Shown piece by piece: positions 1 to 64,000 of a stretch of DNA of 64,000 nt. The stretch's first letter is position 1; each line of letters begins with the position of its first letter. The position numbers were made by a program, and so were the translations under genes. Origin of the DNA: Pohlia nutans (lineage: Eukaryota > Streptophyta > Bryopsida > Bryales > Mniaceae); assembly GCA_022496805.1 (NCBI GenBank), contig CM040093.1, positions 5,396,501-5,460,500 of the forward strand. Direction: 5' to 3'. Below the pieces are notes generated by a model. That model saw nothing but the letters and a program-made list of their open reading frames with translations, did not search any database and was not told the origin of the DNA.

Positions 1-340
1 TGGGATGTCGCATAGGTGACTTGAAAGATCTCACATAGGTCACGTGTCAGATGTCATATAGGTGAGGTGTGAGATGTCACATAGGTGACTTGTGAGATGT
101 CTCATACGTGACGTGTCAAATGTTAAATAGGTGACGTGTCAGATGTCATATGAGTAAGTTGTCAGATAACACATAGATGGCGTGTCAGATGTCACATACG
201 TGGTGTGCAAAATGTCACATACTTGTGTCAGGTTGCCATGCATGTGGAGTTTAGTTAAAATAGACTTGCACAACCAACACGGGAGGATTTCCGGGGCTTT
301 ATCATGAACTACTTAAAAGTCATCATTACTAGTGATCCTC
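1..340. repeat. 23-bp tandem repeat block, copy 1
   Basis: The core ATAGGT recurs every 23 bp (at 12, 35, 58 and 81, then as ATACGT at 104) within a degenerate unit resembling GTGTCAGATGTCACATAGG. The array runs to about 236. It is followed by about 100 bp of unique-looking flank (tagacttgcaca, then a cttaaaagtcatcattac stretch) that recurs after the second array at 880-1180. No ORF of substance lies here. Function unknown; possibly part of a larger repeat or transposon end. Confidence 0.8.
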
Positions 341-879
341 ATTAGGAACTTTATAGTTAAATGTTAATAATTAATTAAATGAATGAATTTGTGAAGGCAT
401 GTATAGTGCAAAAAAAGACAAAAAGGTAAAGAAGATGATTTAAAGTTCCATAACAAATCGGTGAGGAAAAATGAAACATAAACAAAATAGAGAGAGAGAC
501 AAAAACGCCAACCCATACGACCAACGTGAATGAAGAGTTTGATGGGGGAAGAAGTAAACTAGATTGTGTGCAAGTAATCGCCCAAGAAAGAACAAAGAAA
601 AGAGGCAAGGCATCTGCCTTCTCTCAAGATACTTGTGTGTGACTCCATAGCCACAAAACTACACGAGAAGCTACATAATCGTGTAGTCACGAGTGAAACC
701 TTGTCGTTAGGAATTTGCATGGAAATTTTGTTGTAAAGCAAAGTAGTTATGTAGCCCATTTAAAAATATACAGTCCAAATAACGATTGAATGTTTTAAAA
801 ACAATGTTTAAAAGAGGGTTTATGAAAATTAGACATTATTTGTTTCAATGTATGATCATGTATATGAATTATCATGTTG
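341..879. other. AT-rich intergenic stretch
   Basis: No credible gene seen. Two minus-strand reading frames of 66 and 77 codons overlap here, but they are hydrophobic, low-complexity and lack recognisable motifs, so I treat them as chance. Confidence 0.5.
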
Positions 880-1180
880 AATAGGTGATATGTCAAATAT
901 CACATAGATGACGTATCAGACGTCACATTGGTGACGTGCCAGATGTCACATATGTGACGTGTTAATTGTCTCATTGGTAACTTGTCAGATGTCACGTAAG
1001 TGTCGTGTCAAATGTCACATAGGTGACGTGTCAGATAACACATACATGGTGTGCCAAATGTCACATGCTTGACATGTCAGATGGCCAGGCATATGGAGTC
1101 TAATTGAAATAGACTTGCACAATCGGCATGAGAGGACTTTTGGGGCTCTATCACAAATTACTTAAGAGTCATCATTACCA
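880..1180. repeat. 23-bp tandem repeat block, copy 2
   Basis: A second degenerate array of the same 23-bp unit (GTGACGTGTCAGATGTCACAT-like) with the same downstream flank as copy 1, including tagacttgcaca and cttaagagtcatcattacca. The duplication therefore involves the array plus at least 100 bp of flank, not only the short unit. Confidence 0.75.
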
Positions 1181-1377
1181 CTATTCATCTTCAAAAAATA
1201 CCTCTGTAAAAATTGCCCTTGAAAACATTATCATGGTGTAATGGTGGTCCCGTTACTTGAAGGGCTCGGTGAAAATTGCTTGTCCTCTACTGTTCATCAC
1301 AAGGATATGAATTCCATCATCTACAAGAAACAAAATGGACTCAAATTCAAATTCTGAGACTATGAGAATCAGACTAC

Positions 1378-1482
1378 TAGAGTGCCAGTTCACCCTAGTT
1401 AAGAGTGCTAATTCACCCTTGTTGAGAGTGCCAGTTCACCCTTGTTGAAAGTGCCAGACCGCCAATTCACCCCTGTTGACTT
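1378..1482. repeat. Short tandem repeat, about 25-bp unit
   Basis: Three to four imperfect copies of a unit like GAGTGCCAGTTCACCCTTGTT. Period and sequence differ from the 23-bp repeats upstream. No coding potential is apparent; 1181-1982 otherwise holds nothing I recognise. Confidence 0.6.
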
Positions 1483-1982
1483 TCATTTCGAGTTTTCAAC
1501 TCTGGAGTGCGGGAGTGGAGACTTCCGATTCCTGTCTTCCTGAGTCTAGCCAAGTCAAGATCCAACTTGCCAATTGATTAGAGCTCAAATTTTTGCAAGA
1601 TAGTCGAGATCCAACTTGCCAAGATTGTTTGATCAATTGGAGTTGCGCCGCTGGCTTGATGCAAGTGAGCGCCTAAGCGGAGGTTGTCAAGCTGCAGAAC
1701 GACTGAGAGTGCGTGAAATTCATGGAATCATGGCTAGTAAGCAATTCTGTCGATTGAGTGTGATCGAGTGTTCGAGTATTCACTTTTGGAAGGCCGGAAG
1801 TGAGCGGATTGAGCTTTTAGAGTGAACGCATCTATTGCAATGGGGAGACGGCAGTTTGATCGACGGTAAGTTGACACTATAAGAAACCCGTGTTTTTGGA
1901 GATGTTCTGTGAAAACACAGACGTGTTTTTGTGATGTCTTCGTGTTAGCCAAGGATGTCTCATAGAACGTAAGGATGTCCAC

Positions 1983-2392
1983 TGTTAACCGTAAATTAGG
2001 AGCTACTGGTAGGTCTACCGGTCTGAGTTTTTATCCCGGTAATTTTCCAAGTTACCCCAGCAGGTAGATCTAGGAAATGCTTTTTTACCGATCTGACCTA
2101 ATTGTCAGATCTGGTTGTACTGATATAAAAGCAATAGAGCCAAACCCATTGGCACGACTCATTTTCCAAGATACCTATCTGCCTTGTCAAAATTCCTTCC
2201 TCCTTTGCGTCTACCGATCAGTTGTTTGTTCATGTTTTTTACTACCTGATTTGTTCATAGATTTCCTAACCTGTGATTTCTAAACTACTCTTAGTGTTGA
2301 TATCCTGGATTGCACTTTACTTCTTCCTCTCAGTAGCTAATATATCCTCCGGTAGTGATTACCGAGTAGTTCTTCACAAGGGAGAGCTACCA
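1983..2392 (+). repeat. Family-A LTR (5' LTR of a truncated element)
   Basis: Begins TGTTAACCGTAA and ends GAGCTACCA, matching the LTRs at 51593-51997 and 57626-58028 along its whole length (about 405 bp family size). A TATA box (TATAAAA) lies at 2124-2130, followed by the conserved GCAATAGAGCC segment, consistent with a promoter. Immediately downstream the likely primer-binding site TTTGGCGACCATCTAGTG (2393-2410) occurs, as after the intact family-A 5' LTRs. Confidence 0.85.
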
Positions 2393-2581
2393 TTTGGCGA
2401 CCATCTAGTGTTCGAATTCTAGAAACTTTTTCCTTGATCCACGAAGTAGCCACTTACGGTACTCTATGGTTGTTGTAGTCGTCGTGTGACACCGCGCCAC
2501 TCAAAAAACATCATACTACCAAACCACTTATATAGTCGGTTTCGTAAAGACCAAAACCCCTTCAGGCACCAGATCTACACT

Positions 2582-2794
2582 ATGGCCCGGCGCTACACTC
2601 GCTCTGCAGGACCACCTCCCAAGTTTGACCTTGATGCCTTCACAACTGCCAATGCATGCATTCACCGCAGCATACAAGAACTTCTGCCTTCACCGATGCA
2701 GCGTCACATCCGAGCCCCGTCAACGGCTACTCACCAACTGAGACGCCCGCAACCTCTTCTCACAGCAGACGAATTACCGACTCCCCGGGAGCAT
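2582..2794 (+). pseudogene. Truncated family-A gag, N-terminal fragment
   Basis: ATG at 2582 opens a frame closely matching the N-terminus of the family-A Gag at 52170 (shared RSAGPPP and ADELPT/QDELPT motifs). The frame is cut at 2794 by another family-A LTR. The missing continuation is found inverted at 51345-51592: both pieces share AGCAT at the break and align consecutively to the intact gag. The ATG here corresponds to ATC in A1, so this fragment preserves the probable native start codon. Confidence 0.8.
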
Positions 2795-3199
2795 TGGTAG
2801 CTCCTCTTGGTAAAACACCTATTCGGTAATCAGTACTGAGAGTTTAATAACTACCGAGGAGAAGGAAGCTAACAGACTGGACACTCGAACACTAAAGACT
2901 AAGTCGATTACCTCGGAACTAAGGTAAAATAAGTTAATCAGACCATATCAAAAAAATACCTAAAGAGACTACTCGGTAGAGAAGAATCAATATCACAAGA
3001 AATCAATCGTCTAGGAAAAATGAGGCGTGTCAATGGAGTTGGCTCTATTGCTTTTATACCATAGTACAACCAGATCTGACAGTTAGGTCAGATCGGTAAA
3101 CAGTGTCTGCTAGATCTACCTACTGGGGTAACTTGGAAAATTACCCAGGTAAGACTCAGATCAGTAGCTCTATCGATAACTCCTAAATTACGGTTAACA
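2795..3199 (-). repeat. Solo family-A LTR, minus orientation (inversion junction)
   Basis: The reverse complement runs TGTTAACCG to GAGCTACCA (405 bp) and by eye differs from the LTR at 51593-51997 at only a handful of positions. Its immediate flanks do not match each other: AGCAT at 2790-2794 and TCCGG at 3200-3204. The same two 5-mers, reverse-complemented and exchanged, flank the complete element at 51593-58028. This is the signature of an inversion between two family-A insertions rather than a simple solo LTR. Confidence 0.85.
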
Positions 3200-3850
3200 T
3201 CCGGGATCAGTTGGACTCCTAACAATTCGTTTTACTCTGGCTATTCTGTACTTTCCTATCACGTGGCTTACCCAGGTACTGGCACCGCAACTCGACTACC
3301 CGTCCAGGAGTTCTGAGAGGACCGGAGTACCCCCTCCTATCCACTCAGCCACTAACCCGGATTATACCTTGCAACTAGGCACGGAACAACCCACATTCAA
3401 ACAACCTCTCAGTTTCCCGATACCCGGACTCTTAACTGGATCTACAACAGAACCCGGTCAAGCCTTCCGGTTACCAAGGGACTGATTGGACCACTGTCTC
3501 AATCAAAAATACACACACATACACACAAACACGCCGGTTCGTAGAAAAGTATGCCTATGATCATTTAAAAGAACAATGGTACACAAAAAGACCCCACGAA
3601 TGAAGAACATCCTTGGCTAAAAAGCAAACACAAAACCGACTAGATCCGGGAAACCCGCAGATCCTAAAAACCCGGGATCTGGAAAAACCGGGGAACTACC
3701 CCACGATTCAGTTCTCTTCCTACACTGCAACTAACATTGGAATCCTAAGAACCTAACTCCCAAAAGGACTCCTATCCTACTCAACAAGGGCCCACAAGGC
3801 GGGATCCACCAAACCCGGAACCTAACTACTCAGCTTATCTTCCGAGCCGC
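3200..3850 (-). repeat. Family-B Gypsy LTR, one part of a split LTR
   Basis: Homologous to 47870-48450 (shared segments such as GTCCAGGAGTTCTG and CAGCCACTAACCCGGATTA), which lies between ORFx and gag of the other family-B copy. It begins exactly at the family-A insertion point; the rest of this LTR is at 58029-58606 in inverted orientation. The edge toward ORFx is uncertain. No gene seen. Confidence 0.6.
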
Positions 3851-3927
3851 AACGCCTGATCCGAGCCCACCGGTCCGCTCCCTCGCTCGCCGCGTTCCCC
3901 TTGCTGTTCGCCTACCGGTTCGTGCCT

Positions 3928-6345
3928 TCACGCACCATCTGGTTGACCGTCCAAGTTGCCTCCTGGCCCACCCTCTGGCCTTCCTTCCTCACCCTGTTGG
4001 GCACTCATCTCTGCCATCTCCTCTTCCGGATTCAGGAACCTGGCCAGACTTGCTTCTCCTGGCTCGGCTGCCTGAACCGGCTCCATATCTTCCACCATCC
4101 GGGAGGTCTGTTCCGGGGTGGAGCTTCTCACTCCTAGCAACCGGTCCAAATCTCCTGCTTGGGGCGCTTCGTCTGATAACCGGAAGTTCCCCTGCAGCTC
4201 ACTTTCGGACAGGGGAACTCTCCCACCCCTGTTGCTGGTCTCCCCCACTTCCGGTTCAGGTACGGGTGAGCACCTCGTAAGCACCTCTGCCGCCAGCGCC
4301 CGGAATTCCACGAGCGCCTCTTCCACTCGGGCAACATACTTCTTCCCGATGCTCTTTACCCGTTCTGCCCCTTCCTCCTCGAAATCGCTCATCATTTCGT
4401 CGTACAGCCTCGCCTTGGTCTGTACTTTCCCATCCGGTCGGAACAACCGGGACACCGACTCGAAGCAGGTCCGGTCCTGTTGCTTCATGGTCCGGATAGT
4501 CCTCTTCACTCGTCTCAACTCCTTCTTCTGCTGCCGCATGAGCTGGGCCGTACCGGTGGACTCCTTGCGAATCCGGTTCCCTTCCCGCCGGATCTGCTTG
4601 ACCATTTCCGGAAACTCCTTCACGTCCGTGCTCCTGAGGACATTCCCAATTCCCCTTACTGCGTTGTAAAGTGGAGTGTACTGCCCCTCCACCATGTCCA
4701 AGGCTGCCCGGATTGGCATGAGCATGACGTCCGATCTCGCAAAGATCGGTACGTCCTGTTGTGCCTCCCGGTTTGGCTCTGCTGCAGGGGTGGGCTCCTC
4801 TCTCCGGTCTGGCTCGTCCTCCCGGTCTCGCTCCTCAATTTCTTCTTCCAGTCCTGTCCCCATTTTCTGCTTCCTTTTTTCCTGTGCATCTGCCCTGCGG
4901 TTGCTTGGACCGGGTTCTCCCGTGGGACGGGTACCTCGACCGTCCACTGGAATAGTCTTCATCTGGGGAGGTGAAGCATCCTCCCGGAGAGGAGAAACCT
5001 CCTGGATGTCCAAGTCCTCCCCTCCGTCACTCTGGATGACCCGCTTCCGCTTTTGCTACTGCTGTCCCCGGGTGCGCACTGAGGGACCTTCCCCTTCCGG
5101 TTGCACATCCCCTGCCAGATCCATTCTCTTCTTCCGTCTTTCCTCCATCTGTGGACTTGTGCCTCCCGGTTGTCTTCTTTCCGGGTCTTCTCTTCTCTTC
5201 CGGAGCTCTTCAGGTCGCGGGCTGGCATCTCCCGGTTCCTCTCGTCTCTTCCGGCGCTCCTCCGGTTGAGGTTCTCTGACGTTGAGCGGTCGGGGTACGC
5301 CCGGTTCGCTCCGGTCGCCCTGAACGCCTTTGTCTTCTTCCTCCTCTCTTGCTCTCCTCTCCGGTTGCCTACTTGCTTTCGGACGGAGCTTGCGTGCTTT
5401 GGCTGGGCTCCGGTCTGCTGCAGGCAAGGATTGTGTCTCCAACTTCGCCTTCTCCCTATCCGTGAGGCATCCGTGATTGGCATATAGGCGGTAAAGGAAG
5501 GGGGCAATGGGACAACCTTTTGATCCTCCGATCTTCATAGCCTCCCGGTTTACAATTTCTTGTATCACAATCCCCCACCCGATCGTCTTTTTATAATGTA
5601 GCGCGGAGTAGATGCCCTTCGCCAATTTGATCGTGACGGTGGTGGGCTTATCCGGACTGAGGATGGGCACCAAGAATTGAAGCAGTCGCTTCTCCCGGGG
5701 TGTCTGGCAATGGTCCACCCGGAATCCGTCCTTCTCCGAAAGCTGGGAGAACCGCTCCTTCACCCAATCCGAGTCTCCCTTCTGTCCTGACTCGAGTCGG
5801 TACTTGCTGTCCGGAAGGTTGTATGTCCTGCGCCAGTGCTCCCGGGTCCAATGTGTGCGCTTCCCCCGGATGTAGCTCTCCTGGAAAGCTGGTGGTACTG
5901 CCTTTCCCACCACCTCCGCCAGTATTCCGGTATCCTGGATGTCCCAGTTCCAGTAAAGGAGCTCCTCGCATTTCATGGTCGCGAGGTCCCTGCGCAGCAT
6001 CTCAAAATCGCCCGGATACTGTGGTACTACCGGAACCACCTTCTTCTCTGTGATTCTTTTTCCTACAGAACTTTCTCCTCTCCGTGCCATTCCTACAGAC
6101 TCCGGACGCACTCTCCTTCTCTTCCGCGAACTGCGCCTAAGTTTCTGGCGCTCTTTCTGCTCTAACTCCGGTCCCACACTATCAACTCTACTGCTATCCG
6201 GAAGCACGAAATTCTGCTGGCGCGGAGGACTGGAAGAGTGGAGGGCGAATGAACAGTGAGTCGCCCAATTTAAAGCGGCCCATTTCAATGCTCGGATCGT
6301 GGCCGGGTCCGTCAGAGACCCGTCCCCGACTATCCGGTCTGTCAT
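3928..6345 (-). CDS. Family-B ORFx: PMD-like domain plus coiled coil, one in-frame TAG
   Basis: A minus-strand frame of about 805 codons runs from ATG at 6345 to TGA at 3928-3930, broken only by TAG at 5056-5058 inside a run of Gln codons. The first 300 or so residues contain a globular domain (LYWNWD, DSDWVKERF, SEKDGFRVD and GCPIAPFLYRLYA motifs) that resembles plant mobile domain/plant transposon protein folds; this assignment is by pattern only. A charged low-complexity stretch follows, then a Lys/Arg/Glu-rich predicted coiled coil around 4300-4720. No signal peptide or membrane segment, so it is not env-like. In the intact arrangement at 13.5 kb, ORFx lies downstream of integrase in the same orientation. 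Paralogues are at 12982-13554 and 48508-51270. Confidence 0.7.
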
Positions 6346-6407
6346 CCGGTTTTTGACCAGAACCCGGAGCCTATCTAGTCCTGTAGTAATTTCTCTAGGG
6401 TGCGCAC

Positions 6408-6846
6408 TGGTAGTTACCTTTACTAATCGTCTGCTCGGTAATTACTACCGGAAACAATGAAGAAACAAATCCTGAATACAGAAATAACACTTCTAAGAAA
6501 ATGAACAACTAACAAGATAGAGGGAGCTCAGTCGGTAATTCCTCAATCCAGTATAGTTAAAATTGGAATCATCAAGTACAAATATTCGGAAGGAATACAC
6601 TCGGTAAGTGAACTAATCAAGAAGGAAGAAGAAATATAACACAAACATATATCCTGAAAAATGGACCATGCCAATGAGTTTGGCTTCATTGCTTATATAC
6701 ATTAGTACACCCAGATCTGACCGTCAGGTCAGATCGGTAAAAAAGTGTTTTTCTAGATCTACTTCCTGTGGTAACTTGGAATTTTACCGGGGTAGTAAAA
6801 CATCCAGATCGGTAGGCTACCGGATATTACTAAGTTACCGTTAATA
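6408..6846 (-). repeat. A2 3' LTR
   Basis: 439 bp; in element orientation it begins at 6846 and ends at 6408 (TGGTAGTTACC on the plus strand). The terminal CA of the family end has become TA (GTTAATA instead of GTTAACA). Just outside, the minus strand reads a polypurine tract CAGAGGGGGATAG (6847-6859), the expected plus-strand primer site. Confidence 0.85.
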
Positions 6847-6921
6847 CTATCCCCCTCTGAGCCAAGTTCACTCCTGGAACTTGTCAAAATTTGATGGGTG
6901 TCTTCCTGATTGTGCATCGGT

Positions 6922-8616
6922 TCAGGGGTGAATGTGTTTTACCACGCTGGTCACGATTTCCTCATATGCGGTGTCGATGATGTCATTGGTGTTGGAGGTA
7001 TGGTCGGATGTCGGCGTGGTGGTAGGTTGCCGCAGTATGTCCAGTTAATCTTCGGAATCGTCTATCCGTATTGGTTCGCTGGGAGTAGTCGGTGAGCTGG
7101 GGATGTTGCTTGGTAATGGCTGGTCGGACGGTAGGTGGAGCCCTGCATCCGGTAATCTGGGGGCTTGAATGGGTTCGGCTTCCGTGGTTTGAATGTTGGC
7201 GGCGGATGTTGGGGTAGGAACTTGAGTCGCTTCCCAGGTCGGGAATGCTCTGCGGTATTGTTGAATCAGTCGGTAGGCTTGGTCCAATGCGAATGCGTAT
7301 TCAATGGCCTCTTCTTGGGCAGCCTCCGACTCGGTAGTGATGGCTGCTACGTCCGCTGAGAGTCGAGCGTTCCGGGTGGATTGTTCGTTGAGTTGCTGCC
7401 GAAGGGTCGTTACCAAGTTATTGGTGGTGGTGTTGAGTCTTGCTACCCGGTCACGCTCCTCCGTTAGGTCCGATATTGCAGTGCGCTGGGCTTGGAGTTG
7501 TTCGGTCGCGGCTTGGGCCTCGGTACGGTAGCGGTCCCGTTCATGCCGAAGGTGAGAAACTTCGGTTTGGCATTGGTGCAGGTCTGCTGTAGCCGTATTG
7601 AACTGCCCCACTAACTCGGTAACCCGTCTTTCGGTAGCAGCAAGTTTAGATTGCAGAGCCTCCTCTCTCCGTTGCGTCTCGCTTGTGGACTGGGCCTGTA
7701 CTGCTACGTTGTCCAGGATCTGTAAGAGTTGGGTTGTAGAAGACCTAAAGACCGCAATGTTTTGCTCGAGGGTCCGAGGTGGTCGATAATATATCGCCGG
7801 TACGGAGGTATTGGGTACCTGGTGAATCGGAAAAAGTAGAGTTCGGTCGATCGTATTTGGTGGTGATGGTAAGCCAGTAGTTGGTGTAGTGTGGGTGGCC
7901 GGTACTGGAGCTGGTGAGGCTGGAGTTGATGTTGTGGTCGTGGGATACGGAATGACTGGTGGTGACGTGGTCGCTGTAGGTACCGGTGGATTTGGTGTTG
8001 GCGGAGGTGCTGATATGGCCAGTACTGGGTTGGTTTGCCGGGTACGTCGTCGGATGAGTGGTGAGAGTTGTGTTGAGGACGAGCTCTCTGCTTGCGGTGT
8101 TGATGGTCGCTGACGTGGTCGTCCCCTACCAAATTCCTGCAATGCCATATCGACCGCCATGTATGTTGAGGTACCGGGCTTGCGCTTTGGTAACGCTGGA
8201 GAAGGGTTTGGCTGTGTCCTTGAACGTGTCCGACTACCGGGGCCAGTGTACGGTGTATCCAGTGTCGGGTCGGTCATCGGTAGCGATTGCCGACGTGGTT
8301 CGGTGCTTGGAGTAGGGTTCGGTGCGGTTATGTTGGGTAGTGAGTTGCGTCGCAGTCGTGCGGTAGAAATCGGGGAGGGCACAGTCGGTTGCTGCCGTCG
8401 TCCTTTCGTTTGTCGGAGGAGCATATCCCATACCTCTACCGAGTAGCATTGGTTTGACTTTCCGGACTGTAGGGTTTGAATCTCGGTTTGGAGCTGCTGG
8501 AGCATCATGTTGCTCCAATTCCACGATCCGGTACCATTTTTGGCCAGTTCCTCGAGTGTTAGAAATAGAAGGATGCAATTGTGGGACGTATATGTCTGCT
8601 TCCTCTTGAAAAACAT
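6922..8616 (-). CDS. A2 C-terminal region: Pro/Ser/Thr-rich linker and coiled coil
   Basis: Same frame as the upstream Gag-PR-PMD segment, separated from it by a single TAA (8617-8619). The part to about 7800 is rich in Pro, Thr, Ser and Arg (disordered). From about 7750 to 7250 a heptad-like segment rich in Gln, Glu, Arg and Leu suggests a long coiled coil. A TAA at 7045-7047 is followed by 40 further open codons with a plausible amphipathic segment, ending at TGA (6922-6924). The equivalent region of A1 is at 56208-57560. Role unknown; by position it would form the C-terminus of the Gag polyprotein. Confidence 0.65.
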
Positions 8617-8619
8617 ACC

Positions 8620-10602
8620 TTATAAGATTCCGTACTTGCGATGCATGAGTTCGCCTGGTCCCTTGCTGACGCTCCATCCGTCGTGAAGTGTCGAGATGAT
8701 GCTGATCGCGTCTTCGGTACCGGTGTAGTAGTCGTATTCTGCCAGATCTGGGTTTGTGTTGACCAAATCGGTGGATCCGGCGGGCAGGTTTAGTGTCTGG
8801 GTAATGGTGTCGGCGGTAATTGTATAAATCTCGCCGTAGACTTGGCCGATGATGATGCCCTCGGTATTGATGGAGGCGGTGTTGATGAAGCGCTCCACGA
8901 CATCGGTTCGGATGGGCGTGGTTGTCCAGGGCAAGCTGAGGTAACCGCGGAGGCCGACCTGTCGAACCCAGTCGAGTTCAAATGAACTTTGGGCTGCGTA
9001 CTCCCGCCATTTGGCCATATGCGTCATTGGATGTGAGATAATCGTTCGCCAAGTGCCGGTGATTGGTGTGTCCGTGGCCTGTACCCGTGCGGGCATAGCG
9101 AGTTGTTGCTTTTTGGCCATCCTGCAAAAACGAACATGGTGCGATTCTTTCTTCTTCACTCGGAGTGCTATCAAGCTACGGGAAGGAAGATTTCTAAGCC
9201 GCGCTATTCGCCTCGGTCGAAAAGTAGTCCTACCGGACAACTGTTGACAACTAACAGCTACCGACCTTGGAGTCCGGAAATGTGGAATAGAAGAATAGCT
9301 GGGAGAAGGAGGACGGAGACGGAGAACCAACCGAGAAGGAGAAAGCGCCGAGGTGGGAAGAGAAGTCATAGCGGCAGGCGGATAAATAGGGAGGGGGAGA
9401 CAAGACAAAATGAATGAGTGAGTAATTAGGGACGGCGGTGTTAAGAGAGGGGCAGCATAAAAGAATACCCATTGAGTGCCTGACACGCAGTCATAAAGTG
9501 GCGGCGCAGGAATGTTACTAGGTGTCGTACCTAGGATTTCTTGGTTCGGGAAGAGGTCTGGTTTTTCCGATGGTGATTGTCGGTTTCTTGAACTGGGTGG
9601 GTGAATATTTCTCCGGTACCGAGTTTGGTGAGCTGAACTGTTGGGGGTGAAATCAAGGATGTCGGTGGTAAAATATGGGATGCTCCCGGAGTTAGGGTGG
9701 GACCCCCCAAAGCTAGTTTTTACCCTGTGGACTAATGTTTTTTTTGTACCAGGCTGACATGTCGGTACGGTAGTACCGATGTAACTATTGGTGGGTACCT
9801 GGGAGTTTCTGATGTGAACATCAGCCTGGGATTGTTTTTTTACAGCTTCGTTTGTCCAGTTTGATACTTCGGTTACCGACATATTTTTTTCGAGAAGTGG
9901 ACTCACTGATGTGGCAATCAAAGTACGATGTCCGGTAGTTTGTCCCGGGTAGGAGTGCGTACCTGGTGGTTCGGAAGTTCGGATTACTGTGACTTCTTCG
10001 GCCTTCCCCAGGATTGATTCTCCACCCTTGGTAATGTCTTCCACGTGGTTGTAACAAACCAGTGTGGCCTGGGAATTTGCTTCCAACCCTACCTGTCGGT
10101 TGATGTGGATGGTGTGCATTTTTCCATTTCCCATGATTTGGATATGATTGTTGGCCCAGTTGTGAATGACTCGAGCAGCTCGGAGCCAAGGTCTACCGAG
10201 AAGTAATGTATATGCAGAATTCACGTCTTTACGTGAAATGACTGTAAGGATAATGGTGTAGGAAATACCGTATATAGAAATTGTTACGTCGTGGAGAAGT
10301 CCTGTCGGTTGTACCAGGGAGCTATCTGCCATTCGTAATTTGAAGTGGGCTGGTGTCGGTTCCGGTAGGCCGAGTCGACAACGTTCTGCTTCCGTGATGA
10401 CATTGACTCCGGACCCGCCATCTAGAAGTACTTCGTGAATCTCTTGGTTGCTGATATTTACCGAGATAACGGGTATGTGTCGATCAATAGCGACCACCGA
10501 GTGAACATCAATGGATGTGTCTTCGAGGACCGGTAGCGGTAATTCTCCTTTTTTGGAGAGGTGGCGTTGGACGTGCTCGGAAATAACAGGAGCAATGGAC
10601 AT
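8620..10602 (-). CDS. A2 protease plus PMD-like domain
   Basis: 660 codons in frame with gag. Near residues 55-65 is the retropepsin-like active site LLDGGSGVN (D-G-G in place of D-S/T-G), followed by TLLLGRPWL, typical of Ty3-type proteases. A long disordered linker leads to a C-terminal domain (around 8640-9050) with WVRQVGLRGYLSLPW and TADTITQTLNLPAG motifs, resembling the plant mobile domain pattern. The frame closes with TAA at 8617, where A1 has a Gln codon (CAA) in the aligned position. Confidence 0.7.
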   Translation of the reverse strand: MSIAPVISEHVQRHLSKKGELPLPVLEDTSIDVHSVVAIDRHIPVISVNISNQEIHEVLLDGGSGVNVITEAERCRLGLPEPTPAHFKLRMADSSLVQPTGLLHDVTISIYGISYTIILTVISRKDVNSAYTLLLGRPWLRAARVIHNWANNHIQIMGNGKMHTIHINRQVGLEANSQATLVCYNHVEDITKGGESILGKAEEVTVIRTSEPPGTHSYPGQTTGHRTLIATSVSPLLEKNMSVTEVSNWTNEAVKKQSQADVHIRNSQVPTNSYIGTTVPTCQPGTKKTLVHRVKTSFGGSHPNSGSIPYFTTDILDFTPNSSAHQTRYRRNIHPPSSRNRQSPSEKPDLFPNQEILGTTPSNIPAPPLYDCVSGTQWVFFYAAPLLTPPSLITHSFILSCLPLPIYPPAAMTSLPTSALSPSRLVLRLRPPSPSYSSIPHFRTPRSVAVSCQQLSGRTTFRPRRIARLRNLPSRSLIALRVKKKESHHVRFCRMAKKQQLAMPARVQATDTPITGTWRTIISHPMTHMAKWREYAAQSSFELDWVRQVGLRGYLSLPWTTTPIRTDVVERFINTASINTEGIIIGQVYGEIYTITADTITQTLNLPAGSTDLVNTNPDLAEYDYYTGTEDAISIISTLHDGWSVSKGPGELMHRKYGIL

Positions 10603-10620
10603 CAGGTTTTTTAGGAATAC

Positions 10621-12003
10621 CTAGATAGTTAGCGAGTCGATTTGTTGCAGAATGTTGTCGCATAGGTCGATGGTGGTATGGTTGTTGCTCATTTCCTCTG
10701 GGTGTCGCTGGTGCGAGTGTTGATTGTTATTTCCGGTTGTCCGAGGCAGTATATGGGATGTATCGATAGTGTGTACCGCGATAATGTCTACCAAGGATAC
10801 TGTTGGTTGTGGTAGTTTCTTCTGAATTGCTTTCTTCACGTCGTCATCAAGTAGTAATGGGCATTTATGCCCCGGATGTTCCATTGATCCACAAATGTTG
10901 CATGGATACCTCTGGATTGGTGTGTTGGGGAAAAAATGGCCTCGGTTGTTGTTGCTTACCTGGTTAGGCGGGGGTTGTGGTTGGATCGGAAGGACTGTTG
11001 TCGCGTCGGTTCTCTTTCCGTACTTGCTAGTTGGGTTTCGAAAGCATGTTTCCCAGTCGTGTCCCGTTCGTCCACAACCGGAACACGTCATTTTTCGCTG
11101 GGGGTTGTCTTCGGTACTGAGTGTAGGGTGGTCGTATCGTGCTGGCCTCGGAAGTCCCTCTTCCGCTGTTCGAGCCGCATTTACTGCTTCCAAAAACGTC
11201 GGGCAGTTTAAACCGACAGTGGCAACTTGAAGGTATTCTAGCAATCCTACACGGAAGTTACTCAACATAAACATATCGTCAGGAGGAACTGTTAGGTGTT
11301 CCGCTAGTTGTTGCAAACGTTCGGCATAGTCATCGACGGATTCATTCGGTAGCTGAATGAGGGTTCGGAATTGAATGTATGTCTAATCATCGGTTTTGAT
11401 GGTTCGGTAACGTCGTTTGAATGCGGTGAAAACTTCGTGGAGAGTGGTAGCCGGGTGGAGTTTCCTGTGATACGCAAACCAATTGGATTCCTTGTCGGTT
11501 AGAGAATTAGCGAACAATTCAAGTTGATCGAGTGTTTGATTCTCACCGTTCAGTAATAAAGCTGCTCCAAATTTCCGACAGTGGGTTTCTGGGCACTTAC
11601 CTGTTTTATATTCGGGATACGGAACAGCTTTCCTGGCTGTAGGGGCCGGGTGATGGAACAGTTGCTGTGGTATCTCCTCCCATTCTTGGTAAGGTTGATA
11701 GACTTGGGTCGGTACTCCGGGCGCCACGATCCGTCGGTGTTGTGGAAAGTAATGGGGACATGCCCTGGTATGATGGTTGGATTTGCCACAAAATGAACAA
11801 AAATTCATAGTAGGGTGGTAATGTACCTGATGTGGTTGTTGTTGTTGCGGATAGGTGACTGGTGCTGGTAATCGGTTGTGAGGTAGGATCGGAGTGGATG
11901 TCTGCTCGTATTCGTCGTGGTGAAGGTGTATTGGGACTCTTGTGTATGGGACCGGATCGGTGCCTGGTAGTGAGCTTGCCGCGCGAGTGTGTTGATGAGC
12001 CAT
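10621..12003 (-). CDS. A2 Gag with three CCHC knuckles, one internal TAG
   Basis: Frame runs from ATG 12003 to TAG 10621-10623, broken by TAG at 11383-11385 where A1 has CAA (Gln) in an otherwise aligned motif (KTDD-x-TYIQF). Order: a CCHC motif CSFCGKSNHHTRAC upstream of the capsid, a retrotransposon Gag capsid-like domain (ELFANSLTDKESNWFAYH), then CSGCGRTGHDWETC and CNICGSMEHPGHKC. The N-terminal part found in A1 (RSAGPPP region) is missing, so A2 Gag is shorter. The frame continues without shift into the protease ORF. Confidence 0.75.
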
Positions 12004-12168
12004 AAAACAGGATAGCTAGTCCAGTGACTTGGGTTATAGTACTTGGTTCGGTACTCGCTCTTCCGGATTGTCTCGCGCGGTTTTGGCAAAACGATAAGTA
12101 ACAAGATCTGTCGATGTAACTAGAAAAACAAAAGATTCTAGAATTCGAAACACTAGATGGTCGCCAAA

Positions 12169-12607
12169 TGGTAGTTACCTTTACTAATCGTCTGCTCGGT
12201 AATTACTACCGGAAACAATGAAGAAACAAATCCTGAATACAGAAATAACAGTTCTAAGAAGATGAACAACTAACAAGATAAACGGAGCTCAGTCGGTAAT
12301 TCCTCAATCCAGTATAGTTAAAACTGGAATCATCAAGTACAAATATCCGGAAGGAATACACTCGGTAAGTGAACTAATCAAGAAGGAAGAAGAAATATAA
12401 CACAAACATATATCCTGAAAAATGGACCATGCCAATGAGTTTGGCTTCATTGCTTATATACATTAGTACACCCAGATCTGACCGTCAGGTCAGATCGGTA
12501 AAAAAGTGTTTTTCTAGATCTACTTCCTGTGGTAACTTGGAATTTTACCGGGGTAGTAAAACATCCAGATCGGTAGGCTACCGGATATTACTAAGTTACC
12601 GTTAACA
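12169..12607 (-). repeat. A2 5' LTR
   Basis: 439 bp, ends TG...CA in element orientation, with TATA box TATATAAGCAATGAAGCC. Just inside, minus strand at 12168 downward reads TTTGGCGACCATCTAGTG, the presumptive primer-binding site shared by all family-A copies. Confidence 0.9.
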
Positions 12608-12612
12608 CGCAC

Positions 12613-12981
12613 GAGCGCCACTCTCTCTCCAAATAAATAACTGGGCCGTTATGGCCATTATTTCTCCTATTTATGGCGGTAAGACTACTCCTAGTTGCCC
12701 TAGAAACCCTAACTGGCCGCTTTTGAGTAAACGAGGTTTGACAATTTGGAATTGCAGAACTTTTTGAAATGTGTCAGTATAGAATTGTAATGGCATGGTC
12801 ATAAACATGACCACATGGGATTGGCATTATTTAGCATCTTGGCATTATTGAGCTGTTCAATATACAAAGAGACCTCCAAGCTCGTGTAGGACCATTAACT
12901 ATTTATGTGATCAAATGAGGGTACATAAGAGCAAATGACATGATAACTCATTCAAACCCAACTTGACGATTAGGTGAACTC
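12613..12981. other. Resumed ORFx upstream sequence, then non-coding spacer
   Basis: 12613-12780 is homologous to 13497-13640 and is the continuation of the family-B copy split by A2. From about 12780 to 12981 the sequence is different and non-coding. It includes a hairpin-forming segment GGTCATAAACATGACC near 12798. At 12982 homology to ORFx starts abruptly. Confidence 0.6.
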
Positions 12982-13554
12982 TAACGGCCTCCTCCTAACT
13001 CCTGCAACATAGCATCATCGTGGAGGTCCCAGGGCAGGTACAGAAACTCCTCGCACCCAATTTTGCGTAAATCCTTCCACGACTGCTCCCTGTGTCTCGC
13101 ATTGGTCGGGATAACCGGGCGCACCAACTTCTCCGGAACCGGCAGTCCGAGCCTCCAATCGTCCTTCCGTCCCATCGCTGCTGGCTCCAAAACTTCCTTC
13201 CCTTGGTTGCACGCGCTCTGCCTAAGCTCCCGGAAGACTTACTCGTCGCCCGGACGCTCTTCCTCCTCTCTCACAGCATCCGGAAACACAAAAATCTGGT
13301 GCAGGGGTGGACTGGAAACACTATGCAAAAATGAACAGTGAACCGCCCTAATTAAAGCCGCCCATTTCAAGGCGCGAAACGTGGCCGGGTCCATCCGTGA
13401 CCCGTCCATCCCTACCCGGTTTCCAGTCCGGATCCCGTGCCCAATCCGGGTACCTACCGTCAAAACCGGACCCTAGCAATAACTCTACAGTGCGCGCGAG
13501 CGCCTCTTCTACATAAATAACTAAATGTGCCATTATGGTCGCTCCCACACTCAT
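12982..13554 (-). pseudogene. Family-B ORFx, N-terminal remnant (copy 2)
   Basis: Minus-strand frame nearly identical to the start of ORFx at 51270 (MDPATFRALK, EEEERPGDE, KIGCEEFLYLPWDLHDDAMLQELGGGR). A TAA at about 13239 sits exactly where the 51-kb copy has CAA. It is truncated at 12982. It lies downstream of the integrase at 13679 in the same orientation, which establishes the element order INT then ORFx. Confidence 0.75.
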
Positions 13555-13678
13555 TTATGGAGATTCGGACTCTTCCTAGCTATCCTAAAACCCTAACTCT
13601 CTACTTCTAGGTCGAACGAGGTTCGACATTACCCCTTTTTCAAATGTGAGCGTCCCCGCGAACACTCACATTCCAAAC

Positions 13679-15070
13679 TCATTCTTCCGAAGAGCCTTCC
13701 TCGGAATCCTCCCTTTCCGACCCGGTATCCTCTTCGGATACGGATTTTGGATAATACTTCTTCACCCGAGATCCATTTACCCGGGTGTCCATCCATCTTC
13801 CTTCTAGATCCTCAAGCTGTAGTGATCCGTTGGGAAAAGTTTTCGTCACTTTGTAGGGTCCCAGCCACTGGGTGTGCAACTTACCCAGAAACTTCTAGTG
13901 GCGGCTATCATACAGCAACACCAATCCTCCTTCCCGGATTCCATGGTCCGCCGGTAGTCGGTCATCGAAGGCCTCCTTCCGGTTGACTTGGATCCACTGG
14001 TTTCTCTCGAGTGCTTCAGCTTGACCTTCCTCCAAATCCTCAATGGCCAGCAACCGGAGTGTAGGGTCCTCTACTCGGGTCCCCAACCGGGCTGCCATAA
14101 TCCGGTAGGTCTTCGCTGTCAACTCAATCCCGTGTACTGCCTCCTGACCAAAAACCGTAAAATACGGCGTCTTTCCGGTCGTCGTCTTCTCCAAGGTGTT
14201 GTATGCATGTATAGCCGATGCAAGTTTCCGGTCCCAGTCCGTCTTCTGCGCGGAAACCATCTTGTTTAAGATTTTCCCTACAATCCCGTTGGATCTTTCC
14301 GTCAGCCCATTGGCCTTCGGGTTATAGGGTGTGGTCTTCCGGTGCTTGATGGCGTACTTGGTCGTGATGTCCACGATGACATCATTCAGAAGGTGTTTAC
14401 CCCGGTCACTCACCAGCTCCAAGGGGTACCCAAACCTCATCATAATTTCTTCGAATAGGAATCCGGCTGCAGTCCGGGCGTCATTCTTCCGGGTCGCCTG
14501 GGCTTCCACCAACTTGGTTGCATAATCTGTAGCCAGGATGATGTACCTCTTCCTTCCGGAACTGATTGGCGTTATTGGTCCTACAAAATCAATGCCCCAC
14601 TTCACAAAAGGGGCCAATGGTACGATCGTAGTTAGTGGCCAATGATTCCGGAATCCGGGTGCTCCGGTTCTTTGGCACTGGTCACAACTCCGGATGAACT
14701 TCCTCACATCCCGGATGATAAATGGCCACCAGTACCCGACGCTCTTAATCCGGTTCACCGTACTCATGGTAGCCAAATGTCCCCCGGAATCTCCTGCATG
14801 AAGGGCCTCCATCACCCCTTTCCGCTCTCCAGGCTCTAGACAGCGCCTGATCCTGTCGTCCGCGCCCATCCGGAATAAAACTCCGGATATCAGCGTGTAA
14901 GGAGCCGCCTTGTACTGGAACACGCTCTTCTCTTCCCGGGTCATCCCTTCCGGGTATCTCCTCGTCATCAGGTACTCAATGATGTCCCTGAACTCCGATG
15001 ACTGTTGATTCCCCACCTGGAATACCCCTACTTCCAAGGGCACCTCCGCTTCTGGAAACTCGTCCGGCAA
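13679..15070 (-). CDS. Family-B Gypsy integrase, one in-frame TAG
   Basis: N-terminal HHCC zinc-binding domain (HAGDSGGH...CDQCQRTG), then a D,D-35-E catalytic core with WGIDFVGPI (first Asp), LVSDRGKHLLND (second Asp) and NGLTERSNG (Glu). All catalytic residues are present. The C-terminal LVLLYDSRH-x-KFLGKLHTQWLGPY segment is interrupted by TAG at 13895-13897, a site where Ty3 integrases often have a polar residue; it continues to 13679. Upstream it is separated from RNase H by a 1-nt shift near 15110 and an in-frame TAG near 15073. Confidence 0.85.
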
Positions 15071-15084
15071 CTAAGAGGAGATGT

Positions 15085-16859
15085 CCTCTACTGCTGCTAG
15101 CCCTCGCATCCGGGAAAAGGTAATCCGCGTTGGAGTTTGCCTTTCCAGGTTTCACTACGACTTCGTATTTGAATTCCTGCAGCAGCAATATCCATCGGGC
15201 AATCCTTCCGGACAGATCCGGTTTATTTACAAGGTATTTCAGTGAATCCTGATCCGTATGAAAAATCACCTTATACCCCAGTAAATAATGCCGGAACTTC
15301 TTGCAAGAATAAACCACTGCGAACGCCTCCCGCTCAGTGGTGGTGTAATTGCGCTCCGCAGAACTCATCTGCCGGCTCGCGTAGTAAACCGGTTTCTCTC
15401 TCTGCTGGTCATCGAATTGCCACAGAATCGCTCCTAGACACCATCCGGATGCATCGATGGTCACATGGAATTCCTTTGTCCAAACCGGAGGCGACAGAAC
15501 CGGAGCACAAACTAACTGCTTCTTCAAATCTTCAAATGCCGCCTGTCGCTCGACTGTCCACCGGAATTCTTCTGCCTTCTTCAGTAGCTCCGTCAGCAAC
15601 ATGGCCCTCCGGGCGTAATTCTCGATGAACCTCCAGTAGTACCCTACACATCCCAGGAAACCCCTGACCTCCCGTACATTCCGAGGAGCTAGCAAAGCCA
15701 GAATCACGATTACCTTGTCAATGTCGACCTGCAGGCCCTTCCCACTGACCACGTGTCCCAGCAGCAATCCGGATTCCATCCCAAAGAAGCATTTTCCGGG
15801 ATGCAGCTTCAAGTTCGTCTCCCGGCATCTTTGGAATGTCTTCCGGAGATGCTCCAGATGCTCTTTCCGGTTTCCAAATACGGCGAAGTCATCGATAAAG
15901 ACTTCCAGAAAATGACGAAGGAAATCTTTGAAGATATCCATCATTAGCCGCTGGAAAGTTCCCGGGGCATTGCATAGCCCGAAGGGCATCCGGTTGAAGG
16001 CGAACGTTCTCCACTCGGTTGTGAACGTTGTCTTCAGTTGGTCGTTCTCCCGGATAGACACTTGGTTGTATCCGGAAAAGCCGTCCAAGAAACTGTACAA
16101 TTCTTGTCCCGCCACGTGGTCCAAGATGATATCCGTGAAGGGCAGCGGGAAGTAGTCTTTCTTCGTGGCTGCATTGAGTTTCCGGAAATCTTGGCAGACC
16201 CGAATCTTCACCTTTCCGTCTGCTCCGGTTTTCTTGGGCACCACTACTATCGGTGACACCCACTCGGAATTGTTAACCGGATAGATGAATCCGGCTTCCA
16301 GCAACCGGTCAATCTCCTCCTTCACCATGAGGGAGTACCTCGGGTTCAGCCGGTACTGTCGCTGTCGAACCGGAGTAGCACCATCTACCAAATCTATCTG
16401 GTGCTCCCCTAGTTCAGCCGGAATTCCTCGCAGATCCGTGGGAGCCCATGCAAAGACATCTACGTATCTGGCCAGCAACCGTCCGTACTCCTTTTTCTCT
16501 TCCGGGCTCATTGTTTTTCCTATGAAAAACTTCTTCTCGGTTTCCACCTCCAACTCCTCGAAGTCCTTAGGGGACACCACCCCTTTGATCTTCTCTCGCT
16601 CCTGTTCTTCCGGATACATGGGTACCCGGCTCCACGACACCGGATCCGTCCCCGTCATCTGTGCTGGCAGCCCGACCGGGTCAGTGATTTGCCGTCGTAC
16701 CCACTTTTCCGAAAGTGATACGGAGGATTCTCCTAAGGAGCGATCCTCCGCGTCCGGACTCTGTGTCTTGGGGATTTCCGGTGCAAGGGTCTCGCCTTCC
16801 TCCTCGACGTTAGCCGGAAACTCGAAATCCTTCTCTATCAGACTAGCAAACTCCTCCAC
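15085..16859 (-). CDS. Family-B Gypsy reverse transcriptase and RNase H
   Basis: Open from 16859 to the frameshift near 15115. RT motifs in order: a WVSPIVVVPKK segment, VCQDFRKLNAAT, SFLDGFSGYNQV, FNRMPFGLCNAPGTFQRLM, and the catalytic FIDDFAVF (Y/FxDD). RNase H follows with DASGWCLGAIL, TTEREAFAVVY and HTDQDSL, giving the expected Asp/Glu/Asp residues. Part of a Ty3/Gypsy PR-RT-RH-INT pol. The upstream join to protease carries a 1-nt frameshift near 16935, and the end of RNase H carries another, so this copy is defective. Confidence 0.9.
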
Positions 16860-17350
16860 TAGGTAGCTGGTCTGGGCGTCGAAATCTTCTGGATCTGACC
16901 AATCCGTGGTGTATCCGTCTGTCTCGCTGGTTTCTCCTTCGTGTGCGAGATGACGCCAAGGAATCTAGAATGGGGTTTTCCCACCCGGAATTCCTTCCCC
17001 CCCCAATCTACCACTACCTTAGCCAGATATAGCCAGGGTCGACCGAGCAACATCCGGAAGGGTCGCCCTGACTCTACCCGGATGATCACGTAGTTAAGTA
17101 AGTACGTGTGAATGCCAATCCGGGAAGGAACTCGGGATAGCAGTCCCACTGGAACTACTCGAGATTGGTCTGCCATCCGGAGTACCATTTTCGTGTCCTC
17201 TAGGGAGGTGTATCCCAAATCAAAAGCCGTATCTTCCAACATGAGGTTCACTCCGGATCCTCCATCTACCGGAACACGGTGGATGCTACAACCATCTACC
17301 TCCACCGTAATTTCCGGAGCACCAAAGTCTTCCACCTTTGCGAAATTCAC
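16859..17350 (-). CDS. Family-B Gypsy aspartic protease
   Basis: Retropepsin-like domain with VPVDGGSGVNLM (active-site Asp with G-G, as in family A) and MLLGRPWLYLA. It precedes RT in pol. Frame is lost near 16935, after which the RT frame picks up. Upstream to 17458 is the gag-PR linker, broken by the Copia insertion. Confidence 0.85.
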   Translation of the reverse strand: MNFAKVEDFGAPEITVEVDGCSIHRVPVDGGSGVNLMLEDTAFDLGYTSLEDTKMVLRMADQSRVVPVGLLSRVPSRIGIHTYLLNYVIIRVESGRPFRMLLGRPWLYLAKVVVDWGGKEFRVGKPHSRFLGVISHTKEKPARQTDTPRIGQIQKISTPRPAT

Positions 17351-17458
17351 CGCTACCCCTGGAAGCTTGTACCTCTTCTTCCGTCGCTAGATCCAGGCTT
17401 CCCGGATCACCTTCTGGTAGTTGATATTATCATGCAAAAGTTGACCAATGGTCACGTT

Positions 17459-17715
17459 TATTGAAGGTAGTAGAAGATTGCACAAGGCACACACAAACAC
17501 AAGGAATGCGTAGAAAGAGATGATCTTTATTCAAAGGCCTTCCACCTTAAGTAGTGTACACTTAGGAGGTCACCATGGCAAACCATATGGGATAACCCAT
17601 CACAAGGACACTCTAGAGATCAGCCCATGCCTAACCCCTCCTCCCACACACCATTATTTAGCACCCAAACCTCTTTGGCTTCTAGCAATACTACCCTACA
17701 TCGTTTACCTCAATA
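17459..17715 (-). repeat. Copia 3' LTR
   Basis: 257 bp, TATTGAAGG...CCTCAATA on the plus strand. The inner flank on the minus strand reads AAAGTGGGAG just before the LTR, a typical Copia polypurine tract (17716-17728). Confidence 0.9.
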
Positions 17716-17765
17716 CTCCCACTTTGCGTAGAGGCAAAGCTTCTAAGTCCAAATGCTATTACTAA

Positions 17766-18260
17766 TCATTGGTGTCGGTCTCTACAAAGACCCTTCGTGA
17801 GCACATCCGCCACCATGTGCTCCGTTGGACAATAATCCAACCGTATAACTCCCAATTCCAACTTCTCCCAAATGAAGTGGTATTGCACATCAATGTGCTT
17901 CGTGCGTGAATGATGTGTAGGGTTCTTTGCAAGTGAAATGCACCCTTGGTTGGCACACATGATCGTTGTAGCCTCACCTTGTGTGCAACCCACATCCGCC
18001 ATTAGTTGCCTCAACCAAATGGCCTCCTTTGAGCCGTGGCTCGTAGCCATGTACTCGGCCTCCACCGTTGATGTCGCCGTGGTTTGTTGCCGCTTGCTAT
18101 TCCACGATACCGCTCCCGATCCGACTTTGAACATGTAGCCCGTTGTCGATCTTCGATTGCTCGTGTCTCCCGGGTAGTCCGCATCGCAATAGCCGCTCAA
18201 CACAATGTCTTTGCCGCCAAGACACAACTTGACATCGCTTGTGCCCTTCAAGTACCGCAT
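17766..18260 (-). CDS. Copia RNase H, C-terminal part of the polyprotein
   Basis: Continues the Copia polyprotein after the solo LTR. Motifs: MRYLKGT, GYCDADYPGD, RRSTTGYMF, SWNSKRQQTTATSTVEAEYMA, KHIDVQYHFIWE. Ends in TGA at 17766-17768. The 5-bp duplication CGCAT at the LTR junction shows that this segment was contiguous with 18703 onward. Confidence 0.9.
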   Translation of the reverse strand: MRYLKGTSDVKLCLGGKDIVLSGYCDADYPGDTSNRRSTTGYMFKVGSGAVSWNSKRQQTTATSTVEAEYMATSHGSKEAIWLRQLMADVGCTQGEATTIMCANQGCISLAKNPTHHSRTKHIDVQYHFIWEKLELGVIRLDYCPTEHMVADVLTKGLCRDRHQ

Positions 18261-18702
18261 TGTTAACGGTAACTTAGTAATATCCGGTAGCCTACCGATC
18301 TGGATGTTTTACTACCCCGGTAAAATTCCAAGTTACCAGAGGAAGTAGATCTAGAAAAACACTTTTTTACCGATCTGACCTAACGGTCAGATCCGGGTGT
18401 ACTAATGTATATAAGCAATGAAGCCAAACTCATTGGCATGGTCCATTTTTTCAAGATATATGTTTGTGTTATATTTCTTCTTCCTTCTCGATTAAGTTCA
18501 TCTACCGAGTGTATTCCTTCCGGATATTTGTACTTGATGATTCCAGTTTTAACTATACTGGATTGAGGAAATTACCGACTAAGTTCCGGTTATCTTGATA
18601 GTTGTTCATCTTCTTAGAACTGTTGTTTCTGTATTCATGATCTGTTTCTTCATTGTTTCCGGTAGTGATTACCGAGTAGACGATTAGTAAAGGTAACTAC
18701 CA
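18261..18702 (+). mobile_element. Solo family-A LTR inserted in the Copia polyprotein
   Basis: 442 bp of the A2-like LTR subtype (TGTTAACGG...AACTACCA), flanked by a perfect CGCAT duplication (18256-18260 and 18703-18707). It interrupts the Copia RT/RNase H boundary. It was formed by LTR-LTR recombination of a full insertion after the Copia element had landed, so family A was active later than this Copia copy. Confidence 0.95.
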
Positions 18703-21700
18703 CGCATGATCCTCTTGACCGCCATCCAATGCATTGAGCCCGGTCTTGCCATGTGTTGACTCACCACGCTAATTGGATACACAAGGTCGGGCCTTGTCGC
18801 AATCATCGCATACATCAACGACCCCACCGCTTGCTTGTATGGCACCTCCGCCATCGATTTGGCCTCCGCCACATAGTCCTCCTCCGAAAGCTTGACGAGC
18901 TTGGAGTTTGCATCCAATGGTGTTGCCACGGGCTTACAATCCTCCATCCCAAATCTCTTGAGCACGTCCATCACATACTTGCCTTGACTCATGGTGATAG
19001 TGCGTGTGGCCCTATCTCTCACAAATTCAACACCAAGACAAAAATGCAACTCTCCAAGATTACTCATCTTGTACTCTCTCTCAAGCATGGCTTTTAGTGC
19101 CTTCATTGAACTTATGAGGCTTGCAAGAATGATCAAATCATCAACATATATGATCACAATCACCACATATTGACCCTCTTGCATGAAGTAGAGACTATGA
19201 TCCGCAATGCTCCTAGTAAACCCGTGTGCAAGGAGAAACGTGTCAATCTTTTGGTACCACGCTCTTGGAGATTGTTTCAACCCATACAATGATTTTTGCA
19301 ACTTACAAACAAGGTGCTCATTACCTTGTTGTACAAAGCCCTCGGGTTGCACCATATAAATGTCCTTCTCCAAATCGCCATTCAAAAATGCGGTCTTCAC
19401 ATCCATTTGATGGATCTCCAAGTCCATGGCCGCCCCAATCGCAAGAATGCACCGAATGGTGGTGAACTTGGCCACAGGTGAAAACGTCTCGTGAAAGTCC
19501 ACTCCATGAACTTGCGCAAACCCCTTGGCTACTAGTCTTGCCTTGTGACGCATCACATTACCGGAAACATCCCTCTTTGTACGAAACACCCATTTGCAAC
19601 CAATGGGGTTGCGATCCTTTGGAATGGGAGTTAATTGCCACGTACCATTAGTGATTAGAGAGTCGTACTCCTCTTGCATGGCGCACTCCCACTTGACCGC
19701 ATCCTCACCTTGCATGGCTTCACGAATGGTCAATGGACCATCCGATAATGCCACATTTGCAAGCTCGTCATCCTTTTGAGGGAAGATGTGATTCTTCCAC
19801 CATTCTCCAGGTGGCTTGCGCAATCTCTGTGGGTACCGTCGATCGCTTGAAGAAGCTTGTTCCTCTTGCGCGTCCTTTGCGCCATTCTTAGTCTTTGAAC
19901 TCGATGGCACTTCAATAACCTCCGTGTCGCCATCTTCATCATTACTATCATCATCACCTACATCAACAACACTAGGGGAATTGGAGGGTGCATCCACGAA
20001 TACGTCTCCACTACTCCCACTTGGACCAACCTCCAAAGGAGCCTCCATCTTAGACTCTTCACAAAACGTCACATCACGTGACCGAATGATCTTCTTCGTC
20101 TTCACCGACATGAGTCTATACGCCTTGGTACCTTCACAATACCCAAGAAACACACACTTTGAGGCCTTAGCCTCGAGTTTAGTCCTCCTTTCATCCGGAA
20201 CCTTTGCGTATGCAATGCATCCAAAGATGTGCATGTGTGCAACACATGGTTGCCTCCCACTCCACGCTTGCTCCGGGGTCATATCTTCAACTGCGCTTGT
20301 TGGACACCAATTGCGAGTGTACACCGCATTCACCACCGCTTCCGCCCAAAGGTCTAACTTCAAGTTTTGAGCGTGCAACATGCTCCTTGCCATCTCTATA
20401 ATGGTGCGATTTGCGCGCTCCGCAATTCCATTTTGTTGAGGCGTATACAGGGTCGAAGTTTGCCGTGCGATGCCTTCTTTCTTCAATAGTTCGTCAAACT
20501 TCTTGGACATGTACTCGCCGTCATTGTCCGACCGAAACACCTTGATCTTCATCTCGGATTGATTCTCCACCAATGTCTTTAACTCCTTGAACTTGTCAAA
20601 GCACTCACTCTTGGCTTTGATTGGATAGAGCCAAATCTTCCTTGAAAAGTCATCGATGAAGGTCACAAAGTACTTGCAACCTCCCATCAACGTGGTCTTC
20701 ATTGGGCCACACACATCCGAATGCACAATCTCTAAAGGCTTGGTTGCCCGTGTCACCGCTTCACCCGCAAATGGCAATCGTTGTTGCTTGCCTTCAATGC
20801 AACCTTCACAAGTGAATGAAGAAGGATCCACTTTCAATTGATGAAGATCCATCCCGCTTACCATGCCGCGTAGTGTCTTCACACTCTTGATGTTCAAATG
20901 GCCGAGTCGACGATGCCACAACGCCAACTTGTCGTCTTTCAAGTTTGAATGCGCTAATGCCGCTTTTTCGCTCATATGCACCTTCGAGAACTTGATAAGG
21001 TACAAGCCCTCGTCTTCTTCAATGATCGCCACCTCATCTCGACTCGGTAACAACACATAACACCCCTTATCACTAAACTCAACCCGCAAGTGCTTTGCCA
21101 CTAATTGCCTCACCGATAGTAAATTTGCCTTTAGTTTGGGAACGTAGAGGACATCTTTGATAGTGATTGTCTTCACACAACCCTTCACCTCGGTGTCTAC
21201 AACAATTTGGCCTTTGTCAAGGGCCTCAAGCACCGTATCATCTCCCAAAATCACTCTCTTTGGGTTAATGACACAATACAAATGGAAACAAGTTGTATTA
21301 GGTGACATGTGGCTTGTAGCCCCCGAATCAACAATCCAATCACTCACACTACCGTTGCACGATATGTGACTAGACATGTTTGCATACTCATCATCATCCT
21401 CAATCCAATCACTCATGTTTGCATCATCTTCGATGCCATCACTCATGCTTGCATCATCCTCGATGCCATCACTCATGCTTGCATCACCCTCGATGCCATC
21501 ACTTATGCTTGCATCAAATCTAGCCGTAAATGCGTACTCATCCCCATCATCACGAACTTTGGTGTTGTTTGCACTCTCCTTCTCATTGAATTTACGTTTG
21601 TAGCAAAATTTGGCAATGTGGCCCTTCTTACCACAATAGAAGCACACCTTGTTGCTTGAGCTCCCACCGCCTCCATTCTTTGATTGCTTCGCCACGAGCG

Positions 21701-22313
21701 CCGCTCCATCTTCTCGAGACTCGTTCTCCTTTCGCCGCGATAGCTCGTGCAACAACTGTGAGGTCACATAGTCCAATAAGAGCTCCGAAATGGGTCTTGA
21801 CTCCAACGCCACGATGAGGTACTCGTATGATGATGGAAGGCTCTCCAAAAGTGTCATCACGATGTCACCATCCGTAATCGACACGTCGCAACCGTTGAGT
21901 TGATCCGCGAGAGCCTTGACCTTGTTGATGTGCGCCAACATGTCATCTTCTTCGCCCATTTTGATGGTGAAGAACTTGCGCCTCAAAAACAAGATGTTGG
22001 CCAATGTCTTTGCTTCGTGAATGTTGCAAAGCTTGGACCATGCTTCCGCGGGTGTCTTGCACGAACGAATGTGCGCAAGTTGCGAATCCGCGAGGTTGAG
22101 TGCCAAAATGGCAAATGCCTTCTTCTCCCTCCTTTTGTACGCTTGCATGTCCCTAGGATCCGTAGAAGAGAGAGGAGGCTCCTCACTACCCCCGACAATC
22201 TCCCACAACTCCTTCTCGGCCATCACCATCTCCATTTTGAACTTCCACAAGTGGAAATTCACGCCATCAAACTTGTCCACGACCTTGGGACCCTCACCCT
22301 CAAAAGATGCCAT
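18703..22313 (-). CDS. Copia Gag-PR-INT-RT polyprotein
   Basis: About 1,200 uninterrupted codons from ATG 22311-22313. Order: Copia-type Gag (UBN2-like; DKFDGVNFHLWKFKM), CCHC knuckle CFYCGKKGHIAKFC, a 10-residue repeat (DASMSDGIED), protease WIVDSGATSHM, integrase zinc domain (HRRLGHLN...CEGCIEGK), integrase core (HSDVCGP, RSDNDGEY, QQNGIAERANR), then RT with KARLVAKGF, DVKTAFLNG and catalytic YVDD. Every expected catalytic residue is visible. No stop or frameshift precedes the nested LTR. Confidence 0.95.
21410..21510 (-). repeat. 30-bp tandem repeat inside Copia Gag-PR linker
   Basis: Three to four copies of a 30-bp unit (plus strand GATGCCATCACTCATGCTTG core) encode the acidic decapeptide DASMSDGIED. 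It keeps frame, so it is a protein-level repeat between the zinc knuckle and the protease. Confidence 0.85.
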
Positions 22314-23170
22314 GATCCTCACTTACGTATGCCTCCCCACACAAATCAAACCTCAAACACAAACACACAACTTGTTTTTGTGATTTTGTTTGCTCTAATA
22401 TTGCACCTTTGTGCACCCAATGGCTTCAAAACAACCCCAAACACTAGATCAGCACTTTTGTGCTCCACACACACCTTCCAACACTTAAATGTGAGAGTCC
22501 TCACCCAAAAAAACAAAGAGGCTCACCAAAACCCCTCAAATCACTCAATGGAGCTCAAAACAACTCCAAATGCCTCAATACGACACCTTAGTGTCCCCAA
22601 TCACTCAATGCACATCAATGACACCTTTGTGTCCCTCAAGAGCACTCATTCAATGCACACGAACTCACACAAGTCCCTCAAAACCCCAATTGCATTGAAA
22701 TTGCTCAAAACCGCACCTTTGTGCACAAACTAGCTCCAAATGAAAATTTGAGCACCCCAAGAGTATGAAACACATGCAACACCTAAAAACAAGTGCCTAA
22801 TCACTAGGATCAGATGGTAGACCCTCCACGAGAGCCCTCACACCTCACAAATCACTTGCATTCACTCAAATGCTCACAATTGAACCAAACGAAGTTCCAC
22901 TCGCAAAGAAGAGATAGAAGCAAAAACAAGGAGATCCAAGGGAAGAAATTGACTAAGGAGAGTGCTCCAACATGTTACTTCAGCCCATGCACTCCTCCAA
23001 GAGACACCAACACTCCAACAAGCTCCAAAAACTCCAACAAGCTCCAAAAACTCCAACAAGCTCCAAAAACTCCAACAATGCTCTAAAACTCCAACAATGC
23101 TCCAAAACCGCCCGTTGCACACTGACCTCAAAACACTTGCACAAATGCAATCTAATACTCATGAAACACA
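22314..23170 (-). other. Copia 5' untranslated leader
   Basis: No long frame. C/A-rich on the plus strand with degenerate repeats of CACCTTTGTG and CTCCAACAAGCTCCAAAAA-like units (23010-23100). It lies between primer-binding site and Gag start, as expected for a packaging leader. Confidence 0.7.
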
Positions 23171-23189
23171 CATAAGTGGGCCCATAACC
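23171..23189 (-). promoter_or_regulatory. Copia primer-binding site matching the initiator tRNA-Met anticodon arm
   Basis: Directly abutting the 5' LTR, the minus strand reads GGTTATGGGCCCAC, the exact complement of GTGGGCCCATAACC, the anticodon stem-loop of eukaryotic initiator tRNA-Met. It does not match the tRNA 3' end (no TGGTATCAGAGC). This is the half-tRNA priming arrangement known for Drosophila copia. The tRNA sequence is recalled knowledge. Confidence 0.75.
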
Positions 23190-23446
23190 TATTGAAGGTA
23201 GTAGAAGATTGCACAAGGCACACACAAACACAAGGAATGCGTAGAAAGAGATGATCTTTACTCAAAGGCCTTCCACTTTAAGTAGTGTACACTTAGGAGG
23301 TCACCATGGCGAACCATATGGGATAACCCATCACAAGGACACTCTAGAGATCAGCCTATCCCTAACCCCTCCTCCCACACACCATTATTTAGCACCCAAA
23401 CCTCTTTGGCTTCTAGCAATACTACCCTACATCGTTTACCTCAATA
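23190..23446 (-). repeat. Copia 5' LTR
   Basis: 257 bp, nearly identical to the 3' LTR at 17459-17715; only a few substitutions are visible (for example TCTTTATTC versus TCTTTACTC), indicating a young insertion. Confidence 0.9.
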
Positions 23447-24047
23447 ACGTTGGCTTTCTGGTCCTTAATGTCCTGCAAAATATCGTACTCATCTACCCGG
23501 ATTTTGGGATCTGGTTGGAAAATAACCAGTTGATCATCAAACCGGACTTTCCGTAGATTCGGGGCGTCACCCGGATCCACTAATTGCTGCCTGACTTCTT
23601 GGCTAATATCTCTATCTATTCTACTAGGTCCTACTCCTTTTTCTAACTCTACTGTGGGTACAGCATCTACAGGAACTCGGACAGTTACAGGTGAGTCACT
23701 CTCCGAATCCGGTTCCTTTCTAGGTTTTCGGCTACTCCGGCTATTCTTCTTCCTACGTCTAGAGCTAGCACTGACCTTTTCTTTGGTGGAACTACGGGTC
23801 ACCACTTTATTCACCGCAATGTCCTCCCTTCCCGGTAGCCCCACCTCACCATGTCATTTTTCCGGATTCTCCACTCCGGACGTGTGGACGTAGTTAAGCC
23901 CGGTCTGTTCTCAGGGTGGAACCTCCACTGTTTTGAACAACACTCGTGGTTGAGGTGGTTCCGGGCATTGAGTCGTAGTGTGCCCGTACTTCCCACAGTT
24001 CTGGCAAGGTAGCTGTAACATCCCGCCCTGTTGTGAAGACGGCAGTA
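23447..24047 (-). pseudogene. Family-B Gag distal part, third zinc knuckle
   Basis: Minus-strand frame continuing gag from 45671 across the 21.6-kb insertion. It carries a CCHC knuckle CQNCGKYGHTTTQC (about 23975-24015), then a basic Ser/Arg/Lys-rich stretch (SSRRRKKNSRSSRK) and an acidic linker toward the protease. Two in-frame TGA codons (about 23860-23920) break it. The 24040-24047 bases CGGCAGTA form the left 8-bp target duplication of the hAT-type insertion. Confidence 0.8.
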
Positions 24048-24061
24048 CAGGGTTGTCACTT

Positions 24062-24330
24062 CGGACGTCTTTGGACCAAAACGCGTCCGATTTGACGTCC
24101 GGACGCCAGCGTCCGAACGGCCGGACGTAGCGTCCGCTGGATAAATCCCGATTTACTTTATCCGCTGCCGTTTTTTACCCTCGCGGACGGCGTAGCGGAC
24201 GGCTTGGCGTATGTCCGTCCGGACGGACGGAGTTTGTGGGCGGACGGCGAAGCGAAAGGCCTGGCGGACGGCGGAGCGGACGACCGGGCTGGCGGGCGGA
24301 CGGCACGCGGACAACTAGAGGACGGCCAGG
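24062..24330. repeat. CGTCCG/CGGACG cluster, left subterminal
   Basis: Dense CGTCCG and CGGACG hexamers in both orientations immediately inside the left inverted repeat. A matching cluster occurs just inside the right end. Subterminal repeats of this kind are where hAT transposases usually bind, so a transposase-binding role is inferred. 24331-24720 is AT-rich without a gene and probably holds the transposase 3' untranslated region. Confidence 0.75.
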
Positions 24331-24722
24331 CCGGTTTAGGAGTTATGAAGGACTAAACCCTCAACACTTCAGGCCGTTCTAGGGTGATTGTAATGGTGGA
24401 AAATACAAATTAAAATCTCACTAAGTCACTGGGGCCCTCTTTGTATTAAAAATATAGCGACCTTGTTTAACGGGATAAAGCCCCACTCGTTCCAATAATA
24501 TAAAACATAAAAATAGTTGTATATATTATATTTCGCAAGTAAACAAACATACATAAAAGGGAACGTCAGCAGAATATTGCCATCTATTCATGTATGCCAT
24601 ACATATTACTATACAAATATATACTTATAAAATTTATTTCCTGTCCAAACAACTACAATTACTGAATACTAGAATATCTTATAAAAAATACTCTATGAAA
24701 ATACAGAAATGCTATTGAGTTT

Positions 24723-25388
24723 TCAATCTACTATGTAATCAGAATCTCCTTTCACCTCTGCTCCGCTACTGTCCTCTGGATCATATGACTCGTCGTCACT
24801 GTTAGAGTAATACTCGTTTCCCTTTGTCTCCTAGTATGCTGGTCGGATACTCTTCATTTTCCGCGTGGATCCACTTGCGTCAAGGGGGGTTTTAACTCGC
24901 TGTCGTGGCTTTGGCGGAGAAGCAGCAAATGGTTCCATGAGCCTTTTTCGTTTAGCGTTGCCGTTTGCTGTTGGGCCAAATTTCTCTCCACTTGATGATA
25001 TATGTTTCGGGCCCACAAGTGTCTCCTTCACCGTTCTCTTCTCCATTGGGCGTTGATTGTGCCTTGGGGGCACACCTGAAGGCTTTTTTATTATAGCTAC
25101 TGATAAAGGCAAATTTCCGTCACTTTCCAAATCTGCATCCGATTCTCTCACAAGTTTATTCCCTGCTTTGGAAAGGGATACCAATGCCATTGAAGATGCA
25201 AGTGGAACTCTGGGTGTTGGTGTTTTAGATTTATCAAATAAGGCTCTAGATGCAAGGGTGGTCCTCTGCATTTGGTCTTCACCACGAGGAGAATCTCTCT
25301 CTACAAACTTCAACGGACTCTTACTAATTGGACCAAAATCTTCCTCTATGCCTTTCCATTTGGCGTGACCATTGTGACTTCTTCTCAT
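24723..25388 (-). CDS. Probable frame-shifted C-terminal tail of the hAT transposase
   Basis: Overlaps the end of the transposase frame in another phase. Basic and Ser/Pro-rich (KRKRLMEPF, KPRQRVKTP), then after an in-frame TAG at 24831-24833 comes an acidic tail (SDDESYDPEDSSGAE) that ends at TGA 24723-24725. The composition after the TAG is clearly protein-like. It could be a C-terminal extension joined by a frameshift, or by an intron I cannot place. Confidence 0.5.
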
Positions 25389-27372
25389 CTTTTCTCTTTG
25401 CCTTTGCGAGGAGCTTCGAATTTGTGTACACGTACACTAAATCTTCAGCCCTCTTTTGTTGGAGGCGATTCCGAGACCCGTTGTGCACGAAAGAATAACT
25501 ACTCCAATTGCATTCGCATGATGACGATGACACGGTTTGGGCTAGGATTCTCCGTGCTATTGGTGCAATGAGCTTTCCGCATGCCCCTTCAAAATCCCAC
25601 CATGCATGAGGCAAACACTTCTGTTGTTTCGGATCCAACATATTGTGGAAGGGCGGTTCCTTGTGACGGAATGCCAAAAACTCTAGTACCACATCCGGAT
25701 ATGTTTCTGGAGAATATAATTTCCCAAGCACACGCTTGCATGCTGTGATGGCATCTAAGTCGTCTGCCAATTCCTTATCGTGTAGCAAATACGGATTCAA
25801 AAGTGCACCCGCATCGTGCAAATCTGTTCTGACCAATGCCCATCGGTCGTGGAAGTGCTTCTCCACATCAATGCTTTCTCCACCGTCAAAGGTAAAGAAC
25901 TCATCCTTCACCCTTTCAATGTGTTTCTCTACATTGCAAAAGATGTGTCGAATTTTGCCCATACCAGGTTCCCCACTGTCAAAATCCCGTAGTGCATACA
26001 TCAACGGTGCAACCACCTCCTGAAAGTTAGTGCATCGTTGCCAAAAGTGATCGTCCAGTATGTACCTTCTCACATCTCCAGACATAGTGCGCGCTTTAAT
26101 CTTTCTGTTGTCTCGGAGTGTGACGACATAAGACGTCCACTGTTCGTCCACCACAGACTACTCTAAGGCTTGTCTGACTTCGAGTAATCGATCCACCATC
26201 ATGAAATTTGATCCAAATCTAGTTTTCCCTGCCAATACTAGGCTGTACTTCTTCTCGTGCTTTCGAAATACTGCAAGAGGCATGTGTCTCTTCTTTATAA
26301 ACGTCACGATCGTCCGGGCCTTCTTCAACACATGAGTTATCGACTTTGCCTTCGCGATGTCCCCCAATAAGAGGTTCATTGCATGAACAGCACACCCTTG
26401 GAAGTATATGTGGTCATATTTGTTCGTCACAATATCTGCTGCTGCCTTCATGACAGATGCGTTGTCCGTTGCATTTTGCACCACGTTCTGCAATCCAACG
26501 TCTTCAACGAACTTCTCTATGATTGACGCTTGGTACGCTGCTGTCTTCGAATGTCCCGAAGTGTCTACCGATCCAAGAAAATGTTCTCCTACCGCAGACA
26601 CTATCATTGCATTGAATAACGGTTGGTTTGTGCACGAGCTCCATCCATCAAATGTCAACGTGGCTCCAAACTTGCGATCGCTATCTGCCATTTTACCTTC
26701 CAAGACCGCCCCTAGCTCATTCTTGGCTTGCACCAAGAGTTTCTTCCGTAAGTCATTGTAAGAGGGTGGTGTGTACGGTCCCCGGAAATCAGAAGTCCTC
26801 TGTATGGCCTCTTTGAAAGTTGGATTTCGTGCTATCGAAAAAGGGATGTTCGCCTCATAAAAGAACCTTGCCCATATCTTGTCTAACTCCCTTCGTTTCT
26901 CTTCCTGAAAACCCTCTGGTATTCCTGCTTGTCGCAATGGACGGTCGGCCCTGCCAGATGCGCTGTCACGTCCCATGGATGGTGGTCTGCTCGCGGTAGT
27001 TTTGTTTGTATTAGAACCTGACCTCTGATTTGAAATCTCTTGTGGTGCATCGCGTGACTCTCGATCCATTGATTGCAGTGTGCAAAGCTCCATGATGTCC
27101 ATATTTCCCGCTCTCGGAGTGCGACATTCATCGGATTGATCTGGATTTGGATGCTTTAGAGGATCTCCTTTGCAATTAAGAAAGAGCCCTTTAACTTGCG
27201 GTGTAAGTCTCTTGCATATACCTATGCCACTGTCACGGTTTCCTGATGCGTTCCGGTATCCAAGGTGACTCAACATCCTCCCGGCCTTCTTTGCAAAAAG
27301 TGATGCACATAATAAGCACTTCACTTTTCCTCTAGCTATATCCACATACCAATCTTCCCAATCGCTTGGCAT
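25324..27372 (-). CDS. BED-type hAT transposase with one in-frame TAG
   Basis: About 680 codons. Residues 1-60 hold a BED zinc-finger-like region (WVD..., VKCLLCASLFAKKAGRMLSHLG); the middle resembles DUF659/hAT catalytic sequence (TLTFDGWSSCTNQP, NATDNASVMKAA, GCAVHAMNLLLGDI). The C-terminal dimerisation domain is recognisable by AHAWWDFEGACGKLIAPIARRIL-like sequence and SSSSCECNWSSYSF. The only break is TAG at 26158-26160, with no shift of frame. It would mobilise the surrounding element by binding its ends. It is transcribed leftward, away from the CGTCCG cluster at 27.7 kb. Confidence 0.85.
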
Positions 27373-27582
27373 CTTGAAAGGTTCAAAAGGGTTTAGGTTC
27401 CGCTACCCAATAGTTTTAAGTGACGGTGTGCAATACCTCGTGATCGTGTGACGAAAAAATGTATCATGTATGTCAAATACAGTAGTTATCAAATTCCAAA
27501 CGGAATGTGACAACCGCGCATTCAAACTCGGTAATGGTCAAGCAAGGGATACCAAAAGGTTGCCCAAAGCCCTTGACAACTG

Positions 27583-27604
27583 GTGAGTTCGAATGAACTC
27601 ACCA
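27583..27604. repeat. Perfect 9-bp inverted repeat
   Basis: GGTGAGTTC, loop GAAT, GAACTCACC; one further A-T pair extends it. It lies upstream of the transposase gene and beside the CGTCCG cluster. It could be a protein-binding site or a hairpin. Confidence 0.8.
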
Positions 27605-27659
27605 AAAGAAAACCTAAATGATTTATACTACCATCCGGCAAACTAGCCGTTGAAGTAGC

Positions 27660-28160
27660 CGTTGAACAAGCGGACTGCACTGGTCGTCCGCTGTGCCGTT
27701 CGCTGTGCCGTCCACCGGTCGTCCGCTGTGCCGTTTGCCGTCCACTGTGCCATCCACTGGTCGTCCGCTGTGCCGTCTGCCGTCCGTTGTGCCGTCTGTC
27801 GTCCGCTATGCCGTCCGATATGCCGTCCGCGCGTGTTGGGCTGGATCGGACGCACTGGAAAGGACGCACCGGATCGGACGGGGTCCATCAGACGGCAGAA
27901 ACGGACGGACTGCATCGGACGGCAGAAACGCACGGGCTGCATCGGACGCACCAGAACGGCTGACGCATTAGGGTTTTGAGTTTAGAATCGGCCAGACGGC
28001 CGCCGACGCCCCATCGGACGGCGATGATCGGACGGACAGTGCGGTCTGGACGACAGATCGGACGGCAGTTTAGTATCGGACGGGCGGACGGCTGGTTCGG
28101 GCGGACGGGCTGGTTCGGGCGGGAGGACGCGGACGGCATTATAGAAGGCCCGTCCGTCTC
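27660..28160. promoter_or_regulatory. Divergent CGTCCG cluster between transposase and cargo gene 1
   Basis: From 27660 to about 27835 the motif appears mainly as CGTCCG with a repeated GTCCGCTGTGCCGT unit. From 27840 to 28130 it appears mainly as CGGACG. The switch in orientation lies between a leftward gene (transposase, start 27372) and a rightward gene (start 28534), which suggests a bidirectional control region. A weak TATA-like ATTATAGAAG occurs near 28137. Confidence 0.6.
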
Positions 28161-28254
28161 CATTTGTCCTCACTTCTCACTCCTAAAATCAGGTTGCTGG
28201 TAATTCCCTTTGCTGGACTTCCTGGCCTTATTTACTACAGGCGTGAGAGGTCAT

Positions 28255-28295
28255 ATGCTTACTGTGACCAATCACCGGTTGGTCACAATAAGCAT
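28255..28295. repeat. 17-bp inverted repeat (hairpin)
   Basis: Arms ATGCTTACTGTGACCAA and TTGGTCACAATAAGCAT pair at 16 of 17 positions around a 7-bp loop. Downstream (28300-28520) are degenerate units containing TTCACATT and CACGG before the start of cargo gene 1. Either a leader structure or a regulatory array. Confidence 0.75.
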
Positions 28296-28533
28296 CTTAC
28301 ACACTTTATTCACATTGTAGCGGTATTTTCACATGGACGGGCCATTCACATTACAGCGGTTTTTTTACTGAGACGGTTCTTTCACATTCTCGCTGGATTT
28401 TTACGCATACGGTTGATTCACATTTTCGCGGGATTTAATCACGGTTTAGGGTACATGATTGATTCACCTCGTCGCGAGATTTCGTCACGGTAAATCGGTA
28501 ATTGCACACGGTTTATTCACACATCGCAAAGCA

Positions 28534-31500
28534 ATGGCCGATGACCAACGTGAGGGTCAGGTTCCCGACCAACCCCACTCTCCGAATGCTAATGCTGGGC
28601 CTAGGAAGAACAAGCCTAAGGGGGCCCCTCATGCGTCGAATTACGACGTATTGGACGACCCAAATGTTCTAGCCGAACCAGGATGGGAACAATTTAAGGA
28701 AGAATATTGGTCTGCCACGACAGCCAGACAATATATCAAACTGTACCACATTGGTAAACTGTGGCCGAGGGAACAATTACCACAGATGTCAAAATCCTTT
28801 ACTACCAAACCATGACTGTGCAGTGATGATCATTTCCTTCACCGAGCGGAAGATGTATGGAGGGCAATGTTTGGAGCTCGTTTGAAGTCAAAAGGAACAT
28901 TCAACTACAATATACTGGCAATGGTCTATGCGGAACTAAGGTTGGAGCGCAAGGTGGATTGGAGTACTTACTCTGCAACTCAAGGGTATCCAAGTCAGTT
29001 GGCAGACGGGCAGCGAGACATTCCTGATTCGTATGATCCGGCATCTACAAGCACAAAAGAGATGTTGGTCTCTTTAAAGAAACCAGGCACGTCGACTGCG
29101 AGCAGCTCAGGTCGAGTGGAAGTCAAACGAAAGAAGTCTAAACTACCAGTACTACCTACGGCCGCTTTGGAGAATTTGGATGCAAAGGTGGAAACCAAAG
29201 TCAATGCTGAACGGGAGGAAATAAAAGTCAAAGTTGAATGGGACTTACAAGACAAAGTCGAAGATATTGCAACTTCCCCGTCTCGATCGATTCCGTGTAA
29301 GGAGGGCGAGGAACTGTTGCCGCAAAACCCATCGACGCTAATTCAGGCAACTGCGGAATCAAAGGGGAAACAAAAGTTGAGGTCAGATGCAATTGCCAGG
29401 GAGGACCGCCAAGAACAGTATAAGTTTGGATCGAACTGGGTGATGACGGTTCAGGGGGGAAATGTCGGTCCAAGCAATCTAAGTTCCTCGACTCCGAACA
29501 AGAAAAGCGCATGTCCAGATGACACGGATACACTAATTCGGGATCCAAATGGACGTTGGGAAAACTGCGATACTTCTTTGTCAAAGATGATACCTCTTGA
29601 GGAAATAATGATTTCATACAGGCACTTGGCGGAGAAAGTTACCAAGGCGAGCGAAATTGCAGAAGGAGAGCAGTAGGAACTGTCCGACAAGTTCCCTGAC
29701 TTGGCAAGTGATCTAGGTTCGTTGAAACTTATTTCGAAGAACGTGTACGTGAACTAGGTAAAAGCCATGGACGTAACTTCTTTCCTTCATACGTTGGCAC
29801 CACAGCTTGCACAACATCTCCAATCAATTGTGAAAAAATTGGGCCGTTGGGGCCAGTCATCGAAAAGGCGAATCGTGTTGATGAGCTCACCAAGAAACTG
29901 AAAGAAACAACGGAATGTGCAAAGGGATCTGAACAGTTGGCGGGGGAAACCCTAAAGCAACTGCGATCGAGCGCTATACATAACCATCTCAAGACCATGC
30001 ATCTCCAGTTCATTAATTTTCAGTTGTTAGAAGAGTTAGACAAGCTGCGAGAAGAAACTACAAAGAAAGAAGCATTACCTTAAGAATCCCTCGTCCCATC
30101 GGAGCAGATCTCTATTCCATTGAATGCGAACGTTTCAGACGGAGCAGTACTTGAAGAAACTCTTGCCCCATCGGACCAGTTGTCTCATCCATTGGATGCG
30201 CAGGTTTTAGACGGAGCAGTACTTGAAGAAACTCTTGCCCCATCGGACCAGTTGTCTCATCCATTGGATGCGCAGGTTTTAGACGGAGCAGTACTTGAAG
30301 AAACTCTTGCCCCATCGGACCAGTTGTCTCTTCCATTGGATGCGCAGGTTTTAGACGGAGCAGTACTTGAAGAAACTCTTGCCCCATCGGACCAATTGTC
30401 TCTTCCATTTGATGCCCATACTTCGGACGAAACAGTGGTTCAAGATACTCTCGCTCCATTGGACCAGTTGCCCCTTCCCTTGGATGCCCAAACTTCGGAC
30501 GAAACAGTGGTTGAAAATACTCTCGCTCCATCGGACCAGTTGCCCAATCCTTTGGATGCCCAAACTTCCGACAGTGACCTCCACGATCAGCACGATCCTT
30601 CGTATTTGATAAAGCGTCCAGGTGTAGCGGAGGTATTTGTGGAACAAGATAGGATGCAAAAAGAACCTTGGAGAGGGCCACCAACTAAAGCGGGTGAAAC
30701 CAGTAACTCTGAGATCGAGACGTTGAGACAACGATTGATTCAAGCAGAGATTGACAGGGATATAGCGAGGTATGAATTACTATTCTGGAAAGGTACCGGT
30801 GAAATGAAGATGCCCAGACCACGTCCTGAGCAAAGCTTGCCTTGGTTGAGTTATGTCCACCAATTAAAGGATGTGGATGAATTGGTCGAGAGGGAGTTGG
30901 GTTTGATGATCGAGTACGAGGACAAAAAAAATGGGAATCTCGCTTGTCTTCTAGGAATGATGAGGAGGGTGCAAGAATTATTTGATCGACAAGCCGCATT
31001 GCCTGGAGCGCGTACACTGACTACATGTACCACGTGGGGTGATGTTGACTTGATGATGACACGGGCACATGAGATTTCTTGTTATTTGGAAGCAGGCAAC
31101 ATGGACTGGGCTTCGGCATTTGAAGAAGGGTGGATGCCATATAACGTGTTTTCCTCGCATTTATTGGAGAAGGAGAAGACGGTGGTTCATACATGTAATC
31201 CAGCTCCCGACTTTCTGAAAGAGACATGTTGCTTGTGTCAATATGGGTTTAGTCCAGAAGGAGCGATCCAACTGGGACAATGTCAGCATACATTTCATAT
31301 TAAGTGCATTGCGGAACATTCTTTACACCGCTCTTATTGTCCCCTGTACAATTCTCCTATACATGTAAGATTCTACGAAATGATGGGCCTTCGCGCTGTT
31401 ATGCCATCTGGTCATGAATACAACCAGTGGAACCTTCCTCTGGACCAACTACCGAAGAAGTTTCTAAATTACAAATACTGGGATCAACCATTGGTATGGG

Positions 31501-32105
31501 ATGTTAACTACGACTGCCACCACTTGTACCATATGCAAGTAGCAGGGTCTGAGGAAGAAATTTGTATGGAGGTTGACGAACTTTTCTGGATGACCCGAGA
31601 TTACAACATCGAAGTGCGAGCACGTGCAATTGAGAACGAGGCGGACCGGGAGGTGTTTTGCCGCAACTTTGAGGGACATTGGAGCGTACAGCACAAAAAG
31701 TTCTTTCGATTCCCAAAGAATGAAGTAAAAAAGAGAGATGATAACACGTGGTACGAGGCTTCCGGTCTTGTCTTGAGAGAAGAACACGCAACGTACGACC
31801 GTACGTTGATTGGCAGAGCTCTGGTCCTTTCAAAGTTGGAGGAGGCGACTAGGCTTCGTGCCACAACGATCGAAGACATGTTCATTGATGAGGATAATTC
31901 CTATGCGGATGTTGCAGGTGCATTTAATAGGAGGATCAATGACGTCATCGAAACGTGGCGATGTCATATGTTGACACCGAACTGGTCAACAACATCTGGA
32001 GAAACTGAGCAAATTGTAACTCTTGTTGTCGGTCGTGTGGAGAAATACATGGAGGTTTTTAAGGCAAAAGAGGTGGATCTGGATCGTTCTCGCAAGGGGA
32101 AATGA
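28534..32105 (+). CDS. Cargo gene 1: novel N-terminal domain, 24-residue repeats, RING finger
   Basis: ATG at 28534. Residues 1-140 form a domain shared with cargo gene 2 (DPNxxAEPGW, KLWPR, DDHF, VDWST). Then come a disordered region, a coiled coil (29850-30080), six 24-residue repeats (30138-30570) and, near 31225-31350, a RING-H2-like finger: CCLC...CQHTFHIKC...CPLY. The eighth ligand is Tyr (TAC) instead of Cys, one G-to-A change from TGC. A conserved-looking C-terminal region follows. Breaks: TGA 28813, TAG 29674, a frame change near 29720 and TAA 30081. After TGA 32103 coding-like sequence persists to TGA near 32281. By the RING it could act as an E3 ubiquitin ligase; the damage suggests a decaying copy or unseen introns. 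Confidence 0.65.
30138..30590 (+). repeat. 72-bp in-frame tandem repeat
   Basis: About six copies with exact 72-bp spacing (30138, 30210, 30282, 30354, 30426, 30498), encoding variants of DGAVLEETLAPSDQLSHPLD. The first three are almost identical in DNA, so expansion is recent; later copies have diverged to DETVV...TLAPSDQLP. Confidence 0.9.
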
Positions 32106-32281
32106 AAGGCCGACGAGGATGACAATTGGGAACCATCTCAAGACCACGTTGAAAAGAAGCTTGCGATAAATTCAGAGGTTGAGGCAGGCGGTAGAATTAC
32201 TCATGATAGTCAGCGTAGACGTACTCGCTCGATGAAGATTGATATCGCATCACTGTTTTTTAGCCATTTGGCTACTATATG

Positions 32282-33261
32282 AATATATATAACTCTATTC
32301 ACATTTCCATTCTTGTTGACCTTAATTTTCACACTCGGTTTTATTTCACTTCTATCTTTATACTTTTTGCAAAACTCATAATAATAGAGAATTCGCATTA
32401 CATAATTTTAATTTGAAGGGCTCCCATAAATGCAATTTATTTTTTATCGTGATAAAATTTTAAAAAGAAAATGGGACAGCAGTGTAGGCATTTAGAGGTT
32501 TACTTAGTCAAATTAGCAGATCACACGAGGTAATGAAGGAAGAACTCTTCCTCCAAGCAAACTTCTTTCAATCCCCCCGTCCGACCTGTCCGCACCCCGA
32601 TCTGCCGTCCGGACCTCGCCGTCCGCTGCTCGCCGTCCGGTCCGGAGCCCCGAAATGTCGTCCGCTGCACGCTGTCCGATCCGCCGTTCGATTTGTCCGT
32701 TTGGACCGCCCACAGTTAGATCCTATAAAGTTGTCCAACTTAACAACTTCCCAAAACGGAATAAATGCAATGAGGAATCCAATGATTGTGATTAAGTGAG
32801 CCAAAGAATCCTATTAACCCGTACATGCCTAGAGCCCTCTCCAAATTCGGCAGTTTTGCAAAGATGCATTATAAAATGCAACCTAGAGGGATATTTGGAA
32901 CTTGATAAATGAATAAAAGTTGTACATTATGAATTTTACATTCTATCCATACGGTTAGATCTATGATTACTATTACCAATAATTTTGCATAAAATTTGAA
33001 ACGTGAAATTCAAAATTATTTTGTAATTCAATTACGAATAAGATATTGACAATCTACAGATGAAATTTTTTGTGATTGATTGAACTGTAATACTCTAAAT
33101 GTAGTGATTTTTGGAGATGTTTTGGTTGCTTAATTTTATGAGTTGACTTTTTTTTAAATTGAATGTTGGTATGGTGAAATCACTACAATTTGCATACTTG
33201 AAATATCACATTGGACGATTTATAATTTTTCATTGATAGTCATCAACACTATGAAGGTATG
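32282..33261. other. AT-rich non-coding stretch with a short CGTCCG cluster
   Basis: No gene visible. A CGTCCG cluster occupies about 32575-32715; the rest is AT-rich with no recognisable feature. Confidence 0.6.
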
Positions 33262-33680
33262 ACAAAAAATTCAACATGATTGGAAGATATAATTTGAATA
33301 TTTACAAATTGTATTATGTAAACAAGATAAAATTTCAAAATAAATATATTTTTGTCAAATTTAATATCAAATTTTATATTTAAGGTAGATAAAAGTTACA
33401 TTCACAAGTAGTAAAAATATGAAAGCGAAAGATCTAAAAGAGTCCTATGATTGGAGCATTTGTAGAAAGCCCTCTGTATTTAGGACACTCCAATTTCAAA
33501 TTTCTCAACGTTGGAAAAACTTCAATAGATTTTCTACTTTCCAATCCCAACGGTCAAAATATGTATCATAACTTAACTTAAACATCTAACGAAAACACCA
33601 ACTACAAAAAAGCTAAAACACTTGATTTTAAGGACGTTGGACCAAAAATCAAGCATGCTATGGTTGATTGGGCACTTAGG
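33262..33680. repeat. Inverted repeat arm matching 44430-45380
   Basis: Segments such as TTGTCAAATTTAATATCAAA and CCAATCCCAACGGTCAAAATATG occur here in one orientation and at 44.4-45.4 kb in the reverse complement. The right copy has about 520 bp extra in its middle. Together they bracket 33.7-44.4 kb inside the hAT-type element. Non-coding. Confidence 0.7.
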
Positions 33681-34363
33681 TTACACATATGAATTTTAGA
33701 TTCTATCCATACGTTAAGATCAACGGTTACAAATACCAATTAAGTTGTATAAATATAGAATGACTTGGGATTCTGAAATAAGTGAATTTCAATGGTTGAA
33801 ATCATATATTGATATTGACTAAGTGAAGTGATTTTTACAAATGTTGCCACACAACAATATAACATGCATGATTTAAAATTGAAAAATAATAAAATAATAG
33901 GTGAATTACTATCTTTATATCATACAAATGGTTTTCTACTATTTTCTTCAGTTGAGAATAATTTAAACCCGTTAGTGGTTACATATGCTAAATATTCTTA
34001 TTATTTCCTAATGACATTGTATACTTGTAAATTAATAAAATTTAGCATTCTTTACTGGTAAAAGTCCCAAAATATAAACCACCAAGCTTTTGCACAATAA
34101 ACAATAATATTCCACCAAGATCGTTCCTTTTTGAAACTATTTCAATTTTACTGATAACAAATTTCAGACTATATTACGGGCTACATTGTTCAAAGAAGAT
34201 TATTCATACATTCGCACATGTGTACACAATATATTTATATTCTGGACATATAAATTTATGTATATATAAAAATACATGTGCATATATACATACATATATA
34301 TATTTGTACAAGTATGTGTATGTGAATGAGTGGAGGTAAATATGTGTGTGTATATATATATAC

Positions 34364-34427
<64 letters not shown>

Positions 34428-36120
34428 CGACCATTTATAGATGTATATATTTATATATACACATACATGCATGCACATACGCATACACAAACATTTATTT
34501 ATATGTATGTAAATATAAACGTACATACATGTGCATTCAATATGTTCAATTGTAATTTAATTTCATATATACTATTCATATGAACATGCATACAATAGGT
34601 TCAAATCTAATTTAATATCAAGTTTTCCCCTCTAACTAGGTTTATAAAATATAAATTATAACATATGTTTTTGTGATAATTTGTTTCTGCAAATTGGCGT
34701 GGTCTTTCTCTCTGAAATTATGATTGTGATTCCATTGAATGAAGTTGATCTATTAGGTTCGAAGTAATGTATGCATAAAAAATTGCTAACTCTTATGGAA
34801 TTCAAATTGGAACCCATTGCTTCATTATTTTGCCTTTATATTTGAATCTCTTGCCTATTTATTCAATTGGTAAGTAATTATAAGTGTAGTTATGAAATTG
34901 GCCAAAAGTGGGAGGGAGAATGAACAAAAGAGGAAAGGGAGAAGGGCATGGTAGGGGGGGGGGGAGGGAGAAGGGGGCGGAGTTAGCTAACAATGAAGAG
35001 GTAAGAGACATCATGAATGAGGTAGGACGAACCGCTCTCCTAGTAGTGAAGCACTACTAGAATTCAATGCGAAACACAATAAATGTTGGAACATTCTTTG
35101 ACCGTACTCATAATACGCCTCGAAGTACGTGAGGATTCTTGAAGTGCGTGTAGACCCAAGGAGTTGGGTTGGAGGAGGAGGAAGGGAGAGCAATGGAAGT
35201 TTGGAACACCAAAACCCATGGGCTGCTGCCTCTCGCCGTCCGCGGACGGCCCGTCCGATTCTGCCGTCCGATCCGCGTCCGACTGCCGTCCGCCTGCCGT
35301 CCGCCCCTGTCCGTCCGTCTGCCGTCCGATCCGATGGTTTCGTCCGATGGATCCTGTCCGTCCGATCCTATCTGTCCGTCCGTCCGATTGCTCATGCGTA
35401 CATCCATCACATACGGCGACCTTGTACAAAAATTAAAATTATGTGATTGTTCATGGTCCATTGTAATATGAATTCCTTCAAATATTTCACTTTTATAATT
35501 TGGAAAAGTTCAGTTACTATTAGATACTACTTAGCACTTTAGGACTAATTGGAAACATACAATTTCCTGCATGTATAAACTTTAATTAAAAAATTTAACC
35601 AATCCCAAAAGTAAAATGGATATAAAAGTGTATATTCATTGTTGTCAAAGGCAACATTAAACCAACATTAAAACTAGCATAACAAATAGAAGTTGTGATG
35701 TATAATTTGTATATCCCATCTATATGACTGAATATCGTCAAATCCATTTGAATTAATTATAAATTAAGACAGATAGAAGTAGTTTGATTGATCACAGGAC
35801 TTCTCCGCCAATGCTTAACGTTTTCAATTTCCTTGATAACAAATAAGATCATATTTTGTGATTTTGTCCACAGAATATTATCCGTCCAATCGCACATGTG
35901 TACACAATATATTTATATCGTGGACATGTAAATCTATATAAACATAGAAATACATGAGCATACATATATACATGTGTATATATATATATATATATATGTA
36001 TATGTATATGTATATGTATGTATGTATGTATCTACATGTATGTATATGTAAATATGTGGGTGGATATTTGTATGTACATATACATGCAAGCAGTTACGAA
36101 TATACATGCACTACAAACAT

Positions 36121-36440
36121 GTCTTCCACGATGTTGTACCATCATGCAAATGGCATGGCACATGTGTTTTATATTACCAATGGGCATATATTATTATTCC
36201 AAGTTTATTAGAGATGATAATATGCCTTCCACGATGTTGCACCATCATCCAAATGGCATGGCACATGTGTTTTATATTACCAATGGGCATATACTATTAT
36301 TCCAAGTTTATTAGAGATGATAATATGCCTTCCACGATGTTGCACCATCATCCAAATGGCATGGCACATGTGTTTTATATTACCAATGGGCATATATTAT
36401 TATTCCAAGTTTATTAGTGATGATAATATGCCTTTCACGA
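36121..36440. repeat. 103-bp tandem repeat, three full copies
   Basis: Starts at 36121, 36224 and 36327 with a partial fourth at 36430; each contains CTTCCACGATGTTG and GGCATGGCACATGTG. Copies are nearly identical, so the expansion is recent. Found only in copy 2 of the larger duplication. Confidence 0.9.
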
Positions 36441-36864
36441 TTTATGAAATTCGAAGTGGAATCCATTGCTTGAATGTTTTGCCTATTTATTCAATTGATA
36501 AGTAATTACAAGTCAAGTCATGAAATTGGGCAAAAGTGGGAGGGAGAATGAACAATGGAGGAAAGGGAGAAGGGCAAGGTGGGGGGGGGGGGGGGAGGGG
36601 GCGGAGTTAGCTAACAATGGAGAGGTAAGAGACATCATGAATGAGGTAGGATGGACCGCTCTCCTAGTAGTGAATATGCCTTCTAGAATTCAATGCGAAG
36701 CACAATAAATGTTGGAACATTCTTTTACCGTACTCATAATAGGCCTCGAAGTACGTGAGGATTCTTGAAGTGCGTGTAGACCCAAGGAGTTGGAGGAGGA
36801 GGAGGAAGGGAGAGCAATGGAAGTATGGAACACCAAAACACAATAAATCCCATGGACTGTTGCC

Positions 36865-37130
36865 CCACGCCGTCCGCGGGCGGCCCGTCCGGTTCTGCTG
36901 TCCGCATTGCCGTCCGCCCCTGTCCGTGCGATCGTGCGCCCCTGGCCGTCCGATTGGAGGGTCGATACGTACGGCTGGCAATTGGCCGTCCGATGCGACT
37001 GTCCGCACCTATGCCGTCCGATGGAATTGATCTGGGCCGTCCGATCAATCATGCGTCCGCAGTACGCTTCGTCCGCTCTAGGCGGACAGTATAAAGGGCG
37101 GATGGCCATCTTCGTCCGCTCAGAGAGGCG
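36865..37130 (+). promoter_or_regulatory. CGTCCG cluster and TATA box upstream of cargo gene 2
   Basis: About 20 CGTCCG/CGGACG-like hexamers followed by TATAAAG at 37090-37096, roughly 200 bp before the ATG at 37294. The arrangement repeats that of the kinase-like gene (TATATAAT at 41900), suggesting that the clusters act as promoter elements. Confidence 0.6.
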
Positions 37131-37293
37131 GTGAGCATGGTGATGTTCCGACAGCACCTGCACCGACTCTGTCACATGTTTTTTGAGTCACTGCGTCACG
37201 TTGTACGCACGTTTGACTTCATTTCAGGACGTTTGCAGCACGTTGCGCTTCTACCTTCCACACGGTTTCTCAGCGTTGTTTTGACTTCCCACG

Positions 37294-38378
37294 ATGTTTC
37301 AGCGAAGCAAAAGTAGTAGGAGATCTTCACAAGGGACTCCTCAAGTTATGAACTGGGATCAAGTCGTTGACCCCAATTAAGTTGCGGAGCCGGGATGGGA
37401 CACTGAGCCTACGAGAACATGCAGTTGTAAAACATGCAAAGAATACGTGAAGATGACGCATTTAGCCAAGATTTGGCCACGAACTCAAATGCAAGTGTCT
37501 GGCCCTCGTTGGGAAGGTCCAACTGCGACGTGCCAAAGCGACCATTTCCGACAACGGTATTGGGAGGTGCACGATTTCGTTGGGTTGCCTAACTCAAAGC
37601 CAACCATCATGAAATATTCCTTAATGACAATGGTTTGGGCTGAGATTGTATAGCACAAGGATGTGGATTGGAGTACGGTGCCTGGGAAAAACGTTGAACG
37701 TTTGAATCGTTCACAAAACTTTATTCCTACCAACTGGACTGGACCGAGTGATTGTGTGCCGCAATGGTCTAATCGTCTTGCGAATGCGACAAACGTTGTT
37801 GTACCTGATGATGACACCTCGCAATGGGAAGTACGTCCACGCAATACATATCGGCAACACGACGTTGAGAACTATCCCGTGACGTTCGGAACTCCTGCTC
37901 AGCATGACTATGAAAATCATCAAGGAACTTCACGTCCAGTAGGCAGGGGTGATCAAAGGGGAGTTAGCCATGGCTACGATGATAATGCATACGCTGTACA
38001 CAATAATGAACGGGTTCCGTATCCGCCAGATACAGTACCCCGCGAGCATATTCTCCCGAGAGGACCCACAACGATCTTGGACATCATGGGTTTCAAAGCC
38101 ATCCTCCTATTTATTCTGGCCCCGGCGAAAGCTCAGCAAGCGGTGCACCCATGAGTTTTGGTAGGGATATGTATAGTGCTGTAGACGGCCCCCCTGACGG
38201 ATTTGCTGCTGGGCCATCGAGTCAGTATGATCGAGATGATGAGTACGAAAGAGATCTTCAAGAAGCGATAAGACGGAGCGAAGAGGAAGAGAATGAAAGG
38301 CGACTGATAGATCAATGTTTTTTTGAGCAACAATGGGACGCGGAACGTGGGACATTTCGGGGACATCGACAATATTAG
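37294..38378 (+). CDS. Cargo gene 2: paralogue of cargo gene 1 N-terminus with UIM-like C-terminus
   Basis: ATG 37294 starts MFQRSKSSRRSSQG. The first 130 codons share DPNxxAEPGW, KxWPR, SDHF and VDWST spacing with cargo gene 1. A polar disordered region follows. After a frame change near 38065 the last 75 codons include ERDLQEAIRRSEEEEN, which fits the ubiquitin-interacting motif pattern (acidic, L-x-x-A-x-x-x-S). In-frame TAA 37378-37380 and TAG 37651-37653 interrupt it. No RING. Function unknown; link to ubiquitin is inferred from the motif only. Confidence 0.55.
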
Positions 38379-38602
38379 GCGGATTTAACAAGACTGTCTA
38401 TGCTCCAGTGGAAGTTCAAACCTAGCCTAGACCGTAGAATCCAATGTCTTCAATTTTGCTTTGTATAGACCAAGACATGTCCTTAGTTTGAATTTTGTTT
38501 GGATGCTACAAACTTTGGATATATTGTAGGCTGCTAGCGCTAATGCTCTAGGCTTATAAAGCATGTATGGCTCATTGTGTGAACATTATTAGCACAAATA
38601 TT

Positions 38603-38634
<32 letters not shown>

Positions 38635-38649
38635 TAATCTAATCACGAA
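38379..38649. other. Non-coding spacer with (TA)n microsatellite
   Basis: Downstream of cargo gene 2; a perfect TA repeat at about 38600-38630. No gene seen. Confidence 0.7.
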
Positions 38650-40430
38650 GAGTAAACTGGTCATGAGTACATAATCCATTCTTATTTCCATTAATAAGAG
38701 ATCGAGTTCATGACTTACAAAAAGATTTATAAATTGTCTTGGTGTCGCCTTGACTTTTATAGTAGACCTTACATACCCGGTTGAAAACAAAATGAGTTTA
38801 GTTCACATGCAATGGAAGGGCTAGAAGTTTATCTTAGAACTTGGTTGTGCATAGCACAGTTGACTTTCCAAGAAGGACTCCCATCACATTCTCATTTCCT
38901 ACTCCTTTTATAACTACCTTGTGCAACAAAAACCTCCTTCACGAATAAAGTTATTTATGAAAAACATCTTGTCTCACTATCCTGAGAAGTTCATGGCGGC
39001 GAACGAACCACCAAAAGTGCACTTTATTGAACCCCTCTTTATGTTAGGTCCTTGCTACACACTCTCCACTTGAATTAAATGGCTTCCCGTATTTACTTTT
39101 GGCCGAACACTTTCTTTGAACCGTCTTCATCATCGAACAACCTCATGAGCTTCTGTGCTTCAAGTGCAGTTCGGCAACATCAGAGCTTCGAAAAAGACCA
39201 TCGTGAAGATCGTAATGAACACCTTTGAAGTACATACTCTCGTAGCTTGAGATTCAACTTGCCTAAACACTACACTTTAGTCCCGATTGAATCACTAGAG
39301 AGGGTTCGATAGTATCATAGTACTACATTCTAATCTAACTTTAGACACCGAGTCCCGTAACACCCTAAACCCTACTAGTGTTAGTGTCCCATTGAGAATT
39401 TGGAACGATACAGAAAGCATTGCCATGTGTAGTCAAAGGGTGTAGTACTATGGTAGGGTGTAGTACTGTGGTACTATCATGGTGCATGAGGGAGGACTAG
39501 GCACCACTAAGGCTTGGATGAAGTCTATGAGGAAGGTATTAAAGTGTCAATCTTGCGGCATGGCACTTGGAATGAGGTTGTCACTTCATCTTGACGCCTC
39601 ATGCTAGAAGAGGCTTAGAAACCCTAGAATGTTCATATTTGTCTAGTGGGGCCTTTGGAAAGTGACTTGGTGAGTGTGTGAGAGACTAGCTCGGTTCTAG
39701 CGACTACAGCCCTTTTCACAGGCGGAAAGACAAAGCATGCGTCGACAAAGCAGGGGGCAAATGGGCAATACCCTCTCTAGCGTTTCAATCGAGATTAAAG
39801 TTTAGGATAGGCAAAGTGGATCTCAAGTTATGAGAGTATGCACTTCAAAGGTGTGCGTTCCGATCTTCACGATTGTGTTTTTCTGAGATTTGGTATTGCG
39901 AACAGCACTTAGAGCACAGAAGCTCGTGAGGTTGTTTGATGATGAAGAGGGTTTGAAGAAAGTGTTGGGCTAAAGGTATGTATGGGAAGCCACATGATTC
40001 AAGTGGGGAGTATGTAATGTGGAACAAATATGAAGAGGGGTTGAAGAATGTGCACTTTTGGTAGTTCAATTGTCCTATTGAACTTCTTATTATAGTGAAG
40101 CAAGATTTTTTTTCAGAATTAACCCTATTCGTGATGGACGTTTTCATTGTACAAGGTAGTTATGGAAGGGGAGGAAATGAGAATGCGGTGGGAGTCCTTC
40201 TTGGAAAGGCCTTTGTGCTATGCACCACCAAGTTATAGGATCAGCTCAGACCCTCCCAATTGCATTAAGGGTAAAGTGAACTCATTTCGTTGTCAACCAT
40301 GTATGGAAGGTCCGATAAAAGAACGGAGAGAACATCAATGAAATTGATATATCTTTTAATGAGACACGAACTTAATCAATGACCAATGGAAATAACGCTT
40401 GATTAGGTACTTAATGAGGTTTACAATTTG
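38650..40430. repeat. Foldback structure: about 660-bp inverted arms
   Basis: Arm 1 (about 38650-39315) is the imperfect reverse complement of arm 2 (about 39765-40430): for example CCAAGAAGGACTCCCATCAC against GTGGGAGTCCTTCTTGG, and ATCGTGAAGATCGTAATGAAC against GTTCCGATCTTCACGAT. The spacer (39316-39764) holds no ORF. It could be a foldback or MITE-like insertion, or a source of hairpin RNA. Short ORFs in the arms lack motifs. Confidence 0.75.
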
Positions 40431-41739
40431 CGAGACGGATTTTTCAATATTATGTTGAGTTATTGCACGGCGCGGATCTTTGAAAACAAGATGTGGTTCT
40501 TGGAAAAAAACAATAGAAATTGACGGAAGTCAATTTTTTTTATAACTCATAAGAGTGAGAGCTTATTTCCAATTCTTTCATACTTGTGTATAAAAAAAAC
40601 CGAGCTTATAAATAAGTACGCCCACTTTAGCTAGAAAAAGACGGCCATATAATTAATGAACTCCACCCTTTCTATAAACCCTACAATTTCATGGCACTTT
40701 GCCGGAGAGAAGGGGATGGTTGTTAAATATTTAGTGCCTATGATTACTCAGTGGCGGACGAGGCCGTGTATATCACATTAGTGATCACACGTGCTCTACT
40801 AATATCGAACTTTGGTCTCAAAGTCTTGACATATAGTCATAATTAACCCCTAAATTTTTGAGCGACCATATTCTGGTCGTTCCACTTTTTGGGCAGCCTC
40901 CAGGGACCTCATACTTTTAAAATTTTCAATGAGAATTTCAGTGTAGCTTTCAAAAAGTACACTCTACATGTCGCACTTTGTTTCATGTCATTCCGATAAG
41001 TATTGCAAAAGTTATAAGCATTTGAAGTTTTTGAAGCGAGATCGGGCAGCAAATTTTTTGTTTATTTTTTACTCTTTTTCAAAATTTCTTTTTTGATTCA
41101 TGATTGGTTGATCTTTATCTACAAATGTAGCTTTAAATCTACCCATTTTGAGCAATGGGATAAAAGTTATGAGGAGATCTGTTTTTTGGGCAGTTTGGAC
41201 AAAAAAAATCTTTGAAGCTCATTTCTAAACTCAATTTTCAATATGTTTTAATGAAATACAAGGCACTAGGTATAGATTTCCAAGTACAACATTTTCACCG
41301 TTAAGATTGACATTTTACAATTCCATGTCAAAGTTATTAATGATTTTCTTTTTCCTTTCACTTTGTACCCACTTCTAGTAATTGTTTTATGAAAAAATTA
41401 ATATGAGCTTTTTTCTTACAAGATTTTATATTTGAAGACTTAACTGAATTGTTAACATGGCCTTGCCATTCATTGAATTTCTAACCCATTCAAAAAAAAG
41501 ATATTAATTTCAAAAGTTCAAATTTGTCACCGGATTGAACCCCAAAAAATCTTCTTTTGCAACTTTGATCCTTATAATCTAAGAATCTAATGGTCATTTT
41601 GCTCTCAAATTTTGTGCTCACATGAAAATTCAAGTTGGGTATTAGATCTTACGGTTGAATGATGAAAAAACAAAAAAACATATGATTTCTTCTTCAACTT
41701 CCAAATGCTGCTTTTTTCATGGTTTTTTGTGAGAATACG
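40431..41739. other. AT-rich non-coding stretch
   Basis: No gene, RNA or repeat recognised. Many short poly-A and poly-T runs. Confidence 0.5.
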
Positions 41740-41935
41740 GTCGTCCGATCTGGGGGCTGTCCGATCTGCGGTCCGATGTGCGGGCCGTCTGATCTGTACC
41801 ATCTGATTCAGGGGCGGACTGCGCAACCCGTCCGATCGGGTGGCGGACGGCGCGGGCCGTTCGATCGGGTGTCCGATCTAATCGGACAGCACGTCCGCCT
41901 ATATAATCGTCCGCCCAGAGCGGACGGCTCACTTT
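41740..41935 (+). promoter_or_regulatory. CGTCCG cluster and TATA box upstream of the kinase-like gene
   Basis: Several GTCCGATC and CGGACGG motifs, then TATATAAT at 41900-41907, about 190 bp before the ATG at 42094. Confidence 0.6.
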
Positions 41936-42093
41936 TTCCTCCCTACTCACATTATTGTGAGAGTAGTTAGGGGTTGCTGTTGGCAGGGTTATTCCATCCT
42001 CTGGCCCCTCACTCAGGGAGGAAGAAGTCAGCGTTGTCGGGGGGGGGGGGTATATTTTGCCATTTTTTTTTACAATTCTGGAGCTCCGTCACC

Positions 42094-43587
42094 ATGCCGA
42101 AGGGAAAAAAACAGAAGACAGGTAAGAAGACGGAACAAAAATCTCTTGAAGATGACCTTCACATGCCGTCGGAAGCGTGTTAGAAGTTTCTGCAGAAGTT
42201 CACGGTGGATTTTTACCGAAGCAACACGCTTATGGCGTTGGAGAGTAAATTTGTTCGGTACAAAGAGCGTAGCGTGGAAAAATTTCAAGAAGACATGACG
42301 AGGAATATGTTGCAGGCTCTTCGGGATGGATTTTGGTACCGGGAGATGGAGAAGCGTGATTTCACAAAGTGGTTGGAGTGGAGGGTGAATGATTGTTCGT
42401 GGAATATCCAGGGAGTATTAACCTAGTATGGGAAGGACCACGGACTGCTTCAGGACAATACGTATATTGAGGAAGTGATGAAAAAAGCAGACGACTTTGT
42501 GCTATTGATGAAACCATACACCCTTAGACGCCAGCGCAGACAACAAATCGGTTGGTGGAGAGACGTTGCCGGTGGATCCGAGGAGTTAATGAAGAATAAG
42601 TTGGTCCACGCATTGCCTGCTACGGCCAATGTCATTGAAGTGGAGCACACATCACTCAAGGGTGCATATGCTACCGTCAAGAGGGTTCGAATTGAAGGAG
42701 CTCCAGGGTTTGAACCTCATTGGGAGTTTGCGGCAAAACTTTCAAAACAGGCAAGGACTAGACCGGATCTTGCGAAATTGGAACACCAAAATGAAACGAT
42801 GGCCGTTCGAATTGAACATCCAGGTGTTATACGATACGTGGCTATTCATGCTTTGAAATATGAGGGTTATGCATATTGGTGGAATGGTGGGACATTGCGA
42901 CAGATGCTGAATTTAGACAACACGTACGGAGACGATATCTACGCGCGTATGTTGCATGCACCTATGTCAGCGGACGATGTGATCAAAGCAAGTTATCTGA
43001 GGCGGTTCCGTAAAAAAAGAACGGAGTTAGCGTGGGCATTGGTGATCATCATGCATGAGGTACACATGACCAACAACCTGCACAATGATTTATCTCCCGA
43101 TAATATCCTTTTTCATTTCCTTGCGGATGAGACGCAGGTATACATCGGGGTATGTGACTGGGGCATGTTATCCTTTTCGACGGAGCCAATGGAATCACTA
43201 TATGGGTACAACAGTACAGAGGAAATGCAGAAGGATCTTGCAGAACGGTGGTGGGTGGATCCTACGATTGCTTATGTACGTAAGCCAGATGCAGATGTGG
43301 AGATACGCCCACCAGTGACGAAGACAACTGAGGCATATGGAGTTGCAAAAATTGCCATGCGCATCAACAAGAAAAACATGTCGGAGGATTACTGGAAGTT
43401 GCAGACGCGTGGAGAAACTTCAGCAGTATATGAACAACAGGATTTGGCAAACGTGTTCGAGAGCTATTTGAATCGATTGTGCAGCACGGATCGAGCAAAT
43501 ATTGGAGGTTTAGCTCATATAGTGACACGTTTTAGGCTTACATACAAGTGGCCAGTACCGTACAAGCATTTTAGAAATGTGTATTAG
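42094..43587 (+). CDS. Cargo gene 3: protein-kinase-like protein, two in-frame TAGs
   Basis: One frame of 498 codons from ATG 42094 to TAG 43585-43587, interrupted only by TAG at 42181 and 42424, with no frameshift. Residues 1-160 are Lys-rich then helical, without known motif. The kinase-like domain follows: glycine loop LKGAYATVKRV, FAAK lysine, HPGVIRYV, hinge GGTLRQML, catalytic loop HNDLSPDNILF (HxDLxxxN with Asn for Arg) and CDWGML in the DFG position. The key Lys, Asp, Asn and metal-binding Asp are present, so activity is possible if the stops are bypassed. It is distant from typical plant receptor kinases. Confidence 0.7.
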
Positions 43588-44429
43588 GCAAAACATAGTG
43601 ATATAGTTCTTTTTGGTTTAGAATAGTAGTAACAGTATTGAATTGTTCTATGGCTATTGCTGTGTGCTTATGCATAGAACACCTAAACTTCTGTCCGACT
43701 ATCAGGAAAATATTTTCTTTTTTGACATTTACGGAAAAAAAAATTCCATATGTTTTATTGTTTTTGGGATTTTGCTATCTCTATGTTCATTGATATAAGT
43801 GGGTTTTGCAGCCATGAGTCCCGGGACTCCAATTTGGAATTTTTTTGCACACATGGGTACCTAACGTTATTAGAATTTAGAAACACCCTCAAATTTCCTT
43901 AATATTTTGGAAAATAATTCTTCCATGTGTTATTGGAATTTTGCTAACTCTATGGTTTTTGACTAGGATTTGCAATCTGTGGATTTGTGTTGACAGTTTG
44001 AATTAAACATACAACACTGTGGACCAATGTATCCAACGGTACAAGTGTTACCATCACACCCTCGTTTACAACTTTGCTTTGTACATCAACTCCATTCCTG
44101 TCTGGCTGTTTTCCAGCACCCATTTGTAAACAACTATTTGAAAACAATGTTGTATTGGCACCTAAACCCCTAAATGCTCTAGCGTTCTACTTGTGGACGA
44201 TATACATAGTTCATCACAAATTACCCTAAACCGTCATGCACTTTTGTAGTGTGGACTTTTTACAGTAAATTCGATGGGAAGTAAGCTTCGCACGTATGTG
44301 CTCCAAATACGAAGGGATGATTTGTGAATTTTTTATGCTCCATTTCATGTTGTAGTGATTCACCCGAATTTTTTTAGATTTTAGGGTAAAAGCTCTTTAG
44401 AATAAGCAAACTCATAATTTTAACCCCTA
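43588..44429. other. Non-coding 3' flank of the kinase-like gene
   Basis: AT-rich; right after the stop the frame reads TAG TAG TAA CAG TAT TGA within 60 bp. No other gene seen. Confidence 0.5.
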
Positions 44430-45380
44430 AAGGACCAATCAACCATATTATGCTTGCTTTTTGGTCAAACGCCCCAAAAATCAAGTGTTTTAACTTTATT
44501 GTAGTTAGTGTTTTTATTAGATGTTTTAGTTAAGTTATGATACATATTTTGACCGTTGGGATTGGAGAATAGACTTCATTTGAAGATTTTCCACCGTCGA
44601 GAAATTTGAATTTTGAGTGTCCATAATACAAAGGGATTTCTAAAGATGCTCCTATCATAGGTCTTTTTTAACCCTTTAACGTCCCAATTCAACACTGTTT
44701 TTAAAGAAGTGTTATAAAATGTTTGATGGAAACCAAAAATGGAGTTGAGGTACAAAGAAAATTTGTAAATGCCAATGTGAAGATCACATTTGTACGGTTA
44801 AATGTATTATATTTTTTATTAATAATTTAAAACTAATTTTGCAAGGTTTTCTCTTGAAATTCAATTAAAAATCCCGAATTAACACAAATAAATTGAAAAT
44901 ATTGGAATGAAATTGGAATAACATCCACTACGCGATGATATGGTTTCCATTATTTGATTCTACTTATTTTGGAAAATCATGTCTCAAGTCTCACTTTTTG
45001 AACTAAGAATGAAACTTGACATAAACCAATTGTGTAATTTTTCCAAAAATCATGATAACCTATTTTGAAGATCCACACCGTACAAAGAATAGTCAACTTA
45101 CACAAGAACCCAAAAAGAAATTGGTGGATGAAAACTGTCCACTTTGGATGGAAATCGAACAGCTTTAATCTGTTTGTCGTCCAATATATGGACGCTGGCG
45201 CGCTAAAGGGTTAATTTATTCACTTTCAATTTTTTACTCCTTGTAAATATAACTTTTATCTACCTTAAATATAATTTTTGATATTAAATTTGACAAAAAT
45301 ATATTTATTTTGAATTTTTCCCTTGTTTACATAATAAAATTTGTAAATATTCAAAATATCTTCAAATCATGTTGAAAACT
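44430..45380. repeat. Inverted repeat arm matching 33262-33680
   Basis: Reverse complement of the left arm in two blocks (44430-44690 and 45215-45380) separated by about 520 bp absent from the left copy. It abuts the right subterminal CGTCCG cluster directly. Non-coding. Confidence 0.7.
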
Positions 45381-45655
45381 GTGATCGGACGTCCACTGAA
45401 CCGTTCGATCGGGTACGCCGTCCGACCTGTCCGCCGTCCGATCTGCCTAAACCGCCGTCCGACCTGTCCGATCTATCCGCCCGTCCGACCTGTCCGTCGT
45501 CCGATCTGTCAAGTCCGCCGTCCGACCTGTCCAGCCGTCCGCTTGGGTAAAACCCCCGTCCGCTGTGCATTTTTCAAAGTCACCGGACGCTGAGACGGGA
45601 ACGTCTACGTCCAGCGGACGTCCGGACGCGAACGTCCGCGTCCCAGCGTCTGAAC
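45380..45655. repeat. CGTCCG cluster, right subterminal
   Basis: Dense CGTCCG hexamers followed by CGGACG-rich sequence ending at the right inverted repeat. It mirrors the left-end cluster at 24062-24330. The apparent gag ORF runs on through this sequence by chance. Confidence 0.75.
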
Positions 45656-45670
45656 AATCCTGCAGCAGTA

Positions 45671-47107
45671 GGCAGCTGTTGGCGTAATGTCCTGGCCCTC
45701 CGCACTTGTAGCAGTAGATTACGCGCTCTGCGTATCCGGTTAGCTGATTTCCCGGATTCGCGCTTGACCCGACCCCCGGGAAGCTCCTAGGTGGTGCGAT
45801 TTGGGGGCGAGGAACCTGGCCCCTTCCCCTTCCGTACCCTGGCTGGATCTGATAAACCGGCTGCATTTCCTCCTTGTTTTCCTCCTCCGGAATAGTGTAA
45901 TACACTCCGATTTCCGGGTCCACAAATTGGACTGATCTCCGGAAAACCGGTTGTGTACACTCGCTGGCGAAGTGGCCATGCTCCTTGCAGCGTGGGCACC
46001 ACATATTGGACCGGCTGGTAGGAACGATCTTCCTAGGCAACCGGTTCTCCGCCAAGTTCACCCGGATTGCATCCAGCGATTCCTTGATACTCTTCATCAC
46101 ATCATCTTGCTCTACTTTGACTCGAACCGTACCCTTGTCCCGTCCGGACTTCACTACCTTCGAACTCGTGGTCCTCCCGTACTTTGACTCTGGTTCACTC
46201 TCCGAGCTTCCGGATTCTTCCGTATTGCTGTCTGCGTTGCTCGAACTGTCTACACTCTCGGACTCGGAGTACTTCTTCTTCTTCTTCCGGTCCCTATAGC
46301 GGTGCTTCTTACTCTTTTCTTCCTTGTGGTCACTCCTCTTCAGTGACTTCCGGAGTGACTGGGCGGAGTTCTCATAGTTCTGAGCAGCCTCCATGGCTTC
46401 CCGGAGACTAGCCGGTCTGTTCTGCCGGATATGGAATCCCATCTCCTTGGGAAATCCGGCCACATACCACTCCACTTGTACGCTGGGAGCGATTTCAGTG
46501 GTGAGTTTCTGGATAAGCCCCTTCACCCGCTGTCCGTACTTCCGGACAGATTCCGTCGTCTTCATGGTCATCGTGCTCAGGCGTCCGAGTGCTCTGGCTT
46601 CTCCTCCCGCCTCCCAGAACGTCCGGACAAAGGCACTGGTCAGCTTGTCCCAGTCTTCCCTGACGTCTACCGGAACATCCAAGTACCACTTCAGGGCTTC
46701 TCCTTTCAGCAACCCGGCAAACACCCGGAGTCTGGATTCCGGATCTTCCTGGTTAGCCCGGGTAGTGGCCACAAACTCATCCAACCAATCATCCACGTCA
46801 TTCTCCCCATCTCCCTTAAACCGGTTATACTTCAACCGTGTGAGTGGACCTCTCCGTACCATCTCCATCGGAGCTTCTTCTTCTTCTTCTGAATCCGGGT
46901 GGGTATAAATTTCCGGTTGAAACCCAGACCTTGGTGCTCCACAACCGGGACAACAATCTCTTCCGGTCGAGTGGCGTAGAAGGTCTCTTCTTCCGGAAAA
47001 TTAAACTCCCTTGCCAACGTTGTTGGTCCACCACTGGCGTTCGCTTTCTTCCGTGCGGATCGCGTAATCCTTCTTAGATCAGCTTCACTAGATTGCCCTT
47101 GAGTCAT
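45671..47107 (-). CDS. Family-B Gypsy Gag, proximal part, split by the hAT-type element
   Basis: ATG at 47107. N-terminus (RRITRSARKKANASGG), then a 1-nt shift near 46950, then a Retrotrans_gag-type capsid (RFKGDGENDVDDWLDEF, WYLDVPVDVREDWDKLTSAFVRTFW), a basic KHRYRDRKKKKKY stretch and two CCHC knuckles, CPRCKEHGHFASEC and CYKCGGPGHYANSC. The sequence breaks at the 8-bp target duplication (45663-45670) directly after the second knuckle; the third knuckle is at 23.98 kb. The copy is non-functional as it stands. Confidence 0.85.
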
Positions 47108-47294
47108 GAATCGAATCCGGTAGTCCTCGCATCCTTCTCCTCTTTTCCTCCGGACTCGCACTTGCGACTTCCACAGGTAGGATCTCCTCTAGTGAAACCG
47201 GTTTACAGATCGGCCTCCGCGCCTTTCGTACTTCAGATCCAGGATATCTCCTTTGCTTCCCAGCTTTAGAATCCCCGGCAGCAGTGCCAAAATT

Positions 47295-48480
47295 TGTGCA
47301 TGTCGTAGCACGTGATACCGGATACTCCTCTAGAACGCACTTTTTTGTATTAAGAACGCTCGTAGAGGTGATTTCCGGGTTATCGTTCCGCGGAGATTTT
47401 GTGAAGTGGGAGGTTTCCGGAGATGGTCCTGGGCTGATGATCCCTCTCTTGCTATCACCAGCTGAATTCCTCTTTCCTATTGAACCGGGTCTTCTCCTAC
47501 TGACTGACCCGATTGCGACTAGATCCGGTATCCTTCCGGGGAGGACTCCTCACTAACCTTCCTTTCCCCGGTCCACCTTTGTGACCTGATCCGGTTTCGT
47601 TTAACCTCTATTTCCCCTCAGAGGGTTCTCCATTCACATTAGTGGTGCTGGATTGAAAGACACACCCCTCCCTACTGATTCAAGTGATGGGAACTTCACT
47701 ACCTTCCGGTTTAACTCACAAAACTCCTAATCCCGGGTACTTACCGTACTGCCCTTCAACTCCTAGTTTTACCCAACCGGCAGCCGTGTCACACAAGCAC
47801 AACCCGGTTTCCCCTTTCTCCCCAATTACTACAACAACTTACTAACCAGAATAGACACTGTCCGGGGAGTCTGGAACTAATGATCAGGTATTCTAGTGCT
47901 CTGTCTTACTCCGGTGATCCCGTATTTCCCTTCGACTGGACTTTCCGAGTGCTGGCACCTCAACCGGACTACTTGTCCAGGAGTTCTGTGCAACCCGGAG
48001 TACACCCTCCTACCTGCCCAGCCACTAACCCGGATTACCTAGCGCACGGAACTTGGAAACCACTCTTTCAAACAGCCCTCAAATCACCTAAAAACCCGTA
48101 TTCAGACTTCAAACCCGAATCACTTGAGGACCCGGCTTGCCTACCCGGTTACCAAGGCACTCTTGACCACTGTACCATTCCACAAACAACCACACAACAC
48201 ACACACGATTTTTGGATAATGCTTTACAGCAGTTTGCTTTCAAGGAAACAGTAATACAAAAAGACCCCAAGAATGCCAAGCATTCCTGGGCAAGTAGTGA
48301 TCCCCACCCACCGGACCGGAATTCCTGCCCAGATCCTACAAACCCGGGATCCGGAAATCAAGGGAAATCACAAAAAGGCCCCAAACCTATCCTACGGATA
48401 AAAGCGCCTAACCTACCACACCGAAAGTCCTATGTACACGCGGGCTAGTCTACCTAGCCTAAGTGCCTACCACTTAGCCT
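47295..48480 (-). repeat. Family-B LTR region between ORFx and gag
   Basis: The 3' LTR end lies near 47295 (TGTGCA on the plus strand); next to it the minus strand reads AATTTTGGCACTGCTGCCGG, a Gypsy-like primer-binding/leader region. The same LTR end occurs at 58590-58606. The boundary toward ORFx is uncertain (between about 48240 and 48480), so LTR length is roughly 0.9-1.2 kb. No gene inside. Confidence 0.65.
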
Positions 48481-48507
48481 GATCCGGTTCACACTGCACC
48501 CCGGAAT

Positions 48508-51270
48508 CTACTAGTCATCCTGCCCCTCCGGAGTACTGGCCCGATCGCCGTCAGAGCCCTCTTCCTGTTCCGGGTTGGACTTCGGGGAAGCATCCTCCTT
48601 CTTCTTTGACCGGCGCTCCCGGACTTCTTCCTGGTCGCCTCCCTCCTCGAACTCCGGTCGACTCTCGTTCGGCTCGTCCTCCTAGGTCTCATGCTCCTCC
48701 GGTTTGCCCGCATCCACTTCGCGCTCCTCTGGCTCACCGGCGTCCGTTCTGCCTTCCTAGCCTCCCGTATCCGGCTGGCCGTCCACCTCTTGGTCTTCCT
48801 CGGGTCCTAACTCCTTACCGGGGGTGGTCCCGGTCTCCGCCAAATCCGCAGCCTGGTCTGCCAAATTGGCCAGGCTGGCCTCTAAATGGTCCCCTCCGAG
48901 ACTTGCATCCGGATTCCCCCGCGGCATGCTCAACACCGGACTCGCAGCCGGTCTTGAAGTCTGCTCCGGAGTAGATTGGCCCCCGGCCATCATCCTATCC
49001 ATCTCCCCTATTCCGGGTGCATCCTGTGATATATGGAATGGGGCCAACAATTCTCTACTGGCTAGGGATGCATTCGTACCTCTCTGATTTGCCTCCCTCT
49101 CATCCGGTCCGGACCCGGATGGAAATCTTGCCTGGTTCTCCGCCAGCAGTTTCCGGAATTCCACCAACCGTGCCTCGACCCTTGCGGCGTACTTCTTCAC
49201 CACATTCGTCACTCGAGCAGCACCGTCCAATCCGGCTTCGACCACCTTCTCCTGGTACAACCGGGCCTCCGTCTGGTCCTCCCCATCCGGTTTGAACAGT
49301 GACTCGAGGAGCTGGTAAGTGGGCGACTTTTGCCCCTCCAGAGCCCGGATCTCATCCTGCAGCTCTAGCAGTACTAGGGCCCTCTCCGAAGCTTCCTTCC
49401 GGAGCTTCTCTACCTCCTTCCTCATCTTCTGGACGATCCCCGGATACTTCTCCACCTGCGTACTCCGGATGGCATTCCCAACCTCCTTCATCGAAGTATA
49501 GATGGGATGGTACTTCCCTTCTACCTTCTCTAGCGCCTCCCTGACCGGCTTGAAGAAGTCCTCCTCTGATTCGCGCACGGGAATGTCCTCCAGTTTCGGT
49601 TCTCTACTCCGGGGGGCCCGCTCATAAGTCCGGATCTCCTCTGGGTACTCCTCTTCGTCCTGCACCGGTTTCGAGCCTCGTGCCCTCTTGGTTTTGACCT
49701 TGACGTTCTTCTGACGTCCGCTCGACTCCGGTGCTCGTCCTCTCTTTCCCCGGCTATGCACCGGTGTTGTCTTCCTATGCTTCTTCTTTGGAGGAACCCT
49801 AAAACCGGTCACAATAGTGTCCTGATCCTCGTCCTTTTCTTCCTCCTCTTCCTTCGGAATCCTCAAGCGCCTCCTCACCTGTCCTCGGGGCAGTGCTGTA
49901 GAGGTAGTCGCCTCGTCCGGTGCCTCCTGGTCCGGTTCCTCCCCGGACTCCGATCCGTCCGGAGTCTCCAGGAGTTTCTTGAGTTGGCCTCGGGTGCGCG
50001 TCCTAAAGGGGACCGTCTCCACCGGTGTACCCTGGTCCGGTTCCTCGTCCTCTGCCCGGGTCTCCGAGGGCCCCGGTTGGCCTTCCTCTACATCCGGATC
50101 GACCGCTACTAGTTCCTCCACTTCTCTCACTTCCTGCTCTTCCTGTTCTTCCTCATCCGGGCTGTCCTCGTCCTCGCTCTCCTCCGGATTCCCCTCCCGG
50201 GTCGTTGGCGGCTCCCGGTCTACGATCCTCCGGCGGCTCTCCCATTGATTTCTCTCTTTGGTCGTGAGGAGTCCGTACTGTGCATACAAATGATAAACAA
50301 AAGGGGTTAGAGGACATCCCTTTTGCCCTCCAATTTTGAGCGCTTCCCGGCCTACCAACTCGTGCACGATGAGTCCCCACCCGGTTTTCCGGTTGTTTAG
50401 GTAGGCCTCGTAAATGGCCTTCATCAATTTGATCGTGCAGGTGGTGGGTTTTTCCGGGTTCAAGATGGGCACCAAAAACAGCAGCAGGCGCCTCTCCCGG
50501 TTGTCCCTGCAATCGTCCACCCGGAAACCGTCCTTCTCAGAAACCGGTTTAGTAAACCTCTCCTTCACCCATCCGGAATCCTACTTGCTCTTGTCGTATC
50601 CAAACGGGCTGTTAGGGAACTTGTACGTCACGCGCCAAAGCTTCGAGTTCTATTTCCTCTACTGCCCCCGGATTTTGCTGTCCCGGAATTCAGCCACCAC
50701 CCGGCCTCCTCCTAACTCCTGCAACATAGCATCATCGTGGAGGTCCCAGGGCAGGTACAGAAACTCCTCGCACCCAATTTTGCGTAAATCCTTCCACAGC
50801 TGCTCCCTGTGTCCCGCATTGGTCGGGATAACCGGGCGCACCAACTTCTCCGGAACCGGCAGTCCGAGCCTCCAATCGTCCTTCCGTCCCATCGCTGCTG
50901 GCTCCAAAACTTCCTGCCCTTGGTTGCGCGCGCTCCGCCTAAGCTCCCGGAAGACTTGCTCGTCGCCCGGTCGCTCTTCCTCCTCTCTCATAGCATCCGG
51001 AAACACAACAATTTGGCGTAGGGGTGGACTGGAAACACTATGCAAAAATGAACAGTGAACCGCCCTAATTAAAGCCGCCCGTTTCAAGGCGCGAAACGTG
51101 GCCGGGTCCATCCGTGACCCGTCCATCCCTACCCGGTTTCCAGTTCGGATCCCGTCCCAATCCGGGTACCTACTGTCAAAACCGGACCCTAGCAATAACT
51201 CTACAGTGCGCGCGAGCGCCTCTTCTACATAAATAACTAAATGTGCTATTATGGTCGCTCCCACACTCAT
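48508..51270 (-). CDS. Family-B ORFx, longest copy, five in-frame TAGs
   Basis: ATG 51268-51270 to tandem TAG TAG at 48508-48513, about 920 codons with no frameshift. In-frame TAGs at 50659, 50650, 50581, 48757 and 48682. It starts MSVGATIIAHLVIYVEEALAR, then the shared domain (KIGCEEFLYLPWDLHDD, VKERFTKPVSEKDGFRVDD, GCPLTPFVYHLYAQYG), acidic and Ser/Pro low-complexity, a coiled coil (about 49200-49500) and a Glu-rich tail persisting after the TAG at 48757 (EEREVDAGKPEEHE). Against the 5-kb copy, one TAG aligns with Trp, showing that at least some are nonsense mutations. It lies upstream of an LTR that is followed by gag, as in a tandem arrangement. Confidence 0.7.
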
Positions 51271-51344
51271 TTATGGAGATTCGGGCTACTCCTAGCTACC
51301 CTAAAACCCTAACTCTCTACTTCTAGGTCGAACGAGGTTCGACA

Positions 51345-51592
51345 CTCGAAGTCGAGTGGAGGTGGTAGTTCTAGGGCAGCAAGGAGTTCTTGAGCGGTTG
51401 CGTCCTCGGGTGGTAATTGTTGGAGTCGTTCCTGAATTGCCGAGGATTGAAGGAATGCCTAGGAACGAAACCGTTTGCGTTCTTCGTCCATCAAGAGTAC
51501 ATTTTCCCCGGTAGCTGGCGGATTGTTCAGTAGTGAGTCGTACGAAGGGCGCTGCCAGGTGGAAGAGTGTGGATGTCGTGCGGTTTGATGCT
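51345..51592 (-). pseudogene. Inverted family-A gag fragment
   Basis: The reverse complement aligns to gag at 52375-52620 (CAGCTACCGG, then CGAACAGTTTCGTG-like sequence). It is the exact continuation of the fragment ending at 2794, with the shared AGCAT target duplication. Homology to ORFx ends at about 51344, so this marks an older truncation point. Confidence 0.8.
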
Positions 51593-51997
51593 TGTTAACC
51601 GTAATTTAGGAGTTACCGGTAGAGCTACCGATGTGAGTCTTACCTGGGTAATTTTCCAAGCTACCCCAGTAGGTAGATCTAGCAGACACTGTTTACCGAT
51701 CTGACCTAACTGTCAGATCTGGTTGTACTATGGTATAAAAGCAATAGAGCCAACTCCATTGACACGCCTCATTTTTCCTAGACGATTGATTTCTTGTGAT
51801 ATTGATTCTTCTCTACCGAGTAGTCTCTTTAGGTATTTTTTTGATATGGTCTGATTAACTTATTTTACCTTAGTTCCGAGGTAATCGACTTAGTCTTTAG
51901 TGTTCGAGTGTCCAGTCTGTTAGCTTCCTTCTCCTCGGTAGTTATTAAACTCTCGGTACTGATTACCGAATAGGTGTTTTACCAAGAGGAACTACCA
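51593..51997 (+). repeat. A1 5' LTR
   Basis: 405 bp, TGTTAACC...AACTACCA, with TATAAAAGCAATAGAGCC promoter core. Followed after TT by TGGCGACCATCTAGTG (52000-52015), the presumptive primer-binding site. Confidence 0.9.
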
Positions 51998-52169
51998 TTT
52001 GGCGACCATCTAGTGTTTGAATTCTAGAACTCCATTACTTCACAACGGAGCAGTTACCGATCCCCATACTCTATTAGCAACTAGCATCTGTGTGACACCA
52101 CGCCTTTTTCTGTCTTATCAACATTTTCCTGTCCGGTTGACCAAAAGTTCTAATAGACCAGACTTTCCC

Positions 52170-55100
52170 ATCGCCCGGCGCCACACTAGATCTGCAGGAC
52201 CACCGCCCCAGATCGACCTCGAGGCCCTCAAAACTTCCAATACTCGCATGCACCCAAGCGTCCAAGATTTGTTACCGTCACCAATTTTCCGCATTAACTC
52301 CACAGCGACTCATCCGACAAGACGGCCTCCACCTTTACTCACACAAGACGAATTACCGACACTGCAAGAACTCCAAACAGCAAGACATCCCCACTCATCC
52401 ACTAGGCCGAGGCCATCTTCCGATCCGGTACATCACTACCCAGCAGCTACCGGAGAGACCTTACAACTTACCGACGAAGAACGCGAACAGTTTCGTGCCC
52501 AGTCATTTCTACAGTCCTCAGCCATTCAAGACCGACTTCAACAACTCCCTCCAGAAGACGCCACGGATCACGAACTTCTCGCAGCTCTCGAACCGACTTC
52601 TCCAATGGATCTCGACTTAGCTGCGTCAAGATTACACCTACCCCATTATCGCCAAGATCATGGACGTAACCCGGTCATACATCCAGCGGTCCACCCACAA
52701 CCGATACCAGGACAACAATACCCGGTACAACAGCAATCTTTGAGATATCCTCCTCCACCACCTTACCACCAGGTTCGTCCTAGACCTCCTAGTCAGTTTT
52801 GCACGATCTTTGGTCATACCAATCATCCTTCTATTTCTTGTCCCTATAATTTTCCTCCACCACACCACATTATGGCAACCGGAGTACCGACCCCAACCTA
52901 CCGACCTGCCAGCGACCCAAGTGTTCAACCCGCAGGCCGACGCCCTCCCTCGATCGCTCGGAAAGCGGTACCGTATCCTGAGTATAAAACCGGTAAGTGT
53001 CCCGAGACACATTGCCGTAAGTTTGAAGCTGCTATTAGATTAAATGGCGAAACGGAAAACATGGTCCAATTGGAATTATTCGGTAATTCTCTCACTGAGA
53101 AAGAGTCGAATTGGTTCACATACCATAGACGGGTACATCCTACTAATACAATGCAGGAGGTACTTACCGCATTCAAAAAGCGCTACCAAACCATCAAAAC
53201 CGACGACCAAACCTATATCCAATTTCGAACGATCAACCAGCAACCGAAGGAATCTGTCGATGATTACGCCGAACGTCTCCAGCCACTAGCGGACAATCTA
53301 ACAGTACCTCCGGATGATATGTTCATGTTAAGCAATTTTCGCGCCGGCTTATTAGAATACCTGCAGGTAGCCACCGTCGGCCTCCAACGAGACACATTTT
53401 CCGAAGCGGTGGACTCGGCACGTACAGCAGAAGAAGGTCTACCCCAACCACGAACACCACCGACTAGTACCGGAGACAACCACCGACATAACCTGAAGTG
53501 TACCGGCTGCGGTCGTATGGGACATGAATGGGGGACTTGTTACCGCAACCTAACCAGCGAATACGGGAAGAAGACCGGTACGGCCTCCATCCATCAGATT
53601 CAACCACAGCCAGCACCATCTCCGGTAAGTACCGAGAACCGACACACTTCTCGTAGTATAACCCCGGTACAGCGATATCCATGCAATATATGTGGATCCC
53701 TTGAACATCAGGGACATCGTTGTCCACTTTTATTAGATAAGGATGTAAAAAAAGCCATACAAAGCAAACTACCTACCCAATCAGGATCCTCGGTAGTCAT
53801 CACCGATGTCCATACTATCGATGTCCCTCACATGAGCCCTCGCACTCGGAGCCAGACACAGCCTCCTGACTCGGTAATTACAAACAGTCCTACCGAAGCT
53901 CCTCAACCAACCAAGGCACTGGATTGGCGGAACGAACAACTGCGCGAAGAAATGGTCAGGACGGTCCGCGAACTACAAGACCTCTCGGCATTGGAGTCAC
54001 CATCACACCGCGATACTCAAACCACTCCGACCAGCACCATGGATATATACAAAACCCTCCTTCAACAAATTCTATCACAAACCATCCATGTCAGTCTACA
54101 AAACCTTATGACTATAGCACCTAAGATTATCGACCACCTCCACCGCCATCTCGAACAGATAAATCCGACAAAAATCCCAGTTACCAGAGAACCAACAGTG
54201 GGAGTTCATTCGGTAGTAGCGATAGACCGACACATACCCATCATCTCAGCAAAAATTGGGAGTCATCAATTACATGATGTCCTGTTGGATGGAGGATCGG
54301 GAGTAAATGTCATCACCGAAACCGAACGACGAAGACTTGGACTACCGAACCCAACACCGGCACCTTCTAAATTACAAATGGCAGATAGTTCCCTCGTCCA
54401 ACCCGTGGGCTTACTCAGGGACATCACGATCTTCATCCACGGTATTCCCTATATCATTATTCTCACCGTTATTTCTTGCAAAGATGTCAATTCAGCGTAT
54501 ACATTATTGCTTGGTAGACCATGGCTCAGGGAAGCCCGAGTCATTCATGATTGGGCTCACGACAACATACAGATTATGGGTAATGGTACCACCCAAACAG
54601 TACGGATTAACCGGGCGCTAGGTTTTGAAACCATAACTCCCGATGCTCTCGTCTGCTACAACTACGTGGAAAACTCTACCGACAACCTCATTCTACCCCA
54701 AGCAGATAAGCTTCTCCTTCCGATTGGAACATTAGTCATTAACGACTGGTACCAGGGAAACACTACAGAACTCACCTTCCCAACCATAACCCATACGGAA
54801 GACAACATGCTAGTTACTACCATACCAATTCAGGAGACCAAGTCGTACCCAGCTACCAAACCGATATCGTCTTCACCTCGATCTACTACCCTAATACGAC
54901 AACCGACCTTGTTTACCGAACACGACACCACAACCAACACCACAACAGCACAAGCACCACCGAAACGGTCGCTACGTCATACCGAACCGACCACCCCGGC
55001 ATCACCGAGGCAGAAACCGTACCGAGCTCCAGGTTCGGCAGTATACAACCCTAACGCGCCGCCACCCTCCCAGCCTAGTTCATACCCCCTTACTTCACTT

Positions 55101-56207
55101 CTCTTTACTCCCCCAATCTATTCACTCATTTCCTTGTACACCTCTTCCTCTATTTATTCTCCCCTCAACATGCTTGCCTCCACGGTTCTCTCCCCTTCTC
55201 GGTTAGCTCTCAGCCTCCGCCCTCCCTCTCCGTCTCCCTCTCTTCTTCTCCGGCAACCACCCCCGGTAGCTACTGTTCACCGCCACCGACATAATCGACC
55301 GAGGCGAATAGCGCGGATTAGTGTTCGTCCTCCTTCTTGCTCGATAGCCCCTCTTTCTTCCACCTTCCGAGAGAAAAGGCGAGGAACTCCTCGTGTGCGT
55401 TTTTGCAGGATGACAGGTCAGAAGAAAACTCCAGTCGAAAGTCGCCGTGGAAGCTCATCCCGCGATAACCCGATCGGACCGAACTGGAAGGAGTTCACGT
55501 GCCTACCGCTCAAACACATGGTTGCCTGGCAAGCATTCGCCACCACCCATCCCAAAGAACGCGAGTGGATTCACCGAGTCGGCCTTGAAGATTTCGTCAG
55601 CCTACTGTGGGTTCAACCAATCCGCAAGGATGTCGTGGAGAATTTCATAAACACTGCGCACAACACCAAACAACAGTCAATCATCGGCGAGGCAATCGGG
55701 AGAGTCTACATTATCACACTGGAAGACATCACCAAAGTTCTCCGACTACCGATTGGCACGACTACCGAAGTGAACTCCAACCCGGATCCGGAGAAGTTCA
55801 AATACTGGAGCATCAGTCTCGACGGGCATGAAGCTCTTCACCGACCCGACACCGACGGTTACAGTGTTTCATTGGGACCGGCAGAGTTACGACCTCGGAA
55901 GTACGCTTTACTCCAATCAATCTACTTCAAAAGGAAGCAGTCCTATACATCCACGCAGTGCCTCCGTGAGATACTTACGGCCGATGAACTCTCTTTTACG
56001 ACTATCGGAGCATCTTGGAACTGGGCTCTCTTTATGCTCGGACAACTTCAGAAGGACCTCGCCACCATCCAAAGCGGCCATTCTCCAGTATGTCTCTCAG
56101 CAGAAATCTGGGACATGCTCCTCCGAGCACAAGAAGCCGCCGACACCACAACCGAACCAGCAGCACCGGTAACCGTCCCGACACCAACCACAACAGCAGC
56201 ACCATAA
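52170..56207 (+). CDS. A1 Gag-PR-PMD-like polyprotein
   Basis: The start codon conserved in the 2582 fragment (ATG) is ATC at 52170 here, so the native start is lost. Order from 52170: disordered Pro/Gln-rich N-terminus; a degraded knuckle (CTIFGHTNHPSISC, one Cys now Phe); capsid (ELFGNSLTEKESNWFTYH, about 53060-53400); knuckles CTGCGRMGHEWGTC and CNICGSLEHQGHRC; protease VLLDGGSGVNVITE (about 54280); linker; PMD-like domain (about 55480-55900: WIHRVGLEDFVSLLW, LEDITKVLRLPIG). Frame closes with TAA 56205-56207 but stays open beyond. No polymerase or integrase motifs. The product would form particles needing a partner element for reverse transcription. Confidence 0.8.
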   Translation: MARRHTRSAGPPPQIDLEALKTSNTRMHPSVQDLLPSPIFRINSTATHPTRRPPPLLTQDELPTLQELQTARHPHSSTRPRPSSDPVHHYPAATGETLQLTDEEREQFRAQSFLQSSAIQDRLQQLPPEDATDHELLAALEPTSPMDLDLAASRLHLPHYRQDHGRNPVIHPAVHPQPIPGQQYPVQQQSLRYPPPPPYHQVRPRPPSQFCTIFGHTNHPSISCPYNFPPPHHIMATGVPTPTYRPASDPSVQPAGRRPPSIARKAVPYPEYKTGKCPETHCRKFEAAIRLNGETENMVQLELFGNSLTEKESNWFTYHRRVHPTNTMQEVLTAFKKRYQTIKTDDQTYIQFRTINQQPKESVDDYAERLQPLADNLTVPPDDMFMLSNFRAGLLEYLQVATVGLQRDTFSEAVDSARTAEEGLPQPRTPPTSTGDNHRHNLKCTGCGRMGHEWGTCYRNLTSEYGKKTGTASIHQIQPQPAPSPVSTENRHTSRSITPVQRYPCNICGSLEHQGHRCPLLLDKDVKKAIQSKLPTQSGSSVVITDVHTIDVPHMSPRTRSQTQPPDSVITNSPTEAPQPTKALDWRNEQLREEMVRTVRELQDLSALESPSHRDTQTTPTSTMDIYKTLLQQILSQTIHVSLQNLMTIAPKIIDHLHRHLEQINPTKIPVTREPTVGVHSVVAIDRHIPIISAKIGSHQLHDVLLDGGSGVNVITETERRRLGLPNPTPAPSKLQMADSSLVQPVGLLRDITIFIHGIPYIIILTVISCKDVNSAYTLLLGRPWLREARVIHDWAHDNIQIMGNGTTQTVRINRALGFETITPDALVCYNYVENSTDNLILPQADKLLLPIGTLVINDWYQGNTTELTFPTITHTEDNMLVTTIPIQETKSYPATKPISSSPRSTTLIRQPTLFTEHDTTTNTTTAQAPPKRSLRHTEPTTPASPRQKPYRAPGSAVYNPNAPPPSQPSSYPLTSLLFTPPIYSLISLYTSSSIYSPLNMLASTVLSPSRLALSLRPPSPSPSLLLRQPPPVATVHRHRHNRPRRIARISVRPPSCSIAPLSSTFREKRRGTPRVRFCRMTGQKKTPVESRRGSSSRDNPIGPNWKEFTCLPLKHMVAWQAFATTHPKEREWIHRVGLEDFVSLLWVQPIRKDVVENFINTAHNTKQQSIIGEAIGRVYIITLEDITKVLRLPIGTTTEVNSNPDPEKFKYWSISLDGHEALHRPDTDGYSVSLGPAELRPRKYALLQSIYFKRKQSYTSTQCLREILTADELSFTTIGASWNWALFMLGQLQKDLATIQSGHSPVCLSAEIWDMLLRAQEAADTTTEPAAPVTVPTPTTTAAP

Positions 56208-57560
56208 CCAGTAACAAGCACCGCCAACCGCACTCCACCTTCCCCAATACCAGGACGTGTACATCGATATGAACTACCGAAGCAGCTGACGTCCCTACCC
56301 CTTTTTTCTACGTTTCCTGACTTAGGCATCGCGTCTCGACTCCGCAGTCACATCACACCGACTTCCAAACGTAAGCACCGACTCGACCTTACCGATGCCC
56401 TCAACGAATTTGGCAGGAATTCCCGACCCCGAACCGACCGTGGCGGCGACTCCTCCTCTACACACCGATCCTCCCAGCACACTCCGTCCCCAGCACCGAA
56501 TCAGTCACCGAATCGCTCATCCTCGTCACCACCACGGATCATTGGCGAGAATCCACCACCACCGCCACGGAACCAACCACTGCAAACTTCAGGTACACTC
56601 CCTACCGAGACAACTCCACCTACCGATTTCCAAGCTTCTGAACAGATCCCACCACCCCGGACTTCAGGTCCTCACGCAACGGAGCATACCAAACCTCCGA
56701 ATACTCGGCTCCATGGCCCGCGGAACTTGTTTCAAAATGTCTGCTTTCTTCAACGCACAACAGACACGCTGACAGAGGTACTTACCGAGGTCCAAACACA
56801 AGTTCACCGACTCACCATCTCCGACCCGGCAGCACATCAGCGCCAACTTGAGACCGCCCAAAAGCGGATTACCAAGCTGGAGGGACAACTCGACACCTCC
56901 AAAAACGAAGCCCGACAACATGCTACCGACCTCGCTAGAATTCGCGAAGACCATGAACATGCACGCACCGAAGTCGCCGACCTGACTCAGCAATTACAAG
57001 CCCAGGGAACTCTCTTAACCACCGCCCAAACCGAAAGCGAGCAGCTCAGAGCCGACACAGCGGAACACAGAGTCACCATCCAATCTCTCCGGCAGGCTTT
57101 ACAGACCGAGACGAACCACCGCGCAACCGTCACCACCGAACTGGAGCATCTAGTTACCAAATACAACTCGCTGCACAACCAAGCACAGGACATCGAGACG
57201 GCACTGTACAACACCTACCGAATGCTTAACCAGTACCGACAGGCACATCCGGCTTTTATTCCGCAACCTCCATCACCGGACTCTACAGACACCAACATTG
57301 TCAACCCCGTCACGACAGAAAACGACCCCATCCAAGCTCCCCCACTACCGACGGAGGGCTTTGACTCCTTCTTCAGGGATTCATTTGATGGCCGTGAATT
57401 ACTCAGCCCCCTCACGCAAGGAAATATCAGTGCACCAGACACCAAGACGCCCAGCCATCCTCGGCACAACACACCGAATATCGAGGAGCCTACCGGATCA
57501 GAGGACGAAGGGTTTCGGGTGTCTCGCACCATCACTAGGCAAACCGACCCTACAGTGTAA
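56208..57560 (+). CDS. A1 C-terminal disordered and coiled-coil region
   Basis: Continues the same frame after TAA 56205. A Pro/Ser/Arg-rich segment contains DLTDALNEFGR, matching VDMALQEFGR of A2. From about 56760 to 57210 a heptad-rich coiled coil (LETAQKRITKLEGQLDTSKNEA) follows. It ends at TAA 57558-57560 just before the polypurine tract. This region is conserved in A2 in position and character, so it is part of the family's protein rather than chance. Confidence 0.7.
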   Translation, partial: PVTSTANRTPPSPIPGRVHRYELPKQLTSLPLFSTFPDLGIASRLRSHITPTSKRKHRLDLTDALNEFGRNSRPRTDRGGDSSSTHRSSQHTPSPAPNQSPNRSSSSPPRIIGENPPPPPRNQPLQTSGTLPTETTPPTDFQASEQIPPPRTSGPHATEHTKPPNTRLHGPRNLFQNVCFLQRTTDTLTEVLTEVQTQVHRLTISDPAAHQRQLETAQKRITKLEGQLDTSKNEARQHATDLARIREDHEHARTEVADLTQQLQAQGTLLTTAQTESEQLRADTAEHRVTIQSLRQALQTETNHRATVTTELEHLVTKYNSLHNQAQDIETALYNTYRMLNQYRQAHPAFIPQPPSPDSTDTNIVNPVTTENDPIQAPPLPTEGFDSFFRDSFDGRELLSPLTQGNISAPDTKTPSHPRHNTPNIEEPTGSEDEGFRVSRTITRQTDPTV

Positions 57561-57610
57561 AAATCCCTCCAGTATCTCTCAATTAGACAAGTTCCAGGTG
57601 TGAACTTGGT

Positions 57611-57625
57611 TTAGAGGGGGGATAG
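57611..57625 (+). promoter_or_regulatory. A1 polypurine tract
   Basis: AGAGGGGGGATAG directly before the 3' LTR; the same tract precedes the A2 3' LTR. Expected plus-strand DNA primer. Confidence 0.85.
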
Positions 57626-58028
57626 TGTTAACCGTAATTTAGGAGTTATCGGTAGAGCTACCGATCTGAGTCTTACCTGGGTAATTTTCCAAGTTACCCC
57701 AGTAGGTAGATCTAGCAGACACTGTTTACCGATCTGACCTAACTGTCAGATCTGGTTGTACTATGGTATAAAAGCAATAGAGCCAACTCCATTGGCACGC
57801 CTCATTTTTCCTAGACGATTGATTTCTTGTGATATTGATTCTTCTCTACCGAGCAGTCTTTTTATGTATTCTTGATTGGGTTTGATTAACTCATTGTACC
57901 TTAGTTCTGAGATAATCGACCTAGTCTTTAGTGTTTGAGTGTTCAGTCTGCTAGCTTTCTTCTCCTTGGTAGTTATTAAACTCTTGGTACTGATTACCGA
58001 ATAGGTGTTTTACCAAGAGGAACTACCA
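57626..58028 (+). repeat. A1 3' LTR
   Basis: 403 bp, TGTTAACC...AACTACCA. More diverged from the 5' LTR than expected for one insertion event, consistent with recombination having replaced one LTR. Confidence 0.9.
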
Positions 58029-58606
58029 CCGGACACCCCGGATAAGGATCCATCCCGGTTAACAAGTCGTTGTAGTATTTTGAGAAGGGAGAAAACCGGG
58101 TTGCGCTTGTGTGACTGGCTGTGGATTTGGGATGAATCTATAGCTAAAGTGCAGTACAGGAATTACCCGGATTGAGGAGTTGAGTTAGAATAACCGGAAG
58201 GTAGTGAAGTTCCCATCACTTGAATCAGCAGGAAGGGTGTGTCTTTAAATCCAGCACCGCTAAATGTAAATGGAGAACCCTCTGAGGGAAAAACAGAGGT
58301 TAACATAAACCAGGTTGAGTTGTTTGGATAGACCGGATAGAGTGGGGCTGGATAAATTTCCAACCCGGACGAAAACCGGATCTAGTCGCAACCGGGTCAA
58401 TCAGTAGGAGAAGACCCGGTTCAGTAGGAAAGAGGAATTCAGCTGGTGATAGAGAGAGAGAGAGATCACCAGCCCGGGACCATCTCCGGATACCTCCCAC
58501 TTCACAGAATCTCCGCGGAACGATAACCCGGAAATCACCTCTACGAGCATTCTTAATACGAAAAAGTGCGTTCTAGGGGAGTATCCGGTATCACGTGCCA
58601 CGACAC
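58029..58606 (+). repeat. Family-B LTR, other part of the split LTR
   Basis: Reverse complement aligns to 47295-47870 (shared GAAGTTCCCATCACTTGAATC, and GGAGAACCCTCTGAGG). It begins with CCGGA, the target duplication shared with 3200-3204 in inverted form. It ends CGACACA, followed by a degraded leader (AATTTTATAAGATATCGGCG). 58607-58903 has no gene and would hold the promoter of the next gene. Confidence 0.75.
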
Positions 58607-58903
58607 AAATTTTATAAGATATCGGCGAATTCTTAATATAACCCCTTGTACTAATCAATTATTTCCTCAATTAAATGTTTGCAAATTAAGATAAAGCTTA
58701 GTTGGGGAGCTGAAAATTCCGGCTGCATCCTTTCCTTGGTGTTCGAACTATAATGATTGTGTCAGTGATGACCGCATCCATCAACATACGTTCACAATAC
58801 AATTGTTGCCAACATCATCCTACCATCCAGAATGCAGAATCTTATTGTCACTACCTTCCAGTTTGATCAATTCCCGTATTCTTCATTATAGGCCATCTTT
58901 GTC

Positions 58904-61900
58904 ATGGCATCCACTACTTTTCCTGAGCTCTCCTTGGAAACTGCGATCCTTTTAGCGTATGGCTCAAATGCTCCTGTCTCATTCCCAGTGAATGGCGAGG
59001 GAATTGCTATCGTGTCCAGTAAGCATCTCAGTATGCGATTTCATTTTGACGAATCGAGTCTATATGTCGAAAAGAACATCTTTGATGATTCTAACCAGTC
59101 GTCCCCGTTTCGCACCATTATTCAGCAGCCACAAGAGAGGCCGGATCAAAGTCTAGTGTGGAAGCTTGGGCCTGGAAAGTATGATGTCTACGGTCTGCCA
59201 AAAACGAAGGGCTATGGTAGACCGCATCCGTCATCCACATGCTCAATCCAGACTCCTCTTCTTACGAAAGTTAAGGTTGAGCATGATCCAGATGTGGAAT
59301 GCACTCCCCATTTGGGATCGTCCGTTTCTGTTAAGCTAGAGTCGGAATCAACTTCGAACATTGCCCTCTCGAGTGATTCGTTTGATACTGAGACGGTCAC
59401 TGAACGTCCTCCCATTCACAATCTTAGCTCTCCGTCATCAAAGTCTTATGCCACTCATAGTTTTGAATCAGCCGCTCATAGTCTTGAATCCATTAACCTA
59501 AATAAGAGTCCATGTCCCTCTCCCTCTGCCAAGACACTCACTGCTGCAAGTATCTTACCCAAGCTGAAGAAACTAGCTATCCTACCTGGAAAGAAGAACG
59601 TGCTCAAGAAACTTGATTACGCCATGATCACAACAATCAAGGTGGACTATCTTCCTCCCAAATTCGATGGGGACGTATTGTACGAGTTTCCTCCCGCCAC
59701 GCTTTACACATCACACAATCGCAAGAGCTATGCATGGAATGGATAAGAGGTACGATGGCCATGTGTGGACTAGAACTATGACAACTAATATTTCCAATCC
59801 ATTGGGCTTGTCGTTCCGATTCTCGATCTGTGTAGGCCATTTGCAGTGTTGCAACAAGGAGTGCGAGTATTTGAAGCGTGCCAACCGCACCTCTCCATTA
59901 AATGATACGGAGTTTGAAGGTTGTACGTGGAAGCCATTCATCGTGGAAGGGTCACCTCCAAAGGACTCCACTTTGGTCTGCAAGGTCTGTAAAGAACCTC
60001 CCACCTGTGTGAACAATTGTAGCGCTAAAATATTCTACGTGCAAGGTGGGCCGAACGTCACAAGGGCTTGCATTCATCTTGGACATCACAAGCACCCGGT
60101 GAAGGTTGGAGACTACCAAGATACCAAGTCCAAGATCAACACTGTCATCGGGGAGCAAATCGAGAGAACACCATCCGCTACAAAGAGTGTAGTCGTTCTT
60201 GAGGCTAGCAAAGAACTCTTAGGTGAGTATCTTCTACGCAGTGAAGACGAACCACCCAAAACTTTTAGTTTGGAAGATCTCGTGCCGGTTCTTGACAGGT
60301 TCAAGGACATGGACTCTTCCAGCATTAGAAATAAAGTTGTCACATTCAGATACCTCAGGAGGTATGGCGTCATGGACAGTATCACCAAACTTAGAGGACT
60401 CAGTAATTGGGCATTCGTCCAGAAAAACATGTTCCCTGGACAAGGTGAGGATTCTGACAAGGTCTTCATTTTCAAGATGTCCGAGATGGGCTCGGGTAGT
60501 GGTGTGGACTTAGTCAAGAGGATGCAGACGGGAAGAGATCTTGAGAGCTGCTGGATCATGTTTGACCATGTCAAACGTGTGAAACATTGGACTACAATGG
60601 GTTGCCATGTTTACGACTCTACGTATTGTTGTGTCATGACCATTGCATGCTGTGACATGCAATCGGAAGACACAGATGCTCAAATTGTCTTTTGGAAGAA
60701 CCTGAATGCCGTCATGGAGAGACATGACGTTCCTAATCCACAATTCATAGGCTTCATGGCGGATAGTGCTCAAGCCAATTGGAATGCACTCAGGATCATC
60801 TACGGAAATGGGAATCCCAAAGATCCAATGGTGGACCGAGAGAGGACGTGCTTTTTTCATTGGTCACAGTCCTTCGAAAAGCATAACAAGCAGTACATCG
60901 CCGAAGAAATTCGAGATCAGCACAAGCGCCTTTGCATGTAGTATAGAGATTCCACGACCATGGCTGAGGCGGATACGAGATACCTAGCCATCAGGGCTTG
61001 GTGGCTGTCTTTGGGAGCGGCATCAGAGACATCGTTGAGACACTTGGATCTTTGACTAGCCTTCTAGCACTTCCGATATCGACAATGGGGTGGCTTCATG
61101 CAGTTGGTGAGTATGCATTGCTCTTGCAATCTCTTTCTAAAGCACTGCTTTCTATTTTCTAATCGACTCTACTTGACATTTCTTGTGATGGACTTCTACA
61201 GAACCTTGACGAAGAGGCGTTAGCGGACATGCCGTCTTGCAACCTTGCCGAGACTGTGCACAACAAATGGCTTCAAGCGTCGGACAACAGAGGTAATGAC
61301 CTCTACGTTGCCACTGTTGATGACTACATTCGCGCGTTCATGCAGGTAGTGGCATACTACCAATTCTTAAAGGGAGACGTTGGAGGATCCGGTCCCAGTA
61401 AGAACGAACTTAAGCTAAGAAATGCACAACGACGAGCTAGAAGCACGGGCGACCCTAGAGTGCTCAAGGAGGCAATGCTGGATATGCCCGGAGCTGATGA
61501 GAATTGCATTCGTGATCCTCACTTGGAAGGAGAGGAGGTATTTGGCTCAACCAAGCGAAAGCCGGACCTGCCCCTTGGAGATGACGGTGAGTCCCATCGG
61601 CCAGATACAGTGAACTACTCTCGTCCCCGTGCATCGAAACGGGCTGCTCTCTCTAGGGTAGCCTCTCTACCTACAATAGCCGAGGAGAAAGAATCCGAAG
61701 CTTCAGAGGTCATCGCATCACTCAAGGAGATTTCAATATCCCCCGTGATTCCATCCTCACCACCTGTCTTGGAAGGTGGAATTCAACGTGTTACCGCGGT
61801 ACAAGAATCCACTGTGAATGAGCGAATTTGGCACATTGCTCGGCTGCCCAAAACATCTGCCAAGTCGTGTTGAGCGATGAGAGCAGTAACTAAGTAAGAA

Positions 61901-62700
61901 GAAGTGCGATGCCAAAATTGTCCGGAATTCGACTAGCACCCCCGCTCCAACGTACACCGGTGAATGGCTAAACGTAAGGTTGGGCAGGGAGACGACGATT
62001 CAGTTCTTCTTTTGTCCTGATGATATTGCGAGGTGCGTGAAGGACACTCGACGCAAGTAGGTGACTCACTTTTCGCCCACGGAACCAAGGCCGCCAATTC
62101 CCGACGTGTGGCCCGTGAAGCTCGGAACAAACCTCAAGCTCAAGGAGATTCAAGCGCTCGAAGCTGCAGGATTTCAGCTCCCACAAAAAATTTCAAGTGT
62201 CTCCCAGGAGGCTATTCTCCAATGCACCACTCCCTTCAGATATGTCCGCTGTCCCAGTGCCACGTGATGCGGACCGATATCCTAGAAAGCGGAAGTCGAA
62301 GAAAGTTTGCCATCAAGCCAACGTTCCCACCTCCAAGCAGTGTCTCAGCATTGATTCATCCAAGATTTTGAAGGCTAAAATCCAGGGCGTTACGATGGTA
62401 CCACATCCAGGCTATGGGTGCATCATTGCTCTGGACTCTGGAACTCCACCTGCTGTGACACAATACCAGATTACAGTGAGCTCGGAACCTGCATGCACGT
62501 GTCTTGCATTCAAACAAACCATAGTCAAGTTCGGTAAAAGAAGTGGGCATTTCAGCTACTGCAAGCACATTTATTACGTCTTCATAAATGTGTGCAAGCG
62601 TGACCCCAAAGTCGACCTTTTCATGCATGCCCCGACTTTCAGCTTCAACGAAATTAAGCTCCTTCTCGAAAGTGGAATATTGACCCGTTCTAAATCATAG
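58904..62700 (+). pseudogene. MULE/SWIM-type transposase-like gene with one intron
   Basis: ATG 58904. Exon 1: N-terminal domain (WKLGPGKYDVYGLP), Ser/Pro linker, frame change near 59730, a Cys/His-rich GCM/WRKY-like zinc region (59820-60110), then MULE-like DDE sequence (VYDSTYCCVM, FMADSAQANWNALRI, CFFHWSQSFEKH). Stops at 60939 (TAG), 61053 (TGA) and 61065 (TAG) precede the intron. Exon 2 continues in phase (NLDEEALADMPSCNLAETVHNKW) to TGA 61871, with further frame changes, then a SWIM zinc finger (CTC...YCKHIYY, about 62490-62580) and TAG 62698. MULE-derived proteins transpose or act as DNA-binding regulators; this copy looks broken. Confidence 0.65.
61107..61201 (+). other. Spliceosomal intron (95 bp)
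   Basis: Donor GTGAGT at 61107-61112, pyrimidine-rich stretch and acceptor TTCTACAG ending 61201. Removing it joins WGGFMQL to NLDEEAL in the same phase, and the intron itself contains in-frame stops. Good evidence that this gene was expressed and spliced in a eukaryote. Confidence 0.8.
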
Positions 62701-63314
62701 GCATTTGATTTAGTATGTGGATGTAATACACATTTGATTATCAATAGTCACGAGTGGACCGTTTCCCGGATGCAATGATAATCATTGATCTCTAGGAATT
62801 TTATTAATCTTGATTTTGCGCATATTTGGGCCCAAGGACCAATTCCTTCTAGTCTTAGACCATCCACTCTATTATCCTTGATGACTATGTCATAATGGTT
62901 TTGGGCCGAGGAGTTCTATTTCTATCTCCCCAAGCCTTTACACTCTGCTCCGTTTGATACCACGGACGTTGTGTCTAGAATCAGGGGAGTTAATACTTTG
63001 TTGAGTGAGGCTGCATTTTGATGTTATGTGCTAGCAGCAATGACGACTATGATGCATCTGTTGTAGTGTAAAACGTAATCTGGATTGCTTAATTCCTACA
63101 CATAGAGACTGTGATCGTGAATTTCCTTTTAGAGTGTTTTTCAACACTCTAATGGTAGACTTGTTCAAATTTCTCTGTGAATGATCGCATTACAGACTAC
63201 TATCTGACCTCCCAAAATTTATTATAGTATGTTGTATCACATTCATGTTTGCATCAAAAGCTACGTAGTATGATTGCCCTCCTGAGCTTCCAATACTCAA
63301 AGATCATCTACATA
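62701..63314. other. Intergenic stretch
   Basis: AT-rich; no gene recognised. It contains a possible hairpin around 63133-63156 (AGTGTTTTTCAACACT). Confidence 0.5.
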
Positions 63315-63992
63315 TTAGAATTTGAAACTGTCGCTATCTTCTGTCGAGTCCCAAAACGGAGGCTTGTCTGCATCATCGAAGTGTTCCTGCAGTGCAATCG
63401 ATAACTCCTTCGGAATCACCTCGTTCACCTCGATGTTGCAAGGGTCCGGTAGGCCTAGCAACTCACATATGTAGTGTGACCACATCAGCCGCCACACCAT
63501 CGGGTCCCTCGGAGAGTCGTCCCAAATATTACACGGTACTCCATACCTGTCTAGAACATCTTTGTCCAATAGCATGACAGCCAAATCTATCCAATGAGTT
63601 TTGCAATGTGGAAATTCCCACAGCCACAATTCCACTACTCCCTTGACTGAGGCAATAGGGTACTTCATCTGGAATGTGAACCCATTCCTAGTGACTTCGG
63701 GATACACTGATTTGTCCCTACCGCCCAACCCTTCCCATTCATTGTCTGACAAACAATCGTCAATCTGACGAACTTGATGTGATGAGTTCAACAAGCCGTA
63801 AGCTGTGTACTGACCAGCACAAAGCATCCAGTAGTATCCTTCCGGGTCGTCCCCCCTCGTCTGTAGCACACCTAATTCCACGGACCCGTCCCTACCATGG
63901 ACTTCTAGCTCCACCATTATTGATGATGCTACTAAGCCAAAACGAACTGCGAGATTTAGAACCGAAACTCGAGCGTACTTATCCCAACCCAT
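63315..63992 (-). CDS. Unknown protein sharing a motif with the MULE/SWIM N-terminus
   Basis: 225 codons from ATG 63990-63992 (near the window edge, so the true start could lie outside) to TAA 63315-63317. No stop or frameshift. Contains YYWMLCAGQYTAYGLL, which matches the spacing of VWKLGPGKYDVYGLP in the N-terminal domain at 58904. The rest (VELWLWEFPHCKTHWIDLAV, MVWRLMWSHYICELLGLP) is unknown; acidic C-terminus. It could be a second gene of the same mobile element, convergent with it, or a host gene from which the domain was taken. Confidence 0.6.
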   Translation of the reverse strand: MGWDKYARVSVLNLAVRFGLVASSIMVELEVHGRDGSVELGVLQTRGDDPEGYYWMLCAGQYTAYGLLNSSHQVRQIDDCLSDNEWEGLGGRDKSVYPEVTRNGFTFQMKYPIASVKGVVELWLWEFPHCKTHWIDLAVMLLDKDVLDRYGVPCNIWDDSPRDPMVWRLMWSHYICELLGLPDPCNIEVNEVIPKELSIALQEHFDDADKPPFWDSTEDSDSFKF

Positions 63993-64000
63993 TTCAACTA

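What the first reader, a model, noticed from the sequence alone, without database searches (positions are those of the whole stretch)
24040..45670. A 21.6-kb hAT-type element carrying cargo genes sits inside a Gypsy gag
Excising 24048-45662 with one 8-bp duplication rejoins the gag frame between the second and third zinc knuckles. The ends have hAT-like inverted repeats and an 8-bp target duplication (7 of 8). Inside are a BED/hAT transposase, two related ubiquitin-linked genes and a kinase-like gene. hAT elements are usually a few kilobases; a cargo-bearing one of this size is unusual. It could be one unit that captured genes, or a hAT element enlarged by later insertions.
Basis: partly seen in the sequence, partly recalled or inferred. 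Interest (0 to 1): 0.95.

Follow-up and report, generated by a model that had tools for sequence, protein, structure and literature searches.

The report
Giant four-gene hAT transposon in moss
A 21.6-kb jumping gene in what looks like a moss genome carries, besides its transposase, a RING protein, a related protein and a protein kinase, and copies with the same ends and the same gene order recur across the chromosomes, so the extra genes look like working parts of the element and not accidental baggage.

Summary
Window 24048-45662 is one copy of a repeated hAT element of about 22-24 kb in a 698-Mb assembly, probably a moss. Searches scored 39 other left ends and 39 other right ends, nearly all ending within a few bases of the window's. 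Of 16 copies read at both ends, 10 have perfect 8-bp target duplications, two 7/8, one 6/8, three none. Fetched copies on C16, C9 and C5 are collinear with the window.

Inside are a DUF659/hAT transposase, a RING-H2 protein, a second protein sharing its N-terminal domain, and a divergent kinase. 107 kinase and 90 RING loci were scored; 46 RING-kinase pairs lie 10-18 kb apart in one order. Against a diverged copy, dN/dS is 0.26-0.31 (transposase), 0.35-0.39 (kinase), 0.36-0.38 (second protein), 0.57-0.60 (RING). CGTCCG arrays mark both ends and gene promoters. Two subfamilies occupy disjoint chromosome sets, suggesting two subgenomes.

The window copy is broken in all four genes. That this is one mobile unit is secure; that the extra genes serve the element is likely; anti-silencing through the arrays is my guess at mechanism, untested. 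New variant of a known kind.

The parts
24048..45662 (.). giant hAT element, 21,615 bp
   Evidence: Boundaries recur in other copies; collinear copies
24040..24047 (.). left target-site duplication CGGCAGTA
45663..45670 (.). right target-site duplication CAGCAGTA (7 of 8)
24048..24057 (+). left terminal inverted repeat CAGGGTTGTC
45653..45662 (-). right terminal inverted repeat CAGGATTGTT
24061..24302 (.). CGTCCG array, left end (19 sites)
24726..27372 (-). hAT transposase (DUF659, hAT dimerisation, C-terminal extension); broken here: in-frame stops, 438 bp missing at 25375/25376
27685..28156 (.). CGTCCG array between the divergent transposase and RING genes (29 sites)
28534..32249 (+). RING-H2 protein gene, about 1,215 codons; broken here by stops and indels
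30071..30574 (+). 72-bp tandem repeats inside the RING gene; 9 array sites fall at 30171-30536
32578..32679 (.). CGTCCG array after the RING gene (7 sites)
35237..35387 (.). CGTCCG array (20 sites)
36871..37118 (.). CGTCCG array upstream of the second gene (14 sites)
37294..38368 (+). second protein (359 codons) sharing the RING protein's N-terminal domain; UIM-like motif at its C-terminus; broken here
38665..40411 (.). inverted repeat with arms 38665-39305 and 39770-40411, 77% alike, also present in the C17 copy
41742..41926 (.). CGTCCG array upstream of the kinase (12 sites; 12 in C17, 46 in C9b, 67 in C16)
42094..43587 (+). divergent protein kinase, 497 codons; broken here by two stops
45385..45638 (.). 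CGTCCG array, right end (22 sites)

Best explanation
24048-45662 is a now broken member of a giant hAT family that moves as a unit of about 22-24 kb (shown: ends, target duplications, collinear copies). It carries its own transposase and three accessory genes: a RING-H2 protein, a shorter protein with the same N-terminal domain, and a protein kinase. The accessory genes are kept because copies carrying them spread better (inferred from selection, conserved order and conserved catalytic residues; about 0.8). Most likely mechanism (inferred, about 0.3): one of the proteins with the shared N-terminal domain, or the transposase, binds the CGTCCG arrays at the ends and promoters, and the RING and kinase activities act there on host silencing or repair proteins to keep the element expressed and mobile. 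In design this resembles the VANC anti-silencing system of VANDAL elements; ancestry is not implied.
For: 10 of 16 copies read at both ends have 8/8 TSDs, two 7/8. Copies on C16, C9 and C5 are collinear with the window, main blocks 91-97%, end blocks 83-92%. 46 RING-kinase pairs in one order at 10-18 kb against 0.085 expected. Seven of nine further copies with good TSDs span a listed kinase and/or RING locus. dN/dS against the diverged C17 copy: transposase 0.26-0.31, kinase 0.35-0.39, second gene 0.36-0.38, RING 0.57-0.60. Kinase catalytic residues kept in 35-36 of 36 aligned relatives. Five pairs of hits from other sources share exact contig length and a source. CGTCCG/CGGACG 89 sites against a shuffled mean of 4.85.
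Against: Nothing tests expression, binding or silencing. All C17 comparisons share one branch, and RING at 0.57-0.60 is weak. Ratios within subfamily A reach 0.83 and most fetched copies have stops. Three of 16 copies lack a TSD; C13 is rearranged, C20 has no recognisable left TIR. One copy with a perfect TSD is only 16.3 kb and spans no listed cargo gene, and a 21.8-kb one also spans none: cargo may not be needed. The C6 stretch fetched holds only the kinase and right end. An own-genome transposase search did not complete. Shared contigs are inferred from lengths.
Confidence: 0.8

Rival explanations
1. A normal small hAT enlarged at this place by later, independent insertions.
For: Single copies do hold insertions: a Copia in C5, about 9 kb in C17. 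Some non-coding interior stretches recur in inverted form within the element.
Against: The whole gene set and its order recur between the same ends on many chromosomes with perfect TSDs.
Confidence: 0.02
2. A hAT that captured host genes, Pack-style, which ride along without helping the element.
For: 16.3-kb and 21.8-kb copies with perfect TSDs span no listed cargo gene. RING dN/dS is only 0.57-0.60.
Against: Whole genes, dN/dS below 1 for each, same order in both subfamilies, apparent linkage in other sources. Host donor genes were not searched for separately.
Confidence: 0.1
3. The genes help the host moss, and the element is kept for that (Starship-like cargo).
For: 37 of 58 B and 20 of 49 A kinase segments have no stop.
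Against: High copy number with many decayed copies suits element-level selection better.
Confidence: 0.07
4. Segmental duplication of one locus, not transposition.
For: A few neighbouring pairs, such as the two C17 loci near 25.88 and 25.97 Mb, may be local duplicates.
Against: Homology stops at the TIRs and the copies read have different target sites.
Confidence: 0.01

Closest known systems
hAT superfamily DNA transposons (Ac, Tam3 and kin)
   Same: hAT dimerisation domain, 8-bp TSD, short TIRs starting CAGGG
   Different: About five times the usual few kilobases (recalled) and three conserved extra genes
VANDAL elements of Arabidopsis with VANC (PMC5735166, passages seen)
   Same: Accessory genes beside a transposase; a short motif in arrays in non-coding parts whose number varies between copies
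   Different: VANDALs are Mutator-like (recalled); the proteins here are RING, kinase and an unnamed domain; no binding or demethylation is shown
Giant KDZ, EnSpm and Sola-1 elements of Ectocarpus (PMC12477816, passages seen)
   Same: DNA transposons above 10 kb, up to 30 kb, with accessory genes
   Different: Other superfamilies; no RING-kinase module reported in the passages seen
ToxhAT (PMC12506042, passages seen)
   Same: Large element first called hAT, with cargo
   Different: TA duplication and 74-bp TIR; its authors move it to Tc1/mariner
hAT7 of rust fungi (PMC12730594, abstract and section 3.1.2 seen)
   Same: hAT element with an added enzyme gene thought to counter silencing
   Different: 7-bp TSD, one added gene (TET/JBP dioxygenase), fungal host

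Membership tests
hAT superfamily | 8-bp target-site duplication | tested here: met
   10 of 16 copies 8/8, 2 of 16 7/8, 1 of 16 6/8, 3 of 16 none
hAT superfamily | Short terminal inverted repeats | tested here: met
   CAGGGTTGTC / CAGGATTGTT in the window; CAGGGTTGTT at the right end of C5, C16 and C9b
hAT superfamily | Transposase with hAT dimerisation domain | tested here: met
   Dimer_Tnp_hAT 37.6 bits, cut-off 21.4, in the C17 copy; 33.2 in the window
hAT superfamily | BED zinc finger and DDE residues | tested here: inconclusive
   Conserved Cys/His and Asp/Glu positions among 29 relatives; BED not a Pfam hit; assignment to DDE recalled
VANDAL/VANC-type anti-silencing system | Accessory protein binds a motif array and lowers methylation | not testable with these tools
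   Arrays present; no binding or methylation data
RING-type E3 ligase (RING protein) | RING domain above family cut-off | tested here: met
   zf-RING_2 35.3 bits in P0123 and 30.3 in P0127, cut-off 27.3; 25.3, below cut-off, in the window copy. Ligase activity not testable
Protein kinase (kinase gene) | Catalytic Lys, Asp, Asn and metal-binding Asp | tested here: met
   36/36, 36/36, 36/36, 35/36 relatives; Pfam weak, just above one cut-off in P0026 only
UIM (second protein) | Ubiquitin-interacting motif profile | tested here: inconclusive
   No Pfam family at E 0.1; motif read by eye against a recalled consensus
Pack-type captured-gene transposon | Fragments of identifiable host genes | tested here: inconclusive
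   Whole genes with dN/dS below 1; host donors were not searched for separately

The most novel reading that the evidence does not exclude
Mosses host an old lineage of giant autonomous hAT transposons with a four-gene system of their own. Two related element proteins (one a RING E3), a kinase and the transposase act on CGTCCG arrays at the ends and promoters to overcome host silencing: a convergent counterpart of VANDAL/VANC that works through ubiquitin and phosphorylation. It multiplied to at least a hundred copies, separately in two subgenomes.
Probability: 0.3. Interest if true: 0.9.

Novelty: new variant of a known kind. Interest (0 to 1): 0.78.

Why it matters
It shows a hAT element above 20 kb that moves as a unit with conserved accessory genes, in a superfamily usually thought small and whose well-known large 'member' ToxhAT has been reclassified. 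It gives a concrete system, with a motif to test for binding, for how a plant transposon might use ubiquitin and kinase activity against its host. The two subfamilies also mark two chromosome sets, a ready tool for telling apart the subgenomes of what may be an allopolyploid moss.

Full report
What was claimed and whether it is there. The ends, the 7-of-8 duplication and the gag interruption are in the sequence. With the flanks joined in a script and one duplication kept, one gag frame runs across the junction between the second and third zinc knuckles; a stop follows about 40 codons on. Uninterrupted gag copies elsewhere were not searched for.

Is it a unit? The left 200 bp was scored at 40 places in the window's own genome, its own included (312 candidates): of the 39 others, 25 matches start at exactly 24048 and 38 within 5 bases. 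The right 200 bp was scored at 40 places (277 candidates): of the 39 others, 26 stop at exactly 45662 and 37 within 3 bases. I fetched 40 kb at five of these places. C16 (23,354 bp) and C9b (23,913 bp) are collinear with the window element, main blocks about 91-96%, end blocks 83-93%. C5 is the same with a Copia insertion near the right end. C17 is a diverged copy (68-88% by block, about 9 kb extra). C13 is rearranged, with a left end on both sides. Target duplications: C5 and C16 8/8, window 7/8, C9b 6/8, C13 and C17 none. Ten more end pairs, made by hand from the hit lists: eight 8/8, C9a 7/8, C20 without a recognisable left TIR. Over the 16 copies: 10 perfect, 2 with 7/8, 1 with 6/8, 3 none. 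The nine new pairs with good duplications measure 16.3, 21.8, 22.2, 23.4, 23.8, 29.8, 31.4, 31.7 and 43.0 kb. Seven of the nine span a listed kinase and/or RING locus; the 16.3-kb and 21.8-kb ones do not.

The genes. (a) Transposase, minus strand: DUF659 and hAT dimerisation domains. In C17 it is open for 1,034 codons. The window copy has in-frame stops and lacks 438 bp found in C16, C5 and C9b. (b) RING gene, plus strand, divergent from the transposase, about 1,215 codons. Ten relatives of 912-1,249 aa were found at 36-47% identity over 31-57% of the query (only the 7,992 candidates sharing most words were scored). Those aligned have a conserved N-terminal domain, a RING-H2 and a conserved stretch after it. 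(c) A 359-codon gene whose first 150 residues align with the RING protein's N-terminal domain (32% identity; 29 columns invariant over 8 rows), ending in a UIM-like motif (read by eye against a recalled consensus; Pfam gives nothing). (d) A kinase of 497 codons with 125 relatives (120 listed). In 36 aligned ones the catalytic Lys, Asp and Asn are 36/36 and the metal Asp 35/36. Two relatives (47% and 43% identity) are named as Ceratodon purpureus; one stands for 126 sequences and its tag (VG) I read as the V chromosome. That is why I call the organism a moss (inference).

Selection. Counted by Nei-Gojobori on blastn alignments to one reference each, gapped and stop codons left out. Against C17: transposase 0.26-0.31, kinase 0.35-0.39, second gene 0.36-0.38, RING 0.57-0.60. 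All these share one branch. Kinase of the C6 copy against subfamily A copies: 0.45-0.57. Within subfamily A: 0.34-0.83 over the four genes, leaving out the near-identical halves of C13, as expected of decaying copies. The window copy has stops in all four genes.

Genome-wide. The kinase segment gave 107 scored loci of 600 candidates: 49 at 91-100% and 58 at 84-86%. RING gave 90 of 575: 38 at 87-100% and 52 at 83-85%. In each search the two classes share no chromosome: A on C1, 4, 5, 8, 9, 12, 13, 16, 17, 20 (and 21 for RING), B on C2, 3, 6, 7, 10, 11, 14, 15, 18, 19, 23 (and 22 for RING). Shuffled kinase labels gave no disjoint split in 20,000 trials; the fewest shared was 10. The simplest reading is two subgenomes whose progenitors each had their own subfamily; host genes were not tested, and unscored copies could blur this. 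46 RING-to-kinase pairs lie in one order 10-18 kb apart (27 A, 19 B; medians 12,677 and 12,431), against 0.085 with kinase places drawn at random over 25 Mb. No stop in the kinase segment: 20 of 49 A, 37 of 58 B. The own-genome transposase search did not complete, so its pairing with RING is known only from the fetched copies.

Other organisms. Five pairs of hits share exact contig length and a source: kinase P0020 with transposase P0133 (27,639 bp), P0082 with P0165 (15,563), P0073 with P0178 (6,480); RING P0122 with transposase P0135 (8,444), P0126 with P0149 (7,321). If each is one contig, the linkage holds down to about 30-40% protein identity. I could not read those contigs.

Arrays. CGTCCG/CGGACG occurs 89 times in the window element against a mean of 4.85 in 200 shuffles (maximum 11). 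With GTCCGA/TCGGAC, 132 of 138 sites fall in eight clusters: both ends, between transposase and RING, in the RING 72-bp repeats, after RING, two before the second gene, one before the kinase. C16 and C9b have eight such clusters too, C17 seven; the number of sites before the kinase is 12 (window, C17), 46 (C9b) and 67 (C16). A short motif in tandem arrays in non-coding parts, varying between copies, is what PMC5735166 reports for VANC targets (passages seen).

How it works, and how sure. Shown: one mobile unit, its ends and its gene set. Supported: selection on the genes. Likely (about 0.8): the accessory genes serve the element. Guess (about 0.3): they act through the arrays against host silencing. 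No binding, expression or methylation data were available.

Known or new. Giant DNA transposons with accessory genes are known in KDZ, EnSpm and Sola-1 (PMC12477816, passages). A review of giant transposons has no occurrence of 'hAT' in its main text (PMC6431247, term search). ToxhAT was moved out of hAT (PMC12506042, passages). Rust hAT7 elements carry a TET/JBP gene (PMC12730594, abstract and one section). Literature searches (two returned nothing) listed no paper that I recognised by title or abstract as a giant hAT with RING and kinase genes; the library lacks most subscription journals. I rate it a new variant of a known kind.

Noticed in passing
Chromosome sets of G000: Subfamilies A and B of the element lie on disjoint chromosome sets, as in an allopolyploid with two subgenomes.
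   Followed up: partly
38665-39305 and 39770-40411: A 640-bp inverted repeat (77% between arms) between the second gene and the kinase is kept at 78-79% in the diverged C17 copy; role unknown.
   Followed up: partly
G000 C13:17026646-17055765 (L029-L031): A copy with left ends on both sides and near-identical inverted halves (transposase dS 0.0015): an aberrant transposition product or an assembly error.
   Followed up: partly
17459-23446: A Copia element with 257-bp end repeats 98% alike lies beside the hAT in the same region; a similar Copia sits inside the C5 copy of the hAT.
   Followed up: no
L041:7845-9440: An uninterrupted 532-aa frame that reads by eye like pyruvate kinase, left of a B-type kinase copy; not searched.
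   Followed up: no
51593-51997 and 57626-58028: A further pair of direct repeats, 97% and 88% alike in two parts, probably long terminal repeats of another retroelement.
   Followed up: no
P0016 and P0184: A kinase and a transposase relative are both filed under a 'Bacilli bacterium' MAG, probably moss DNA binned by mistake.
   Followed up: no
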